Shown here: positions 1 to 50,458 of the stretch, piece after piece
Position numbering within the stretch: position 1 is the stretch's first letter
Layout: the number at the start of each line of letters is the position of its first letter
The notes under the pieces: model-generated
What the model saw: only the letters and a program-made list of their open reading frames with translations
Database searches by the model: none
What the model was told of the DNA's origin: nothing
From: Leisingera sp. ANG59
Lineage (GTDB): Bacteria > Pseudomonadota > Alphaproteobacteria > Rhodobacterales > Rhodobacteraceae
Assembly: GCF_013317235.1 (NCBI RefSeq)
Contig: NZ_WLCM01000033.1
Location: 1 to 50,458, forward strand
DNA length: 50,458 nucleotides
Direction: 5' to 3'
Made by a program: the position numbers and the translations under genes

Positions 1-1932
1 CCCTTAACGGCGGCGGCAGAATGCCCCGCCCCCCTCCCCCTCCAGACGATTTTCACCCGATGCCCGGAGGAGCAGGCGCCTGTGCGCGGGCGCCTGCGTT
101 CCCCGCAGGAGGCGCATCTGAACTTCGGCCCGCGCTGGCATGTGCTGGACCGCGCAGCGCTGGGGGATGGCGAGGGTATTGCTGCCCTGTCCCTGCCAGC
201 CGCTGCCGCTGCGGACGGCTGCCTGCTGCACCCGGGCCTGCTGGACCTGGCCACCGGCTGGGCGATGCAGCTTATCCCGGGTTACGAGGGCACCGCGCTG
301 TGGGTGCCGGTGTCCTACGGGACCATTCGGGTCTTTGCGCCGCTGACACGGCAAGTCTTCAGCCACATGCGCCTCTCCGGCGGCGATTCCAGCGGGTCGG
401 CAGCCTTTGACGTGACCCTGACCGGCCCGGACGGCACCGTGCTGGTGGAAATCGAAGGTTTCCGGATGCAGCGTCTGGCGGGCGATTTCGACGCGGCAGC
501 AGAACAGGGCAAGGCGGATGCGACAGCCGCCCAGCTGGGGCTGGAGCCCGCCAGCAGCCCGCAGCCGCTGTCCCCCGAGGAACGCCGCCTGCAGCTGAAC
601 ATCTCAAACGGCATCAAGGCGGAGGAAGGCGGCGCGGCCCTGGCCCGCGCCGTGGCCTCCGGGCTGCCGCAGGTGGTGGTCTCCTCGCTCGACCTGCCAG
701 CCCTGATTGCCCAGGCGGACCAAAGCACGCCGGCCGAGGCAGAGGCACAGACTTTCGACCGCCCCCAGTTCGACACCGACTATATCGCGCCGCGCAACCC
801 GGTGGAGGAGCAACTGGCCGCGCTGTTTGCCTCACTCCTGGGGATCAGCCAGGTCGGGATCGAAGACAGTTTCTTTGACCTTGGCGGCCATTCCCTGATT
901 GCAGTGCGGCTGTTTGCCCAGGTGAAACGCGCCTTTGATGTGGAATTTCCGCTGTCGGTGCTGTTCGAGGCGCCCAGCGTCGCCGCCCTGGCGGAGCGGA
1001 TCATCGAACGCACCGGCGGCGGAGTTGCCGAGGAACCGGGCGGCAGCCCCCAAACTGCAGAAGAGAAACCGCAGTTCACCCATCTGGTGCAGCTGCACCC
1101 GGGCGACGGAACCGGGCGGCGCCCCTTCTTCCTGGTCGCGGGCATGTTTGGAAATGTTCTGAACCTACGGCATCTGGCACTCCTGGTGGGCAAGGACCGC
1201 CCGGTCTACGGGCTGCAGGCCAAGGGGCTGGTCGGTGGCGATGCACCGCACGACCGCATAAGCGACGCCGCCCGCAGCTGCCTGGGCGAGATCCGCCGGA
1301 TCCAGCCCGAAGGTCCCTATCTGCTGGGTGGTTTCTCCGGCGGCGGCATCACCGCCTATGAGATGGCGCAGCAGCTGAAAGACCAGGGCCAGGACACCGC
1401 CGCGCTGATCCTTCTCGACACGCCGCTGCCGGTGCGCCCGGCCCTGTCGCGTCAGGACAAGGCGCTGATCAAGCTGGCAGAGCTGCGCAGCAAGGGCCTG
1501 GGCTACCTTGGTGAATGGGCCAGAAACCGCATCGCGTGGGAGTTCGAGAAACGCCGTGCCAAACCGGCAGAAAGCGGCGTCCGGCCGGAATTCAACAACC
1601 GCAAGATCGAACTGGCATTCCGCGCCGCCGTCGCAGCCTATGACCTGAAACCGTGGCCCGGCCCGCTGACCCTGTTCCGCCCGCCGCTGGACCGCAAATG
1701 GCAGGTCGCAGGCGGCAATTGGGTCAGCAGTGAACGCGAGTATGTGTTCCCCGACAACGACTGGACCCGCTGGGCGCCCGCAGTCGAGGTGGCCGAGGTT
1801 CCGGGCGACCATGACAGCATGGTGCTGGTGCCGAACGTCAGCGTGCTGGCCGCAGGCGTCAAGGCCCGGCTGGACGCAACAGACCGGGCGGCGGCCTCCA
1901 GCCCGCCCCGCTCCATCCGGGCAGCGGAGTGA
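1..1932 (+). CDS. Type I polyketide synthase, C-terminal part: DH - ACP - thioesterase (5' end outside window)
   Basis: The reading frame is open at the left edge, so this is the tail of a larger protein. An internal GTG at 82 is not a convincing start because homology continues upstream of it. Three domains are visible. First is the C-terminal hot-dog of a polyketide dehydratase, with an HPGLLD motif whose Asp codon is at 244-246. Next is an acyl carrier protein with DLGGHS, the phosphopantetheine Ser codon at 892-894. Last is a PF00975-type thioesterase with GFSGGG (Ser codon 1336-1338) and a C-terminal GDHD (His codon 1810-1812). The thioesterase should release the finished chain by hydrolysis or by transfer to an acceptor. 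The stop overlaps a GTG of the next frame, and the following genes are coupled, so this is the first visible gene of a biosynthetic operon. The DH lacks the usual Gln/His four residues after its Asp (Gly instead). KS and AT domains are presumed upstream. Confidence 0.9.
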   Translation, partial: PLTAAAECPAPLPLQTIFTRCPEEQAPVRGRLRSPQEAHLNFGPRWHVLDRAALGDGEGIAALSLPAAAAADGCLLHPGLLDLATGWAMQLIPGYEGTALWVPVSYGTIRVFAPLTRQVFSHMRLSGGDSSGSAAFDVTLTGPDGTVLVEIEGFRMQRLAGDFDAAAEQGKADATAAQLGLEPASSPQPLSPEERRLQLNISNGIKAEEGGAALARAVASGLPQVVVSSLDLPALIAQADQSTPAEAEAQTFDRPQFDTDYIAPRNPVEEQLAALFASLLGISQVGIEDSFFDLGGHSLIAVRLFAQVKRAFDVEFPLSVLFEAPSVAALAERIIERTGGGVAEEPGGSPQTAEEKPQFTHLVQLHPGDGTGRRPFFLVAGMFGNVLNLRHLALLVGKDRPVYGLQAKGLVGGDAPHDRISDAARSCLGEIRRIQPEGPYLLGGFSGGGITAYEMAQQLKDQGQDTAALILLDTPLPVRPALSRQDKALIKLAELRSKGLGYLGEWARNRIAWEFEKRRAKPAESGVRPEFNNRKIELAFRAAVAAYDLKPWPGPLTLFRPPLDRKWQVAGGNWVSSEREYVFPDNDWTRWAPAVEVAEVPGDHDSMVLVPNVSVLAAGVKARLDATDRAAASSPPRSIRAAE

Positions 1933-1937
1933 CCGGC

Positions 1938-2954
1938 ATGGATCAGCAGCGCATCCTCGTCATCCTGTTGAATTTCCGCACCCCGGAGATGACCCTGCAA
2001 TCCGCCGAGGCGGCGCTGCGCGAGCTGCAAGGCCTGCCGGGCGAACTGCTGATCATCGACAATGGCTCAGGCGACGGATCCTTTGATAAGATTCATGCCG
2101 CAGCTCAGGCCCGCGGCTGGCTGGACAGCAACCGGGTGCGGGTGATCGCCTCGCCGGTGAACGGCGGCTTTGGCGCGGGCATGAATATCGGCCTCAGCAC
2201 CGGCCTCGCGGACGGCAGCGCGCCTGAATTCTACTATCTCCTGAACTCCGACGCCTTTGTGCAGGGCGACACCATCCGCACCCTGCGCGACTTTCTGCTG
2301 GAGCGCCCGGGTGCAGGACTTGCGGGCTCTTTCGTGCGCGGCACAGACGGGGAACCGCACCGCACCGCCTTCCGCTTCCCCTCCATCGCCGGCGAGTTTG
2401 AGGCCAGCGCCCGCACCGGCATCTTCACCCGGCTGCTGAAGCCCTGGGTCGTCGCCATGGAGATGCCGCAGGCCGAGGTACAGGTCGACTGGACCGCCGG
2501 CGCCAGCCTGATGATCCGCCGCGAGGCGATTGAAGCCGCTGGCGGTTTTGACGAGACTTTCTTCCTCTATTTCGAGGAAACCGACCTCTGCCGCCGCGCC
2601 GCCCGCGCGGGCTGGCGCACCCACTATGTGCCCGCCAGCGAGGTGGCGCATATCGGCTCTGCCTCCACCGGCAAGAAAGGCTGGCAGCGCACGCCGCAGT
2701 ACTGGTTCGACTCGCGCCTGCACTACTTCGTCAAGAACCACGGCCGCGCCTATGCCGCCGCGGCCACATTGGCCCGCATCAGCGGCGGCCTGATCTATGG
2801 CGTGCGCCGTCTGATCCAGAACAAGCCGCAGGCTGATCCGCCGCATTTCCTGCGCGATCTCTGCCTGCACAGCCTGCGCGCTGTGTTGGCGCCGCGCCGC
2901 TTGCCGCCTTCGGAAACGCGCCTCCCTTCTCCGTTCGCAAAGGAGCAGAAATGA
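1938..2954 (+). CDS. GT2 glycosyltransferase, rhamnosyltransferase-like
   Basis: This is a 338-residue family 2 glycosyltransferase (GT-A fold). The N-terminal Rossmann-like half has IDNGSGDGS for nucleotide-sugar binding. The metal-binding DXD position reads NSD in YYLLNSDAF. The C-terminal acceptor part has FDETFFLYFEETDLCRR, typical of rhamnosyl/O-antigen transferases. A GTG at 1929 overlaps the previous stop, but the ATG at 1938 has a GGAG sequence about 8 bases upstream and is preferred. The gene overlaps the NRPS start by four bases (ATGA). Its position between PKS and NRPS genes suggests that it glycosylates the assembly-line product or a lipid-linked precursor. The sugar and acceptor cannot be read from the sequence. 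Confidence 0.88.
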   Translation: MDQQRILVILLNFRTPEMTLQSAEAALRELQGLPGELLIIDNGSGDGSFDKIHAAAQARGWLDSNRVRVIASPVNGGFGAGMNIGLSTGLADGSAPEFYYLLNSDAFVQGDTIRTLRDFLLERPGAGLAGSFVRGTDGEPHRTAFRFPSIAGEFEASARTGIFTRLLKPWVVAMEMPQAEVQVDWTAGASLMIRREAIEAAGGFDETFFLYFEETDLCRRAARAGWRTHYVPASEVAHIGSASTGKKGWQRTPQYWFDSRLHYFVKNHGRAYAAAATLARISGGLIYGVRRLIQNKPQADPPHFLRDLCLHSLRAVLAPRRLPPSETRLPSPFAKEQK

Positions 2955-5900
2955 CCGCCTTCACCTGTGCCCTGATCGGCAATGAATCCCTTCTGATCGG
3001 TTGTGCCGATGCGCTGCTGGCCCGCGGCCACCAGATCCGGGCGGTGGTGTCCCGGGACGCAGACATCCGCGCCTGGGCCGCAGACAAGGGGCTGGTCGTT
3101 CTGAACACACCCGCTGAGCTCAGCGGCGGTTTTGACTGGCTGCTGTCCATTGCCAACCTCACGGTTATTCCCGATGCGGTGCTGGCGCAGGCGGCAAAGG
3201 GCGCCGTCAATTTTCACGACGGCCCGCTGCCCCGCTACGCGGGCCTCAACACCCCGAACTGGGCGCTGATCAATGGCGAGGCGCAGCACGGTATCACCTG
3301 GCACCTGATTGAGGGCGGCGTGGATGAAGGCGATATCCTGGCCCAGCGGCTGTTTGATGTGGCGCCGGATGAAACCGCCTTCAGCCTCAACTCAAAATGC
3401 TATGCCGCCGCAATGGACAGTTTCGGCGAGATCGTCTCGCAGCTGGAAACCGGTGAACTGAACCGGCGGCCGCAGAACTTGAGCCAGCGCCGCTTGTTCA
3501 AAAAGTCAGACAGGCCTGCAGTCGGCGGGATGCTGGATTTCTCCCGCCCGGCAGCCGAGCTGGCCCGGCTGGTGCGGGCGCTGGACACCGGCGGCTACTG
3601 GAACCCGATGTGCGCCGCCAAGCTGCGGATCGGCGGGACCGTCCTGCTGGTCGGCGCCGCAGAGGTTGCCGAGGGCAGCAGCGCCCCCGGCACCGTACTG
3701 GAGAGTGCAAAGGACAGCCTGACCGTCGCCGCAGGTGACGGCGCCCTCACGCTCTCCCGTCTGACCACTCCCGCCGGACAGCCGCTGGACATCTCCAAAC
3801 TGGCCGGACCCGGCGACACGTTTCCCTCCCTGACCGCAGCAGAGACCGGGGCACTCACCGCCCGTCTTGCTGCGGTCCAAGGGGGCGAAGACCACTGGCG
3901 CCGGCGGCTTGCCGCGATGCAGCCGGTGCAGGTGCCACTGGTTTCAGGCACCTGCAGCAGTGAATACAACCGCCGGGACATCACCCTGCCTGGCGGTCTC
4001 AGCGAAGAACAGGCTGCTGCCGGCACCCTTGCCTTCGCTCTGCTCAGCAGCGGCGCGGAAACCGGCGATGTTGCGCTTTCCGTCGAAGGCGTGGAGGGCC
4101 TGCCCGGCCTGATCTCCTCCTGGGTACCACTGCAGGCCCAGCGGCAAGATAGTGTTGCGTCCCTGGTGGAGCGCACCGCGCAAGACATTGCAATGGCCCG
4201 GAAATCCGGCGGCTTTGCCGAGGATCTGGTGGCCCGCGCACCGGAGATTGCAGCGAAGGCGCAGCCGGGCATCGGCCTGATGCTGGGGGAAGATGCGGCG
4301 ATTGAGGGCTGCGTTGCAACGGTTTCTCTGAATGGTGGTGTCCTAGCGATGCATTTCGACGCGGCCGCCCTTTCGGCCAAAGCCGCGGATCTGCTGGCCG
4401 CGCGGCTGGAACTAGTTCTGAACACCATCGCAGAAGACAGCAGCCGAACCGTTGCGGAGCTACCCGCCCTGCCCGAGGCGGAACGCAAAATGCTGATGGA
4501 GGACTGGAACCGGACCGCAACGGAATTCCGCGCGGACCTCACCATCCACGCGGCAATTGAGGCCCAGGCCGCAAAGGCCCCGGGCGCCACGGCGCTGGTG
4601 TTCGAGGACCGGAGTTTCACTTACGCCGAGGTAAACGCCCGCGCCAATGCGGTCGCCGCGCGGCTGCGTGAAATGGGCGTGAAACCGGGTGTGCATGTCG
4701 GGATCCACATCCGCCGCGCCCCGGAACTGGTGATTGCAGCGCTTGGGGTCATGAAAGCCGGCGGTGCCTATGTGCCGCTGGATCCCGCCTATCCCGCTGA
4801 CCGGATCGCGCATTACATCATCGATTCCCAAGCGCAGGTGATCATCACGCAAAGGGAGCTCGCCGCCAGCCTGCCTGCGTCGGATGCGCAGGTGCTGGCG
4901 ATCGAAACAGTTCCTGCGGCAACAGAGGCTGGAAGCATTGACGGCGGTGCCACCGGCAGCGATCTGGCCTATCTGATCTACACCTCCGGCTCAACCGGGC
5001 TGCCCAAGGGGGTAATGGTCACCCACGCCAATGTGTCGAACTTCTTTGCCGGCATGGATCAGCGCATCCCGCACCAGCCCGGCGATACATGGCTGGCAGT
5101 GACCAGCCTCAGCTTTGACATCTCGGTGCTGGAGCTGTTCTGGACCCTCTCGCGCGGGTTCAAACTGGTGCTGTCGAGCGATGAAAGCAGGCTTGAGCTG
5201 TCCAAGGGACCGGTGGCGCGCAGCACCCGCAAGATAGACTTCAACCTGTTCTACTGGGGCAACGACGACGGGCCAGGGCCGCAGAAATACCGCCTGCTGC
5301 TGGAGGGCGCCAAGTTCGCCGACCAGCACGGGTTCAACGCCGTCTGGACGCCGGAGCGGCACTTCCATGCCTTTGGCGGCCCCTATCCGAACCCGTCCGT
5401 CACCGGAGCCGCGGTTGCGGCAGTGACGCAGAACATCGGCGTGCGCTCCGGCTCCTGCGTGGCGCCCTTGCACCACCCGGCGCGGATCGCGGAGGAATGG
5501 GCAGTGATCGACAACCTGACCGCGGGGCGCGCCGGGATCGGATTTGCCTCTGGCTGGCAGCCAGATGACTTCATCCTGCGGCCCGAGAACACGCCGCCCG
5601 CCAACAAACCCGCGCTGTTTGAAACCATCGAGACCGTGCGCAGGCTGTGGCGCGGCGAGGAAGCGGCCTTTCCCCGCAAGGACGGCGGTGAGCATCACGT
5701 CCTTACCCAGCCCCGCCCGGTATCCAAGGAGCTGCCGGTCTGGGTCACCACCGCGGGCAATCCGGAGACCTGGCGCGAGGCCGGATCGATCGGGGCAAAC
5801 GTGCTGACCCACCTGCTGGGCCAGAGCATTGATGAGGTCGCGGGCAAAATCCGCATCTACCATGACGCCCTGCGCGAGGCCGGCCATGATCCGGCGGACT

Positions 5901-7516
5901 TTAAGGTCACGCTGATGCTGCACAGCTATCTGGCCGGCACCCGCGAGGAGGCCCGCCGCATCGCGCGGGAGCCGATGAAGGACTACTTGCGCTCCGCTGC
6001 CGGGCTGATCAAGCAATACGCCTGGGCCTTCCCCGCCTTCAAAAAGCCCGAAGGCGTGAAGAACCCGTTTGAAATGGATCTGGAGATGCTGTCGGAGGAG
6101 GAGCTGGAAGCAATTCTCGACTTTGCCTTCGAGCGCTATTTCGAGGATTCCGGCCTGTTCGGCACCATCCAGGACGCCTGCCAGCGGGTGGAGCAGCTGA
6201 AGCGGATCGGCGTGGATGAAATCGCCTGCCTGATCGATTACGGCATCGCGCCGGAGGTGGTGCTGGAAGGGCTGAAGCCGCTGGCACAGGTGCTGCGGCT
6301 GTCGAACGCGCCGCAGGAGCTGGCGGCGGATGACTTCTCGCTGGCGGCACAGATCTTGCGCCACGGCGTCAGCCACATGCAATGCACCCCATCGATGGCG
6401 CGGATAATTGCGGCGGATGCAGACGCCAGCGCCTGCCTGGGCCAGCTGCAGCATCTGCTGGTGGGCGGCGAGGCGCTGCCCGGTGATCTGGTGCAGGCGC
6501 TGCGCGAGACCACACGGGCGGAGATCCACAACATGTACGGGCCGACCGAGACGACGATCTGGTCGACGATTGAGAAAATCAGCGCCGTGCCTGCGGGGAC
6601 AGCCGGAATCGGCACGCCGGTTGCCAATACGCATGTTTACGTACTGGACGAGAAACATTCGCCTGTCCCGGCCGGAGTTCCCGGTGAATTGTATATCGGC
6701 GGCACGGGCGTCACTGCCGGTTACTGGCAGCGGCCGGAGCTGACCTCTGAACGCTTCATAGAGACACCGTTCGCTGCAACATCCCTCTACCGCACCGGCG
6801 ATCTGGTGCGCTGGACCGAAGCGGGCAGCCTCGCCTTCCTGGGCCGAACCGATCATCAGGTGAAGATCCGCGGCCAGCGGATTGAGCTGGGTGAGATCGA
6901 GGCCGCGCTGACCACGCAGCCGGGCGTGACCGGCGCCGTGGTGGCGCCGCGCGGTGAAGCTGGCGCAGAGCAGCTGATTGCCTACATCACCGCCTCCGCG
7001 CCGGTGTCCGGAGAAGCCCTGAAACAGGCGCTGGCGGCCCGGCTGGCTGAGGTCATGGTGCCGGCGCATGTCGTCACCCTGGACGCTTTCCCACTGACTC
7101 CGAACAAGAAAATCGACCGACAAGCACTGCCGGACCCGCAGCCGGTACGGGCTGAACCCACCCCGGCGGTGGCGCTGGACGCGGGTGCGCAGGCCCGGAT
7201 TGCCACGGTCTGGAGCCGCATTCTGGGGGTCAGCGGCATCGGCGCGCAGGACAATTTCTTTGCCCTTGGCGGCCATTCGCTGTTGGCGGTGCAGGCGCAC
7301 CGGGAACTGCGCGAGGAACTGGGCACCACCGCCCTGTCGATCACCGACATCTTCCGCTTTCCCACCCTGGCCGGGCTGGCCGCCCACATCGAAGGGCTTG
7401 CAGGCACCCCTGCAAATACGGAACAACAGCCTGAAGCAACCGCAGCCCCGGACCGCAGCGACATGATGTCGAAACGGCGGGCGATGCGGGCAAACCGCAG
7501 GGCAAGGACCGGATGA
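2951..7516 (+). CDS. NRPS: formyltransferase - half condensation - adenylation with embedded luciferase-like monooxygenase - carrier protein
   Basis: A 1521-residue assembly-line enzyme. Residues 1-300 are a methionyl-tRNA-formyltransferase-like domain with the catalytic Asn87, His89 (VNFHDG) and Asp125. Residues about 310-510 resemble only the C-terminal lobe of a condensation domain; no HHxxxDG motif is present. The adenylation domain starts near 525, with A3 TSGSTG at 678 and A4 SFDISVLELF at 721. It is interrupted at about 761-1110 by a luciferase-like FMN monooxygenase of the MupA/Atu3671 type, then resumes with A5 NMYGPTETT (1194), A7 YRTGDLVRW and A10 (Lys1387). A carrier protein follows with GGHS (Ser1443). 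Specificity positions read from motif alignment give D-I-L-Q-L-G-M-I-W-K, close to the known glycine code. I infer an initiation module loading formyl-glycine that is oxidised in cis. An AAGGAG sequence precedes the ATG, and both ends overlap neighbouring genes by four bases. Confidence 0.93.
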   Translation: MTAFTCALIGNESLLIGCADALLARGHQIRAVVSRDADIRAWAADKGLVVLNTPAELSGGFDWLLSIANLTVIPDAVLAQAAKGAVNFHDGPLPRYAGLNTPNWALINGEAQHGITWHLIEGGVDEGDILAQRLFDVAPDETAFSLNSKCYAAAMDSFGEIVSQLETGELNRRPQNLSQRRLFKKSDRPAVGGMLDFSRPAAELARLVRALDTGGYWNPMCAAKLRIGGTVLLVGAAEVAEGSSAPGTVLESAKDSLTVAAGDGALTLSRLTTPAGQPLDISKLAGPGDTFPSLTAAETGALTARLAAVQGGEDHWRRRLAAMQPVQVPLVSGTCSSEYNRRDITLPGGLSEEQAAAGTLAFALLSSGAETGDVALSVEGVEGLPGLISSWVPLQAQRQDSVASLVERTAQDIAMARKSGGFAEDLVARAPEIAAKAQPGIGLMLGEDAAIEGCVATVSLNGGVLAMHFDAAALSAKAADLLAARLELVLNTIAEDSSRTVAELPALPEAERKMLMEDWNRTATEFRADLTIHAAIEAQAAKAPGATALVFEDRSFTYAEVNARANAVAARLREMGVKPGVHVGIHIRRAPELVIAALGVMKAGGAYVPLDPAYPADRIAHYIIDSQAQVIITQRELAASLPASDAQVLAIETVPAATEAGSIDGGATGSDLAYLIYTSGSTGLPKGVMVTHANVSNFFAGMDQRIPHQPGDTWLAVTSLSFDISVLELFWTLSRGFKLVLSSDESRLELSKGPVARSTRKIDFNLFYWGNDDGPGPQKYRLLLEGAKFADQHGFNAVWTPERHFHAFGGPYPNPSVTGAAVAAVTQNIGVRSGSCVAPLHHPARIAEEWAVIDNLTAGRAGIGFASGWQPDDFILRPENTPPANKPALFETIETVRRLWRGEEAAFPRKDGGEHHVLTQPRPVSKELPVWVTTAGNPETWREAGSIGANVLTHLLGQSIDEVAGKIRIYHDALREAGHDPADFKVTLMLHSYLAGTREEARRIAREPMKDYLRSAAGLIKQYAWAFPAFKKPEGVKNPFEMDLEMLSEEELEAILDFAFERYFEDSGLFGTIQDACQRVEQLKRIGVDEIACLIDYGIAPEVVLEGLKPLAQVLRLSNAPQELAADDFSLAAQILRHGVSHMQCTPSMARIIAADADASACLGQLQHLLVGGEALPGDLVQALRETTRAEIHNMYGPTETTIWSTIEKISAVPAGTAGIGTPVANTHVYVLDEKHSPVPAGVPGELYIGGTGVTAGYWQRPELTSERFIETPFAATSLYRTGDLVRWTEAGSLAFLGRTDHQVKIRGQRIELGEIEAALTTQPGVTGAVVAPRGEAGAEQLIAYITASAPVSGEALKQALAARLAEVMVPAHVVTLDAFPLTPNKKIDRQALPDPQPVRAEPTPAVALDAGAQARIATVWSRILGVSGIGAQDNFFALGGHSLLAVQAHRELREELGTTALSITDIFRFPTLAGLAAHIEGLAGTPANTEQQPEATAAPDRSDMMSKRRAMRANRRARTG

Positions 7517-8202
7517 CGGAAAGAAACAGCAGACTGGCGGAGCGGCTGGCCCTGGTCCGGCCGCTTTTTGCCGCCGATGTGGCGCTGGCCGGGGCGGACC
7601 CTCTGGCCGCGCCGCCGGCACCGTTGGCAGAGGAAGCTGCGGGGCTGTCGCCGAATGCGGTCGCGAAGCGGCGCAACGAGTTTGCTGCCGGCCGCGACGC
7701 CGTGCACCAGGCGATGCGGCAGCTCGGCATGCCTCCTGTTCCGGTGCAGGTTGGCAGCGACCGGGCTCCGGTCTGGCCTGCCCGGGTGGTCGGTTCGATC
7801 ACCCACACCAAAAGCTGCGCCATGGCGGTGCTGGCCCGTAAGGGTGCAGTGCAGGCGTTGGGGATCGACGTGGAGGAAGATGAGCCCCTGAAAGACGAGC
7901 TGCTTCCCGCGATCTGCTCGGACAGGGAACAGGCCTGGCTGAAACGGCAGGACAACCCGGGGCAGATGGCCAAGGTGATCTTTTCCGCCAAGGAGGCGGC
8001 CTATAAGGCCCAGTATACCCTGAGCCGGGCGTTTTACGGATTTGACGGGATGGAGCTGGAGTTTGATCTGGCCGAGAGGGCCTATCAGGCATTTTTCACT
8101 GCCGACCGGCCGCCGTTTTCGCGCGGCGAGGCGGTCGGCGGGCGCTTTGCCATCGGCGCCGGGCTTATTATAACCACGGCGGAAATCCGGGGGCGCGGAT
8201 GA
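7513..8202 (+). CDS. 4'-phosphopantetheinyl transferase (Sfp/EntD-like)
   Basis: A 229-residue enzyme that would move phosphopantetheine from CoA onto the Ser of carrier domains, here presumably the ACP of the PKS and the PCP of the NRPS. Family motifs are clear: GSITHT (CoA contact), GIDVE (Mg-binding Asp and Glu) and the C-terminal FSAKEAAYKAQ (second Glu and the conserved Lys). It overlaps the NRPS stop by four bases (ATGA) and is itself overlapped by the next gene. A private PPTase inside the operon supports a self-sufficient biosynthetic cluster. The gene for the primary-metabolism AcpS would be elsewhere. Confidence 0.93.
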   Translation: MTERNSRLAERLALVRPLFAADVALAGADPLAAPPAPLAEEAAGLSPNAVAKRRNEFAAGRDAVHQAMRQLGMPPVPVQVGSDRAPVWPARVVGSITHTKSCAMAVLARKGAVQALGIDVEEDEPLKDELLPAICSDREQAWLKRQDNPGQMAKVIFSAKEAAYKAQYTLSRAFYGFDGMELEFDLAERAYQAFFTADRPPFSRGEAVGGRFAIGAGLIITTAEIRGRG

Positions 8203-9137
8203 TGGGGCGCCGGGGGGTTCTGGCAGCCGGAGCGGCGGCCGCGACGTTGGGTCTGATGGTGTTTGCGACCCGCAGCCGCAGCGTGCCCGTGCCGCCGCCG
8301 CTGGCCCCGCTTGTAGAGCCGTTGAAGGTGTTTCATCTCGGCCATTCGCTGGTTGGGCCGGACATGCCGCATATGCTGACGCAATTGGCGCCCGAAGGGC
8401 ACAGCTACAACAGCCAGCTTGGATCGGGCACCTCGCTCAGAGCGCATTGGGAGCCTGATGAAGACATCCTCGATTTTGAGACTGCCAACCAGCCCCCCGC
8501 TTACCGGGATGCGAGAGAGGCAATCGGTTCGGGTGAATACAGCGCGGTGGTGCTGACCGAGATGGTCGAGCTGCGCGATGCGCTGAAGTATTTCGATGCG
8601 GCCAGGTATCTGGGGAAGTGGGCGGATCTGGTGCGGCAGTCCTCGCCGGAGACGCGCCTGTATCTTTATGAAACCTGGCACAGGCTGGATGACCCGGATG
8701 GCTGGCTGCAGCGGGTTGAGCGGGACCTGGAGGCGCTGTGGACACGCCAGCTGCTGGGGGCCGACAACCGCTGCAATCCGCAGCGGCCGGTCTATCTGAT
8801 CCCTGGCGGGCAGGCACTGGCAGCCGTTGCGCGCGCGGCAGAAGCCGGGGAAATCCCGGGGCTGGCTTCCCGAGAAGCGCTGTTTGCCCGCACGCCAGAG
8901 GGCGGTCTGGACACGATCCACATCAATGATCTGGGCGCCTATGTTGTGGCCCTGACCCATTACGCCGTGCTGTATCAGCGCGCGCCCGCGGGTCTGCCGC
9001 ATCAGCTGGCCCGGGCAGACGGCACCCCGGCGGAGGCGTTCAGCCCGGAAGCCGCGGCAAGGGTACAGCAGATCGTCTGGAAGACCGTGCGCGCCTTGCC
9101 CCGAACCGGCCTGGCCGCGGCGGGAGCGCCGGCATGA
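8199..9137 (+). CDS. Exported SGNH/GDSL-like hydrolase
   Basis: A 312-residue protein with an Arg-rich N terminus (MMGRRG) followed by an Ala/Leu-rich hydrophobic stretch to about residue 23, a signal peptide or anchor with Tat-like flavour. The SGNH signature is deduced from LGHS (Ser50, in place of GDS) and a C-terminal DTIH (Asp238-His241), the Asp-His pair of this fold. Residues 75-80 (LGSGTS) fit the oxyanion Gly block. Such proteins act as esterases or acetyl-transferring/removing enzymes on sugars. Its place next to a glycosidase-like exported protein and glycosyltransferases suggests action on the cluster's extracellular glycan or glycosylated product. The substrate is unknown, and an SGNH-fold non-enzymatic role cannot be excluded. 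The start overlaps the PPTase stop by four bases. Confidence 0.65.
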   Translation: MMGRRGVLAAGAAAATLGLMVFATRSRSVPVPPPLAPLVEPLKVFHLGHSLVGPDMPHMLTQLAPEGHSYNSQLGSGTSLRAHWEPDEDILDFETANQPPAYRDAREAIGSGEYSAVVLTEMVELRDALKYFDAARYLGKWADLVRQSSPETRLYLYETWHRLDDPDGWLQRVERDLEALWTRQLLGADNRCNPQRPVYLIPGGQALAAVARAAEAGEIPGLASREALFARTPEGGLDTIHINDLGAYVVALTHYAVLYQRAPAGLPHQLARADGTPAEAFSPEAAARVQQIVWKTVRALPRTGLAAAGAPA

Positions 9138-10957
9138 AGCTGGCGGCGCTGATCACCTCGGCTGTGATGATCGGCCAATCGCTGTTCGGGCAGGGCGGTC
9201 CGCACCTGCCGGACGCCCGGTTGCAGGGTATTGCCCGGCCCGCCGTGCAAGCGGCGGCTGTGCACGGCGCTGACCTGCCTGAGGAACCCGGGGCGCTGCC
9301 GCAGGATCCCCCCCTGCCCGCGCTCAATGCGGCGGTGCCGCCAGCCCGCCAGCCCATCGCCATCAATCTGGCTGGCATTGCCGACTGGAGCACCCAAGCG
9401 CCGTTCCTGGATCATTTCAAGACCGCACGGCCCTGGATAGGCCATCTGCCCGGGCAATGGGGCGGCGTGGAACATGATGAACTGCAGGAGGCGGGTTATC
9501 TGGACGCCGCCGGCTGGCCAACGGCGATCCCGCCGGAGCTGAGCTCCATCGGCACGGTGATCCTGACCGACCTGCCGGAAGAGGCGGTTTCGCTCAGAGG
9601 CCGCTACGTGCTGCGCTTCGAGGGTGAGGGCATCGTCGAGGTTCTGGGGCGGGCAGAAGACGTCCGTTATGGCAAGGGCGAGGTGCGGTTCGATTTCACC
9701 CCCGGTCCCGGCCCGGTTGAGATCCGCATTCAGCGGATGAGCCGGGGCGGCCAATACGTGCGCAATATCACCGTCGTAAAAGAAGCGCATCTGGCGGCCT
9801 ATGACGGCGGCGCCCTTTTCAACCCGCTGTGGCTGGACCGGCTGGACGGCTTTGCCGCGCTGCGGTTTATGGACTGGATGGCCACCAACGGCTCTGCCCA
9901 GACGGGATGGGAGGACCGGCCGCTGCTCTCTGACTACACCTGGGCGCTGAAGGGGGTTCCGGCGGAGGTGATGCTGGCGCTGGCCGGCAGGCTGGGAGCC
10001 GACCCCTGGTTCAACATGCCGCATATGGCCGACGACACCTATGTCCGGCATTTCGCGCGTCTGGTGCATCAGATGCTGGACGAAGACCTGCGCGCCTATG
10101 TGGAATATTCGAACGAAGTCTGGAACTGGCAGTTCCAGCAAGCCGCTTGGGCCGACGCGCAGGCACAGGCACGCTGGGGCGATGACGGGTTGTGGATGCA
10201 GTTCTACGGCGGCCGTGCGGCAGAGGTGTCGCAGATTTGGACCGAAGTGTTCGGCGAAGACAGCGAGCGGCTGGTGCGGGTGGTCTCCTCCCAGACCGGC
10301 TGGCTGGGACTGGAGGAGCAGGTGCTGACGGCCCCCCTGTGGAAGGCGGAACGCGCAAACCGCCAAGCGCCTGCCGCCTACTTCGACGCCTATGCGGTGA
10401 CAGGCTATTTCGGCGGTATTCTGGGGCTGGAGGAACGGGCCGGGCAGGTCCGCGCCTGGATCGACGGCAGCCGTGAGCGGGCACTGGCGGAGGCTGCAGA
10501 ACGCGGGCTGGCCGGCTCAGCAGCGGCTGCGTTTGCAACGCGGCATCGATATGACGCCGCCAGCGCCCGCGCCGGGGCTGAGTTACGCGACGGTCTGATC
10601 TCCGGCAATCCTGCAGACACACTGGCGGATCTGCTTGGCCGTGTGCTGCCTTATCACGCTGGGGTTGCGCAAAAACACGGGCTGGATCTGATTATGTATG
10701 AAGGCGGCAGCCATGTGGTTGGTATTGGCCCTACGGTAGAAGACGAAGTGCTGACCGGCTTCTTTACACATTTCAACTACACGGGTGAGATGGGCAGCCT
10801 GTACCGCGACCTGCTGGCCGGCTGGCAGGCGCTTGGCGGCAGCCTGTTCACCGCCTATGCCGATGTCGGCGCGCCCGGAAAATGGGGCAGCTGGGGCACA
10901 TTGCGCACCCTGAGCGACCAGAACCCGCGCTGGGACGCGCTGGAGAGGGTAAAATGA
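9134..10957 (+). CDS. Exported glycoside-hydrolase-like protein (clan GH-A type)
   Basis: A 607-residue protein with a probable signal peptide (residues 1-20), a Pro/Ala-rich linker to about 75, a beta-rich domain to about 240 and a large TIM-barrel-like region. Two sequence features match retaining clan GH-A glycosidases: Asn327-Glu328 in YSNEVWN, where the acid/base NE pair lies at the end of strand 4, and Glu523 in IMYEGG, where the nucleophile lies late in the barrel. Homologues are often labelled cellulose-binding protein. Within this operon it probably trims or releases a secreted polysaccharide or a glycosylated metabolite. A GGGAG sequence supports the ATG, which overlaps the previous stop; the gene also overlaps the next start. 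The exact GH family is not assigned. Confidence 0.65.
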   Translation: MKLAALITSAVMIGQSLFGQGGPHLPDARLQGIARPAVQAAAVHGADLPEEPGALPQDPPLPALNAAVPPARQPIAINLAGIADWSTQAPFLDHFKTARPWIGHLPGQWGGVEHDELQEAGYLDAAGWPTAIPPELSSIGTVILTDLPEEAVSLRGRYVLRFEGEGIVEVLGRAEDVRYGKGEVRFDFTPGPGPVEIRIQRMSRGGQYVRNITVVKEAHLAAYDGGALFNPLWLDRLDGFAALRFMDWMATNGSAQTGWEDRPLLSDYTWALKGVPAEVMLALAGRLGADPWFNMPHMADDTYVRHFARLVHQMLDEDLRAYVEYSNEVWNWQFQQAAWADAQAQARWGDDGLWMQFYGGRAAEVSQIWTEVFGEDSERLVRVVSSQTGWLGLEEQVLTAPLWKAERANRQAPAAYFDAYAVTGYFGGILGLEERAGQVRAWIDGSRERALAEAAERGLAGSAAAAFATRHRYDAASARAGAELRDGLISGNPADTLADLLGRVLPYHAGVAQKHGLDLIMYEGGSHVVGIGPTVEDEVLTGFFTHFNYTGEMGSLYRDLLAGWQALGGSLFTAYADVGAPGKWGSWGTLRTLSDQNPRWDALERVK

Positions 10958-11790
10958 CCCCGCAGGTGTCTGTGCTGATCCCGGCCCACAACGAGGCGGA
11001 GTATATCGGGGCCTGCCTGCGCGCGGTTTTTGCTTCGGGCCCGCTGCCGACAGGCATGGCAGCGGAAGTGCTCGTGCTGGCCAACGGCTGCACCGACGGG
11101 ACCGCGGCGCTGGCCCGGGCTGCCGTGACGGCCGAGGGCTGGCAATTGCAGGTGCTGGAATTGCCGGAGGGAGACAAGCTCGCAGCGCTGAACGCCGGTG
11201 ATGCCGCCGCGCGCGGGGACATCCTGATCTATTTGGATGCCGATGTGCTGATCGCGCCGGATCTGATCGCGCAGGTCGCAGAGGCCTTGGATCTCGACGC
11301 ACCGCGCTATGCCAGCGGCCGGCCCGAAGTTGCCGCGGCCCAAAGCGCGGTGACCCGCGCCTATGCACGGTTCTGGATGCGGCTGCCGTTCTTCTCCAGC
11401 GGTGCGCCGGGCTTCGGGATCTTCACGATGAACCGCGCCGGGCGGCAGCGGTGGGGGGACTGGCCGAACATCATTGCCGATGACATCTTTGCCCGGCTGA
11501 ACTTTGCCCCGCAGGAACGCATGCAGGTGGCGGCATCCTATAGCTGGCCGATGGTGGAGGGGTTCCGCAACCTGGTGAAAGTGCGGCGGCGGCAGAATGC
11601 CGGAGTGGCGGAAGTGGCGCAGAAGTACCCGCTTTTGATGCAGAACGAGGACACCCCGCGCGTCCGCCCCGGCAAGGTTCTGCGCCTGCTGCTGAGCGAT
11701 CCGGCCGGGTTCCTGGCCTATGCTGCGGTTGCGCTGGCGGTGAAAACGCCGCTGTTTGCCTCCCGCAACCGCTGGACCCGCGGCCGCTGA
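10954..11790 (+). CDS. GT2 glycosyltransferase, membrane-associated type
   Basis: A 278-residue family 2 glycosyltransferase. VSVLIPAHNEAEYIG opens the nucleotide-binding half, LDADV is the DXD metal site, and IADDIFARL is the acceptor-side acidic motif. The C-terminal segment (about 240-265) is hydrophobic and may contact the membrane. The ATG at 10954 overlaps the preceding stop by four bases, so I prefer it to an in-frame upstream GTG at 10882. It is the last gene of the seven-gene plus-strand operon and is followed by a strong hairpin. It probably adds one sugar in the polysaccharide or glycoconjugate pathway; donor and linkage are unknown. Confidence 0.88.
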   Translation: MTPQVSVLIPAHNEAEYIGACLRAVFASGPLPTGMAAEVLVLANGCTDGTAALARAAVTAEGWQLQVLELPEGDKLAALNAGDAAARGDILIYLDADVLIAPDLIAQVAEALDLDAPRYASGRPEVAAAQSAVTRAYARFWMRLPFFSSGAPGFGIFTMNRAGRQRWGDWPNIIADDIFARLNFAPQERMQVAASYSWPMVEGFRNLVKVRRRQNAGVAEVAQKYPLLMQNEDTPRVRPGKVLRLLLSDPAGFLAYAAVALAVKTPLFASRNRWTRGR

Positions 11791-11862
11791 CAGCCCGCCG
11801 CTTTTCGCAGCGCTCCCGCGCCCGCAGGTTGCCCTGGCTGCGCCAGCCCATCCTTGGCGGCC

Positions 11863-11901
11863 TTGGGCGTGGCCCGGCGCCCCGCGCCGGGCCACGCCCA
11901 A
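11863..11901. terminator. Strong hairpin between convergent genes
   Basis: A perfect inverted repeat has 18-base arms (11863-11880 and 11884-11901) and a three-base loop (CCC). It lies 72 bases after the stop of the plus-strand operon and 52 bases before the end of the minus-strand GT4 gene. It has no T-run on either side, so it could be a two-way terminator of the type common in GC-rich genomes, or part of an intergenic repeat element. Confidence 0.7.
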
Positions 11902-11907
11902 CGGGAG

Positions 11908-11929
11908 CGGTGCATCTGCAGATGCACCG
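11908..11929. repeat. 22-base perfect palindrome
   Basis: An uninterrupted palindrome centred on a PstI-like CTGCAG, seven bases downstream of the large hairpin. Together they form a two-palindrome cassette in the convergent gap 11791-11953. It may act as a second terminator arm or a protein-binding site; nothing here decides between them. Confidence 0.6.
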
Positions 11930-11953
11930 GCGACGGGCGGGAGCGCGCCGCTG

Positions 11954-13162
11954 TTATTTTCCGATGGCTTTGCGGAAATGTGCTGCCAGGCGGGCAGCCT
12001 CCCTAGCGCTGTCATGCCGCTCCAGCACCCGGGCAAGCCCGGTCTGCCCCATTGCGGAAAGCTTATCCTGAGACGTCTGCGACAGCTCCAGGATTGCCTG
12101 AGCCAGCGCCGTTTCATCGCCGGCAGGCACCAGCCAGCCAGTCTTCCCCGGCAGCACCAGCTCCGGTGTGCCCGCGATACAAGTGGCGATAACCGGGCGG
12201 GCGGCGGCCATTGCCTCCATCACCACCATCGGCAACCCCTCGGCGAAGGAGGGCATTACAAGCGCATGGGCGCGGCCCAGCTCCTGACGCACGCCGTCCT
12301 CTGGCAGCCAGCCCGTGAGGGTGATGTTCCGCTGCAGCCCTAGCCCGGTAATCGCCGCTTCCAGCTCCGGGCGCATTTCCCCGTCGCCGATCAGCGCCAG
12401 ATGCACATCCGGGATATTCTCCACCAGCTGCGCCATGGCACGGACCAGCACCATCTGGCCTTTCTGCTCGACGAACCGTCCGATCGCAGCCAGCCGCAGC
12501 GGTGCCTCGGGCAGCGGCGCAGGATCGTCAAAGCGTTCCGGCTCGATGCCGCAATGCACTACCTTCAGGCTGTCCCATTTTTCAAAAGGCGCCCAGCGGC
12601 TCAGCTGGCTCTTTCCGAAACTGCTGACCCCAACGGTAAAGGCGGCGCGGTTGATTTTCTCCCCCAAGGACAGCGCATGGGGGGCGTCGAATTCCTCCGG
12701 TCCGTGCACGGTGAAACTGTAGGCCTGGCCGCCCAGTTCATATGCCAGCATCGCGACCGCGGCAGAATTGGTGCCAAAATGCGCGTGAATATGCTGCACG
12801 CCCGCCACGGCGCAGCGCTGTTTCACATGGGCCGCTTCGCCGAGGTAGATCAGGTGCCGCATTATTCCCTTGTCCGAGGCGCGCGCCAGTTTCACCGCCA
12901 GCGCCAGTGCCTGCGCAAAACGGCGCGGGGCTGCCAGCACCTCTTTTGCCAAGGCGGCCAGCAGGCGGCCAGCGCCAGCATGAAGCACGTACTCGGTGCG
13001 CTCAGCCTCGGCCTGGTCGCCGGGATCGGCCAGAGCCGCGCCGGAGGGGCGCATCGCCAGGCGCAGGACCTCCACGCCCTGCTGCTCCAACGCCTGCAGC
13101 TCGCGGCGGATGAAGCTGTGTGAGGGCTGCGGATAGGTGTTCAGGACATAAGCAATCTTCAA
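11954..13162 (-). CDS. GT4 (GT-B fold) glycosyltransferase
   Basis: A 402-residue retaining glycosyltransferase of family 4. The N-terminal half begins MKIAYVLNTYPQPSHSFI, with the HFGTNSA acceptor-side motif. The C-terminal nucleotide-sugar domain carries GRFVEQKG, the donor-binding loop GDGEM, and the EX7E motif in FAEGLPMVVMEAMA. It would add a sugar to a lipid-linked exopolysaccharide precursor. It is transcribed towards the PKS-NRPS operon and divergently from the flippase gene, with 236 bases between the two starts. Length is normal for the family. Confidence 0.92.
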   Translation of the reverse strand: MKIAYVLNTYPQPSHSFIRRELQALEQQGVEVLRLAMRPSGAALADPGDQAEAERTEYVLHAGAGRLLAALAKEVLAAPRRFAQALALAVKLARASDKGIMRHLIYLGEAAHVKQRCAVAGVQHIHAHFGTNSAAVAMLAYELGGQAYSFTVHGPEEFDAPHALSLGEKINRAAFTVGVSSFGKSQLSRWAPFEKWDSLKVVHCGIEPERFDDPAPLPEAPLRLAAIGRFVEQKGQMVLVRAMAQLVENIPDVHLALIGDGEMRPELEAAITGLGLQRNITLTGWLPEDGVRQELGRAHALVMPSFAEGLPMVVMEAMAAARPVIATCIAGTPELVLPGKTGWLVPAGDETALAQAILELSQTSQDKLSAMGQTGLARVLERHDSAREAARLAAHFRKAIGK

Positions 13163-13337
13163 CGCAGCGGCTTCCCGGAATATGCATGTATCCGCGGCAG
13201 GTTAGCGGCGGTTTGGCAGCTTGCCCAGCGTTGCATGCCGCTTGTCCCGGGGGCGTGGAGAATGCAGCACATGGGCTGGGATTGTCGCCCCATTTCAGCC
13301 GCTTGCACACCTCGCAGCCGCCGTTGCCGCCGCAAGA

Positions 13338-13366
13338 TTGACGCCCCTGCCCCGCCCGCCTAGCCT
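13338..13366 (+). promoter_or_regulatory. Candidate promoter of the flippase gene
   Basis: TTGACG at 13338-13343, a 17-base spacer and a weak -10 TAGCCT at 13361-13366, about 33 bases before the chosen ATG. The spacing is good but the -10 is poor, so this is tentative. Confidence 0.35.
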
Positions 13367-13398
13367 GCACCGCAGGAGTTTTGGGGATTTGCGCCGGA

Positions 13399-14769
13399 AT
13401 GCAGCGGGTTGCTTCGTTTTTTGCCGGCCAGGGGATGATGGCGCGGGTGCTGCGCTCGGCCTCCTGGCTGATGATCGGGTATGGCGGCAGCCAGGCTTTG
13501 CGGCTGGCCTCCAACCTGATCCTGACCCGCATCCTGTTCCCTGAAGCCTTCGGCCTGATGGCACTGGTCACAGTGGTAACGGTGGGGCTGTCGCTGTTCT
13601 CGGACGTGGGCATCGGGCCATCGATTGCCCAGAACAAGCGGGGCGACGATCCGGCGTTTCTGGACACTGCCTGGACCATCCAGGTGATCCGCGGCTTTGC
13701 CCTGTGGGCGCTGACGGCGCTCTTGGCCTGGCCTGCAGCCGCGTTCTATGGCGCGGCGGAGCTGCTGATCTACCTGCCTATCGCGGGTGCGGGCCTGGCC
13801 ATTGCCGGCTTCAACCCGACGAGGATCGAGACCGCACACCGGCACCTGCTGGCGGGACGGGTCACGGCGCTGGACCTGACGGGCCAGGCCATCGGGCTGG
13901 CGGCGATGGTTCTCTTGGCGCTGGCCACGCAATCGGTGCTCGCACTGGTGCTGGGCGGGGTCATTCAGGCCGCGGCCAAGCTGGCCCTGTGCCACTACGG
14001 CCTGCCGGGGGCCGCCAACCGCTTCCGCTGGGAGAAGGCGGCGGCGCGGGAACTGATCCATTTCGGCAAGTGGATTTTCCTTTCCACAGCCTTCTGGTTC
14101 CTGACCTCGCAGGGGGACCGGGCGATCCTGGGCAAGTTCGTGCCGCTGGAGGTGCTGGGGATCTACAATATCGGCTATTTCCTGGCGAGCTTTCCGATGC
14201 TTCTGGGCCATGCGGTGAACCAGCGTCTGATGATCCCGGTCTACCGCGGCAAGCCAGCGCAGGCCGCACCCGAGAACCTGCGGCGGCAGCGGCAGCTGCG
14301 CTACGGGCTGACGGGCGGAATCCTCTGCCTGTTGCTGCTGATGGCCTGGGCCGGGCCGTGGCTGGTCCAGTTTCTGTATGATGACCGCTACCTGCAGGCC
14401 GGGCCGATGATTGTGCTGATTGCCCTCGCGTTGGCGCCTGCGGTGATAACCATGACTTATGACCAGGCGGCGCTGGCAGCGGGCGACAGCCGCGGTTTCT
14501 TTGTGTTTTCGGCCGCCCGCGCCTGCCTGCAAACACTTCTTTTCCTATGCGGCGTAGCCTGGTTCGGGCTGGCTGGCGGTATCGCGGCGCTGGGACTGGC
14601 AATGCTGGCGGCATACCCCGTACTGGTGCGGCTGGCGCGCAGGCATCACGTCTGGGACCCGCTGCATGACACCGTCTTTGCGCTGCTGAGCGGCGCAGCA
14701 GGCGGCGCTGCACTGACCTGGCATTGGGCTGCAGTCACTGAAATGGCGGCGGCGCTGAGAGCGCCTTAG
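13399..14769 (+). CDS. Wzx-like polysaccharide flippase (MOP superfamily)
   Basis: A 456-residue integral membrane protein of the Polysacc_synt_3 kind, with about 12-14 hydrophobic segments spread over the whole length. The opening SASWLMIGYGGSQALRLASN and the following ILFPEAFGLMALV are typical of exopolysaccharide flippases. It would move the undecaprenyl-linked repeat unit across the inner membrane. Start choice is open: ATG 13399 has a GGGGA about 11 bases upstream, while ATG 13435 and 13438 are also possible and would fit the family's usual N terminus. It converges on the chain-length gene, with a hairpin-containing gap between them. Confidence 0.88.
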   Translation: MQRVASFFAGQGMMARVLRSASWLMIGYGGSQALRLASNLILTRILFPEAFGLMALVTVVTVGLSLFSDVGIGPSIAQNKRGDDPAFLDTAWTIQVIRGFALWALTALLAWPAAAFYGAAELLIYLPIAGAGLAIAGFNPTRIETAHRHLLAGRVTALDLTGQAIGLAAMVLLALATQSVLALVLGGVIQAAAKLALCHYGLPGAANRFRWEKAAARELIHFGKWIFLSTAFWFLTSQGDRAILGKFVPLEVLGIYNIGYFLASFPMLLGHAVNQRLMIPVYRGKPAQAAPENLRRQRQLRYGLTGGILCLLLLMAWAGPWLVQFLYDDRYLQAGPMIVLIALALAPAVITMTYDQAALAAGDSRGFFVFSAARACLQTLLFLCGVAWFGLAGGIAALGLAMLAAYPVLVRLARRHHVWDPLHDTVFALLSGAAGGAALTWHWAAVTEMAAALRAP

Positions 14770-14811
14770 CCACGGCCCAAGGGACCGGGAACGGCTTATT
14801 CGCTGCAAGCG

Positions 14812-14858
14812 GAGGCCGGCCGCGAGCGGCAGCACCGAGCCCTCCGAGCCGGCCGCCG
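14812..14858. terminator. Imperfect hairpin in convergent gap
   Basis: Arms 14812-14821 and 14849-14858 pair in nine of ten positions around a 27-base loop. They lie between the convergent flippase and chain-length genes (gap 14770-14877). There is no T-tract, so this may be a terminator or mRNA-end structure. Confidence 0.4.
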
Positions 14859-14877
14859 GGCAGATATTCAATGATGC

Positions 14878-16119
14878 CTATGACTTGCGCCGGAACAGCC
14901 CGCGGCGCGGCGGGCAGGTGTCCATCACGGGAATGGAAACCACGGGCACCAGTCCGGTTTCCCGCTCCATCTGCGCGGCCGTGCGCAGCACCGGGTGGCG
15001 CAGTTCCTGAAGGAAGGCGGCGAGCAAGGCGAGAATGACACTGGCCGCTGCGCCCATCAGTGCCTTGGTTTTCCGGGCGCCGGTCACCGGGTAATCCGGC
15101 AGCGGCGCGGGTTCGATCACCGTCAGGCGCTCTGACTGATGGCTGGTCTCCAGCCGGAAACCGACCTCCGCCTCGTTGCGGCGGGCGGTCATCTGTGCCA
15201 GTTCGCCCTGCAATTGCTCCAGCCGGCGGTCATATGCTCCAAGCTGACGCTCGACCTCCGGGGTGGTCTGCAAGGAAGCCTCGAGCCCGGCCTTGCGCTG
15301 GGTCAGCAGTGCCTCTTGCGCGTCCAGCGTCGCCAGCTGCTGTTCGGCCTCTTCCTGCAGGCGGCGGGCAGTTGCGGCACGTTCCGTCGCCCGGGCCCGG
15401 TCGGCGGCGCGGCGGATCTCGATTCGCTCGCGGGCGATTTCCAGAAGACCCTCGTTCATCGCCGCAATTTCAGCCCGGCGGAATTCGATAGTTCCGGGCA
15501 GGGTCACGTCATTTGCGTTGCGGTAGGCGGCGATTTCATCCTCCAGCGCAGCAACCTGTTCCGCCAGGGCAGCCTCTTTTTCCGCAAAGAAGCTTAGGGT
15601 CTCGCGGGCCTGGTCGATGCGGGTAGCGATGCTGAGCTCGATCGTGCGGCGGCCGAATTCACTGGCGACCTGCTGCGCCTGCTCCGCTGTGGGCATCCGG
15701 GCGGTGATAGTCAGCACCGATATGGTGCCGTCATCAGCAAAACCCTCGCGGGCGGCGGCAACACCAGTGATCTGCACAGCTGTCCGCAACTGCACCACCT
15801 TCTGCAAATCGGTCAGAGACTTCTGATCAGCGTAAAGGCCGAATTTCTCGATTATTTCCAGCAATGTCCCGCGGGCCATCAGGCGCTGTTCGATCAGCTG
15901 CATGCGCCGTGCCGATGAGCCCTCGACAGTGGATTTGGCCAGCTCGCCGGCAATTTGCGGCTGGGTGATCTGCAGCACCTCTGCCGTTTCATATTCATGC
16001 TGCTGGCTGGCGGCAAACCACAGCGATAGCAGACAGCCGAAGACAAACACGCAGGCAATGGTGAACAGCCTGCGCCGCACCATGTCGAGAAAATCGCCCA
16101 GTGTGTAGATCGGCCCCAT
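14878..16119 (-). CDS. Wzz/GNVR-type polysaccharide chain-length determinant
   Basis: A 413-residue polysaccharide co-polymerase. An N-terminal membrane helix (FTIACVFVFGCLLSLWF) follows MGPIYTLGDFLDMVRRR. A long periplasmic region rich in Glu, Ala and Arg with coiled-coil character follows, and a second helix (ALMGAAASVILALLAAFL) lies near residue 360. A short cytoplasmic tail ends FRRKS. It lacks a fused kinase domain; the separate CpsD-like protein upstream is the natural partner. I chose ATG 16119 over a TTG at 16158 because the family's N terminus begins there. Its role would be control of exopolysaccharide chain length and export. Confidence 0.85.
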   Translation of the reverse strand: MGPIYTLGDFLDMVRRRLFTIACVFVFGCLLSLWFAASQQHEYETAEVLQITQPQIAGELAKSTVEGSSARRMQLIEQRLMARGTLLEIIEKFGLYADQKSLTDLQKVVQLRTAVQITGVAAAREGFADDGTISVLTITARMPTAEQAQQVASEFGRRTIELSIATRIDQARETLSFFAEKEAALAEQVAALEDEIAAYRNANDVTLPGTIEFRRAEIAAMNEGLLEIARERIEIRRAADRARATERAATARRLQEEAEQQLATLDAQEALLTQRKAGLEASLQTTPEVERQLGAYDRRLEQLQGELAQMTARRNEAEVGFRLETSHQSERLTVIEPAPLPDYPVTGARKTKALMGAAASVILALLAAFLQELRHPVLRTAAQMERETGLVPVVSIPVMDTCPPRRGLFRRKS

Positions 16120-16237
16120 CTGTCTGCTCTCATGCTGCCGGACACCCCGGCCGTTCAAATTCTTTCAAGCCGCGCCCAAGACCGCCGCCTCCGGTTATAC
16201 ACCATGGCAACCGGGCGAAACTATGGCGTTTCAGTGC

Positions 16238-17080
16238 TCAGTTCAGCGGGCTGTCCGACTTGCGCGCGCGGTTCAGAACCACCCCCAGCAGCTCCGTGTG
16301 GCCAGCAAGCATCTTCTCGCAGGCAGCCAATTGAGCCGCGGTGGTGCTGGTGCCGTCGGAAATCAGCAGCACCCCGTCAACCTGCGGCAGAAAAGCGGCA
16401 GTGTCGTCATGCTCCAGCACCGGCGGCAGGTCGAACAGCGCGGTCTCCGCACCGCTGCGCAGCATCAGATCGTCCACCGCCGCGCTGCAGCTCCGGCTGT
16501 GCAGGATCTCGGCAGCATCCTGATCCTGAGCGCTGTTCAACCCGACAGCCAGCGACGGCAGGGGGCGCAGCAGCTGGTCTTCCATTTGAACTGCACCTGA
16601 CAGCAAGGCGCCCATATCAGCAGCGGCCTGGATCCCCATGGCCTGTGCGATCCCCGGCTGCCGGAAGTTCAGATCCATCAGCACGGTGCGGCTGCCGGGA
16701 ACCCGCGCTAGGCTGAGCGCGAGATTGACCGCGGAGAAGGTGCTGCCGCAGCCCGTTGCAGGAGCTGTCACCGCAACCCGCTTCCAGCCGCGCGCCTTGA
16801 GAGTATGCGAAAGCCGGGTGCGAAGCAGATCAAACGATTTGGCGGCAGGTGCGGTGCGGAACTGACTGACCAGCGGCAGCCGCACCTTTCGCTCCGCTGC
16901 ATCCTGGAATGGAACCTGCCGGATCCGCTCCCAAGGTTCCGGCAAAGTGGCAGGCAGCTGAGCAGAAACAGCTGAGGCAGGCGCTTCCAAAGGGCTCAGC
17001 CGCGACTCCTCGGAAGCCGCGGGCGCAGTCTCCGCCGGGGCACGGCGGCGGCGGAACCGCTTGAACCCTTGCTCGCTCAT
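16238..17080 (-). CDS. CpsD/CapB-like ATPase (BY-kinase family) with degenerate Walker A
   Basis: A 280-residue cytoplasmic protein. A basic, Pro/Ala-rich N terminus of about 75 residues precedes a MinD/BY-kinase-like domain. Walker A' is intact (VLMDLNFRQPG, Asp136) and Walker B is intact (ALFDLPPV, Asp217). However, Walker A reads TGCGST, with Ser113 where the family has the catalytic Lys. No Tyr cluster is present at the C terminus. AAGAGGA precedes ATG 17080, which is preferred to an earlier in-frame codon. By position it partners the adjacent Wzz-like protein in exopolysaccharide assembly. It may be a nucleotide-binding regulator rather than an active kinase. Confidence 0.82.
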   Translation of the reverse strand: MSEQGFKRFRRRRAPAETAPAASEESRLSPLEAPASAVSAQLPATLPEPWERIRQVPFQDAAERKVRLPLVSQFRTAPAAKSFDLLRTRLSHTLKARGWKRVAVTAPATGCGSTFSAVNLALSLARVPGSRTVLMDLNFRQPGIAQAMGIQAAADMGALLSGAVQMEDQLLRPLPSLAVGLNSAQDQDAAEILHSRSCSAAVDDLMLRSGAETALFDLPPVLEHDDTAAFLPQVDGVLLISDGTSTTAAQLAACEKMLAGHTELLGVVLNRARKSDSPLN

Positions 17081-17238
17081 GCCGTCCTCTTCATCCTTTT
17101 CCAACTGCTGGGAGCCACGCACCGGGCTGGCGGTGACGGCCCCTGTTACAGCAAAATGCTTCACAACCACGCTCCCTGCAATGGCCGGAAAGTCTGATGC
17201 CGGCGCAGCGGGCGCCGCAACAGCAGACCAGAAAGGCG

Positions 17239-18036
17239 TTAATATCCCGTCCCCTTCAGCACAACTCCGGCTGTTCGCCAGATCAGCGCCAGGTCACAAC
17301 CCAGAGACAGGCCGTGCCGGTAATCCGCGTCCGCCCGGGCGCGGCTGGAGAAACTGCCTTCATTGCGGACGGACACTTGCCAGACACCGGTGATTCCCGG
17401 CCGCAGTGCGAAGTAGGCGCGCGCATCGCCATAGAGCGGCAGCTGGTCCGGCATCATCGGGCGCGGCCCGACCAGGCTCATGTCCCCCTTTGCAACGTTC
17501 CACAGCTGCGGCAGCTCGTCCAGCGAGGTGGCGCGCAGGAAGCGGCCGACACGGGTGATCCGCGGATCGTTCTTAAGCTTCTGGGTCTCATCCCATTCCC
17601 GGCGCAGCACCGGATCCGTCTCCAGGTATAGCTGCAGCAGCTGATCCGCATCACGCACCATGGTGCGCAGCTTCAAAATGCGGAACCTCTGTCCGCCACG
17701 GCCCAGCCGGGCCTGAGTGTAAAAGGGCCGCCCGCCCTCCAGCCACAGCGCCGCTGCACACACGGCAACCAGCGGCAGGACGACCGGCAGGCTCAGCAGC
17801 ACCAGCAGCAGATCAAGGACCCGCTTGCCGCTTGCCGCATAGGCACCGCCGCCTGTGCGCCGCTCCCTGCTCAAGTCTGCCTGACCCGCCCGCCCAAGAC
17901 TGTTCAGGGCAGAGTTCACATTGGCCGGTTGCATATGCAGCGGGCGGAGAAAAGCAACGGCCTTGGATGCCAGCCTTCCCTCAACCTCAACCCGCGCAAA
18001 TGACAGCCCCGCCCCTTCGGAAGCCGCATCTCTCAT
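17239..18036 (-). CDS. ExoY-like priming sugar transferase (polyprenyl-phosphate glycosyl-1-phosphate transferase)
   Basis: A 265-residue member of the Bac_transf family. After a variable N-terminal 70 residues comes a membrane segment ([21 protein letters not shown]). The conserved catalytic part follows: [31 protein letters not shown] and [11 protein letters not shown]. It would transfer the first sugar phosphate to undecaprenyl phosphate and so start each repeat unit. The chosen ATG 18036 has a GAGGG just upstream; a GTG at 18108 is possible but lacks this. It is the first gene of the minus-strand trio and is preceded by the palindrome-rich region 18240-18340. Confidence 0.9.
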
Positions 18037-18721
18037 TCCACTTTCCCTCACTCCAGCCGGTTCCCACGCCTGGGCCGCCGCCTGAATCGGCGGGCTGTCA
18101 CAATTCACCCGGACAGTCCGCAGACCTGCGGCCGCGGATTGCCGTTACTGATTTTCAGGTTCGAAACGGGGCGCGCCCCCACGCGCCCGCGCCATTTTCA
18201 TTCGGCCGCCTCAAATAACCGGCGGCGGTGCAATCCAGCACTCCGCCCTAATTAGGACATATTTATACAATTGCGTGTAAAATTTACATTTCCCGGCAAA
18301 ATGCAACGCAATCATGCAATTCACCCGGAATTCCGGTGAACGATGGCGGGGAAACCTCCGGATTGTTTCCCAAGGACGCAGGCGCATCCCGGAATCAAAG
18401 CGCTGACGCTGCAGATTTGGTTCACAAAACGGCTCCGGAAGGCCAGGCAAATGGCAACGCCTTGCAGCCGCAGGTTCGGAGAAATGCTTTTCCATCTCAT
18501 AGACAATTGCCCGTGCGGCCCGCAGCTGCCGAAAGCTGGCACACAGCGGCCGGCCGTTCACCGGCGTAATAGCAGCACTTCGCGCTGGCGGAGCCGTTGG
18601 GGCAAAGGCAGCCCGCAGGCCTTTGCATGCCTGCAGCAGGTCTCTGCCAGGCGGCGCACTTGCCGGATCCCGGGATCGCGGCCATAAGCCACGGTACCGA
18701 AATGAAGGAGGACGTAAGGGC
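18037..18721. promoter_or_regulatory. 685-base divergent regulatory region between the sugar transferase and the DgoK-like gene
   Basis: No credible gene lies here. The stretch 18240-18320 is notably AT-rich against its surroundings. It holds CCTAATTAGG (18247-18256), TGTAAA-A-TTTACA (18276-18288), a pair ATTGCGT / ACGCAAT (18270-18276 and 18306-18312) around the latter, and CCGGAATTCCGG (18325-18336). These look like operators and promoter elements for the exopolysaccharide genes. The binding proteins are not identified. The part from about 18340 to 18700 shows no recognisable signal except the ribosome binding site of the next gene. Confidence 0.6.
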
Positions 18722-19573
18722 ATGATGCAGGCTACTGGCAGCAGCTCCAGCTGGCTGGCCGCCAATCTGGAGGGAACAACACTGACCGCTTGGCCTGTAG
18801 CCAACGGAACCGCGGGTCCGGCCCAGGTCCAGAAACTGCAGGACAGCAGTCCTGCGGCGCTGGCCGCCGGACTACGGCAGCTGCTGTCCGGCGAGGCCCA
18901 GCCCCTGGTTCTCGGCGGCAGTCCACTGCTGCCGCCGCAGAACGTGCCGGCTGAACCTGCCGCAGCGCGCTTGGCAGCGGTAAAACTGGAAGAGCTGACT
19001 GTCCACGCCCTGCCGGGGCTGAGCCAGCCTGCGCCGAGCGGGCTGATCAAAGGGGCTGCAGCCCGGCTCCGCGGATTTTTGCAGCTCAATCCGGATTGGG
19101 ACGGGGTGGTGTGCCTGCCTGGCAGCGCTGTCACCCATTGGGTTCAGGTCAGTGCCAGGGAGGCGGTCAGCTTCCAAAGCGCGCTGACCGGGCAGCTGGC
19201 GGCTGCGGTGATGCAGCCAGAGGTGCTGGGCGCCAACGCCGAATGCAACATGACGGCGCTCACCGCCGCGGCGGCGGATGGCATCGCCAAGCCGGAACTT
19301 CTGGCGGCGCGGCTGGCGGCACTCCAGACGGAGTCCACGCTGGGGCTTGTGCAGGCAGAGGAAGCATGCGGCAGGCTCTGGGGGCTGCTGCTGGGGGCGG
19401 AACTGGCTGCCTCCCGGCCCTATTGGCTGGGTCAGAATGTGGCGTTGCTTGCCGAGGCACCGCTGCAGCCCTTCTATCAAGCGGCGCTGGAAGCCCAAGG
19501 GCTGCCGGTTACAAAGGCTGACGCACAGCGTATGACGCTGGAAGGGCTGACCCGGGCCTGGGCCGCTGGCTAA
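18722..19573 (+). CDS. 2-dehydro-3-deoxygalactonokinase (DgoK) homologue with degenerate kinase motifs
   Basis: A 283-residue protein recognisable as a DgoK homologue along its length, especially GFLQLNPDWDGVVCLPG, SFQSALTGQL and GAELAASRPYWLGQNVALL. The N-terminal phosphate-binding segment, usually DWGTTNLRAW in the family, aligns without gaps to NLEGTTLTAW and so loses the Asp and Arg. The RGEETQ segment is replaced by KGAAAR, and LPGTHxKW by LPGSAVTHW. AAGGAGG at 18705-18711 supports ATG 18722 (18725 is also possible). No other galactonate-pathway gene is nearby; it sits beside the exopolysaccharide locus. It may be a pseudo-kinase that binds a sugar acid or has another role. Confidence 0.75.
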   Translation: MMQATGSSSSWLAANLEGTTLTAWPVANGTAGPAQVQKLQDSSPAALAAGLRQLLSGEAQPLVLGGSPLLPPQNVPAEPAAARLAAVKLEELTVHALPGLSQPAPSGLIKGAAARLRGFLQLNPDWDGVVCLPGSAVTHWVQVSAREAVSFQSALTGQLAAAVMQPEVLGANAECNMTALTAAAADGIAKPELLAARLAALQTESTLGLVQAEEACGRLWGLLLGAELAASRPYWLGQNVALLAEAPLQPFYQAALEAQGLPVTKADAQRMTLEGLTRAWAAG

Positions 19574-19751
19574 GGTCAGCTTATCCGTTGCTGCAGCACA
19601 TTGCGATCGGGACGCTCAGCGGCATTCTTCCGCGTCTCCTGGCACCCCGGCTGTGCCGGTCAGCCTCGGCAGCCTTGGGTGTGGCGCCTTCCATCAGGAA
19701 GGGCGAAGCCGGGCGGAAGCCCCCTGCCTGCGGGTCCGCTGCCCTTCCGGC
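19574..19751. other. Convergent intergenic gap with repeat-like element
   Basis: This gap contains GGCAGCCTTGGGTGTGGC (19668-19685), which matches 16 of 18 bases at 11856-11873. A six-base-pair hairpin follows directly (19687-19692 with 19697-19702, loop ATCA). No gene is seen. Confidence 0.45.
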
Positions 19752-20561
19752 CTATGACTTTGCCGGGCCGGCCCTGTATCGCGCTCCCTTCCGCGGCGGA
19801 TGCTCTGGCGGGCCGGCAAAGCACTGGGCGATTTTCATCCAGATTTCGGCGGCGGTGCCGGAGACCCGTAAACCAGTGTCAGCAATGCTGCGCACCTGGG
19901 TGACAACCTGGGCAAACTCCACAGCAGAGCCTTTGACATAAACCGCATCCTGCGGGGTATTCCATTCCCAAACCGCGCCCGACGGCCCGGTCAGCTGCAC
20001 AAAAGGCGCAGGCTCCGGCACGTCCAGCGCACGGTTGCGGAAGCTCCAGCCATAAGTTGCCACCCCCAGATGCGCGATGTTGCGGATGCGGTCGTGCTCC
20101 TGCCGCTCCAGCCCTAGGAGGTCGAACACCTCCTGCCCATGCGCCCAGGTTTCCATCTGCCGGGCTGTGACGGAACTGAGCGCGCTCATCTCAGGCCCGA
20201 TCCATTTTAGCCGCGCCTTAGGGTCTGCCGCGGCGAAAGCATCGGCGCAACGCTCCGCCCCCTCCTGCCAGGCCGCAAACAGCGCCCGGCCGCTGAGGCC
20301 ATCCAGCCAGGGGAACTGGCACTCGAGGATCGAACGGCCTGCCTGCATATCCTGCAGCACCGGCGCGATGAAGGCTGCAAAGGCGTCCTCGCCCTGCAGC
20401 GAGGCCTCTGCCGCTGCGTTGAACAGGTGCAGGTGCCCCAGCACGTGATCGATGGTCCAGGCCTTGAACTGGGTTTCGCGATGAAACTCCGTTTCCGGCA
20501 AATTCTCAAGGATGGCCGCCAGGGCGCGGCTTTCAGCGCGGAAATCTTCGGCCTGCTGCAT
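19752..20561 (-). CDS. TIGR03084-type / mycothiol-maleylpyruvate-isomerase-like (DinB superfamily) protein
   Basis: A 269-residue protein beginning MQQAEDFRAESRALAAILENL, with WTIDHVLGHLHLFN, a helical-bundle motif whose His residues would bind a metal. METWAHGQEVFDLLG and an SFRNRALDVPEP-containing C-terminal domain follow. This layout fits the TIGR03084 family, whose members carry an MDMPI-like N-terminal metal-binding domain; the reaction is not established. GGAGAGG lies upstream of ATG 20561. It stands alone, converging with the DgoK-like gene and with a 103-base gap to the methyltransferase gene on the same strand. Confidence 0.72.
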   Translation of the reverse strand: MQQAEDFRAESRALAAILENLPETEFHRETQFKAWTIDHVLGHLHLFNAAAEASLQGEDAFAAFIAPVLQDMQAGRSILECQFPWLDGLSGRALFAAWQEGAERCADAFAAADPKARLKWIGPEMSALSSVTARQMETWAHGQEVFDLLGLERQEHDRIRNIAHLGVATYGWSFRNRALDVPEPAPFVQLTGPSGAVWEWNTPQDAVYVKGSAVEFAQVVTQVRSIADTGLRVSGTAAEIWMKIAQCFAGPPEHPPRKGARYRAGPAKS

Positions 20562-20664
20562 GACCTCTCCCCTTTTCGTTTCGCGCGGCAGAATAGCCGG
20601 GCGGGATGCGGGACCGAAACAGGGACCATGCGTCACACTAGGGGGTGCTGAAGCGGCGGCGGCC

Positions 20665-21783
20665 TCAGGGCAGCGGATCAGTCTTGAAGAGCCGGATCTT
20701 GAGACCGCCGTGAGCCACAGGCGCGCCGAAGGGCAGAAACGGCAGGTTAGTGGCCTTGGCCAGGGAGGTTTCCGAGGTGACGATACCCACCCGCCAGCCG
20801 GAGAAGCGCTCCTTCATCACCTGCCCCAAGGCGCCGTATAGGGCATAGAGCAATTTCTTGTTTCCGATCCGGGCGCCATAGGGCGGGTTGACGATGACCA
20901 GGCCCGGCGGGCCTTCAGGGCGCTGCAGGTCGCTGACCGCGGCCTGGGCAAAACGGGTGCAATCGGCCACGCCCGCCCGGTCCGCGTTGGCAGCGGCCAT
21001 CTCCACGGCGCCCGCGTTGCGGTCGGAGCCGTGGAACTGCAAATCGGTCTCGCGCACCTCGCCCTGCTGCTTCATCTCTGCCCAGGCGTTCGCATCAAAT
21101 GTTGCAAGCTGTTCAAAGGCAAAGCTGCGGCTGCGGCCGGGCAGCAGGCCCTTGGCGATCTCGGCCGCCTCGATCACAAAGGTGCCGGAGCCGCACATCG
21201 GATCCACCACCGGCTCGCTGCCGTCAAAACCGCATTCACGCAGGAACAGAGCGGCCAGGTTTTCCCGCATCGGCGCCTTGCCGACGGCCGATTTATGGCC
21301 GCGCTTGTGCAGCCCCTCGCCAGAGGTGTCGACGCTGAAGACGCAGAGGTTGTCCTCGATCCGCAGTTTCACGGTTAGTTCGGCGTCCTTGGTGACAGGG
21401 GCGCCGAGGGTCTCAGTAATCGCCTTTTCCACCCGCTGGGCGGCGGCGCCGGCGTGGTAGATCTTGGATTTCTTGTTGGTGGCGACCTCCACCTTCACCG
21501 GCACATCCGAACACAGTACCTCGCTCCAGGGAAACTTGCGCGCCCGTTTGTCGAGCTGCGCGAGGTGGAAGGCGCGGAATTCGCCGATCCTTGCCAGCAC
21601 CCGTGCGGCGCCGCGCAAGGAAAGGTTGGCGCGCCAGACCTCACTCCAGTTGCCCTGCACGGTGACCCCGCCCGGCACGGCCTTGGGCGCGGCAAAACCC
21701 AACTCCTTGGCCTCAGCCAACAGCGCCTGTTCCAGCCCCGGCGCTGCGGTCAGAAAGATCTCGAAAGTTGTGTCTTGCGTCAT
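20665..21783 (-). CDS. THUMP-domain class I SAM-dependent RNA methyltransferase (RlmL N-terminal/YpsC type)
   Basis: A 372-residue protein. Residues 1-60 and the following THUMP region (FPWSEVLCSDVPVKVEVATNKKSKIYH, then ELTVKLRIEDNLCVFSVDTSGEGLHKRGHK) bind RNA. The Rossmann methyltransferase core has VDPMCGSGTFVIEAAEIA for SAM binding and the catalytic VIVNPPYG motif of N2-guanine methylation. It resembles the 23S rRNA G2445 methyltransferase half of RlmKL; the RlmK half is absent. GGAGG six bases upstream fixes ATG 21783 over several earlier in-frame codons. It is divergent from the ABC-transporter operon. Confidence 0.88.
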   Translation of the reverse strand: MTQDTTFEIFLTAAPGLEQALLAEAKELGFAAPKAVPGGVTVQGNWSEVWRANLSLRGAARVLARIGEFRAFHLAQLDKRARKFPWSEVLCSDVPVKVEVATNKKSKIYHAGAAAQRVEKAITETLGAPVTKDAELTVKLRIEDNLCVFSVDTSGEGLHKRGHKSAVGKAPMRENLAALFLRECGFDGSEPVVDPMCGSGTFVIEAAEIAKGLLPGRSRSFAFEQLATFDANAWAEMKQQGEVRETDLQFHGSDRNAGAVEMAAANADRAGVADCTRFAQAAVSDLQRPEGPPGLVIVNPPYGARIGNKKLLYALYGALGQVMKERFSGWRVGIVTSETSLAKATNLPFLPFGAPVAHGGLKIRLFKTDPLP

Positions 21784-21896
21784 GCTGACCTCCATAGACG
21801 CAAAGCCGATCCGCGGCGACAGTTTTTTCAGATCCCGCCATTGGGGAAACTGCCGTAGCGCTACAACCGCAAATGCTGCGCCGCGGCGTAGCGCAG

Positions 21897-21925
21897 TTGT
21901 GCAAAAGGAGCGATATTTATATAAC
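21897..21925 (+). promoter_or_regulatory. Candidate promoter of the glp transport operon
   Basis: TTGTGC at 21897-21902, a 17-base spacer and TATAAC at 21920-21925 lie in an abrupt AT-rich patch (21905-21985) between divergent genes. This would leave a leader of roughly 120 bases before the substrate-binding protein. A TTGACA at 21961 has no well-spaced -10. Confidence 0.4.
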
Positions 21926-22050
21926 AAATTCAACATGATATTCATTACTAAAAAATTAGTTTGACAACATAATCCAACCTATGAAAGCTCTATGCCAGTC
22001 AGGTGCAGCCAAAGCGCAGCTGGCCTCAAGAGACTTTCAGGGAGGAAGAG

Positions 22051-23784
22051 ATGCGTAAGTATCTTCTCTCCGCAGCAGCCGTTTGTGCGGTGGTTGCGGG
22101 ATCAATTGGCTATGCCGACGAAATGGCGGCCAAAAAATGGATTGATGAAGAGTTCCAACCTTCGGCTTTGTCCAAGGATGAACAGCTGTCAGAGATGCAG
22201 TGGTTCATCAAGGCCGCGGAACCTTACAAAGGCATGGAGATCAACGTGCTGTCGGAAGGCATTCCGACGCATAGCTATGAATCCGAAGTGCTGACCAAAG
22301 CGTTTGAGGAAATCACCGGCATCAAGGTGAACCACCAGATCCTGGGTGAAGGCGAGGTCGTTCAGGCCGTGCAGACCCAGATGCAGACCAAGCGGAACCT
22401 CTATGACGGCTACGTCAATGACTCCGACCTGATCGGCACCCACTCGCGCCTGCAGCTCGCCTACAACCTGACCGACATGATGGAAGGCGACTTCAAGGAC
22501 GTGACCAACCCTGGCCTCGATCTGGATGACTTCATGGGCACCCAGTTCACCACCGGCCCGGATGGCGATCTGTACCAGCTGCCCGACCAGCAGTTCGCGA
22601 ACCTGTACTGGTTCCGCAAAGACTGGTTCGACCGCGAAGACCTGCAGGCCGCGTTCAAGGAAAAATACGGCTACGACCTGGGCGTCCCGGTCAACTGGTC
22701 GGCCTATGAGGACATCGCCGAGTTCTTCAGCGAGCACGTCAAGGAAATCGACGGCACCGCGATCTATGGCCACATGGATTACGGCAAGCGCGCGCCCGAC
22801 CTCGGCTGGCGCATGACCGATGCCTGGCTGTCGATGGCAGGCGCCGGCTCCAAGGGTGAGCCGAACGGTGTGCCGATCGACGAATGGGGCATCCGGATGG
22901 AGGAAGGCTCCTGTAACCCGGCTGGCGCCAGCGTCACCCGCGGCGGTGCCGCCAACGGCCCGGCGGCGGTCTACGCGATCCGCAAGTGGGACGAATGGCT
23001 GCGCAAGTATGCGCCTCCGGGCGCTGCGTCCTATGACTTCTACCAGTCGCTGCCGGCACTGGCACAGGGCAACGTGGCACAGCAGATCTTCTGGTACACC
23101 GCTTTCACCGCCGACATGGTGAAGCCGCAGTCCGAAGGTAACAACACCGTCGACGCCGAGGGCAACCCGCTGTGGCGGATGGCGCCCAGCCCGCACGGCC
23201 CCTACTGGGAAGAAGGCCAGAAGGTCGGTTATCAGGACGTGGGTTCCTGGACCTTCCTCAAGTCCACCCCGCTGGACCGCGCACAGGCTGCCTGGCTCTA
23301 CGCCCAGTTCGTGGTGTCCAAGACCGTGGACGTGAAGAAATCGCACGTTGGCCTGACCTTCATCCGCGACTCTTCGGTGAACCACGAGAGCTTCACCGAG
23401 CGCGCACCGAAACTGGGCGGCCTGGTCGAGTTCTACCGCTCGCCTGACCGCGTGGCATGGTCGCCGACCGGCATCAACGTGCCGGACTATCCGAAGCTGG
23501 CCCAGATCTGGTGGCAGCAGATCGGTGACGTGAACTCCGGCGCCTTCACGCCGCAGGAAGCGATGGACCGCCTGGCCGAGGAAATGGACATCGTCATGGC
23601 CCGCATGCAGCGCGCAGACGAGCAGGCGAATGTCTATGGCGGCTGCGGCCCGCGCCTGAACGAAGAGAAAGACGCGGAGTGGTGGTACGCCAATGGCGGC
23701 GCCAAGCCGCCGCTGGAGAACGAGAAGCCGCAGGGCCAGACCGTCAACTATGACGAGCTGGTGGCCCGCTGGGCAACCAACTAA
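22051..23784 (+). CDS. glpV: ABC transporter substrate-binding protein, probable glycerol (GlpV-like)
   Basis: A 577-residue periplasmic protein with a signal peptide (MRKYLLSAAAVCAVVAGSIGYA, cleavage expected before DE). It has the size and aromatic-rich sequence of large family 1 solute-binding proteins. GGAGG precedes ATG 22051. The order SBP - ATPase - ATPase - permease - permease - DUF2160 protein is that of the rhizobial glycerol transporter GlpVSTPQU, rearranged so that the binding protein comes first, and this supports the substrate call. No glycerol kinase or GlpD gene is in view, so the assignment rests on the transporter itself. A hairpin after the stop probably raises its mRNA level above that of downstream genes. 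Confidence 0.78.
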   Translation: MRKYLLSAAAVCAVVAGSIGYADEMAAKKWIDEEFQPSALSKDEQLSEMQWFIKAAEPYKGMEINVLSEGIPTHSYESEVLTKAFEEITGIKVNHQILGEGEVVQAVQTQMQTKRNLYDGYVNDSDLIGTHSRLQLAYNLTDMMEGDFKDVTNPGLDLDDFMGTQFTTGPDGDLYQLPDQQFANLYWFRKDWFDREDLQAAFKEKYGYDLGVPVNWSAYEDIAEFFSEHVKEIDGTAIYGHMDYGKRAPDLGWRMTDAWLSMAGAGSKGEPNGVPIDEWGIRMEEGSCNPAGASVTRGGAANGPAAVYAIRKWDEWLRKYAPPGAASYDFYQSLPALAQGNVAQQIFWYTAFTADMVKPQSEGNNTVDAEGNPLWRMAPSPHGPYWEEGQKVGYQDVGSWTFLKSTPLDRAQAAWLYAQFVVSKTVDVKKSHVGLTFIRDSSVNHESFTERAPKLGGLVEFYRSPDRVAWSPTGINVPDYPKLAQIWWQQIGDVNSGAFTPQEAMDRLAEEMDIVMARMQRADEQANVYGGCGPRLNEEKDAEWWYANGGAKPPLENEKPQGQTVNYDELVARWATN

Positions 23785-23796
23785 GGCCTCCTCCCG

Positions 23797-23829
23797 GCCC
23801 GGCCAGCGATCCCCATCATCTGGCCGGGC
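23797..23829 (+). terminator. Intra-operon hairpin after glpV
   Basis: A perfect 10-base-pair stem (23797-23806 with 23820-23829) with a 13-base loop starts 12 bases after the glpV stop, in a 155-base gap. There is no T-tract. This is the usual arrangement for partial termination or 3' mRNA protection, giving more binding protein than transporter. Confidence 0.65.
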
Positions 23830-23939
23830 TATCCTGGCCCTGGAGACCCTCTTCCGTCATCCGGGGCCATCTTCCCCAAGATCAGAGCGCGCCCCTGCCC
23901 CGCGCGCGAACAGGCCGCCTGCCGGAAAGTCAAAGCAAG

Positions 23940-25004
23940 ATGGCACTCGAACTCAAGGGTGTGACCAAGCGCGTCGGCGCCATTCAGCACATCAAGGAAA
24001 CCTCCCTGCTGCTGGAGCCCGGTCACTTCAACGTCCTCCTCGGCGCCACTGGCTCCGGAAAGACCTCACTCATAAAACTGATGGCGGGCCTCGACCCGAT
24101 GGCCAGCGGCCAAGTGCTGATGGATGGCGAGGATGTCAGCCGTCTCAGCACACAGAAGCGCAACATCAGCCTGGTGCATCAGTTCTTCATCAACTACCCG
24201 CACATGACGGTGTTTGAAAACATCGCCTCGCCGCTGAAAGTGGCTGGAATGGCGAAGTCGGAGATCGAAGGCCGCGTCGAAGAGGCCGCCGCGATCCTGC
24301 AGCTGAAGCCGATGCTGCACCGCCGCCCGCATGAGCTGTCCGGCGGCCAGCAGCAGCGCTGCGCACTGGCCCGCGCGATTGCCAAGGAAAGCCGCGCGGT
24401 GTTCCTGGATGAGCCGCTGGCCAACCTTGACTACAAGCTGCGCGAGGAGCTGCGCGACCAGCTGCCCGAACTGTTTGCAGGCCGCGGCGCGGTGGTGGTC
24501 TACGCGACCTCCGAACCCGAAGAGGCGCTGCTTCTGGGCGGCAAGACCGCGCTGATGCGTGACGGCCGGGTGACCCAGTTCGGCCCCACCGCCGAAATCT
24601 ACCGCAACCCCGGCAATGTCGATGCGGCTCGGGTGTTCTCCGACCCGCCGATCAACACCGCCGAGATCACCAAGCAGGGCAGCATGGCCCGCCTGGGCGC
24701 CGGCGTCACCTGGGAGCTGAGCGGCGCTGCCGTTGGGCTGGCAGATGGCACCTACACCATCGCCATCCGCCCGCACCACGTGCTGCCTGTCGCGAAAAAC
24801 GGCGCCCATGTGCAGCTGTCAGGCCAGGTGCAGGTGACGGAACTCTCCGGCTCCGAAAGCTCCGCCCATTTCGACATGGGTTCCGGCAGCTGGGTCTCGC
24901 TGGCCCACGGCGTCCACCCCTATCAGGTGGGCGAGCTGCACGACTTCTACATGGACCCCGCGCAGGCATATTTCTTTGCCCCCGACGGCAGCCGCGCGGC
25001 GTGA
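23940..25004 (+). CDS. glpS: ABC transporter ATPase, probable glycerol uptake (GlpS-like)
   Basis: A 354-residue ATPase of the MalK/UgpC type. It has Walker A GATGSGKTS, Q-loop LVHQFFINYP, signature LSGGQQQR, Walker B VFLDEPLANLD and an H-loop region in which the usual His is not obvious (VVYATSEPEEAL; the family has THDxxEA). A C-terminal TOBE-like domain follows (from about residue 240). It pairs with the second ATPase encoded seven bases downstream. Substitution of the switch His by Ser-Glu suggests functional asymmetry between the two ATPases. Confidence 0.85.
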   Translation: MALELKGVTKRVGAIQHIKETSLLLEPGHFNVLLGATGSGKTSLIKLMAGLDPMASGQVLMDGEDVSRLSTQKRNISLVHQFFINYPHMTVFENIASPLKVAGMAKSEIEGRVEEAAAILQLKPMLHRRPHELSGGQQQRCALARAIAKESRAVFLDEPLANLDYKLREELRDQLPELFAGRGAVVVYATSEPEEALLLGGKTALMRDGRVTQFGPTAEIYRNPGNVDAARVFSDPPINTAEITKQGSMARLGAGVTWELSGAAVGLADGTYTIAIRPHHVLPVAKNGAHVQLSGQVQVTELSGSESSAHFDMGSGSWVSLAHGVHPYQVGELHDFYMDPAQAYFFAPDGSRAA

Positions 25005-25011
25005 GGCATCA

Positions 25012-26106
25012 ATGGCTAAAATAACTCTCTCCAAACTGCGCCACAGCTATCTTTCGACGCCGAAGTCCGACTCGGATTACGCGCTTAAGGAAATCGACCT
25101 CGACTGGACCGACGGCGGCGCTTATGCGCTGCTCGGCCCCTCGGGCTGCGGCAAATCCACCCTGCTCAACATCATCTCGGGACTACTGGTCCCGTCCGAG
25201 GGCCAGATCCTGTTCGACGGCAAGGACGTGACCGCCCTGCCCCCGGATCAGCGCAACATCGCTCAGGTGTTCCAGTTCCCGGTGATATACGATACCATGA
25301 CGGTCTACGACAACCTGGCGTTTCCCCTGCGCAACCGCGGCCGGGACGAGGCCACCGTGCACGAGCGGGTGATGGCGATTGCCGAAATGCTCGAAGTCAC
25401 CGAGATGCTGGAGCAGAAGGCGGCAGGCCTGTCACCGGACAATAAACAGAAGATCTCCATGGGCCGCGGCTTGGTGCGCGAGGACGTCAACGTGGTGATG
25501 TTCGACGAACCGCTGACCGTGATCGACCCGCACCTGAAGTGGAAACTGCGCTCCAAGCTGAAAGAGCTGCACCAGCGGGTCAAGGCGACGATGATCTACG
25601 TCACCCACGACCAGACCGAAGCGCTGACCTTTGCCGATCAGGTGGTGGTGATGCAGCTGGGCGAGGTTGTGCAAATCGGCACCCCGGTGGAGCTGTTCGA
25701 GCGCCCCGCGCACACTTTCGTCGGCCACTTCATCGGCTCGCCGGGGATGAACATCCTGCCTTGCGAACTGCACCAGGGGTCTTCTGTCTTTGCAGGCCAG
25801 TCCGTTGCCCTGGAAGGCCCCGTACAGGGCGCCGCAAACGGCCGGACCGAGATCGGTATCCGCCCGGAGTTCGTCTCGCTGGCGGATCACGGCCTGCCCG
25901 CGGCCGTCACCAAGGTCTCTGACATCGGCCGCCACACGGTGGTGGAATGCGAGGCCGGCGGCTGCCGCATCAACGCGATCACCGATGGCGCCGCCCCCGA
26001 AAAAGGCAGCGCCGTGCGCCTCGCCTTCCGCCAGGACATGACCCGGCTTTACGTGGATGGCTGGCTTGCCACCTCCCCCGCTGCAGACGAACAAGGAGCG
26101 GCCTGA
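25012..26106 (+). CDS. glpT: ABC transporter ATPase, probable glycerol uptake (GlpT-like), atypical signature
   Basis: A 364-residue ATPase with Walker A GPSGCGKST, Q-loop QVFQFPVIYDTMTV, Walker B VVMFDEPLTVID and an intact switch THDQTEAL. The ABC signature LSGGQ is replaced by LSPDNKQ. A TOBE domain closes the protein. It complements the first ATPase, which has a good LSGGQ but a poor H-loop; a heterodimer would therefore have one canonical and one degenerate ATP site. ATG 25012 starts seven bases after the previous stop, and the stop shares one base with the next ATG (TGATG). Confidence 0.87.
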   Translation: MAKITLSKLRHSYLSTPKSDSDYALKEIDLDWTDGGAYALLGPSGCGKSTLLNIISGLLVPSEGQILFDGKDVTALPPDQRNIAQVFQFPVIYDTMTVYDNLAFPLRNRGRDEATVHERVMAIAEMLEVTEMLEQKAAGLSPDNKQKISMGRGLVREDVNVVMFDEPLTVIDPHLKWKLRSKLKELHQRVKATMIYVTHDQTEALTFADQVVVMQLGEVVQIGTPVELFERPAHTFVGHFIGSPGMNILPCELHQGSSVFAGQSVALEGPVQGAANGRTEIGIRPEFVSLADHGLPAAVTKVSDIGRHTVVECEAGGCRINAITDGAAPEKGSAVRLAFRQDMTRLYVDGWLATSPAADEQGAA

Positions 26107-26969
26107 TGAAAACCGAAAACCAGAAAGCCTGGTTCTTTGTGCTGCCGGTGCTGGCGCTGGTCGCCTTCAACGCGCTGATCCCGATGATGACGGTGGTCAA
26201 CTACTCGGTGCAGGAGACCTTTGGCGACAACGTGTTCTTCTGGCAGGGCCTGGACTGGTTCCAGCAGATCCTGCGCTCTGACCGCTTCCACGCGGCGCTT
26301 GGCCGCCAGTTCCTGTTCACTTTCCTGATCCTGATCATCGAGGTGCCGCTGGGCATCGCCATTGCGCTGTCGATGCCGCGCAAGGGGTTCTGGGTGCCGG
26401 TGTGCCTGGTGCTGATGGCGCTGCCGATGCTGATCCCGTGGAACGTGGTCGGCGCCATGTGGAACATCTTCACCCTGCCCGACATTGGCCTCTTGGGCTA
26501 TTTCCTGAACCATGTGCTGGGCATCTCCTATGACATGACGCAGGATCCGGTTGCAGCCTGGGTGACCATCGTCACCATGGATGTCTGGCACTGGACCTCG
26601 CTGGTGGTGCTGCTGAGCTATGCGGGCCTGGTGTCGATCCCCGACGCCTATTACCAGGCGGCCAAGATCGACGGCGCCTCCAACTGGGCGGTGTTCCGGT
26701 TCATTCAGCTGCCGAAGATGAAGACGGTGCTGACCATCGCCATCCTGCTGCGCTTCATGGACAGCTTCAACATCTACACCGAACCGTTCGTTCTGACCGG
26801 CGGCGGTCCCGGCAACTCCACCACGCTGTTGTCGATCGACCTGGTAAAAATCGCGCTTGGCCAATTCGACCTCGGCCCCGCTGCCGCCATGTCGCTCATC
26901 TATTTCGCAATCACTCTTCTGGTCAGCTGGCTGTTCTACACGCTGATGACCAAAGACGACCTGAATTAA
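26106..26969 (+). CDS. glpP: ABC transporter permease, probable glycerol uptake (GlpP-like)
   Basis: A 287-residue inner-membrane permease of the MalF/UgpA class with six hydrophobic segments. The cytoplasmic EAA loop that contacts the ATPase is YYQAAKIDGASNWAVFRFIQLP. The ATG overlaps the stop of the second ATPase gene by one base, so I prefer it to upstream in-frame codons that lie inside that gene. It forms the channel with the next permease. Confidence 0.9.
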   Translation: MKTENQKAWFFVLPVLALVAFNALIPMMTVVNYSVQETFGDNVFFWQGLDWFQQILRSDRFHAALGRQFLFTFLILIIEVPLGIAIALSMPRKGFWVPVCLVLMALPMLIPWNVVGAMWNIFTLPDIGLLGYFLNHVLGISYDMTQDPVAAWVTIVTMDVWHWTSLVVLLSYAGLVSIPDAYYQAAKIDGASNWAVFRFIQLPKMKTVLTIAILLRFMDSFNIYTEPFVLTGGGPGNSTTLLSIDLVKIALGQFDLGPAAAMSLIYFAITLLVSWLFYTLMTKDDLN

Positions 26970-26981
26970 GGAGGCGGACCG

Positions 26982-27779
26982 GTGCAAAAACGATCCATCG
27001 TCCCCGTGGTCTATATCCTGTTCCTCATGCTGCCGATCTACTGGCTGGTGGCAATGAGCTTCAAGACGACCAATGAAATCCTCTCGGGCTTCTCGCTGTT
27101 CCCGCAGACTTTCACGCTCGACAACTACATCGCGATCTTCACCGATCCGACCTGGTACTGGGGCTACATCAACTCGATCCTCTACGTGACGATCAACACG
27201 CTGATCTCAGTTGCCGTGGCGCTGCCCGCCGCCTATGCCTTCAGCCGCTACCGCTTCCTTGGCGACAAGCAGCTGTTCTTCTGGCTGCTGACCAACCGGA
27301 TGGCGCCGGCCGCCGTGTTTGCGCTGCCGTTCTTCCAGCTCTATTCTGCGTCCGGGCTGTTCGACACCCATATCGCGGTGGCGCTGGCGCACTGCCTGTT
27401 CAACATCCCGCTGGCGGTCTGGATCCTCGAAGGCTTCATGGGCGGCGTGCCGAAAGAGCTGGATGAAACCGCCTATGTCGACGGCTATTCCTTCCCGCGC
27501 TTCTTCGCCACGGTCTTCATCCCGTCGATCAAGGCAGGCGTCGGCGTGGCCGCCTTCTTCTGCTTCATGTTCTCCTGGGTGGAACTGCTGCTGGCCAAGA
27601 CCCTGACTGCGGTCGAGGCAAAGCCGATCGCCGCTACCATGACCCGCACCGCGTCCAGCGCGGGCTATGAACTGGGCCTGCTGGCGGCAGCGGGAACTTT
27701 GACAATCATTCCGGGCGCCATCGTGATCTGGTTTGTCCGCAACTACATCGCGAAGGGTTTCGCGATGGGGAGGGTGTAA
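26982..27779 (+). CDS. glpQ: ABC transporter permease, probable glycerol uptake (GlpQ-like)
   Basis: A 265-residue permease of the MalG/UgpE class with six hydrophobic segments and the EAA loop DETAYVDGYSFPRFFATVFIP. The start is GTG 26982, with an AAGGAGG about eight bases upstream beginning at the end of the preceding gene. The TAATG stop/start overlap ties it to the last gene. Note that glpQ here follows the rhizobial transporter naming and not the E. coli glycerophosphodiesterase. Confidence 0.9.
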   Translation: MQKRSIVPVVYILFLMLPIYWLVAMSFKTTNEILSGFSLFPQTFTLDNYIAIFTDPTWYWGYINSILYVTINTLISVAVALPAAYAFSRYRFLGDKQLFFWLLTNRMAPAAVFALPFFQLYSASGLFDTHIAVALAHCLFNIPLAVWILEGFMGGVPKELDETAYVDGYSFPRFFATVFIPSIKAGVGVAAFFCFMFSWVELLLAKTLTAVEAKPIAATMTRTASSAGYELGLLAAAGTLTIIPGAIVIWFVRNYIAKGFAMGRV

Positions 27780-28057
27780 TGCTTTCATGGATGGCCTGGA
27801 CCTGGCCCACTGCCCTGTTGTTCATCGGTATCTTCAGCGCCATCGGCGTGCTGATCATCGCTGAAATCCGTCACCCCGGCGGCGATGCCCGCAAGGGCGT
27901 GCTCGGCCTCACCACCACCCGCGGCGACCGGCTGTTCATCAGCCTGCTGGGCACCTCCTACATCTTCCTGGCCTGGCTTGGCCTGGTGGGGATGCCGCTG
28001 TGGTGGCCGTTGGGGCTGTCGATCGCCTGGGGCATCTTCTGCTTCTGGAAGGTCTGA
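27779..28057 (+). CDS. glpU: DUF2160 small membrane protein of the glycerol transporter (GlpU-like)
   Basis: A 92-residue protein with two hydrophobic helices (WTWPTALLFIGIFSAIGVLII and LFISLLGTSYIFLAWLGLVGMPLWWPLGLSIAW). The family DUF2160 regularly accompanies this class of ABC transporter; its molecular role is not known. It starts within the stop of the permease gene (TAATG). It is the last gene of the operon and is followed eight bases later by a large hairpin. Confidence 0.85.
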   Translation: MLSWMAWTWPTALLFIGIFSAIGVLIIAEIRHPGGDARKGVLGLTTTRGDRLFISLLGTSYIFLAWLGLVGMPLWWPLGLSIAWGIFCFWKV

Positions 28058-28064
28058 ATGCGCT

Positions 28065-28116
28065 GCGGGTCAAGGGGGCCGAAGGTTCCACCGCAGGCGG
28101 CTTGCCCTTGACCCGC
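28065..28116 (+). terminator. Operon-end hairpin after glpU
   Basis: A perfect 12-base-pair stem (28065-28076 with 28105-28116) around a 28-base loop, with further pairing possible inside the loop. It begins eight bases after the glpU stop. No T-tract follows, so termination may be Rho-assisted. Confidence 0.65.
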
Positions 28117-28348
28117 GAACCCCAAACGCAATCAGGGCAGGCCATGAAGGCAAACTTGCATTTCAAGGTCTTCACAGCCCAAACCTGCAACGGCTGCGCT
28201 GGATGCCGCCCCAACGTCCGGCCCGCCCCCTGCTGAAAAGAGCGCGCGGCAGCGCAGATTTTGACAATAGAACCCCGCCCGCCGCGCATCTTCTAAAAAA
28301 ATAGTTTTCACGGAAGCCTGCTTCCCCTAGCATGACTGGAACGACCAT

Positions 28349-28765
28349 ATGAGCCGGACTGCCGAGGCGATGCGCAAGAAACACGACACTTCCCTGCTGA
28401 CCGAGGTTGAGCTGGAATTCATGACCGTGGTCTGGGACATGGGCGGCGGCACCGTGCGCGATATCCTTGCCGAGCTGAACAAGATGCAGGAACGCGCCTA
28501 CACCTCGGTGGCCACGGTTCTCAAGATAATGGAGCAGAAGGGCTTCCTCACCAGCGAGCGCAAGGACCGCTCCCTGGTCTACCGCCCCGCCGTTCCCAAG
28601 GCAGAGTATCAGAAAACATCTCTGAAAAACCTTTCGAGCAAGCTTTTCAACGGCGCGCCCGCCGCATTGGTGGCGCGGCTGGTCGATGATGAGGATGTGA
28701 CCGATGAGATGCTCGAGGAGATGCGGGCGCTCTTGGAGGAAAGGCTGGGGGATAATGAACGCTGA
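28349..28765 (+). CDS. BlaI/MecI/CopY-family transcriptional repressor
   Basis: A 138-residue protein. The winged-helix N-terminal domain shows LTEVELEFMTVVWDMGGGTVRDIL and YTSVATVLKIMEQKGFLTSERKDRSLVYRP, the family's DNA-recognition region. The C-terminal dimerisation part follows. Such repressors are cleaved or released when a partner M56 peptidase is activated. It overlaps the peptidase gene by 11 bases. The target promoter probably includes the 28290-28345 region upstream, but no clear dyad operator was found. Confidence 0.9.
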   Translation: MSRTAEAMRKKHDTSLLTEVELEFMTVVWDMGGGTVRDILAELNKMQERAYTSVATVLKIMEQKGFLTSERKDRSLVYRPAVPKAEYQKTSLKNLSSKLFNGAPAALVARLVDDEDVTDEMLEEMRALLEERLGDNER

Positions 28766-29897
28766 TGTTCTGCTGAATGCCTATATTGACCTGAATATCC
28801 TGCTGCTCGCGGGCACCTTGTTGTGGTTCGCAGCCCGCAAGGCGCTGGCGCGCAGCCCGCTGGGGCGCGCCTACCGGCCGCAGCTGCGGCTTTTGAATAG
28901 CATGACGGTGCTGCTGGCGGCCTCCCCCCTGCTGATCCTGGCCTTCACCCGGTTCGTCATCGCCCATCCGCCGAATTTCTCCGACATGCTGGTTTCGCAG
29001 TACCTGCAGGGCAACGTCAGTATGAGCGCCGGCACGTTCGAGGCCACCCTCGGCCTGCGCGAGGACGCGGTGCGCGGCCTCACCAGCCTGCAGCCGGCTT
29101 GGGCGCAAGCCATTGCCGCAGCCTTTGCCGCCGGGGCGCTGATCTGCCTGGCGCATGTGGCGGTTTCCGTATTCCGGCTGCGCCAAAATCTGCGCGGCGC
29201 CTTTACCTGGAAACGCATCGGCCGGATACAGCTGATGGTGTCCGATGATATCCGCGTGGCCTATTCCACCCGCGGGCCGTTTTGCCGCTATGTGGTGCTG
29301 CCTTCATCGCTGCTGAACGACCCGCGCGATCTGCGCCTGACTGTCGCGCATGAGCTGCAGCACTTCCGCCAGCGCGATATCGAATGCGAATTCCTGCTGG
29401 AGCTGCTGCGCCCCGCCCTGTTCTGGAACCCCGCCTTTTATATGTGGCGGCGCGAAGTGCGGCTGCTGCGGGAGTTTGCCTGCGACCAGGCGCTAATGGC
29501 GCGGCCCGGTTTCGATGTGCGCGCCTATTGCGAATGCCTGATCCGCGCCTGCGCCCATGCCGCCCGCGGCCCCGCCCTGTTCACCCGCCGCAGCCCGGCG
29601 GTGGCGCTGGTCGACCGCCGCGAAACCCGCCGCGGGGCGTCCCTGCAGCGCCGCATTATCGCGGTGACGGCGGTTCAGCCGCAAGGCCCGAACTCGCTGG
29701 GCTGGGGGCTGGTGTCCTTGGCAATGGCCGGGGTGGTGCTGGCAACCGCGATGCTGCTGCAGCGGCCCAGCGACTGGAGCCATGACCGGATCATGCTTTC
29801 GACCATCGTCAATCTGGAACGCATGGCAACCCGCAACAGCGCACCCGAGCTGGCTGTCAGCGCCTTGAACGGTGGCTTTGCCGTCCCGTCTCAATAA
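28755..29897 (+). CDS. M56 (BlaR1/MecR1-type) membrane metallopeptidase lacking a sensor domain
   Basis: A 380-residue protein with four or so hydrophobic segments. The zinc motif HELQH is at 199-203, and the downstream EFACDQALMA corresponds to the third-ligand region of family M56. The large extracellular penicillin-binding sensor of true BlaR1 is missing: after the last membrane helix (about residue 325-340) only some 45 residues remain. With the overlapping BlaI-type gene it forms a signalling pair whose trigger is unknown. ATG 28755 lies inside the end of the repressor gene. Confidence 0.87.
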   Translation: MNADVLLNAYIDLNILLLAGTLLWFAARKALARSPLGRAYRPQLRLLNSMTVLLAASPLLILAFTRFVIAHPPNFSDMLVSQYLQGNVSMSAGTFEATLGLREDAVRGLTSLQPAWAQAIAAAFAAGALICLAHVAVSVFRLRQNLRGAFTWKRIGRIQLMVSDDIRVAYSTRGPFCRYVVLPSSLLNDPRDLRLTVAHELQHFRQRDIECEFLLELLRPALFWNPAFYMWRREVRLLREFACDQALMARPGFDVRAYCECLIRACAHAARGPALFTRRSPAVALVDRRETRRGASLQRRIIAVTAVQPQGPNSLGWGLVSLAMAGVVLATAMLLQRPSDWSHDRIMLSTIVNLERMATRNSAPELAVSALNGGFAVPSQ

Positions 29898-29999
29898 ACC
29901 AGCCGCCTTGTTGATTCTGCCGTGCCGCTGGTCCACGGCGCCAGGCCCGCTCAGCATGTGGCCACTTTCAATTCTGCCCGTTCTCTGGGCTGCTGCCAG

Positions 30000-30224
30000 T
30001 CAGCCGCCGCCGGCCCGCCGCTTCAGCCGCTCGATATGGCGGGCAAAGGCATACGTTGCAGGCACCCCCAGCAGCAGCCCCCAGGCTACTGATTCATAAG
30101 GGCTCAGCACCCGCCAGCCGATCCAGCTGGCAATCAGCGAGGCAAAGAAGATGTTGACCGCTGCGGCCCCGGCTCCGAACGGGTATAGCGCCACCAGCAA
30201 CCGCCAGGAAGGCTGCGCTGTCAT
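30000..30224 (-). CDS. Small membrane protein of the nor cluster
   Basis: A 74-residue protein with two hydrophobic helices (ALYPFGAGAAAVNIFFASLIA and PYESVAWGLLLGVPATYAF) and a basic tail. It starts in a four-base overlap with the preceding 57-residue gene and is the last gene of the nor transcription unit. Its position and two-helix form recall NorF, but sequence alone does not secure this. Convergent with the M56 peptidase gene across a 102-base gap with nothing notable. Confidence 0.65.
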   Translation of the reverse strand: MTAQPSWRLLVALYPFGAGAAAVNIFFASLIASWIGWRVLSPYESVAWGLLLGVPATYAFARHIERLKRRAGGG

Positions 30225-30394
30225 CGCCGGCTCACCAGGAATTGGACGAACCCCAAGCTGACGATCAGGGCGATGGAACCCATCAGAAACCAGAACTCCG
30301 CAGTTTCAGTCTGCGGCTGCGGGATCGGCCGCTCGAAGGTGGCGGCAAAGGCGCTGGAGGGCACCAGCAGGGCCAGAGAAAAAATGCGTTTCAT
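30221..30394 (-). CDS. 57-residue membrane protein downstream of norD
   Basis: A short gene. Translation gives MKRIFSLALLVPSSAFAATF, a classical signal-peptide-like start. A Pro/Gln-rich stretch and one helix (FWFLMGSIALIVSLGFVQFL) follow, ending VSRR. The ATG lies one base after the norD stop and the TGA overlaps the next ATG by four bases. These couplings on both sides are strong evidence that it is real and co-translated with norD. The function is unknown; it may help assemble or anchor nitric oxide reductase. Confidence 0.72.
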   Translation of the reverse strand: MKRIFSLALLVPSSAFAATFERPIPQPQTETAEFWFLMGSIALIVSLGFVQFLVSRR

Positions 30395-30395
30395 C

Positions 30396-32276
30396 TCAGT
30401 GCTCCATGGTCAGGGATTGATAGATTTCCGGCAGTGCGCGCGGCAGTCTGTCCGGGTCGGGCAAGAGGGTGAAACCCGCGCGCCCGAAGATGCGGGCAAA
30501 CCAGTCCTGCCCGTCGGCGTCGATCACCACACCATGCACCGACTGGCCCAGGGCGCGCGCCTCGCGCACCGCCATGCGGCTGTCCTCGATTCCATGCACG
30601 CCTTCGTAGTGGTCCAAATCGTTGGGCTTGCCATCGGTCAGAACCAGCAGCAGGCGGCGTTCGGATCCTTCCTCGGCCAGCTGGGCGGAAGCATGGCGGA
30701 TCGCGGCGCCCAGACGGGTATAGTGGCCGGGCTTGAAGCCGCCGATGCGGGCGGTGACCGCCTGGGACATCGGATCCTCGAACCCTTTGGCGCGGGTCAG
30801 AAACACCCGGTCGCGTCGCAGGGAGGAGAACCCCCAGATGCCCAGCCGGTCGCCCGCCGTGGCGATGCCGCCAGCCAAGGCCGCGAGTGACTCGCGGGCG
30901 GTCTCAATGACCGGGCGGTCGCCGACGGTGGCCTCGGTGGAGCGGGAGCAGTCCATCAGCACCGCCACGCTCAGGTCGCGGGCCATCGGGCGGCTGGCCT
31001 GCCAGACCCGGTCGCTGCCCTGCTGGCCGCAGGCCAGATCGACATGGGATTTCACCACCGCTTCCAGATCCAGCTCTTCGCCGTCCAGCTGCCGCGGCAG
31101 CATCACCCGGCGCGGGTGCAGCGGCGCAAACTGCCGGCGCACCCGGGCGACCAGCCGCGGGTCGGGCTGGAAGCTGTCGGAGGGTTTGCCTTCGGCCTCC
31201 AGCACGCGGGCGTGCGCGGGCATGTGCTTGCCCAGCCGGTGGTTCCATTCCGGATAGGTGAACTGCCCCGCCAGGTGTTCATGCTCAGCATCCTGCGGCG
31301 ACAGGTCCAGCGAGATCCGCAGCCGCGACGCCGCGCGTTTCATATGCTGCGAGAGGGTGAGGTTGTCCTGATCCTCTGCCGCTTTCTGGGCGTTCTCGTT
31401 GTCGTCGTCATCGACCATACGGTTGATGTTCAGGCTTTCGGCCCAGGACAGGATGGATTCGAACCGGTGAACGATGAAACTGTCCTTGCGGGTGGTCTGG
31501 TCCTGATCCTGGCGCTTGGCCGTCTTGCGGGTGGAGACGGCAAGGCCTGGGGTTTTCATTTCCTCTTCCGCTGCGGGGGCCGCGCCCCTGCCCGCCTGCG
31601 GCACAGGCAGGCGCAGCCAGAACGGCACCGGCTGATAGGTGCGGTAGCCGCGTGGCGCGGTGCAGGCGCAGGGTTCGGCAATGCGGCAATCAGAGCCGAT
31701 TTGATCCAGCACCATCCGCTCGATCCGTGCCTCGAACCGCGGCAGGCCGTTGCGTTTGCGGGTCTCAGCAACATGAGCGCAGAAGGCACCGTAAGCAGAC
31801 CGCAGCCCCGGACAGGCAGCGAACACCTTGTCCGCGGCACGGGCATTAGCGGCGATTTCCAGCTGGTCGGCCTGATAACAGTCCTCGTTGCGGTCCGGCA
31901 GGTCTATCACGGCGGCCATTGCGGCCAGCCACAGATAGGCCTTGCGGTTCAGCTCGGGGCTGGAAAAAACCGACATTTCCGGCGGCAAGCGCAAGCGCTC
32001 ACCATCGAAACTGGCCATATGCACCATCTCGCGCGGGGTGCCGATGCGGCGCAGCCGGTCCGGACGGTGATCCGACAGCACCGCGGGCGCCACCTGGATT
32101 TCCACGCCCCCGGCCCCGCCCAGCGCCCGGAACAAGGCCGCCACGCTGGCGCGCATGTCCTCGAACCGGACGGTGTGTTCGGTCCCATCTTCTGCGGCGC
32201 CGATCCGTGTGGCCATGCCGTGCCACAGGTTGCCAACCGTTTCTTCGGGTTCCAGAAGGTCGAGAGCGTGGATCAT
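30396..32276 (-). CDS. norD: NorD, nitric oxide reductase activation protein (VWA domain)
   Basis: A 626-residue cytoplasmic protein. The C-terminal von Willebrand A domain carries the MIDAS motif LMDCSRST. The N-terminal two-thirds is the helical part typical of NorD/CbbO-type partners. With the MoxR-type ATPase NorQ it is needed to insert metal into and activate the NorCB complex. ATG 32276 lies four bases after the norQ stop; longer in-frame extensions lie within norQ and are rejected. Confidence 0.92.
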   Translation of the reverse strand: MIHALDLLEPEETVGNLWHGMATRIGAAEDGTEHTVRFEDMRASVAALFRALGGAGGVEIQVAPAVLSDHRPDRLRRIGTPREMVHMASFDGERLRLPPEMSVFSSPELNRKAYLWLAAMAAVIDLPDRNEDCYQADQLEIAANARAADKVFAACPGLRSAYGAFCAHVAETRKRNGLPRFEARIERMVLDQIGSDCRIAEPCACTAPRGYRTYQPVPFWLRLPVPQAGRGAAPAAEEEMKTPGLAVSTRKTAKRQDQDQTTRKDSFIVHRFESILSWAESLNINRMVDDDDNENAQKAAEDQDNLTLSQHMKRAASRLRISLDLSPQDAEHEHLAGQFTYPEWNHRLGKHMPAHARVLEAEGKPSDSFQPDPRLVARVRRQFAPLHPRRVMLPRQLDGEELDLEAVVKSHVDLACGQQGSDRVWQASRPMARDLSVAVLMDCSRSTEATVGDRPVIETARESLAALAGGIATAGDRLGIWGFSSLRRDRVFLTRAKGFEDPMSQAVTARIGGFKPGHYTRLGAAIRHASAQLAEEGSERRLLLVLTDGKPNDLDHYEGVHGIEDSRMAVREARALGQSVHGVVIDADGQDWFARIFGRAGFTLLPDPDRLPRALPEIYQSLTMEH

Positions 32277-32280
32277 GGCA

Positions 32281-33075
32281 TCACCCGTAGACGCTGGCGG
32301 CAAGGTCGCGCAGCGCCTGCTGCACATCAGCCTCGTCGCTGAGGGGTTCGATGATAGCGGCCTCCACCGCGCGCTCCACACCCATGCCTTTGGCAATCAG
32401 CGTGGCGGCGTAGATCAGGAGACGGGTGGAGACACCTTCCTCCAGATCCATGCCCGAGAGCTTGCGGATATGGCCCGCCAGCCGCACCAGCGCGGCGGAG
32501 CGGTCCTTGTCCAGCCCGCTCTCGGAAGCGACGACCGCAGTTTCGGCGGAGGCTTCCGGGAAGTCAAAGCCGATCGACAGGAAGCGCTGACGGGTCGAGG
32601 GCTTCAGCTTCTTCAGGATATTCTGGTAGCCGGGGTTGTAGCTCGCAACCAGCATGAAGGGCTTGGGCGCGGCGAGCTCCTCGCCGGTGCGGTCGATGAC
32701 CAGGCGGCGGCGGTCGTCGGTCAGCGGGTGCAGCACCACGGCCACATCCTTGCGAGCCTCAACCACTTCATCCAGGTAGCAGATGCCACCCTCGCGCACC
32801 GCGCGGGTCAGCGGACCGTCGACCCAGACCGTCTCGCCGCCTTTCAGCAGGTAGCGGCCGATCAGGTCGGCGGCCGACAGGTCGTCGTGGCAGGCAACGG
32901 TGTGGAGGGGCAGCCCGAGCCGGGCTGCCATATGTTCCACGAACCGCGTCTTGCCGCAGCCGGTGGGCCCCTTCAGAAGAAGGGGCAGACCGTTGGCTTG
33001 GGCCATCTCGAAGACGGTGCATTCATCGCCTGCGGGACGGTAGAAAGGAACGGAAGGCGTGTTCATCGCGTTCAT
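32281..33075 (-). CDS. norQ: NorQ, MoxR-type AAA+ ATPase
   Basis: A 264-residue AAA+ protein with Walker A LLKGPTGCGKTRFVEHMA, Walker B GGICYLDEVVEA and sensor-1 LVASYNPGYQ. It works with NorD as a remodelling motor that activates nitric oxide reductase. GGGAGAG lies upstream of the ATG. The start is only three bases from the norB stop, so norB and norQ are almost certainly co-transcribed. Confidence 0.94.
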   Translation of the reverse strand: MNAMNTPSVPFYRPAGDECTVFEMAQANGLPLLLKGPTGCGKTRFVEHMAARLGLPLHTVACHDDLSAADLIGRYLLKGGETVWVDGPLTRAVREGGICYLDEVVEARKDVAVVLHPLTDDRRRLVIDRTGEELAAPKPFMLVASYNPGYQNILKKLKPSTRQRFLSIGFDFPEASAETAVVASESGLDKDRSAALVRLAGHIRKLSGMDLEEGVSTRLLIYAATLIAKGMGVERAVEAAIIEPLSDEADVQQALRDLAASVYG

Positions 33076-33078
33076 GGC

Positions 33079-34422
33079 TTACTCTCCCGGTACGGCCGCG
33101 GGGCCAGGTTTGATAACCTCGCGGCGGATCACCACCATCGAGTAGATGAAAAGCAGCGCACCGATCACAACCGCCACACCAGAGCCGAGGCGCATCAGGT
33201 AGAAGACACCCAGCTGGTCCTGAACATCCATGTAGTAGTCGCCGACAATGCGCTGCATGTGGGTCTGGATGGTGCCGGCAAAGGTCAGTACGAAGGTCAT
33301 GAAGGCCATGCCGCCGGTCATCAGCCAGAAGGACGCCATGTTCAGCACCTGGTTATAGGGGTCGCGGTTCCTGAGCTGCGGCATCGCATAGGTGAACATG
33401 GCCAGGTTCAGGGCCACATAGGCGCCAAAGAACGCGAGGTGGCCGTGGGCAGCGGTGATCTGGGTGCCGTGGGTGTAGAAGTTCACCCCATGCAGCGTGT
33501 GCAGGAAGCCCCAGACGCCGGCCCCGAAGAAGGCCACGGTGGAGGAGCCGAGCGACCACAAGAGCGCCGCCTTGTTCGGGTGGTTCTTGCGGCCCTTCCA
33601 GACCATGATGAAGGCAAAGCTCATCATCGCGAAGAAGGGGATCACTTCCAGGGTTGAGAAAATCGAGCCGATCCACTGCCAGTAACCGGGGGTGCCGATC
33701 CAGAAGAAGTGGTGGCCGGTGCCGAGGATGCCGGAGAACAGCGCCAGCGCCACGATGACATAGAGCCATTTCTCCACCACCTCGCGGTCAACGCCGGTCA
33801 GCTTCAGCATCAGGTAGCCGAGGATCGCGGCCATCACCAATTCCCAGGTGGCTTCCACCCACAGGTGGACAACGAACCACCAGTACATCTTGTCGAGCGA
33901 CAGGTTGTCCGGGTTGATGAAGGCGAAGATCCACAAGAGCGACAGCAGCCAAAGGCCCATCAAGAGGATGTTGGTGATCGCGGTCTTGCGGCCTGCCAGC
34001 ACGGTCAGCGAGATATTCACGAGGAAGATCACCGCCGCAACCAGGATGCCGAACTTGACCCACAGGGGCTGTTCCAGGAACTCCCGCCCGCCGTGGATGC
34101 CGGCGAGGTAGGAGACCACTGCGCCCAGTGTTCCGACCACCAGAATCGCCAGCTGGATATAGGCCAGCTTGACCGAGAAAATCTCGCGCTCGGATTCCTC
34201 GGGGATCAGGTAATAGGCAGCGCCGAAGAAGCCCAGCAACAGCCAGACCACCAGTGCGTTGGTGTGCAGCATCCGCACGATGTTGAACGGCAGCAGCTCG
34301 CTCAGCGTGTTGGGCCAGACATAGATCCAGCCGGCCAGCAGGCCGCCCAGAACCTGGATGGCAAACAGGCCCATTGCCACCATGAAGTAGGCATAGGCCA
34401 CTTTTTGAGATTGATATTTCAT
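33079..34422 (-). CDS. norB: NorB, nitric oxide reductase large subunit
   Basis: A 447-residue haem-copper-superfamily membrane protein with about 12 helices. It reduces two NO to N2O at a haem b3 / non-haem iron centre. The His ligands of the haems and Fe_B are visible in RMLHTNALVVW, HLWVEATWEL, GTGHHFFWIG and the late AAHGHLAFFG. The family Glu residues are also present (VEATWE). Length and sequence fit cNor, which takes electrons from NorC; there is no quinol-oxidase N-terminal extension. GGGAGAGAAACA precedes the ATG. Confidence 0.96.
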   Translation of the reverse strand: MKYQSQKVAYAYFMVAMGLFAIQVLGGLLAGWIYVWPNTLSELLPFNIVRMLHTNALVVWLLLGFFGAAYYLIPEESEREIFSVKLAYIQLAILVVGTLGAVVSYLAGIHGGREFLEQPLWVKFGILVAAVIFLVNISLTVLAGRKTAITNILLMGLWLLSLLWIFAFINPDNLSLDKMYWWFVVHLWVEATWELVMAAILGYLMLKLTGVDREVVEKWLYVIVALALFSGILGTGHHFFWIGTPGYWQWIGSIFSTLEVIPFFAMMSFAFIMVWKGRKNHPNKAALLWSLGSSTVAFFGAGVWGFLHTLHGVNFYTHGTQITAAHGHLAFFGAYVALNLAMFTYAMPQLRNRDPYNQVLNMASFWLMTGGMAFMTFVLTFAGTIQTHMQRIVGDYYMDVQDQLGVFYLMRLGSGVAVVIGALLFIYSMVVIRREVIKPGPAAVPGE

Positions 34423-34434
34423 TGTTTCTCTCCC

Positions 34435-34887
34435 TCAGCCCGCGTCGTTCGGCGGCCAGTTCTGGGTATCGGTCTGATCCGCCCAGCGCAGGAATTCGGA
34501 CAAGGCCTTGGTCTCTTCCTCCGTCAGGTCGAAGAACGGCATCTGGCGGCGCCCCTCAACGCCGGAGGGCTGCGATTTCATCCAGCCATCAAGCATTTCA
34601 TAGGCGCCTTCCGGATCGTCCAGCACGCCCCAGCGGGTCATCACATTGCCCACTTCCGGTGCGAAATAGGCACCCTCGCCGTGCAGCGTGTGGCAGTTGA
34701 TGCAGGAGTGGCGCTCCCACACATGCTTGCCCTGGCGCACCTCGTCGGTCAGCTCCATGCCAGCGGTGGACGTGTTTACGATGAAGCGGTGGCTGTGCGC
34801 GGTCATGGCCACGAACACGACGACGAAGAACAAGGAGCCCCCGTAGAACACGTTCCTGGCCCGCGACTTGGTAAGTATCTCTGACAT
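34435..34887 (-). CDS. norC: NorC, nitric oxide reductase cytochrome c subunit
   Basis: A 150-residue membrane-anchored c-type cytochrome. An N-terminal helix (VFYGGSLFFVVVFVAMTAH) precedes the haem site CINCH (Cys62, Cys65, His66), and a late Met in RRQMPFF is the likely axial ligand. It accepts electrons from periplasmic donors and passes them to NorB. First gene of norCBQD; the upstream DNA contains a Dnr/NnrR-like box at 34949-34962. Confidence 0.95.
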   Translation of the reverse strand: MSEILTKSRARNVFYGGSLFFVVVFVAMTAHSHRFIVNTSTAGMELTDEVRQGKHVWERHSCINCHTLHGEGAYFAPEVGNVMTRWGVLDDPEGAYEMLDGWMKSQPSGVEGRRQMPFFDLTEEETKALSEFLRWADQTDTQNWPPNDAG

Positions 34888-34948
34888 ATCGCGGTCCTGA
34901 GTACAGTTGCGGATGGGACCTGCCTAAACCCGCGCACCGCCGCGGATA

Positions 34949-34962
34949 TTGTTGAAGCGCAA
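34949..34962 (-). promoter_or_regulatory. Candidate Dnr/NnrR (Crp/Fnr-type) box upstream of norC
   Basis: On the minus strand the site reads TTGCG-CTTC-AACAA, fitting TTG-N8-CAA with one perfect NnrR half-site (TTGCG). Its centre lies about 41 bases from a plausible start point just downstream of TTTAGG (34923-34928). This matches class II activation by the regulator encoded at 36922-37617. Confidence 0.55.
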
Positions 34963-35011
34963 AGACCGGGCGCATTGCTGCACGCAAGATGCAGGAAAAG
35001 GAGGACACGCC

Positions 35012-35221
35012 ATGCGCCGCCCCGATTTCGACAATCCAGACCTGCCGCTCTCGGACCTGTTCCACCACTGGCCCGCCTGCGCAGGCGAGTTCATGCGCCG
35101 CAAGATGCTCTGCCCCGGCTGCCCGATCGCGCCGTTCCACACAGTTATTGATGCCTGCGAGGAATACGGGCTGGAGGAGATGGCGTTCAGGGAACAGCTG
35201 AAGAGTGCCGCGATGGCTTGA
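35012..35221 (+). CDS. DUF1858-type redox-disulfide protein
   Basis: A 69-residue protein matching the DUF1858 / TIGR03980 family. The pattern runs LSDLFHHWPACAGEFMRRKMLCPGCPIAPFHT, here given in parts: LFHHWPACAGEF, then the Cys34-Pro-Gly-Cys37 pair, then FHTVIDACEEYG. These small proteins often accompany hybrid-cluster or nitrogen-oxide stress genes and are thought to form a redox-active disulfide. AAAGGAGGA sits at a good distance before ATG 35012. It is divergent from norC. Confidence 0.85.
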   Translation: MRRPDFDNPDLPLSDLFHHWPACAGEFMRRKMLCPGCPIAPFHTVIDACEEYGLEEMAFREQLKSAAMA

Positions 35222-35461
35222 AGCGGATCATGACTTGATTAGGGTCCGCGAAGTTTCCACCCGTCTCAGAATGTATCTTCAGCTTGACCCGGATTTTCAG
35301 TGACCCGTGATTGAGGCCGGTCCACTGCCCGGAATGACCCGGGGCAATCCCAATTCAGTCCGTGCTGACGGCGCCGAGGCGCGTTAACTCTTTTGCTTTA
35401 GTTTTACGGTACGACTCGTTGTCCAGAGGAGTGAGGCCCAGCAATCCTTGGAGTAAAGCTA

Positions 35462-36874
35462 GTGTTTTTTACCAGAGCAAAGCCGAAAACGGCTGAGGAA
35501 GATGATACCACTGCAATCATCGCAGGAATGGTCGACCGCACACAGGCAACCATTCAATTCCACCCGGATGGCACAATCATCACCGCAAACCAGAACTTTC
35601 TGAACGCATTGGGTTACGCCCTGGAGGAAATCCAGGGGAAACACCATTCCATGTTTGTCGCCCCGGAACTGGTCGCATCCAGTGACTACAAAACATTCTG
35701 GTCGGACCTTGCCAGCGGCAAAGTGTTCTCGGATCAGTTTCCACGTGTGACGAAGTCAGGCGAAACAATCTGGATCCAAGCGACCTATGCCCCGGTGGAG
35801 GGAGACGATGGAAAGGTTGTGAGGGTGGTGAAAGTGGCCTCTGACATCACTGAGCGCCGCCGCGCTTTGGATGAGATCGGAGCAGGGCTTCATGAACTCA
35901 GCGGCGGCAATCTGACTCATCGGGTTGCGGTTTCCAGTCTTCCGGACGTCGGTGCTCTTGGGAAGACATTCAATCATTCCCTTGAACAACTCAGTTCATC
36001 CGTGAAGACCGTCAAGCAAGTGTCATCCGCCGTTGGCCGCACCGCAGAGGAAATTTCGCAATCAGCCGGCGATCTTTCTCAGCGCACGGAAAGCCAGGCG
36101 GCGACCCTGGAGGAAACGGCTGCTGCAATCGAAGAATTGACCGCGACGGTCAAGGCCTCTGCCGAAGGCGCCCAGAAAGTCGAAGGAATCGTCGCTGAGG
36201 CCAAAACTTCGGCAGAACGCAGCGGCGAGGTCGTGAGCAGCGCAATCGACGCGATGGCACAAATCGAAAGCTCTTCTGAGCAGATCTCGAAAATCATTGG
36301 TGTGATTGACGACATTGCCTTCCAAACCAACCTCCTGGCACTGAACGCCGGCGTAGAGGCGGCCCGGGCCGGCGAGGCCGGACGCGGGTTCGCGGTTGTC
36401 GCTTCCGAGGTCAGGGCGCTGGCGCAGCGGTCCGCCGACGCGGCAGGGGAAATCAAGCAGTTGATCGGCGAGAGCAACCGGCAAGTCGCCACAGGCGTGG
36501 ACCTCGTTGGAAAGTCCGGCGAAGAACTGCAGCAGATTATCAGAAGCGTGGCCACGATCTCCGAACATATCCAAGATATAGCGAAAGGCGCTTCCGAGCA
36601 GTCGACGGCATTGCTGGAGATCAATCAGGGTGTTTCGCAGCTTGACCGGGTCACTCAGCAGAATGCAGCCATGGTCGAACAGACCTCAGCGGCAAGCCAG
36701 ATGCTGACCAATGACGCCGGCCACCTCACCCAGGAGGTTTCCAAGTTCAAAGAAGGCAGCGAAGGCGCCGAACCGGCGGCTACGGCAAGAAAGCCCGCTC
36801 CGCCTGCCTCCCAGCCGGACACAGTCATCGCAGAGGAAGATCTGCCTATGGCCCAGGGTTGGAACAACTTCTGA
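35462..36874 (+). CDS. Soluble PAS-domain methyl-accepting chemotaxis protein
   Basis: A 470-residue chemoreceptor without any membrane helix. Residues about 20-130 form a PAS domain ([24 protein letters not shown], split as [15 protein letters not shown] and [11 protein letters not shown]) ending in DITERR. A HAMP-like linker follows, then a long coiled-coil signalling domain with the hairpin tip [27 protein letters not shown] (in part: [20 protein letters not shown]). The C-terminal tail ends WNNF without an evident CheR pentapeptide. The GTG start has a GGAG nearby. Lying inside the NO island, it may sense cytosolic redox state, oxygen or NO. No haem-binding His can be proven from sequence. 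Confidence 0.9.
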
Positions 36875-36921
36875 CAACATCAGGCGCCGCTGCCGCGGCA
36901 AACGATGCGAAGGGCCAGCCC

Positions 36922-37617
36922 CTAGCCCTGTGCCCCGCTCAGGATCACCAGCCTGTGCGGGGCCGTAACCACAATGTGCTTGCGGGTCGAGTGCACGATG
37001 CCGTCCTTCTCCCAGGCCGACAACAAACGGCTGACAGTGTGCAGCGTGGTGCCGGTCATCTCGGAGATGTTGCGGCGGGTCACCGGGAAGGCGATCTCGA
37101 TCCCCTCCTCCACCTTGCGGCCCGACTGATTCACCATCCGCAACAGCGCCGCCGCCACCCGTTGCTCCACCGCCTGCGTCGCCAGTTCTGTGATCCGCGT
37201 TTGCATCTCTCCCAGCCGCTGGCCGAGGGTGGTGTAGCTCTCGGTGGCGAAACCCGCGTACTTGGCGGTGAACTCCCCCCACAGCCGCACTGGCCAGGAC
37301 AGCGCCAGCGATTCCGAGGCTGCCACTGCGGTCGCCGGATAGGTGTCGCGGTTCAGCGCCGGCGCGATGCCGAACAGCTGCCCGGGGGAAATGTGCAGCG
37401 CGATAATCTGTTCGCCGCCCTCGGTGGTCTTCACCACCCGGATATAGCCGTCCAGCAGCAGGTGGAACCGCTCGGCATCATGGCCTTCGCGAAAGATTTC
37501 CGCCCCTTCGTCATAACGCTTGGGCAGCGCCTGATCGAGGATTTCGCGGATCTGGCTGCGCTCCAGGAGGCTGAAGGGCGGCAGCCCGGTCAGGAGGCTT
37601 TCGTCGAGCTTGGACAA
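36922..37617 (-). CDS. Crp/Fnr-family regulator, Dnr/NnrR-like
   Basis: A 231-residue regulator. The cAMP-receptor-type beta-roll (GAEIFREGHDAERFHLLLDG) leads through a dimer helix to a helix-turn-helix, TRRNISEMTGTTLHTVSRLL. Fnr's N-terminal Cys cluster is absent, as in NO-sensing Dnr and NnrR. With norCBQD and nnrS beside it, control of NO metabolism is the best reading. The only plausible in-frame start is TTG 37617; no ATG or GTG lies at the right position. TTG may keep its level low. It is divergent from nnrS. Confidence 0.87.
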   Translation of the reverse strand: MSKLDESLLTGLPPFSLLERSQIREILDQALPKRYDEGAEIFREGHDAERFHLLLDGYIRVVKTTEGGEQIIALHISPGQLFGIAPALNRDTYPATAVAASESLALSWPVRLWGEFTAKYAGFATESYTTLGQRLGEMQTRITELATQAVEQRVAAALLRMVNQSGRKVEEGIEIAFPVTRRNISEMTGTTLHTVSRLLSAWEKDGIVHSTRKHIVVTAPHRLVILSGAQG

Positions 37618-37632
37618 GAATGCACCGCAAGT

Positions 37633-37646
37633 TTGCTGAAGGACAA
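37633..37646. promoter_or_regulatory. Weak Crp/Fnr-like box near the dnr start
   Basis: TTG-N8-CAA (TTGCTGAAGGACAA), 16 bases upstream of the TTG start of the regulator gene. It may serve autoregulation, but a pattern of only six fixed bases can occur by chance in a gap this long. Confidence 0.25.
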
Positions 37647-37860
37647 AGAGGTCACCCCGCCGTTATCGCATAGTGGCGGCAGAGGAAACAACCGTGCGGG
37701 AAAAAACGGGAATCCGGAATTTGGGGGAGCCTCCCTCCTCCCTGCCCGCCGGCGCTGATCCACGTGGTCCGGCAAAAGATTGCGTCCCTTGCGCCGGACC
37801 GGCGGGCGGCACCTGACCAGTGCCGCCCGTCCTTCTTTGACCGGGCGCAAGGAGGCCGTG

Positions 37861-39069
37861 ATGGCTGCGCGAACCGAATATACCGGACCTGTCTTGTTTT
37901 CCTTCGGCTTCAGGCCGTTCTTTCTGGGCGCCTGCCTGTTTGCCTTGCTGGCCATCCCCGCCTGGCTGCTGATCTGGCGCGGCGATCTGGAGTACTCTGG
38001 CCCGTTCCTTCCAACCGGCTGGCACATCCACGAGATGATCTTTGGCTATGGCGCTGCAGTGGTGGCGGGCTTCCTGTTCACTGCGGTGCCGAACTGGACC
38101 GGGCGGATACCTGCGCGCGGGCTGCCGCTTGCGCTGCTGTCCGGCCTGTGGCTGTTGGGGCGGCTGGCGGCGGCGGGCTGGCTGGGGCTGCCCGCGCTGG
38201 GGGTGATGGCCGTGGACTGCGCCTTCCTGATCGCGGTAATCGCAATGATCGCACGGGAAATCATCGCGGGCGAGAACTGGCGTAATCTCAAGGTCCTGGT
38301 GCCTGTCACCCTGCTGGGCGTGGCCAACGCCTGTTTCCACATCGAGGCAATGGCCGGGGGAGCGGCAGATGTCTCGCGCCGCCTGGGCATTGCGGTTCTG
38401 ATCTTCCTGATCATGCTGATCGGCGGCCGGATAATCCCCAGTTTCACCCGCAACTGGCTGGCCAAACACGGTGCGGAAGAGATGCCGGTGCCCTTTGGCA
38501 AGTTCGACACCGTGACGCTGGTTTGCGGCGCGGCTGCCCTGCTGGCCTGGACCGCCGCGCCCTGGGCCGGCGTCAGCGGTGGACTGTTGCTGGCGGCCGG
38601 TTTGCTGCACGCAGTGCGGCTGGCGCGTTGGCGCAGCCTGGCGGCCCTGCCGAATCCGCTGCTGCTGATGCTGCACCTGGCCTATGCGCTGGTGCCCGCG
38701 GGGCTGATCGCGGCAGGCGGCGTGCCCTATGGCCTGCTGGAACCGGCCGTACCAGCGCATATTCTGGGCATCGGTGCCATAGGCGGCATGACGCTGGCGG
38801 TGATGATGCGGGCCACTATGGGCCACAGCGGCCGCCCACTGGCTGCCGGCCCCGCGCTGACCATCGCCTTCATGCTGCTGCTCGGCGCTGCTGCGGCGCG
38901 CGTTGCCGGCAGCACGGAAGTGGCCGCGGGTCTGGATGGGATCGCGCTATCGGCCATCCTGTGGACCGCCGGGTTCGCGCTGATGGTGCTGAAAGCCGGC
39001 CCCTGGCTTGTTACCCGGCGGCTTGGCCCCAAGAAGATCTCCGGCAAGCCCGCGCCGGCTGCGTCATAG
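37861..39069 (+). CDS. nnrS: NnrS family haem/copper membrane protein
   Basis: A 402-residue membrane protein with about 12 helices. It opens FSFGFRPFFLGACLFALLA and has GWHIHEMIFGYGAAVVAGF, IGGRIIPSFTRNWL and MMRATMGHSGR, all hallmarks of NnrS. NnrS proteins protect cells from nitrosative stress, and their genes are commonly under NnrR control. AAGGAGG stands 7-8 bases before ATG 37861. A short hairpin (37803-37811 with 37821-37829) and a TTG-N8-CAA pattern overlapping the ribosome binding site (37837-37850) lie just upstream. Confidence 0.93.
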   Translation: MAARTEYTGPVLFSFGFRPFFLGACLFALLAIPAWLLIWRGDLEYSGPFLPTGWHIHEMIFGYGAAVVAGFLFTAVPNWTGRIPARGLPLALLSGLWLLGRLAAAGWLGLPALGVMAVDCAFLIAVIAMIAREIIAGENWRNLKVLVPVTLLGVANACFHIEAMAGGAADVSRRLGIAVLIFLIMLIGGRIIPSFTRNWLAKHGAEEMPVPFGKFDTVTLVCGAAALLAWTAAPWAGVSGGLLLAAGLLHAVRLARWRSLAALPNPLLLMLHLAYALVPAGLIAAGGVPYGLLEPAVPAHILGIGAIGGMTLAVMMRATMGHSGRPLAAGPALTIAFMLLLGAAAARVAGSTEVAAGLDGIALSAILWTAGFALMVLKAGPWLVTRRLGPKKISGKPAPAAS

Positions 39070-39153
39070 CAGCAGCACACGATTTCTTAACCGCCTTCCC
39101 TGATGATGGCTTTCCGGTTAACAAGTTTGCGGGATACGTAGAGGAGGTCCTGA

Positions 39154-40149
39154 ATGCGGTGGAACGCTGCTGCCCTGGCGCCGCTGCTTTTGTGGACTTT
39201 CCAGAGCCTGGCCCAGGCCGCCGGGCTCGAAGCGTTCCAGCGCCCTCAGACGGTGCCGTTTCCCGAAGACGCCCCCTTCAACCGCGAGATTGCCACCCTC
39301 GGCAAAATGCTGTTCTTTGATCCGCGCCTGTCCGGAGGACAGAACATCAGCTGCTCCAGCTGCCACAACCCCTCCTTCGGCTGGGAAGTTCCTGTTCGCA
39401 AGGCAATGGGCGCAGCCGGCACACCGGTCCGCCGCCACGCGCCGACGATTCTCAATGCCGCGTGGATCACACCGCTGTTCTGGGACGGGCGCGCAGCAAG
39501 CCTGGAAGAGCAGGCCGCCGGGCCAATCACAGCGCCGGATGAAATGAACGCCACATTTGAAGGAATCACCGAACGGCTGTCCGCGGTGCAGGACTACAGA
39601 ATCTGGTTCGAGCGTCTGTTCCCTGGCCAGGGCATCCGCAAGGAAAGCGTGCTGACGGCACTGGCCACATATGAGCGGACGATCGTCAGCGGTGTCGCCA
39701 GCTTCGACCGCTGGGTGGAAGGTGATGAAACGGCCGTATCCGACGCCGCCAAACGCGGCTTTGCGCTGTTCACCGGAAAGGCGAACTGTGCGTCATGCCA
39801 CACTGGCTGGATGTTCACCGACAACCAAATGCATGACATCGGGCTGCAAACCAGTGATCTTGGCGGTGGCGGCCTGGTGCCGCCCGATCCTGACCTGAAC
39901 TTCCGCTTCAAGACACCGGGCCTGCGCAATATTGTCCTGCGGGCGCCTTACATGCATGACGGCTCGAAGGGCTCACTGGAAGAGGTGATCCGCCACTATG
40001 CCGCTGGCGGCAGCGCAGACATTGAAAGAACGGCAGAAGTCGAGGGTTTCAGCCTCAATGAAGGCGACACTGAAGATCTCATCGCATTCCTGGCAACGCT
40101 GACGGACACCGGGACCAATACGCCAACCCCAATCCTGCCGGCCAATTGA
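39154..40149 (+). CDS. Di-haem cytochrome c peroxidase / MauG-family protein
   Basis: A 331-residue periplasmic protein with a signal peptide (about residues 1-22). Two c-haem sites are present: CSSCH (Cys67, Cys70, His71) and CASCH (Cys212, Cys215, His216). A Met in PYMHDGS is the likely distal ligand of the electron-entry haem. It would reduce hydrogen peroxide with electrons from small cytochromes, though MauG-like oxidations are possible. AGAGGAGG precedes the ATG. A TTAACCG / CGGTTAA inverted repeat (39087-39093 and 39115-39121) lies upstream and may be an operator. The histidine kinase gene follows after 25 bases. Confidence 0.9.
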   Translation: MRWNAAALAPLLLWTFQSLAQAAGLEAFQRPQTVPFPEDAPFNREIATLGKMLFFDPRLSGGQNISCSSCHNPSFGWEVPVRKAMGAAGTPVRRHAPTILNAAWITPLFWDGRAASLEEQAAGPITAPDEMNATFEGITERLSAVQDYRIWFERLFPGQGIRKESVLTALATYERTIVSGVASFDRWVEGDETAVSDAAKRGFALFTGKANCASCHTGWMFTDNQMHDIGLQTSDLGGGGLVPPDPDLNFRFKTPGLRNIVLRAPYMHDGSKGSLEEVIRHYAAGGSADIERTAEVEGFSLNEGDTEDLIAFLATLTDTGTNTPTPILPAN

Positions 40150-40174
40150 TGCGCGCGCCGGAGGGACACCACGC

Positions 40175-42538
40175 ATGAACATCAAACGGTCCATCGTGCT
40201 GCCGGTACTGATTATCGCAGCAGCTGCCCTTTTTGCGGCGGTTCTGGTCGGTGGCATGGCCGTCTTTGCCTCCGCCCGCAAGGATGCCGCGCTGGAGGCA
40301 TCGCTGGAAGTCACCCGGCGCATCAGCGGCGTCACGGCGGGCATTACCGCCGCCGAAGTTTATGCTCAGGATGTGCTGGCAATGACCCGGCTGATCCCGC
40401 AAGAGGAAGTGGCCCGGCAGTTTCACGGTTACCTGAACGCGATCAACCGAGAGCTGGCCGCGCTGGCAAAGCTGCCGCTGTCCGCGCCGCTGCGTGCGGA
40501 AGTCCGGGCGCTGGACACGGCCCTGTCGGTATGGTGCGTAAAGGCTGTTGTGCTCCTGGGCATCAAACCCGAACAGGAAATCCCCACACTCAGCGCACTG
40601 GTCATGAGCAGCGAGGCCGTAACCCGTCAGGCCGCAATCGTAACGTCGATGGCCGCGCAACATGCGGAACAGGCCGTAGCGGCAACCAACCAGATGCTGA
40701 CCCGCATCCTGGTTCTGGGGCTGACCGGAACCACGTTGCTGATGGCCGCTGCCTTGATGATTTCTATGCGCAAGGCACGCAGCTTTTCGGCTTCGGTTCA
40801 GCTGGCCGCCCAGAAACTGCGGCGGCTCGCCAGCCGCGAACAGTCTGCGGCACCGGCCGGCGACAACGAGATTGCCGCCATGTTCACAGCACTCGACACC
40901 CTTGAAATCAGCCTGCAAGAAAAGAAACGGATCGCCGACAGGCTGATGCAGGAGAAAGCCCGGGCTGAAGCCGCCACTGAGACCAAGTCCCGCTTTCTGG
41001 CCACCATGAGCCATGAAATCCGCACCCCGATCAACGGAGTGCTTGGAATGGCAGAGGTGCTCAGCGAGACTAGCCTGACATCTGAACAACAGTCCTGCGC
41101 CAACACAATCCTGACCTCCTCCGAGGCTCTTCTGCGCATTGTCAATGACATCCTCGACTTCTCCAAGCTGGAGGCCGGCAAGACGCAGATGCTGGAGCAG
41201 CCCTTCAACCTGCGCGACGTGATCTATGATGTGGCCGCGCTGATGTCTCCCAGCGCCAACGCCAAGGGCATCGAAATCTGCATTGACATTCCGGAAGGCA
41301 CCCCGGCGGAGTTCTGCGGTGACAGCGGCCGGGTTCGGCAGATCCTGATGAACCTGGTCGGCAACGCCATAAAGTTCACCATGAAGGGATTTGTCAGCAT
41401 CACTCTCAATTACGATGCCTGCCACAGGATTCCCTTGTGCATAGACGTCCGGGATACCGGGGTCGGCATCCCTCAGGACAGCCTGGGCCAGATCTTTCAC
41501 GCATTCGAGCAGGTTGAAAGCACCAACGCCCGGCGGTTCGAAGGAACCGGGCTCGGGCTGGCAATTTCCTCGCGGCTGACACAGGCAATGGGCGGCCGCA
41601 TCGATGTCGTCTCGGAAGTCGGCAAAGGGTCCTGTTTTACCGTCTGCCTGACACTGCCTGTCGCAGTCCCGGCCACACCGCGGACGCAACCGCTGGCAGG
41701 AATCCGTGTAGCGGCGATTGCGGACCTGCCATTCTCCCGTGAAGTACGGAAGCGCCAGCTTGACTATTGGGGCGCGGAAACGCTTGCCTCCTCCAGCCTG
41801 CAAGACCTGCTGGCTGGGGTCACCGCGATGACGGCAGAGCAGCGGCGGCCGGATCTGGTGCTGGTGGAAACCAGCCTGACGCTAGAGCAGGCCAGAGCCT
41901 TCTGCCAGGAACTGCACGCGTTGCCGGACTGCCGGGAGCTGCCCATCGTGTATTGCACCGGCGGCCAGCTGCTGGCCGACTATCAGGAGCTCAGAAGCTG
42001 CAAGACCGTGCATGTGCTCTTGAAACCTGCCCGCGGCAAGCTTCTGCTAAGCACCCTGCTAAATGCCTTGAAAAGCCCGATCCTCCCCGCTGCCGATCAG
42101 CCGGCCGGCGCTGAGCGAACCGGGGACAGTTTCGGCCTTCTGCGGGTTCTTGCGGCAGAAGACAACCGGACCAATCAGCTGGTCCTGCAGAAGATGCTGG
42201 CTCCAACCGGCATCAGCCTGACCATCTGCAGCAACGGCCAGGAGGCGCTCAGCACCTTCGCCGCGCAAAGCTACGACCTGGTGCTGATGGATATGTCGAT
42301 GCCGGTGATGGACGGGCTGGAGGCCACCCGCCGCCTGCGTGCCTGGGAGCAGGAAAACGGCCGCCCGCCCTGCCCTGTCCTGGCGCTCACGGCAAATGTG
42401 CTGAGCACGGACGAAGCGGCCTGCCGCGCCGCCGGAATGTCGGGTTTCCTGTCCAAGCCTGTGCGTAAAAGGGAGCTGCTGGAGCAGATCGCCCGCTGGA
42501 CAAAGAACACATCGGAACTTCCAGCCAAACAAGCCTGA
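40175..42538 (+). CDS. Hybrid sensor histidine kinase with a pseudo-receiver and a true receiver
   Basis: A 787-residue membrane kinase. Helices at about 7-32 and 175-200 enclose a periplasmic sensor of about 140 residues. A coiled-coil linker leads to HisKA (SHEIRTPINGVLG, His280) and a complete HATPase (NAIKFT, DTGVGIP, GTGLGLAIS). The first receiver-like domain (about 500-630) has Glu565 where the phospho-Asp is expected (DLVLVETS) and is probably a pseudo-receiver. The second (about 660-780) has LMDMSMPVMDG with Asp706, LTAN and the final Lys (SKPV). No response regulator or HPt gene is adjacent. Its closeness to the peroxidase gene suggests a link to redox stress. Confidence 0.92.
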   Translation: MNIKRSIVLPVLIIAAAALFAAVLVGGMAVFASARKDAALEASLEVTRRISGVTAGITAAEVYAQDVLAMTRLIPQEEVARQFHGYLNAINRELAALAKLPLSAPLRAEVRALDTALSVWCVKAVVLLGIKPEQEIPTLSALVMSSEAVTRQAAIVTSMAAQHAEQAVAATNQMLTRILVLGLTGTTLLMAAALMISMRKARSFSASVQLAAQKLRRLASREQSAAPAGDNEIAAMFTALDTLEISLQEKKRIADRLMQEKARAEAATETKSRFLATMSHEIRTPINGVLGMAEVLSETSLTSEQQSCANTILTSSEALLRIVNDILDFSKLEAGKTQMLEQPFNLRDVIYDVAALMSPSANAKGIEICIDIPEGTPAEFCGDSGRVRQILMNLVGNAIKFTMKGFVSITLNYDACHRIPLCIDVRDTGVGIPQDSLGQIFHAFEQVESTNARRFEGTGLGLAISSRLTQAMGGRIDVVSEVGKGSCFTVCLTLPVAVPATPRTQPLAGIRVAAIADLPFSREVRKRQLDYWGAETLASSSLQDLLAGVTAMTAEQRRPDLVLVETSLTLEQARAFCQELHALPDCRELPIVYCTGGQLLADYQELRSCKTVHVLLKPARGKLLLSTLLNALKSPILPAADQPAGAERTGDSFGLLRVLAAEDNRTNQLVLQKMLAPTGISLTICSNGQEALSTFAAQSYDLVLMDMSMPVMDGLEATRRLRAWEQENGRPPCPVLALTANVLSTDEAACRAAGMSGFLSKPVRKRELLEQIARWTKNTSELPAKQA

Positions 42539-42924
42539 AGTTTCCGCTGCCACGGGCAGTGTTCAAACAATGCCCTCGCCGTCGCTCCGGCTCCGCACAG
42601 GCGCAGGACGCGGGCACCAGCCCGGAGTCGGATGTTCTGATCGCGATTCCGGGCTATCCAGGTTGTCCTGCGGAGGGCGTGTGCAAGTCTTTTTCCGCCC
42701 ATTTCAGCCGGCGGCGGTATACATGCAGCCTCTGCCTGGAAACCACCGCCGCTAATCGGAAACTTCAGCGTCGCACCACCCCGCGCGATGTCGCAACTCC
42801 CCTGTCCGCTGACGCAATCAAAGGACAGCAGCGCTGCACCGCCCGCCTAACATGCCTGACCAGATTTCCGTGCGGCTGCAAAGCCCCCGCGGAGGGCAAC
42901 CGGCATCGGGGAGGAAGCACCGCC
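42539..42924. other. 386-base intergenic region
   Basis: No gene can be supported. The frame of the CoA-transferase is open here, but its translation is Arg/Cys-rich and unlike a protein. A short hairpin (CTGCC-ACG-GGCAG) lies just after the kinase stop. No clear promoter could be picked out. Confidence 0.5.
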
Positions 42925-44859
42925 ATGAAAGACAAGACAACCACCACCGAACAGGCCATGGCGCTGATCCGTGACGGCGATGTCGTGACCACCACCGGCT
43001 TTGTGCAAAGCTGCATCCCGGAACTGCTGCACGCAGCGCTGGAAAAGCGGTTCCTGGCCGAAGGCGCCCCCCGCGACCTCACCCTGATCATGTGCGCAGG
43101 CGCCGGCGACAGCAAAGGCTTGGGCACCGGGCGGCTGCATCACGACGGCCTGCTGCGCCGGGTGATTGCCGGCAACTTCGGCCGCATGCCCAAGGTTGCC
43201 CAGGCCGCGCAAGAGAACAAGATCTGCGGCTACAACCTGCCCCAGGGGGTGATCTCGCAGCTCTACCGCGCCTGCGCTGCTGGCCAGCCGGGCCTGTTCT
43301 CCAAAGTCGGCCTGCACACCTATGTCGACCCGCGCCACGGCGGCGGCAAGGTCAACAAGGTGACCGAGGAGGACATCGTCCGCTACCACGAAGTCGACGG
43401 CGAGGAATGGCTGTTCTACAAAGCCACCAAGATTGACGTCGCCTTCATCCGCGGCACCAGCGCCGACCGCTCCGGCAACATCAGCATGGAGCGCGAGGCG
43501 CTGACGCTGGACTGCCTGGCCCAGGCGATGGCGGCCCACAACAACGGCGGCATCGTCATCGCCCAGGTGGAGCGCATCGTCGAGGACGGCTCGATCAAAC
43601 CCAAGGACGTGAAAATCCCCGGCCTGCTGGTGGATTGCGTCTGCGTGGCAGAAGATCCTGAGATGCACAAGATGAACTACGGCGTGCAGCACAACCCGGC
43701 ACTGTCTGGAGAAATCCGGGTGCCGGTGGAGGGCATCGCAAGGATGCCGCTTGACCAGCGCAAGATCATCGCCCGCCGCGCCGCCTTCGAACTGCCGCCC
43801 AACGGCGCCGTGAACCTGGGCGTCGGCGCGCCCGACGGTGTCGCGGCGGTGGCCAACGAGGAAAAGGCCACCCCCTACATCACCCTCACCACCGAGGCCG
43901 GCGCCGTCGGCGGGGTGCTGGCAGGCGGCTCCAGCTTCGGCTCTTCAGCCAATGCCGACGCCATCATCGACCAGAACCAGATGTTCGACTTCTATGACGG
44001 CGGCGGGCTGGACCTCACCTGTCTCGGCATGGCCGAATGCGATGCCGAGGGCAGCGTCAACGCCTCCCGCTTCGGCGGGCGCCTCAACGGTTGCGGCGGC
44101 TTCATCAACATCTCGCAGAACTCCCGCGCCGTGGTTTTTGCCGGCACCTTCACCGCGGGCGGCCTGAAGGTCGCGGTGGAAAACGGCGAGCTGCGCATCG
44201 TCCAGGAAGGCCGCAACAAGAAGTTCGTGCGCCTGATCGAACAGATCACCTTCTCAGGGCCTTACGCCTCTCAACGCTCGCAGCCGGTGCTGTATGTGAC
44301 AGAGCGCTGCGTGCTGCAGCTGACCCCCAAGGGGCTGGAACTGATCGAAATCGCCCCCGGCATCGACCTGCAGCGCGACATCCTCGGCCAGATGGAGTTC
44401 AAGCCGATCATCGAAAACGTCGCCCTGATGGATGCGCGCATCTTCCGGGATGAGCCGATGGGGCTGATGAACGACCTGTTGAACCTCAACCTCTCCGAAC
44501 GCGTCACCTACGACGCCGCCCGCCACATCATGTTCCTCAACCTAGAAGGCTGGAGCGTCCGCAAGAAGCAGGACGTCGAGGATCTGGACCGGGTGCTGCA
44601 GGACGCCTTCGCCAGAAGCGGCCGCGATGTGAACATGGTGATGAACCAGAACGGCTTCCGCATCGCTGAGGACCTGCAGGACGGCTACGCCGCGTCTGTG
44701 GGCCGGACGCTGGAGAAGCACTCGGCCTCGATCGCCCATTACACCACCAGCGCCTTCATGCGCCTGAAGATGCAGGGCGAACTCGCAAGCCGCGGTGTCC
44801 AGCCGCATATCTTCGAGAGCGGTGAGGAGGCGCACCAGCAGGCAATCTGGGGCTCCTGA
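42925..44859 (+). CDS. Fused acyl-CoA:acetate/3-ketoacid CoA-transferase
   Basis: A 644-residue protein joining the alpha and beta halves of a family I CoA-transferase (COG4670, YdiF-like). The alpha half begins IRDGDVVTTTGFVQSCIPELL. The beta half contains GVGAPDGVAAVANEE and the catalytic Glu324 in TLTTEAGAVGG, which forms the glutamyl-CoA thioester. A C-terminal extension of about 120 residues follows (from about 520), as in long roseobacter homologues. It would move CoA between short-chain acids such as acetate, propionate or acetoacetate. GGAGG precedes ATG 42925; the open frame further upstream is not coding. It stands alone. Confidence 0.88.
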   Translation: MKDKTTTTEQAMALIRDGDVVTTTGFVQSCIPELLHAALEKRFLAEGAPRDLTLIMCAGAGDSKGLGTGRLHHDGLLRRVIAGNFGRMPKVAQAAQENKICGYNLPQGVISQLYRACAAGQPGLFSKVGLHTYVDPRHGGGKVNKVTEEDIVRYHEVDGEEWLFYKATKIDVAFIRGTSADRSGNISMEREALTLDCLAQAMAAHNNGGIVIAQVERIVEDGSIKPKDVKIPGLLVDCVCVAEDPEMHKMNYGVQHNPALSGEIRVPVEGIARMPLDQRKIIARRAAFELPPNGAVNLGVGAPDGVAAVANEEKATPYITLTTEAGAVGGVLAGGSSFGSSANADAIIDQNQMFDFYDGGGLDLTCLGMAECDAEGSVNASRFGGRLNGCGGFINISQNSRAVVFAGTFTAGGLKVAVENGELRIVQEGRNKKFVRLIEQITFSGPYASQRSQPVLYVTERCVLQLTPKGLELIEIAPGIDLQRDILGQMEFKPIIENVALMDARIFRDEPMGLMNDLLNLNLSERVTYDAARHIMFLNLEGWSVRKKQDVEDLDRVLQDAFARSGRDVNMVMNQNGFRIAEDLQDGYAASVGRTLEKHSASIAHYTTSAFMRLKMQGELASRGVQPHIFESGEEAHQQAIWGS

Positions 44860-45180
44860 CCTTTGCTGCTGCAGGCGGTTTTCACATTTTGCCACCATGG
44901 CTGCCCCGCCCACAGGAGCAGCCAATTCCGTATCCCGGGCCTACTGTTTCCGGCTGGCGCTCCAAAGCCCGCGCAGCCGTAGGAACGGCCTGCCAGACCC
45001 CCGCAAATTCAGCCCTATACTGCTGAAAGAAATGCATTTTACGCTTCTGCAGCCAGCCGTTCCGGACACCCTGAAACCGGCTGCACGAGGATTTCCAAGC
45101 CGGCAGAAAAAAGAACTGCACTTTTTTTCAAAAACCCTCTTGCACCCCCCCCAAACAAACTTTAGACAGCGCCTCACCGA
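44860..45180. promoter_or_regulatory. Intergenic region with candidate tRNA-Gln promoter
   Basis: No gene is seen. The 3' part (45115-45170) is rich in homopolymer runs, including eight consecutive C. TTGCAC (45140-45145) and TTTAGA (45161-45166) are separated by 15 bases and lie just before the tRNA, a plausible but slightly short-spaced promoter. Confidence 0.35.
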
Positions 45181-45255
45181 TGGGGTGTAGCCAAGTGGTA
45201 AGGCAGCGGTTTTTGGTACCGTGTACCGTAGGTTCGAATCCTACCACCCCAGCCA
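45181..45255 (+). tRNA. tRNA-Gln (UUG)
   Basis: A complete cloverleaf. The acceptor arm TGGGGTG (45181-45187) pairs with CACCCCA (45245-45251), followed by discriminator G and an encoded CCA (45253-45255). The anticodon stem GCGGT/ACCGT (one G-U) holds the loop TTTTGGT, giving anticodon TTG, which reads CAA as glutamine. The T arm contains the standard GGTTCGAATCC. Confidence 0.97.
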
Positions 45256-45365
45256 TCGGCCTTTCTCCCAACACTGCAAGCGGCTGACGAGCTCGAGAGA
45301 GCGGGATTGCACCCGTTTTCGGCCCCAGTGGTTCACGGATGAGTTGGCGTGTCGAGTTAGCTACC

Positions 45366-45447
45366 GGCAAAGCCCCAGCAACTGCGTCGGGTTTGATTGC
45401 GGGTCACCTTGACGAAGGATGCGTCAAGATCGGCAGCGGGGCTTGCC
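45366..45447. other. Nested inverted repeats, possible structured RNA or terminator
   Basis: An outer stem pairs 45366-45376 with 45438-45447 (ten pairs, one bulged base). An inner perfect seven-base stem pairs 45408-45414 with 45422-45428 around a seven-base loop. It lies in the 325-base gap between tRNA-Gln and the convergent coxIV gene, where no protein-coding gene is credible. Confidence 0.4.
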
Positions 45448-45580
45448 CTAGGATCTCGGAAAACGGGGCTCCAGACGGGCCATCTGCAAGCTGGTCAGAC
45501 AGAAGAGTCCGCTCATATCACCGCTTGGAAATTTCGAACGGTGAACGGCGCAGCGCTCCGGAAATCAATGAAGCCTGATC

Positions 45581-45946
45581 CTAACGGGATCCGAATTCTA
45601 TCAACCGTGTCGCCACGGTGTAATCGGATTCCACCAGCAGGATCACAAGCAGGCCGATCAGCGCCAGCGGCGGCAGCAGGATCGCATAGCTCAGGGCGAG
45701 GCGTTCCCAGGCAATATGCATGAATACGGCCACGATCAGGCCCGCCTTCAGCATCATGAAGGTGAGGATCAGCGTCCAGCGCAAGAGTCCCTGAAGCCCG
45801 GCATAGTCGACATAATACGATGCCGCGCTCAGCACGAACAGCAGCCCCCAGACCAGCAGATAGAGCCTGATCGGATGCTGCTGCCCGCCGTGCTCACCAA
45901 CGGCAGCCTTGGCGTGCGTCCCGGCGGTCTGAGATGATTGTGCCAT
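45581..45946 (-). CDS. Cytochrome c oxidase subunit IV (bacterial type)
   Basis: A 121-residue protein with a hydrophilic His-containing N terminus and three membrane helices (LYLLVWGLLFVLSAASYYV; LRWTLILTFMMLKAGLIVAVFMH; ILLPPLALIGLLVILLV). It carries the MLKAGLIVAVFMH signature of the prokaryotic COX4 family. It is a small accessory subunit of the oxidase encoded upstream and the last gene of the operon. A GGGGGA stands before ATG 45946. Confidence 0.9.
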   Translation of the reverse strand: MAQSSQTAGTHAKAAVGEHGGQQHPIRLYLLVWGLLFVLSAASYYVDYAGLQGLLRWTLILTFMMLKAGLIVAVFMHIAWERLALSYAILLPPLALIGLLVILLVESDYTVATRLIEFGSR

Positions 45947-45955
45947 TCCGTCCCC

Positions 45956-46672
45956 CTACCACAAATAGAAGAATGCAAAGATGAAGACCCAGACCAAATC
46001 CACGAAGTGCCAGTACAGCCCCATGATCTCGACGCCTTCGTAGTCGCCGTTGCCGCGCGACATCCAGCTGCGCTCATCGCGGTCAAAATCGCCGCGCCAG
46101 ACCTTTCTGGCGATAATCACCAGGAAAATGACCCCGATGGTGACATGGGTGCCGTGGAATCCGGTGATTATGAAGAAGCTGGCTCCGAACTGCTCGGCGC
46201 CCCAGGGGTTTTCCCAGGGCCGGACGCCTTCGGAAATCAGCTTGGTCCACTCGAAAGCCTGCATGCCCACAAAAGCCGCGCCAAGCGCCGCGGTTGCCAG
46301 CATCAGCAGCGCAGTGGGAACGCGGGCCTTGCGGTAGGCGTTGTTGACGGCCATCGCCATGGTGCCAGAAGAGGAGATCAGCACAAAGGTCATGATGGCG
46401 ATCAGCAGCAGCGGAAAGTTGTGGCCGCCGATGTGCAGGGCGAACACTTCGCTTGCGTTCGGCCAGTCCACCGTCGTTGAACTGCGCGCGGTCATATAGG
46501 CGGCCAGGAAACAGGCAAAGACAAAGGTATCGCTGAGCAGCAGGATCCACATCATTGCCTTGCCCCAGGAGACCTTTTTGAACACCCGCTGATCGGACCC
46601 CCAGTCGGCGGCAAAGCCGCTGTGGCCCTGCTGCAGCAGCGTCTGGTCCTGGCCTTGGTACTTGCTTTCCAT
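45956..46672 (-). CDS. Cytochrome c oxidase subunit III
   Basis: A 238-residue membrane protein with about six or seven helices. It has DTFVFACFLAAYMTAR, FIITGFHGTHVTIGVIFL and a C-terminal VEIMGLYWHFVDLVWVFIF, the standard subunit III pattern. GGAGGAGAG precedes the ATG. It is one of two adjacent subunit-III-like genes and the more canonical of the two, since it keeps the ending YWHFVDLVW. Confidence 0.92.
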   Translation of the reverse strand: MESKYQGQDQTLLQQGHSGFAADWGSDQRVFKKVSWGKAMMWILLLSDTFVFACFLAAYMTARSSTTVDWPNASEVFALHIGGHNFPLLLIAIMTFVLISSSGTMAMAVNNAYRKARVPTALLMLATAALGAAFVGMQAFEWTKLISEGVRPWENPWGAEQFGASFFIITGFHGTHVTIGVIFLVIIARKVWRGDFDRDERSWMSRGNGDYEGVEIMGLYWHFVDLVWVFIFAFFYLW

Positions 46673-46684
46673 CTCTCCTCCCCC

Positions 46685-47383
46685 TTATCCCACGGCGGCG
46701 CGGCACAGCGCCAGAAAGGCGTTGCCCCAGCCTTGCAGCAGCGCAAACAGCATCAGCCAGAAGGCCAGCAGCCCGTGCCAGTAGAGCGCGCAGAGCCGCA
46801 CCCCCGGCAGCAGCGCCTTCACATCCCCGGCCCCGGCGTGGCGCAGCGCGACTGCCGCCAGAGCGATGATGCCGCCCAGCACATGCAGCCCGTGCAGGCC
46901 GGTGATCAGATAGAAAAAGCTTGCCGCAGGGGTGCCGTCCAGCCGGTAGCCGCCCGCGGTCAGTTCCATCCAGACCTGCGCCTGCCCTGCCAAAAAGGCG
47001 AGCGTGGCGATGCTGGCGGCGATCAGGCTGGCATTCAGCCAGCGCGCAGTGCCGGCCCGCGCCGAAATCACCACAAACTGCAGAAAGAGGCTCGCCAGCA
47101 GCAAGAGCCCGGTGTTCAGCCAGACCCGGCCGGGCAGCGGCACCAGCTCCCACGGTGTTTCCTCGATCTGCATCACGAAGGCGCTGCCCAGCATGGCAAA
47201 CAGCCCGCCGACCACGGCCAGAAAGACCGCGATGAAGATGAACCCCGGCGCCCGGCCCGGGCCATGGCCTGCCAGGGGCGCGATCCCGGTCTCCAGCCAG
47301 GGCTTGGAGGCCAGGCGCTGCTGCGACAGCCACAGGCCCGCAACCAGGGCGACCAGCGCCAGAAAGGCAAGAATGACCGTCAC
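46685..47383 (-). CDS. Second cytochrome c oxidase subunit III-like protein
   Basis: A 232-residue membrane protein with about seven helices. FFYLITGLHGLHVLGGIIAL is the diagnostic His-rich helix of the subunit III family, and LCALYWHGLLAFWLMLFAL corresponds to its C-terminal YWHF helix, less conserved. The start is GTG, in a four-base overlap with the subunit I stop, so it is translationally coupled to subunit I. Two subunit-III-like proteins in series are seen in some alternative oxidases, but the division of work between them is unclear. Confidence 0.82.
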   Translation of the reverse strand: MTVILAFLALVALVAGLWLSQQRLASKPWLETGIAPLAGHGPGRAPGFIFIAVFLAVVGGLFAMLGSAFVMQIEETPWELVPLPGRVWLNTGLLLLASLFLQFVVISARAGTARWLNASLIAASIATLAFLAGQAQVWMELTAGGYRLDGTPAASFFYLITGLHGLHVLGGIIALAAVALRHAGAGDVKALLPGVRLCALYWHGLLAFWLMLFALLQGWGNAFLALCRAAVG

Positions 47384-49152
47384 AGCCGCCTGTCCTCCCC
47401 GTCGGAGAACCAGGGATCGTTCTGGGCGAGGTAATCCTCAGGCGCCCCGGGCACGCTGTAGTCGTATGCCCAGCGGTAGACATCGGGCAGCTCGTCCCAA
47501 TTGCCGTGCCTGGGCGGGGTCTCGGGTGTCTGCCATTCCAATGAGGCCGCCCGCCACGGGTTGCCGCCCGCTTCGCGGCCGCGGCGCAGGCTCCAGAAGA
47601 TGTTGAACAGGAACAGCACCTGCACCGCCCCCACGATCAGCGCGGCGGAGGAGATGAAGGCATTGAGCCCGTCCACCGGCGCGGTCAGGAATTCAGGCTC
47701 GCCGATCTCGAAATACCGGCGCGGCACACCGACCAGGCCGACATAATGCATCGGGAAGAACACCGCATAGGCGCCGATGAAAGTGACCCAGAAATGGATC
47801 TGCCCCATCGCCTCGTTCAGCATCCGGCCGGTTATCTTGGGATACCAGTGGTAGATCGCGCCGAAGATCACCATGATTGGCGCCACCCCCATCACCATGT
47901 GGAAATGGGCCACGACGAACATGGTGTCGGACAGCGGCACATCAACCACCACATTGCCCAGGAACAGCCCGGTCAGCCCGCCGTTCACAAAGGTCACGAT
48001 GAACCCCAGCGCAAACAGCATCGGGATGGTCAGATGGATGTCGCCCTTCCACAGGGTCAGAACCCAGTTGTAGACCTTGATCGCGGTCGGGATGGCGATG
48101 ATCAGCGTTGTTGTGGCAAAGAAGAAGCCGAACCACGGGTGCATGCCGGACACATACATGTGGTGCGCCCAGACGATGAAGCTGAGCGCGCCGATGATGA
48201 CAATGGCCCAGACCATCATCCGGTAGCCGAAGATGTTCTTGCGCGCGTGCACCGCGATCAGGTCGGAAACGATGCCGAAGGCGGGCAGCGCCACGATATA
48301 GACCTCGGGGTGGCCGAAGAACCAGAACAGGTGCTGGAAGGCGATGGGGCTGCCGCCGCCGTAGCTGAGCTTTTCGCCCAGTTCCACCAGCGTCGGCATG
48401 AAGAACGACGTGCCCAGCAGCCGGTCGAACAGCATCATCACGCAGGCGACGAACAGGGCCGGGAAGGCCAGCAGCGCCATCACCGTGGCGGTGAAGATGC
48501 CCCAGACCGTCAGCGGCAGCCGCATCATCGTCATGCCGCGGGTGCGGGCCTGCAGCACGGTCACAGCATAGTTCAGCCCGCCCATGGTGAAGCCGATGAT
48601 GAACAGGATAAGCGAGACCAGCATCAGGATAATGCCGCTTTGCGCGCCGCCCGGGGTACCCGACAGAACCGCCTGCGGCGGGTACAGCGTCCAGCCCGCG
48701 CCGGTCGGCCCGCCGGGAACAAAAAAGCTGGCGACCAGCACCAGCACTGCCAGCAGATAGACCCAATAGCTGAGCATATTGACGAAGGGGAACACCATAT
48801 CGCGGGCGCCAACCATCAGCGGGATCAGGTAATTGCCGAACCCGCCCAGAAAGATCGCGGTGAGCAGGTAAATCACCATGATCATCCCGTGCATGGTGAC
48901 AAACTGGTAATAGGCCTCGGCGGTGATGAAGTCGAAGGTGCCGGGAAACCCCAGCTGCAGCCGCATCAACCAGGACATCACCAGCGCCACCAGGCCGATT
49001 GCCACGGCGGTGCCGGAATACTGGATGGCGATATACTTGGCATCCTGCGAGAAAACGTATTTGCCGATCCAGCTGTGCGCATGCGGCGGCATCACATCTG
49101 CAACTTCGCGCGGCGGCAGTTGCATCTGATCGTCAGAACCGCGGTCTACCAT
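47380..49152 (-). CDS. Cytochrome c oxidase subunit I, aa3-type
   Basis: A 590-residue haem-copper oxidase core with 12 or more helices. The low-spin haem ligand is in MHGMIMV. The HLFWFFGHPEVYI motif provides the CuB His, the Glu of the D channel and the cross-linked Tyr. WAHHMYVSGM provides the other CuB His residues, PTAIKVYNW the K-channel Lys, and VVAHFHMVMG the haem a/a3 His ligands. It pumps protons while reducing oxygen to water. GGGAGG before ATG 49152 favours that start over an earlier in-frame ATG at 49191. No cytochrome c domain is fused. It is the second gene of the operon. Confidence 0.94.
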   Translation of the reverse strand: MVDRGSDDQMQLPPREVADVMPPHAHSWIGKYVFSQDAKYIAIQYSGTAVAIGLVALVMSWLMRLQLGFPGTFDFITAEAYYQFVTMHGMIMVIYLLTAIFLGGFGNYLIPLMVGARDMVFPFVNMLSYWVYLLAVLVLVASFFVPGGPTGAGWTLYPPQAVLSGTPGGAQSGIILMLVSLILFIIGFTMGGLNYAVTVLQARTRGMTMMRLPLTVWGIFTATVMALLAFPALFVACVMMLFDRLLGTSFFMPTLVELGEKLSYGGGSPIAFQHLFWFFGHPEVYIVALPAFGIVSDLIAVHARKNIFGYRMMVWAIVIIGALSFIVWAHHMYVSGMHPWFGFFFATTTLIIAIPTAIKVYNWVLTLWKGDIHLTIPMLFALGFIVTFVNGGLTGLFLGNVVVDVPLSDTMFVVAHFHMVMGVAPIMVIFGAIYHWYPKITGRMLNEAMGQIHFWVTFIGAYAVFFPMHYVGLVGVPRRYFEIGEPEFLTAPVDGLNAFISSAALIVGAVQVLFLFNIFWSLRRGREAGGNPWRAASLEWQTPETPPRHGNWDELPDVYRWAYDYSVPGAPEDYLAQNDPWFSDGEDRRL

Positions 49153-49263
49153 GCCTTCCTCCCTGCATGCTTCCTCCATACCCGGCGGCATTCAGCGCGC
49201 CGGACCATCAGGGCCGCAGAAGGGGGGCGGCCCGGTCAGGCCTTGCTTCCGGCATTGCGCCGG

Positions 49264-50094
49264 TCAGTTCTCCGCCAGTTGCACCGGCTGGGCAGCGCGG
49301 GCATTGCTGGCGTATTCTTCAAAAGTCAGCTGCTCCTGCAGCCACTCGTGGTATTCCTCTGCCTCCACAACGGTCACATAGCCGCGCATGAAGGGGTGCG
49401 CGGTGCCGCAGTATTCGGCGCACAGCACTTCGAAGTCGCCGGTGCGGGTCGGGGTGAACCAGATGTAGGTGACCATGCCCGGCACCATGTCCATCTTGGC
49501 GCGGAATTCGGGCACGTAGAAATTATGCAAGACGTCGATGGAGCGCAGCAGCAGCTTCACCGGCTGGTCCACCGGCAGATACACTTCACCGCCCTCGATG
49601 ATGAGGTCATCCTTGCCGAACCGGTCATGCGGGTTGACGCCCAGGGGGTTTTCACCGTTCACCCATTCGGCATCCGCGGTGCCCAGCACGCCGTCGGCAC
49701 CGGGCAGCCGGTAGGCCCAGCTCCATTGCTGGCCGAAGACCTCAAGCTCGGTTGCCTCCTCCGGCACGGTGACGAACTGCTTCCACACGAACAGCCCAGG
49801 CACCAGCATCGCCGCCACCCCGGCGGCGGTGACACCGGTCAGCCACCACTCCAGGCGCTTGTTCTCCGGGTCGAACTCCGCCTTGTGCCCCGGCCGGTGC
49901 CGGAACTTCAGCACGCAATATGCCATGAACAGAACAATGGCAGCAAACACTGCGCCGGTGATCCAGAAGGTGATGACCAGCGTGTTGTCGATATAGTCCC
50001 AGTTCGACGCGATCGGAGTCCACCACCATGGACTTAATAGATGGAACGCAATGGACCCCAGTACGATCAAGACGAGTGCGACCACGATTAGCAT
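49264..50094 (-). CDS. Cytochrome c oxidase subunit II
   Basis: A 276-residue protein with an N-terminal signal/anchor (MLIVVALVLIVLGSIAFHLL), two further helices and a periplasmic cupredoxin domain. The CuA ligands are complete: His in DVLHNFYV, then CAEYCGTAHPFM supplying two Cys, the bridging Glu, His and Met. It receives electrons from cytochrome c. AAAGGGGG precedes ATG 50094, which is preferred to the in-frame ATG 50124. The gene begins 111 bases upstream of subunit I. An IS110-type element lies upstream and may have replaced part of its promoter. Confidence 0.92.
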   Translation of the reverse strand: MLIVVALVLIVLGSIAFHLLSPWWWTPIASNWDYIDNTLVITFWITGAVFAAIVLFMAYCVLKFRHRPGHKAEFDPENKRLEWWLTGVTAAGVAAMLVPGLFVWKQFVTVPEEATELEVFGQQWSWAYRLPGADGVLGTADAEWVNGENPLGVNPHDRFGKDDLIIEGGEVYLPVDQPVKLLLRSIDVLHNFYVPEFRAKMDMVPGMVTYIWFTPTRTGDFEVLCAEYCGTAHPFMRGYVTVVEAEEYHEWLQEQLTFEEYASNARAAQPVQLAEN

Positions 50095-50334
50095 CCCGCC
50101 CCCTTTCCCTGCATGGCGGAACATCCGGAACGTCCGGCAAGCAGAATTATTGGTAAGCCGCACCACTATAGGGTATTTTTGCGAAACAATCCAGTGAACC
50201 GGTCTGAAGACAGATGGGGTATTCGGCTTGCGCCCCACTTCCAGCCTCGGTCTCCGGTAGGTGCTGCGTCTCGAGCTGATGATAATACGTGGTTTGTGTG
50301 AAGCAGCCACAAGCATCAGGGAAGGAGACGCAGC
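50095..50334. promoter_or_regulatory. Divergent gap: cox promoter side and left non-coding part of the IS110 element
   Basis: On the minus strand a TATAGT (complement of 50165-50170) is a candidate -10 for the cox operon, without a well-spaced -35. From about 50210 rightwards the DNA shows dense inverted repeats: TGGGG/CCCCA (50215-50219 and 50233-50237) and the nested stems described separately. The left boundary of the insertion element cannot be fixed here. Confidence 0.4.
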
Positions 50335-50335
50335 A
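50262..50335 (+). promoter_or_regulatory. Extended RNA hairpin enclosing the transposase ribosome binding site
   Basis: Three nested stems are visible: 50262-50272 with 50325-50335 (11 pairs, perfect), 50276-50281 with 50314-50319 (6 pairs) and 50294-50298 with 50308-50312 (5 pairs, nine-base loop). The outer arm covers part of the GGAG and the first base of the start codon. It could limit transposase translation or be part of the non-coding RNA of an IS110 element. Confidence 0.55.
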
Positions 50336-50458
50336 TGAAGCATTATGCCGGATTGGATGTATCAGTAAAAGAAACCGCCATTTGTGTTGTCGACGACGAC
50401 GGCCAAGTCTGCTCAGAAATGAAGATTGCGAGCCACCCCGAGGAGCTCTCTCTGGCCT
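50335..50458 (+). mobile_element. IS110-family transposase, N-terminal fragment (runs off the window)
   Basis: The first 41 codons read MKHYAGLDVSVKETAICVVD and onward, the RuvC-like DEDD transposase start of the IS110 family. The first catalytic Asp is in GLDVS. GGAAGGAG precedes the ATG at 50335. The frame is still open at the right edge. The element is inserted upstream of, and divergent from, the cytochrome oxidase operon. Confidence 0.88.

Follow-up and report, generated by a model that had tools for sequence, protein, structure and literature searches.

PMC4337385 and PMC5014874 attribute a PKS/NRPS gene cluster that is conserved among roseobacters to Martens et al., the former giving the year as 2006 and the latter as 2007. 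In the main texts of these two publications, the cluster's core of PKS, glycosyltransferase (GT), NRPS and PPTase genes is treated as secondary metabolism with an orphan product, and the word exopolysaccharide does not occur; the main text of PMC4337385 counts 28 earlier roseobacter genomes with the cluster, out of 57, and calls for the identification of its product. A chromosomal wzx/wzy exopolysaccharide (EPS) module has been studied in Phaeobacter inhibens, including by a knockout of exoY, an attachment EPS gene (PMC10984933). The main text of that paper reports sugar-modification genes as not detected, and it contains neither ‘polyketide’ nor ‘NRPS’.

Here we describe a stretch of 50,458 nucleotides from Leisingera sp. 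ANG59 (the window), in which the same four core genes lie next to EPS genes. The original prediction presented this arrangement as the window's strongest candidate for an undescribed system, a description that is not supported as it stands, because the core is the orphan roseobacter cluster of the publications just cited and the EPS side has been studied in P. inhibens. One of the loci we compared (L053) comes from Leisingera sp. ANG-M7, the strain of PMC4337385. Among the titles, beginnings of abstracts and passages covered by our literature search, we found no published tie between the roseobacter PKS/NRPS cluster and EPS. We judge the genetic link between the assembly line and the EPS genes to be strong on the basis of the comparisons below, and it is very likely that the two sets of genes form one pathway.

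Gene layout and predicted enzymes

The gene content and coordinates of positions 1..18036 as first described were correct on re-checking (Table 1). Seven plus-strand genes follow one another in the order PKS end, GT2a, NRPS, PPTase, SGNH hydrolase, GH-A-like protein and GT2b. The short overlaps originally reported between them measure 4 bp at all six junctions (ATGA at five, GTGA at one), where the first assumes a GTG start for GT2a, with an ATG three codons further on, and the last assumes that GT2b starts at 10954. Adjoining this run are the GT4, Wzx, Wzz, kinase-like and ExoY genes. Given that all of these except Wzx are on the minus strand, a single transcript is possible over 1-11790 at most.

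Table 1. Predicted genes at the start of the window, with the basis of each assignment.
Feature	Position	Strand	Basis
C-terminal part of one-module type I PKS (end of DH, ACP, thioesterase)	1..1932	+	Pfam PS-DH, PP-binding, Thioesterase
GT2 glycosyltransferase GT2a, weakly rhamnosyltransferase-like	1929..2954	+	profile matches; between PKS and NRPS in 80/80 named loci
Loading NRPS: formyltransferase, degenerate C-domain remnant, A domain interrupted by MupA/Atu3671-type luciferase-like monooxygenase, PCP, basic C-terminal tail	2951..7516	+	domain matches, alignment
4'-phosphopantetheinyl transferase (PPTase)	7513..8202	+	Pfam 4PPT_N, ACPS
SGNH/GDSL-fold hydrolase, N-terminal hydrophobic helix	8199..9137	+	AlphaFold, Foldseek, conserved residues
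GH-A-like protein	9134..10957	+	weak fold matches, conserved residues
GT2 glycosyltransferase GT2b	10954..11790	+	start placed at 4-bp overlap
GT4 glycosyltransferase, EpsE-like (score under EpsE model's cut-off)	11954..13162	-	profile matches
Wzx-type oligosaccharide flippase (P0009)	13381..14769	+	Pfam Polysacc_synt_3 E 4.4e-41, Polysacc_synt
Wzz-type polysaccharide co-polymerase (chain length)	14878..16158	-	TIGR03007 E 7.6e-22, under cut-off; no Pfam match
CpsD/BY-kinase-like ATPase	16238..17170	-	weak Pfam CbiA E 0.0026, under cut-off; groups with annotated CpsD/CapB gene of relatives
ExoY-like priming sugar-phosphate transferase (P0012)	17239..18108	-	Pfam Bac_transf E 6.2e-57

Base 1 of the window is a contig end that falls inside the PKS gene. 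A genuinely truncated PKS was considered and rejected, since a search of the same genome located the remainder at one end of contig C16, where positions 2-4519 match PKS residues 1-1508. Beyond this part, the same contig carries a WecG/TagA-like GT, a further GT and the genome's copy of a Wzy-like gene, whose homologue at L053:805-2268 matches Wzy_C weakly (E 3e-4; 21 bits, under the 31.7 cut-off). In the full-length Leisingera PKS homologue of L053, the Pfam matches are ordered KS-AT-KR-DH-ACP-TE. The residues to which we assign catalytic roles are conserved in all 103 PKS rows (99 distinct sequences) for KS, AT, KR, DH and ACP, and in 102 of them for TE, the remaining row having a gap.

The protein first called an NRPS does possess a formyltransferase, an A domain, a monooxygenase and a PCP, but a condensation domain was not recognised: PF00668 has no match anywhere in the genome, and the HHxxxDG motif is present in one of 116 NRPS homologue rows. 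For this reason we rejected a multi-module peptide assembly line. The protein looks like a loading module, with the formyltransferase preceding the A domain and PCP in the order of Pfam domains. Residues N87, H89 and D125, which we take to be the Asn-His-Asp catalytic residues of the formyltransferase, are each kept in 113 of the 116 rows, and the A-domain code was read as D-I-L-Q-L-G-M-I-W-K, presumably specifying glycine. The A domain is divided into pieces at residues 537-748 and from about 1109 by the monooxygenase, which scores 471.2 bits against TIGR04020 (NCBIfam cut-off 244.45) and is the most conserved domain of the NRPS (mean identity 0.80); the PuwE monooxygenase structure 6ket matches residues 760-1114. 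The ‘lipopeptide-like’ product initially suggested is too large, because these enzymes have the means to load a single amino acid and to extend it by one C2 unit per pass.

For the SGNH hydrolase, the AlphaFold model (mean pLDDT 92.5) gave DUF4886 4i8i as the first Foldseek match (E 4.8e-8), followed by CE2 and CE3 esterases, and S50, D238 and H241 are invariant in 37 rows, making it a candidate acyl-sugar esterase or transacylase. The protein encoded next to it had been described as exported and GH-A-like. The GH-A likeness is retained for the invariant Asn327-Glu328 and Glu523 and for fold matches, all of them weak (Foldseek E 1.3e-3 at best, with none <=1e-3). Export is unsure, as at its N-terminus the protein aligns with the beginning of an SGNH domain kept by the closest relatives and missing here (607 aa, versus 833-853 aa in complete genus members). 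Neither the hydrolase nor the GH-A-like protein had a match up to E 1 when searched by sequence against the PDB.

With respect to a Wzx/Wzy-dependent locus, a priming transferase and a Wzx flippase are both present in the window. Searches with two reference proteins at E 1e-10 gave no label for an OPX/Wza exporter in the Leisingera loci, which likewise have no acyltransferase label. The chromosomal EPS cluster of P. inhibens is also reported, in the main text of PMC10984933, to lack OPX, with a homologue elsewhere, and thus a missing Wza does not decide Wzx/Wzy membership.

Co-occurrence and linkage among relatives

Among 394 family genomes, sampled at about one per genus and not phylogenetically independent, 141 carry the NRPS. 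A window-type Wzx is found in 131 of these and in 14 of the 253 genomes without the NRPS, leaving 10 genomes with the NRPS only and 239 with neither (odds ratio 224). The two genes share a contig in 104 of the 131 genomes, where they lie within 50 kb of each other in 100 and within 15 kb in 84, although short contigs impose some of this closeness. With contigs restricted to those of 500 kb or more, the two genes are within 50 kb of each other in 19 of 23 cases, and with a 1 Mb minimum in 11 of 14. Of the four genomes in which they are far apart (G286 and the three examined, G099, G078 and G346), those three carry other EPS machinery near the NRPS, with these genes beside it in G078 and G346.

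PKS, GT2a and NRPS are consecutive in all 80 named loci, 77 of which include the PPTase. An EPS machinery label is present in 70 of the 80, and in 66 of the 72 loci of at least 18 kb. The order from Wzy through the kinase-like gene is retained in 33 of the 80, all closer relatives, and, across the 63 labelled rows of the NRPS tree, Wzx switches from one side of the NRPS to the other at least five times. Plasmids of Aminobacter and Shinella carry NRPS, PKS and PPTase within EPS loci of different gene order, and the Neorhizobium and R. grahamii loci are similar to these by their labels. The original prediction of a single pathway is thus sustained by co-occurrence and linkage across genera and through rearrangements, but not by an order of all twelve genes common to the family.

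The loci L213 and L215 have the gene order of the window. The two primers used to verify the P. inhibens exoY knockout, as given in PMC10984933, match L213 and flank its ExoY gene, and by these primer sites the P. inhibens wzx/wzy EPS module is the same locus as in this relative. The reverse exoYC qPCR primer had no match among the loci compared.

Exceptions to the linkage take several forms. G261 has NRPS, PKS and SGNH genes with no EPS machinery label across about 73 kb, and relatives at 42-45% identity (Aliiroseovarius, G188) are located in other clusters. Twelve of the 14 Wzx-only genomes lack a convincing assembly line within the stretch examined (up to 20 kb), with a weak 76-bit PKS label in G292 not counted as one; PKS and NRPS pieces adjoin Wzx in G129 and G141. 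NRPS-only genomes include G106 and G235, with EPS labels near the NRPS, and G328, with such labels mainly on one side, while the contigs of G202, G210, G287 and G402 (5.7-8.9 kb) are little informative. Loci without an EPS machinery label include the short L050, L071, L094 and L103 (9.9-16.6 kb). Others contain a GDP-mannose pyrophosphorylase-like gene (L116), a UbiA prenyltransferase and a GT2 (L079), an additional GT and a LicD-type protein (L100), or GT labels (L101, L104 and L123), accompanied in L101 and L104 by a dTDP-rhamnose-type label. Annotated product names in the relatives' stretches, considered as names only, include no TonB receptor or siderophore exporter.

A proposed acyl substituent and its alternatives

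Given that the assembly line usually resides inside sugar-polymer genes, its product is most likely an unusual chemical group borne by the polymer rather than a free antibiotic. We consider it probable, from gene content, that the acyl group becomes a covalent part of the polymer, with its chemistry and attachment deduced from the predicted enzymes. The NRPS would load glycine on its PCP and N-formylate it, and the embedded flavin monooxygenase would oxidise it, most likely at C-alpha. After passage to the PKS, addition of one malonate unit, reduction and dehydration would yield a short formamido-enoyl (or oxidised) acyl-ACP, an exact structure that we regard as doubtful. The thioesterase might then release the acyl group or, as a guess, transfer it to one of the sugars in the lipid-linked repeat unit, GT2a being the likeliest partner. 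The decorated unit would be begun by ExoY, built by the GTs and flipped by Wzx, after which Wzy/Wzz would polymerise it, and the SGNH and GH-A-like proteins may trim or edit the product. The basis of this reading, namely gene linkage, 4-bp overlaps, domain order and conserved catalytic residues, was read directly from the DNA and its translations.

Alternatively, a separate small-molecule cluster could simply lie beside EPS genes, both serving surface life, with a free signal, chelator or antibiotic as its product. Publications do class the cluster as secondary metabolism (PMC4337385 and PMC5014874, main texts), the cis thioesterase could liberate a free acid, the core of G261 lacks EPS labels, and type I secretion or TolC genes are found close to the copies in Shinella and Aminobacter. 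We nevertheless consider this explanation unlikely, because GT genes are part of the overlapping operon, the linkage survives the changes of side and the different order in Rhizobiales, and the flippase is the sole annotated transporter in two Ruegeria plasmid stretches, GtrA proteins excepted.

Two further possibilities retain the link to sugars. Wzx can export short lipid-linked units, and the product might be a glycosylated small molecule rather than a polymer, built on a lipid carrier with Wzx as its exporter, as the constant position of GT2a would also allow. This is improbable in view of the Wzy-like, Wzz and kinase-like genes in the same locus and of the exoY mutant that ties the P. inhibens locus to matrix EPS (PMC10984933, main text). 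Of the two products originally put forward, a polymer with a substituent is accordingly favoured by the Wzx, Wzy-like, Wzz and priming genes, and an exported glycolipopeptide less so. One short acyl product per pass would also be plausible as a cap, such that the group serves as primer, terminator or anchor once per chain instead of once per repeat unit. We give this very little credence, as an ExoY-type priming transferase is already there and no sequence feature indicates chain ends.

If a secreted polymer carries the product, as we prefer to think, small-molecule extraction would miss it, which could explain why the product of the roseobacter cluster has not been found. There is perhaps an even chance that such polysaccharides constitute a class, in which a dedicated NRPS-PKS line regularly serves an alphaproteobacterial matrix polysaccharide by equipping it with a covalently bound acyl group, chemically reactive or able to bind metal, that aids sticking to, or cross-linking with, algae and surfaces; an oxidised, N-formylated enoyl group derived from glycine would be one example. 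This would represent an unexpected bacterial route to unusual chemistry on matrix sugars that are important for attachment and algal aggregation. The question is testable now, since a P. inhibens exoY mutant already exists (PMC10984933, main text).

Comparison with known assembly lines and polymer loci

Succinoglycan-type Wzx/Wzy EPS loci have in common with the Leisingera locus a priming transferase, GTs and a flippase, and for their polymerase and co-polymerase the Leisingera locus has candidates. Their acyl groups are attached by ordinary acyltransferases, and we know of no PKS or NRPS in such loci.

The best PDB match of the NRPS is LgrA (E about 5e-205), and the likeness to this linear gramicidin synthetase lies in the formyltransferase-A-PCP logic of its initiation module. 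LgrA leads to a long peptide. The Leisingera protein, by comparison, has no recognised condensation domain and an embedded monooxygenase, and is followed by one PKS module. MOx domains also sit inside the glycine A domains of the myxothiazol and melithiazol synthetases, where, as described in a passage of PMC11342130, they act at the chain end and lead to release. The Leisingera monooxygenase is likewise placed within an A domain, presumably one for glycine, but it belongs to what appears to be a loading module rather than to the chain terminus.

Organisation of the locus

The window corresponds to one entire contig (G000:C36). Its opening genes were originally predicted to be coupled by short overlaps and followed by polysaccharide genes, and both features are present: each of the six junctions is a four-base overlap (GTGA once and ATGA five times, with start codons chosen accordingly), and GT4, Wzx, Wzz, kinase-like and ExoY genes come after the seven-gene run. 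Base 1 is an assembly break within the PKS gene. PKS residues 1-1508 match the end of a second contig of this genome (C16), beyond which lie genes for a Wzy-like membrane protein, a WecG/TagA-like glycosyltransferase (GT) and another GT. Given these additions from C16, we consider this to be a near-complete Wzx/Wzy polysaccharide locus built around the assembly line. For the homologue in one relative's locus (L053), the Wzy match scores under the Pfam cut-off, and none of the Leisingera loci examined showed a Wza exporter label. None of the ten ORFs scanned in the rest of the window is visibly tied to the locus.

Features of the Leisingera sp. ANG59 contig NZ_WLCM01000033.1
Feature	Position	Strand
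Type I PKS, end of gene	1-1932 (seven-gene run, 1-11790)	+
GT2 (GT2a)	1929-2954 (same run)	+
NRPS, loading protein	2951-7516 (same run)	+
Basic C-terminal tail of the NRPS	about 7465-7513	+
PPTase	same run	+
SGNH-fold hydrolase	same run	+
GH-A-like protein	9134-10957 (same run)	+
GT2, second	same run	+
GT4	downstream of the run	-
Wzx	downstream of the run	+
Wzz, kinase-like ATPase, ExoY priming transferase	downstream of the run	-
Ten ORFs: TIGR03084 protein, RlmL-like methyltransferase, UgpC-like ABC ATPase, weak CcoN-like protein, PAS chemoreceptor, hybrid histidine kinase, CtaD-like oxidase, three without match	19752-49191	

The SGNH fold of the hydrolase is well supported by DUF4886 (4i8i, E 4.8e-8) and by carbohydrate esterases CE2 and CE3; the GH-A assignment of the protein encoded next is a weak one. 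The latter has 607 aa, versus 833-853 aa in complete copies from other members of the genus. The absent stretch is an N-terminal SGNH domain, and therefore, barring an assembly error, this genome seems to have undergone an in-frame loss of that domain.

Linkage to exopolysaccharide genes

The NRPS is present in all 21 genomes of the genus. Among 394 family genomes, it was found in 141 (E 1e-150) and the window-type Wzx in 145 (E 1e-30, same draw); 131 carry both, 10 only the NRPS, 14 only Wzx and 239 neither (odds ratio 224). The corresponding p of 1e-74 should not be taken at face value, as the genomes, roughly one per genus, are non-independent. Position is the stronger fact. The two genes share a contig in 104 genomes, lying at most 50 kb apart in 100 and at most 15 kb apart in 84; they fall on separate contigs in the other 27, which are drafts. 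Because short contigs force some closeness, the count was repeated on long ones, where 41 of 45 pairs (contigs of at least 200 kb), 19 of 23 (at least 500 kb) and 11 of 14 (at least 1 Mb) lie within 50 kb. The four distant pairs are in G078, G099, G286 (73 kb) and G346, and all three of those examined (G099, G078, G346) have other exopolysaccharide (EPS) machinery near the NRPS.

Gene order was compared in 80 named loci, the best of 268 relatives and thus biased to close ones. PKS, GT2a and NRPS are consecutive in all 80, accompanied by PPTase (77), SGNH (62), GH (55), Wzx (57), Wzz (56), Wzy (49) and ExoY (6, probably because the flanks stop short of it). At least one EPS machinery label occurs in 70 of the 80, and in 66 of the 72 loci of at least 18 kb. 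Wzx lies upstream in other loci, having switched sides at least five times on the NRPS tree (FastTree, 90 proteins; 63 rows with a Wzx label). On plasmids of Aminobacter and Shinella (Rhizobiales) the PKS is oppositely oriented with no intervening GT, but here too the three genes for NRPS, PKS and PPTase are surrounded by genes for a flippase, GTs and export; labels suggest a similar arrangement in unannotated records of Neorhizobium and R. grahamii. Ruegeria conchae has the same core amid dTDP-rhamnose genes. An unchanging core combined with varying sugar genes is consistent with a shared building block that enters different polymers. The original prediction of a single pathway, judged by gene order across genomes, is favoured by co-occurrence and close linkage, but the entire Wzy-to-kinase-like order is kept in only 33 of these best 80 loci. 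The sequence itself establishes the gene complement, its overlaps and linkage, the order of domains and the conserved residues; on balance, assembly line and EPS genes likely form one pathway.

Several side observations concern individual loci. UbiA-type prenyltransferase genes lie near the assembly line in L162 (26311-30225, additionally with GtrA, FAD oxidoreductase and SDR genes) and L079 (2855-4402), and recall polyprenyl-phospho-arabinose synthesis. L058 (JAHVJD010000005.1) carries the locus (NRPS identity 76%) under a record title, Nocardioides marinus, that looks wrong. This NRPS-PKS/Wzx system is probably also part of the 'HSR-NRPS-PKS hybrid' cluster in PMC8273931, since the Paracoccus marcusii record NZ_CP065894.1 (a strain from Cancer pagurus) has matches to parts of the NRPS and PKS as well as to Wzx.

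The exceptions are of several kinds. Among NRPS-only genomes, EPS machinery lies close to the NRPS in G106, G235 and G328, G368 has GT, SGNH and GH genes within the surrounding 16.6 kb, and G202, G210, G287 and G402 offer contigs below 9 kb. No EPS machinery was found near the NRPS in G261 (about 73 kb) or G188, whose relative (45% identity) probably belongs to another cluster. In Wzx-only G129 and G141, PKS and NRPS pieces adjoin Wzx; the remaining 12 of 14 showed no convincing assembly line within up to 20 kb. A counter-case is the Aliiroseovarius NRPS relative (42%), which adjoins a large NRPS/PKS and nos genes. A class-wide draw of 289 genomes gave five NRPS matches (E 1e-150), four from the family and one outside it (G692, 46%), around which no EPS machinery was seen past one weak label.

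Predicted chemistry

The NRPS is ordered formyltransferase-adenylation-monooxygenase-PCP. No condensation domain can be recognised in it: PF00668 has no match anywhere in the genome, and the condensation-domain remnant is poorly conserved (mean identity 0.38; HHxxxDG in 1 of 116 rows). The specificity residues, placed by eye, read D-I-L-Q-L-G-M-I-W-K, which we take to be a glycine code. Nine of the ten are kept in at least 113 of 116 rows (111 distinct); at the fifth position, 66 rows have M and 45 have L. Inside the adenylation domain sits a MupA/Atu3671-type luciferase-like monooxygenase (TIGR04020, 471 bits versus a cut-off of 244), which is the best-kept NRPS domain (identity 0.80). Monooxygenase domains within glycine adenylation domains perform C-alpha hydroxylation in myxothiazol and melithiazol synthesis, according to PMC11342130. 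The basic tail of the NRPS carries a motif of two or three K/R, any residue, M/L and R, found within the final 80 residues in 106 of 116 rows; it is possibly a docking peptide to the PKS.

In Leisingera sp. ANG-M7 the PKS is complete, with the domain order KS-AT-KR-DH-ACP-TE. The presumed catalytic residues of KS, AT, KR, DH and ACP are present in all 103 PKS rows (99 distinct), and those of TE in 102, the remaining row being a gap. A single glycine extended by a single malonate, with formylation, oxidation, reduction and dehydration along the way, would yield a small acyl group whose exact structure is conjectural. The TE, with GT2a's help, would plausibly place this group on one of the sugars in the lipid-linked repeat unit.

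Relation to described systems

PMC10984933 describes a chromosomal wzx/wzy EPS module in Phaeobacter inhibens, where deleting exoY reduces both attachment and lectin-bound EPS and makes surface structures thinner. We took seven same-genus genomes as Phaeobacter because primers from that study fit, and all seven carry the NRPS. An exact site for the forward exoYC qPCR primer is present in G700, and one with a single mismatch in G702. In G700, both knockout verification primers flank the ExoY gene, one match on each side; this gene and the NRPS are 10.6 kb apart, and the genes there are ordered as in the window. The reverse qPCR primer had no match in the loci searched, and therefore G700 may not be the strain used. 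PMC10984933 gives this exoY two gene numbers, c05260 (table) and c05320 (methods). PMC4062626 lists an NRPS, PGA1_c05350, numbered close to exoY, in a list ambiguous on the PKS tag.

PMC10984933 states that sugar-modification genes were not detected around the P. inhibens EPS clusters, and its main text contains neither 'polyketide' nor 'NRPS'; conversely, neither PMC4337385 nor PMC5014874 uses 'exopolysaccharide' in its main text. The connection was not found in print in the titles, abstract openings and main-text passages covered. The NRPS resembles LgrA, its best PDB relative. To call the system undescribed, as originally proposed, was too strong: its parts are already described, the PKS-GT-NRPS-PPTase core being a known orphan roseobacter cluster (credited to Martens et al.), and only the connection to EPS is missing from the literature covered. 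That connection makes an orphan natural-product cluster a testable polysaccharide question.
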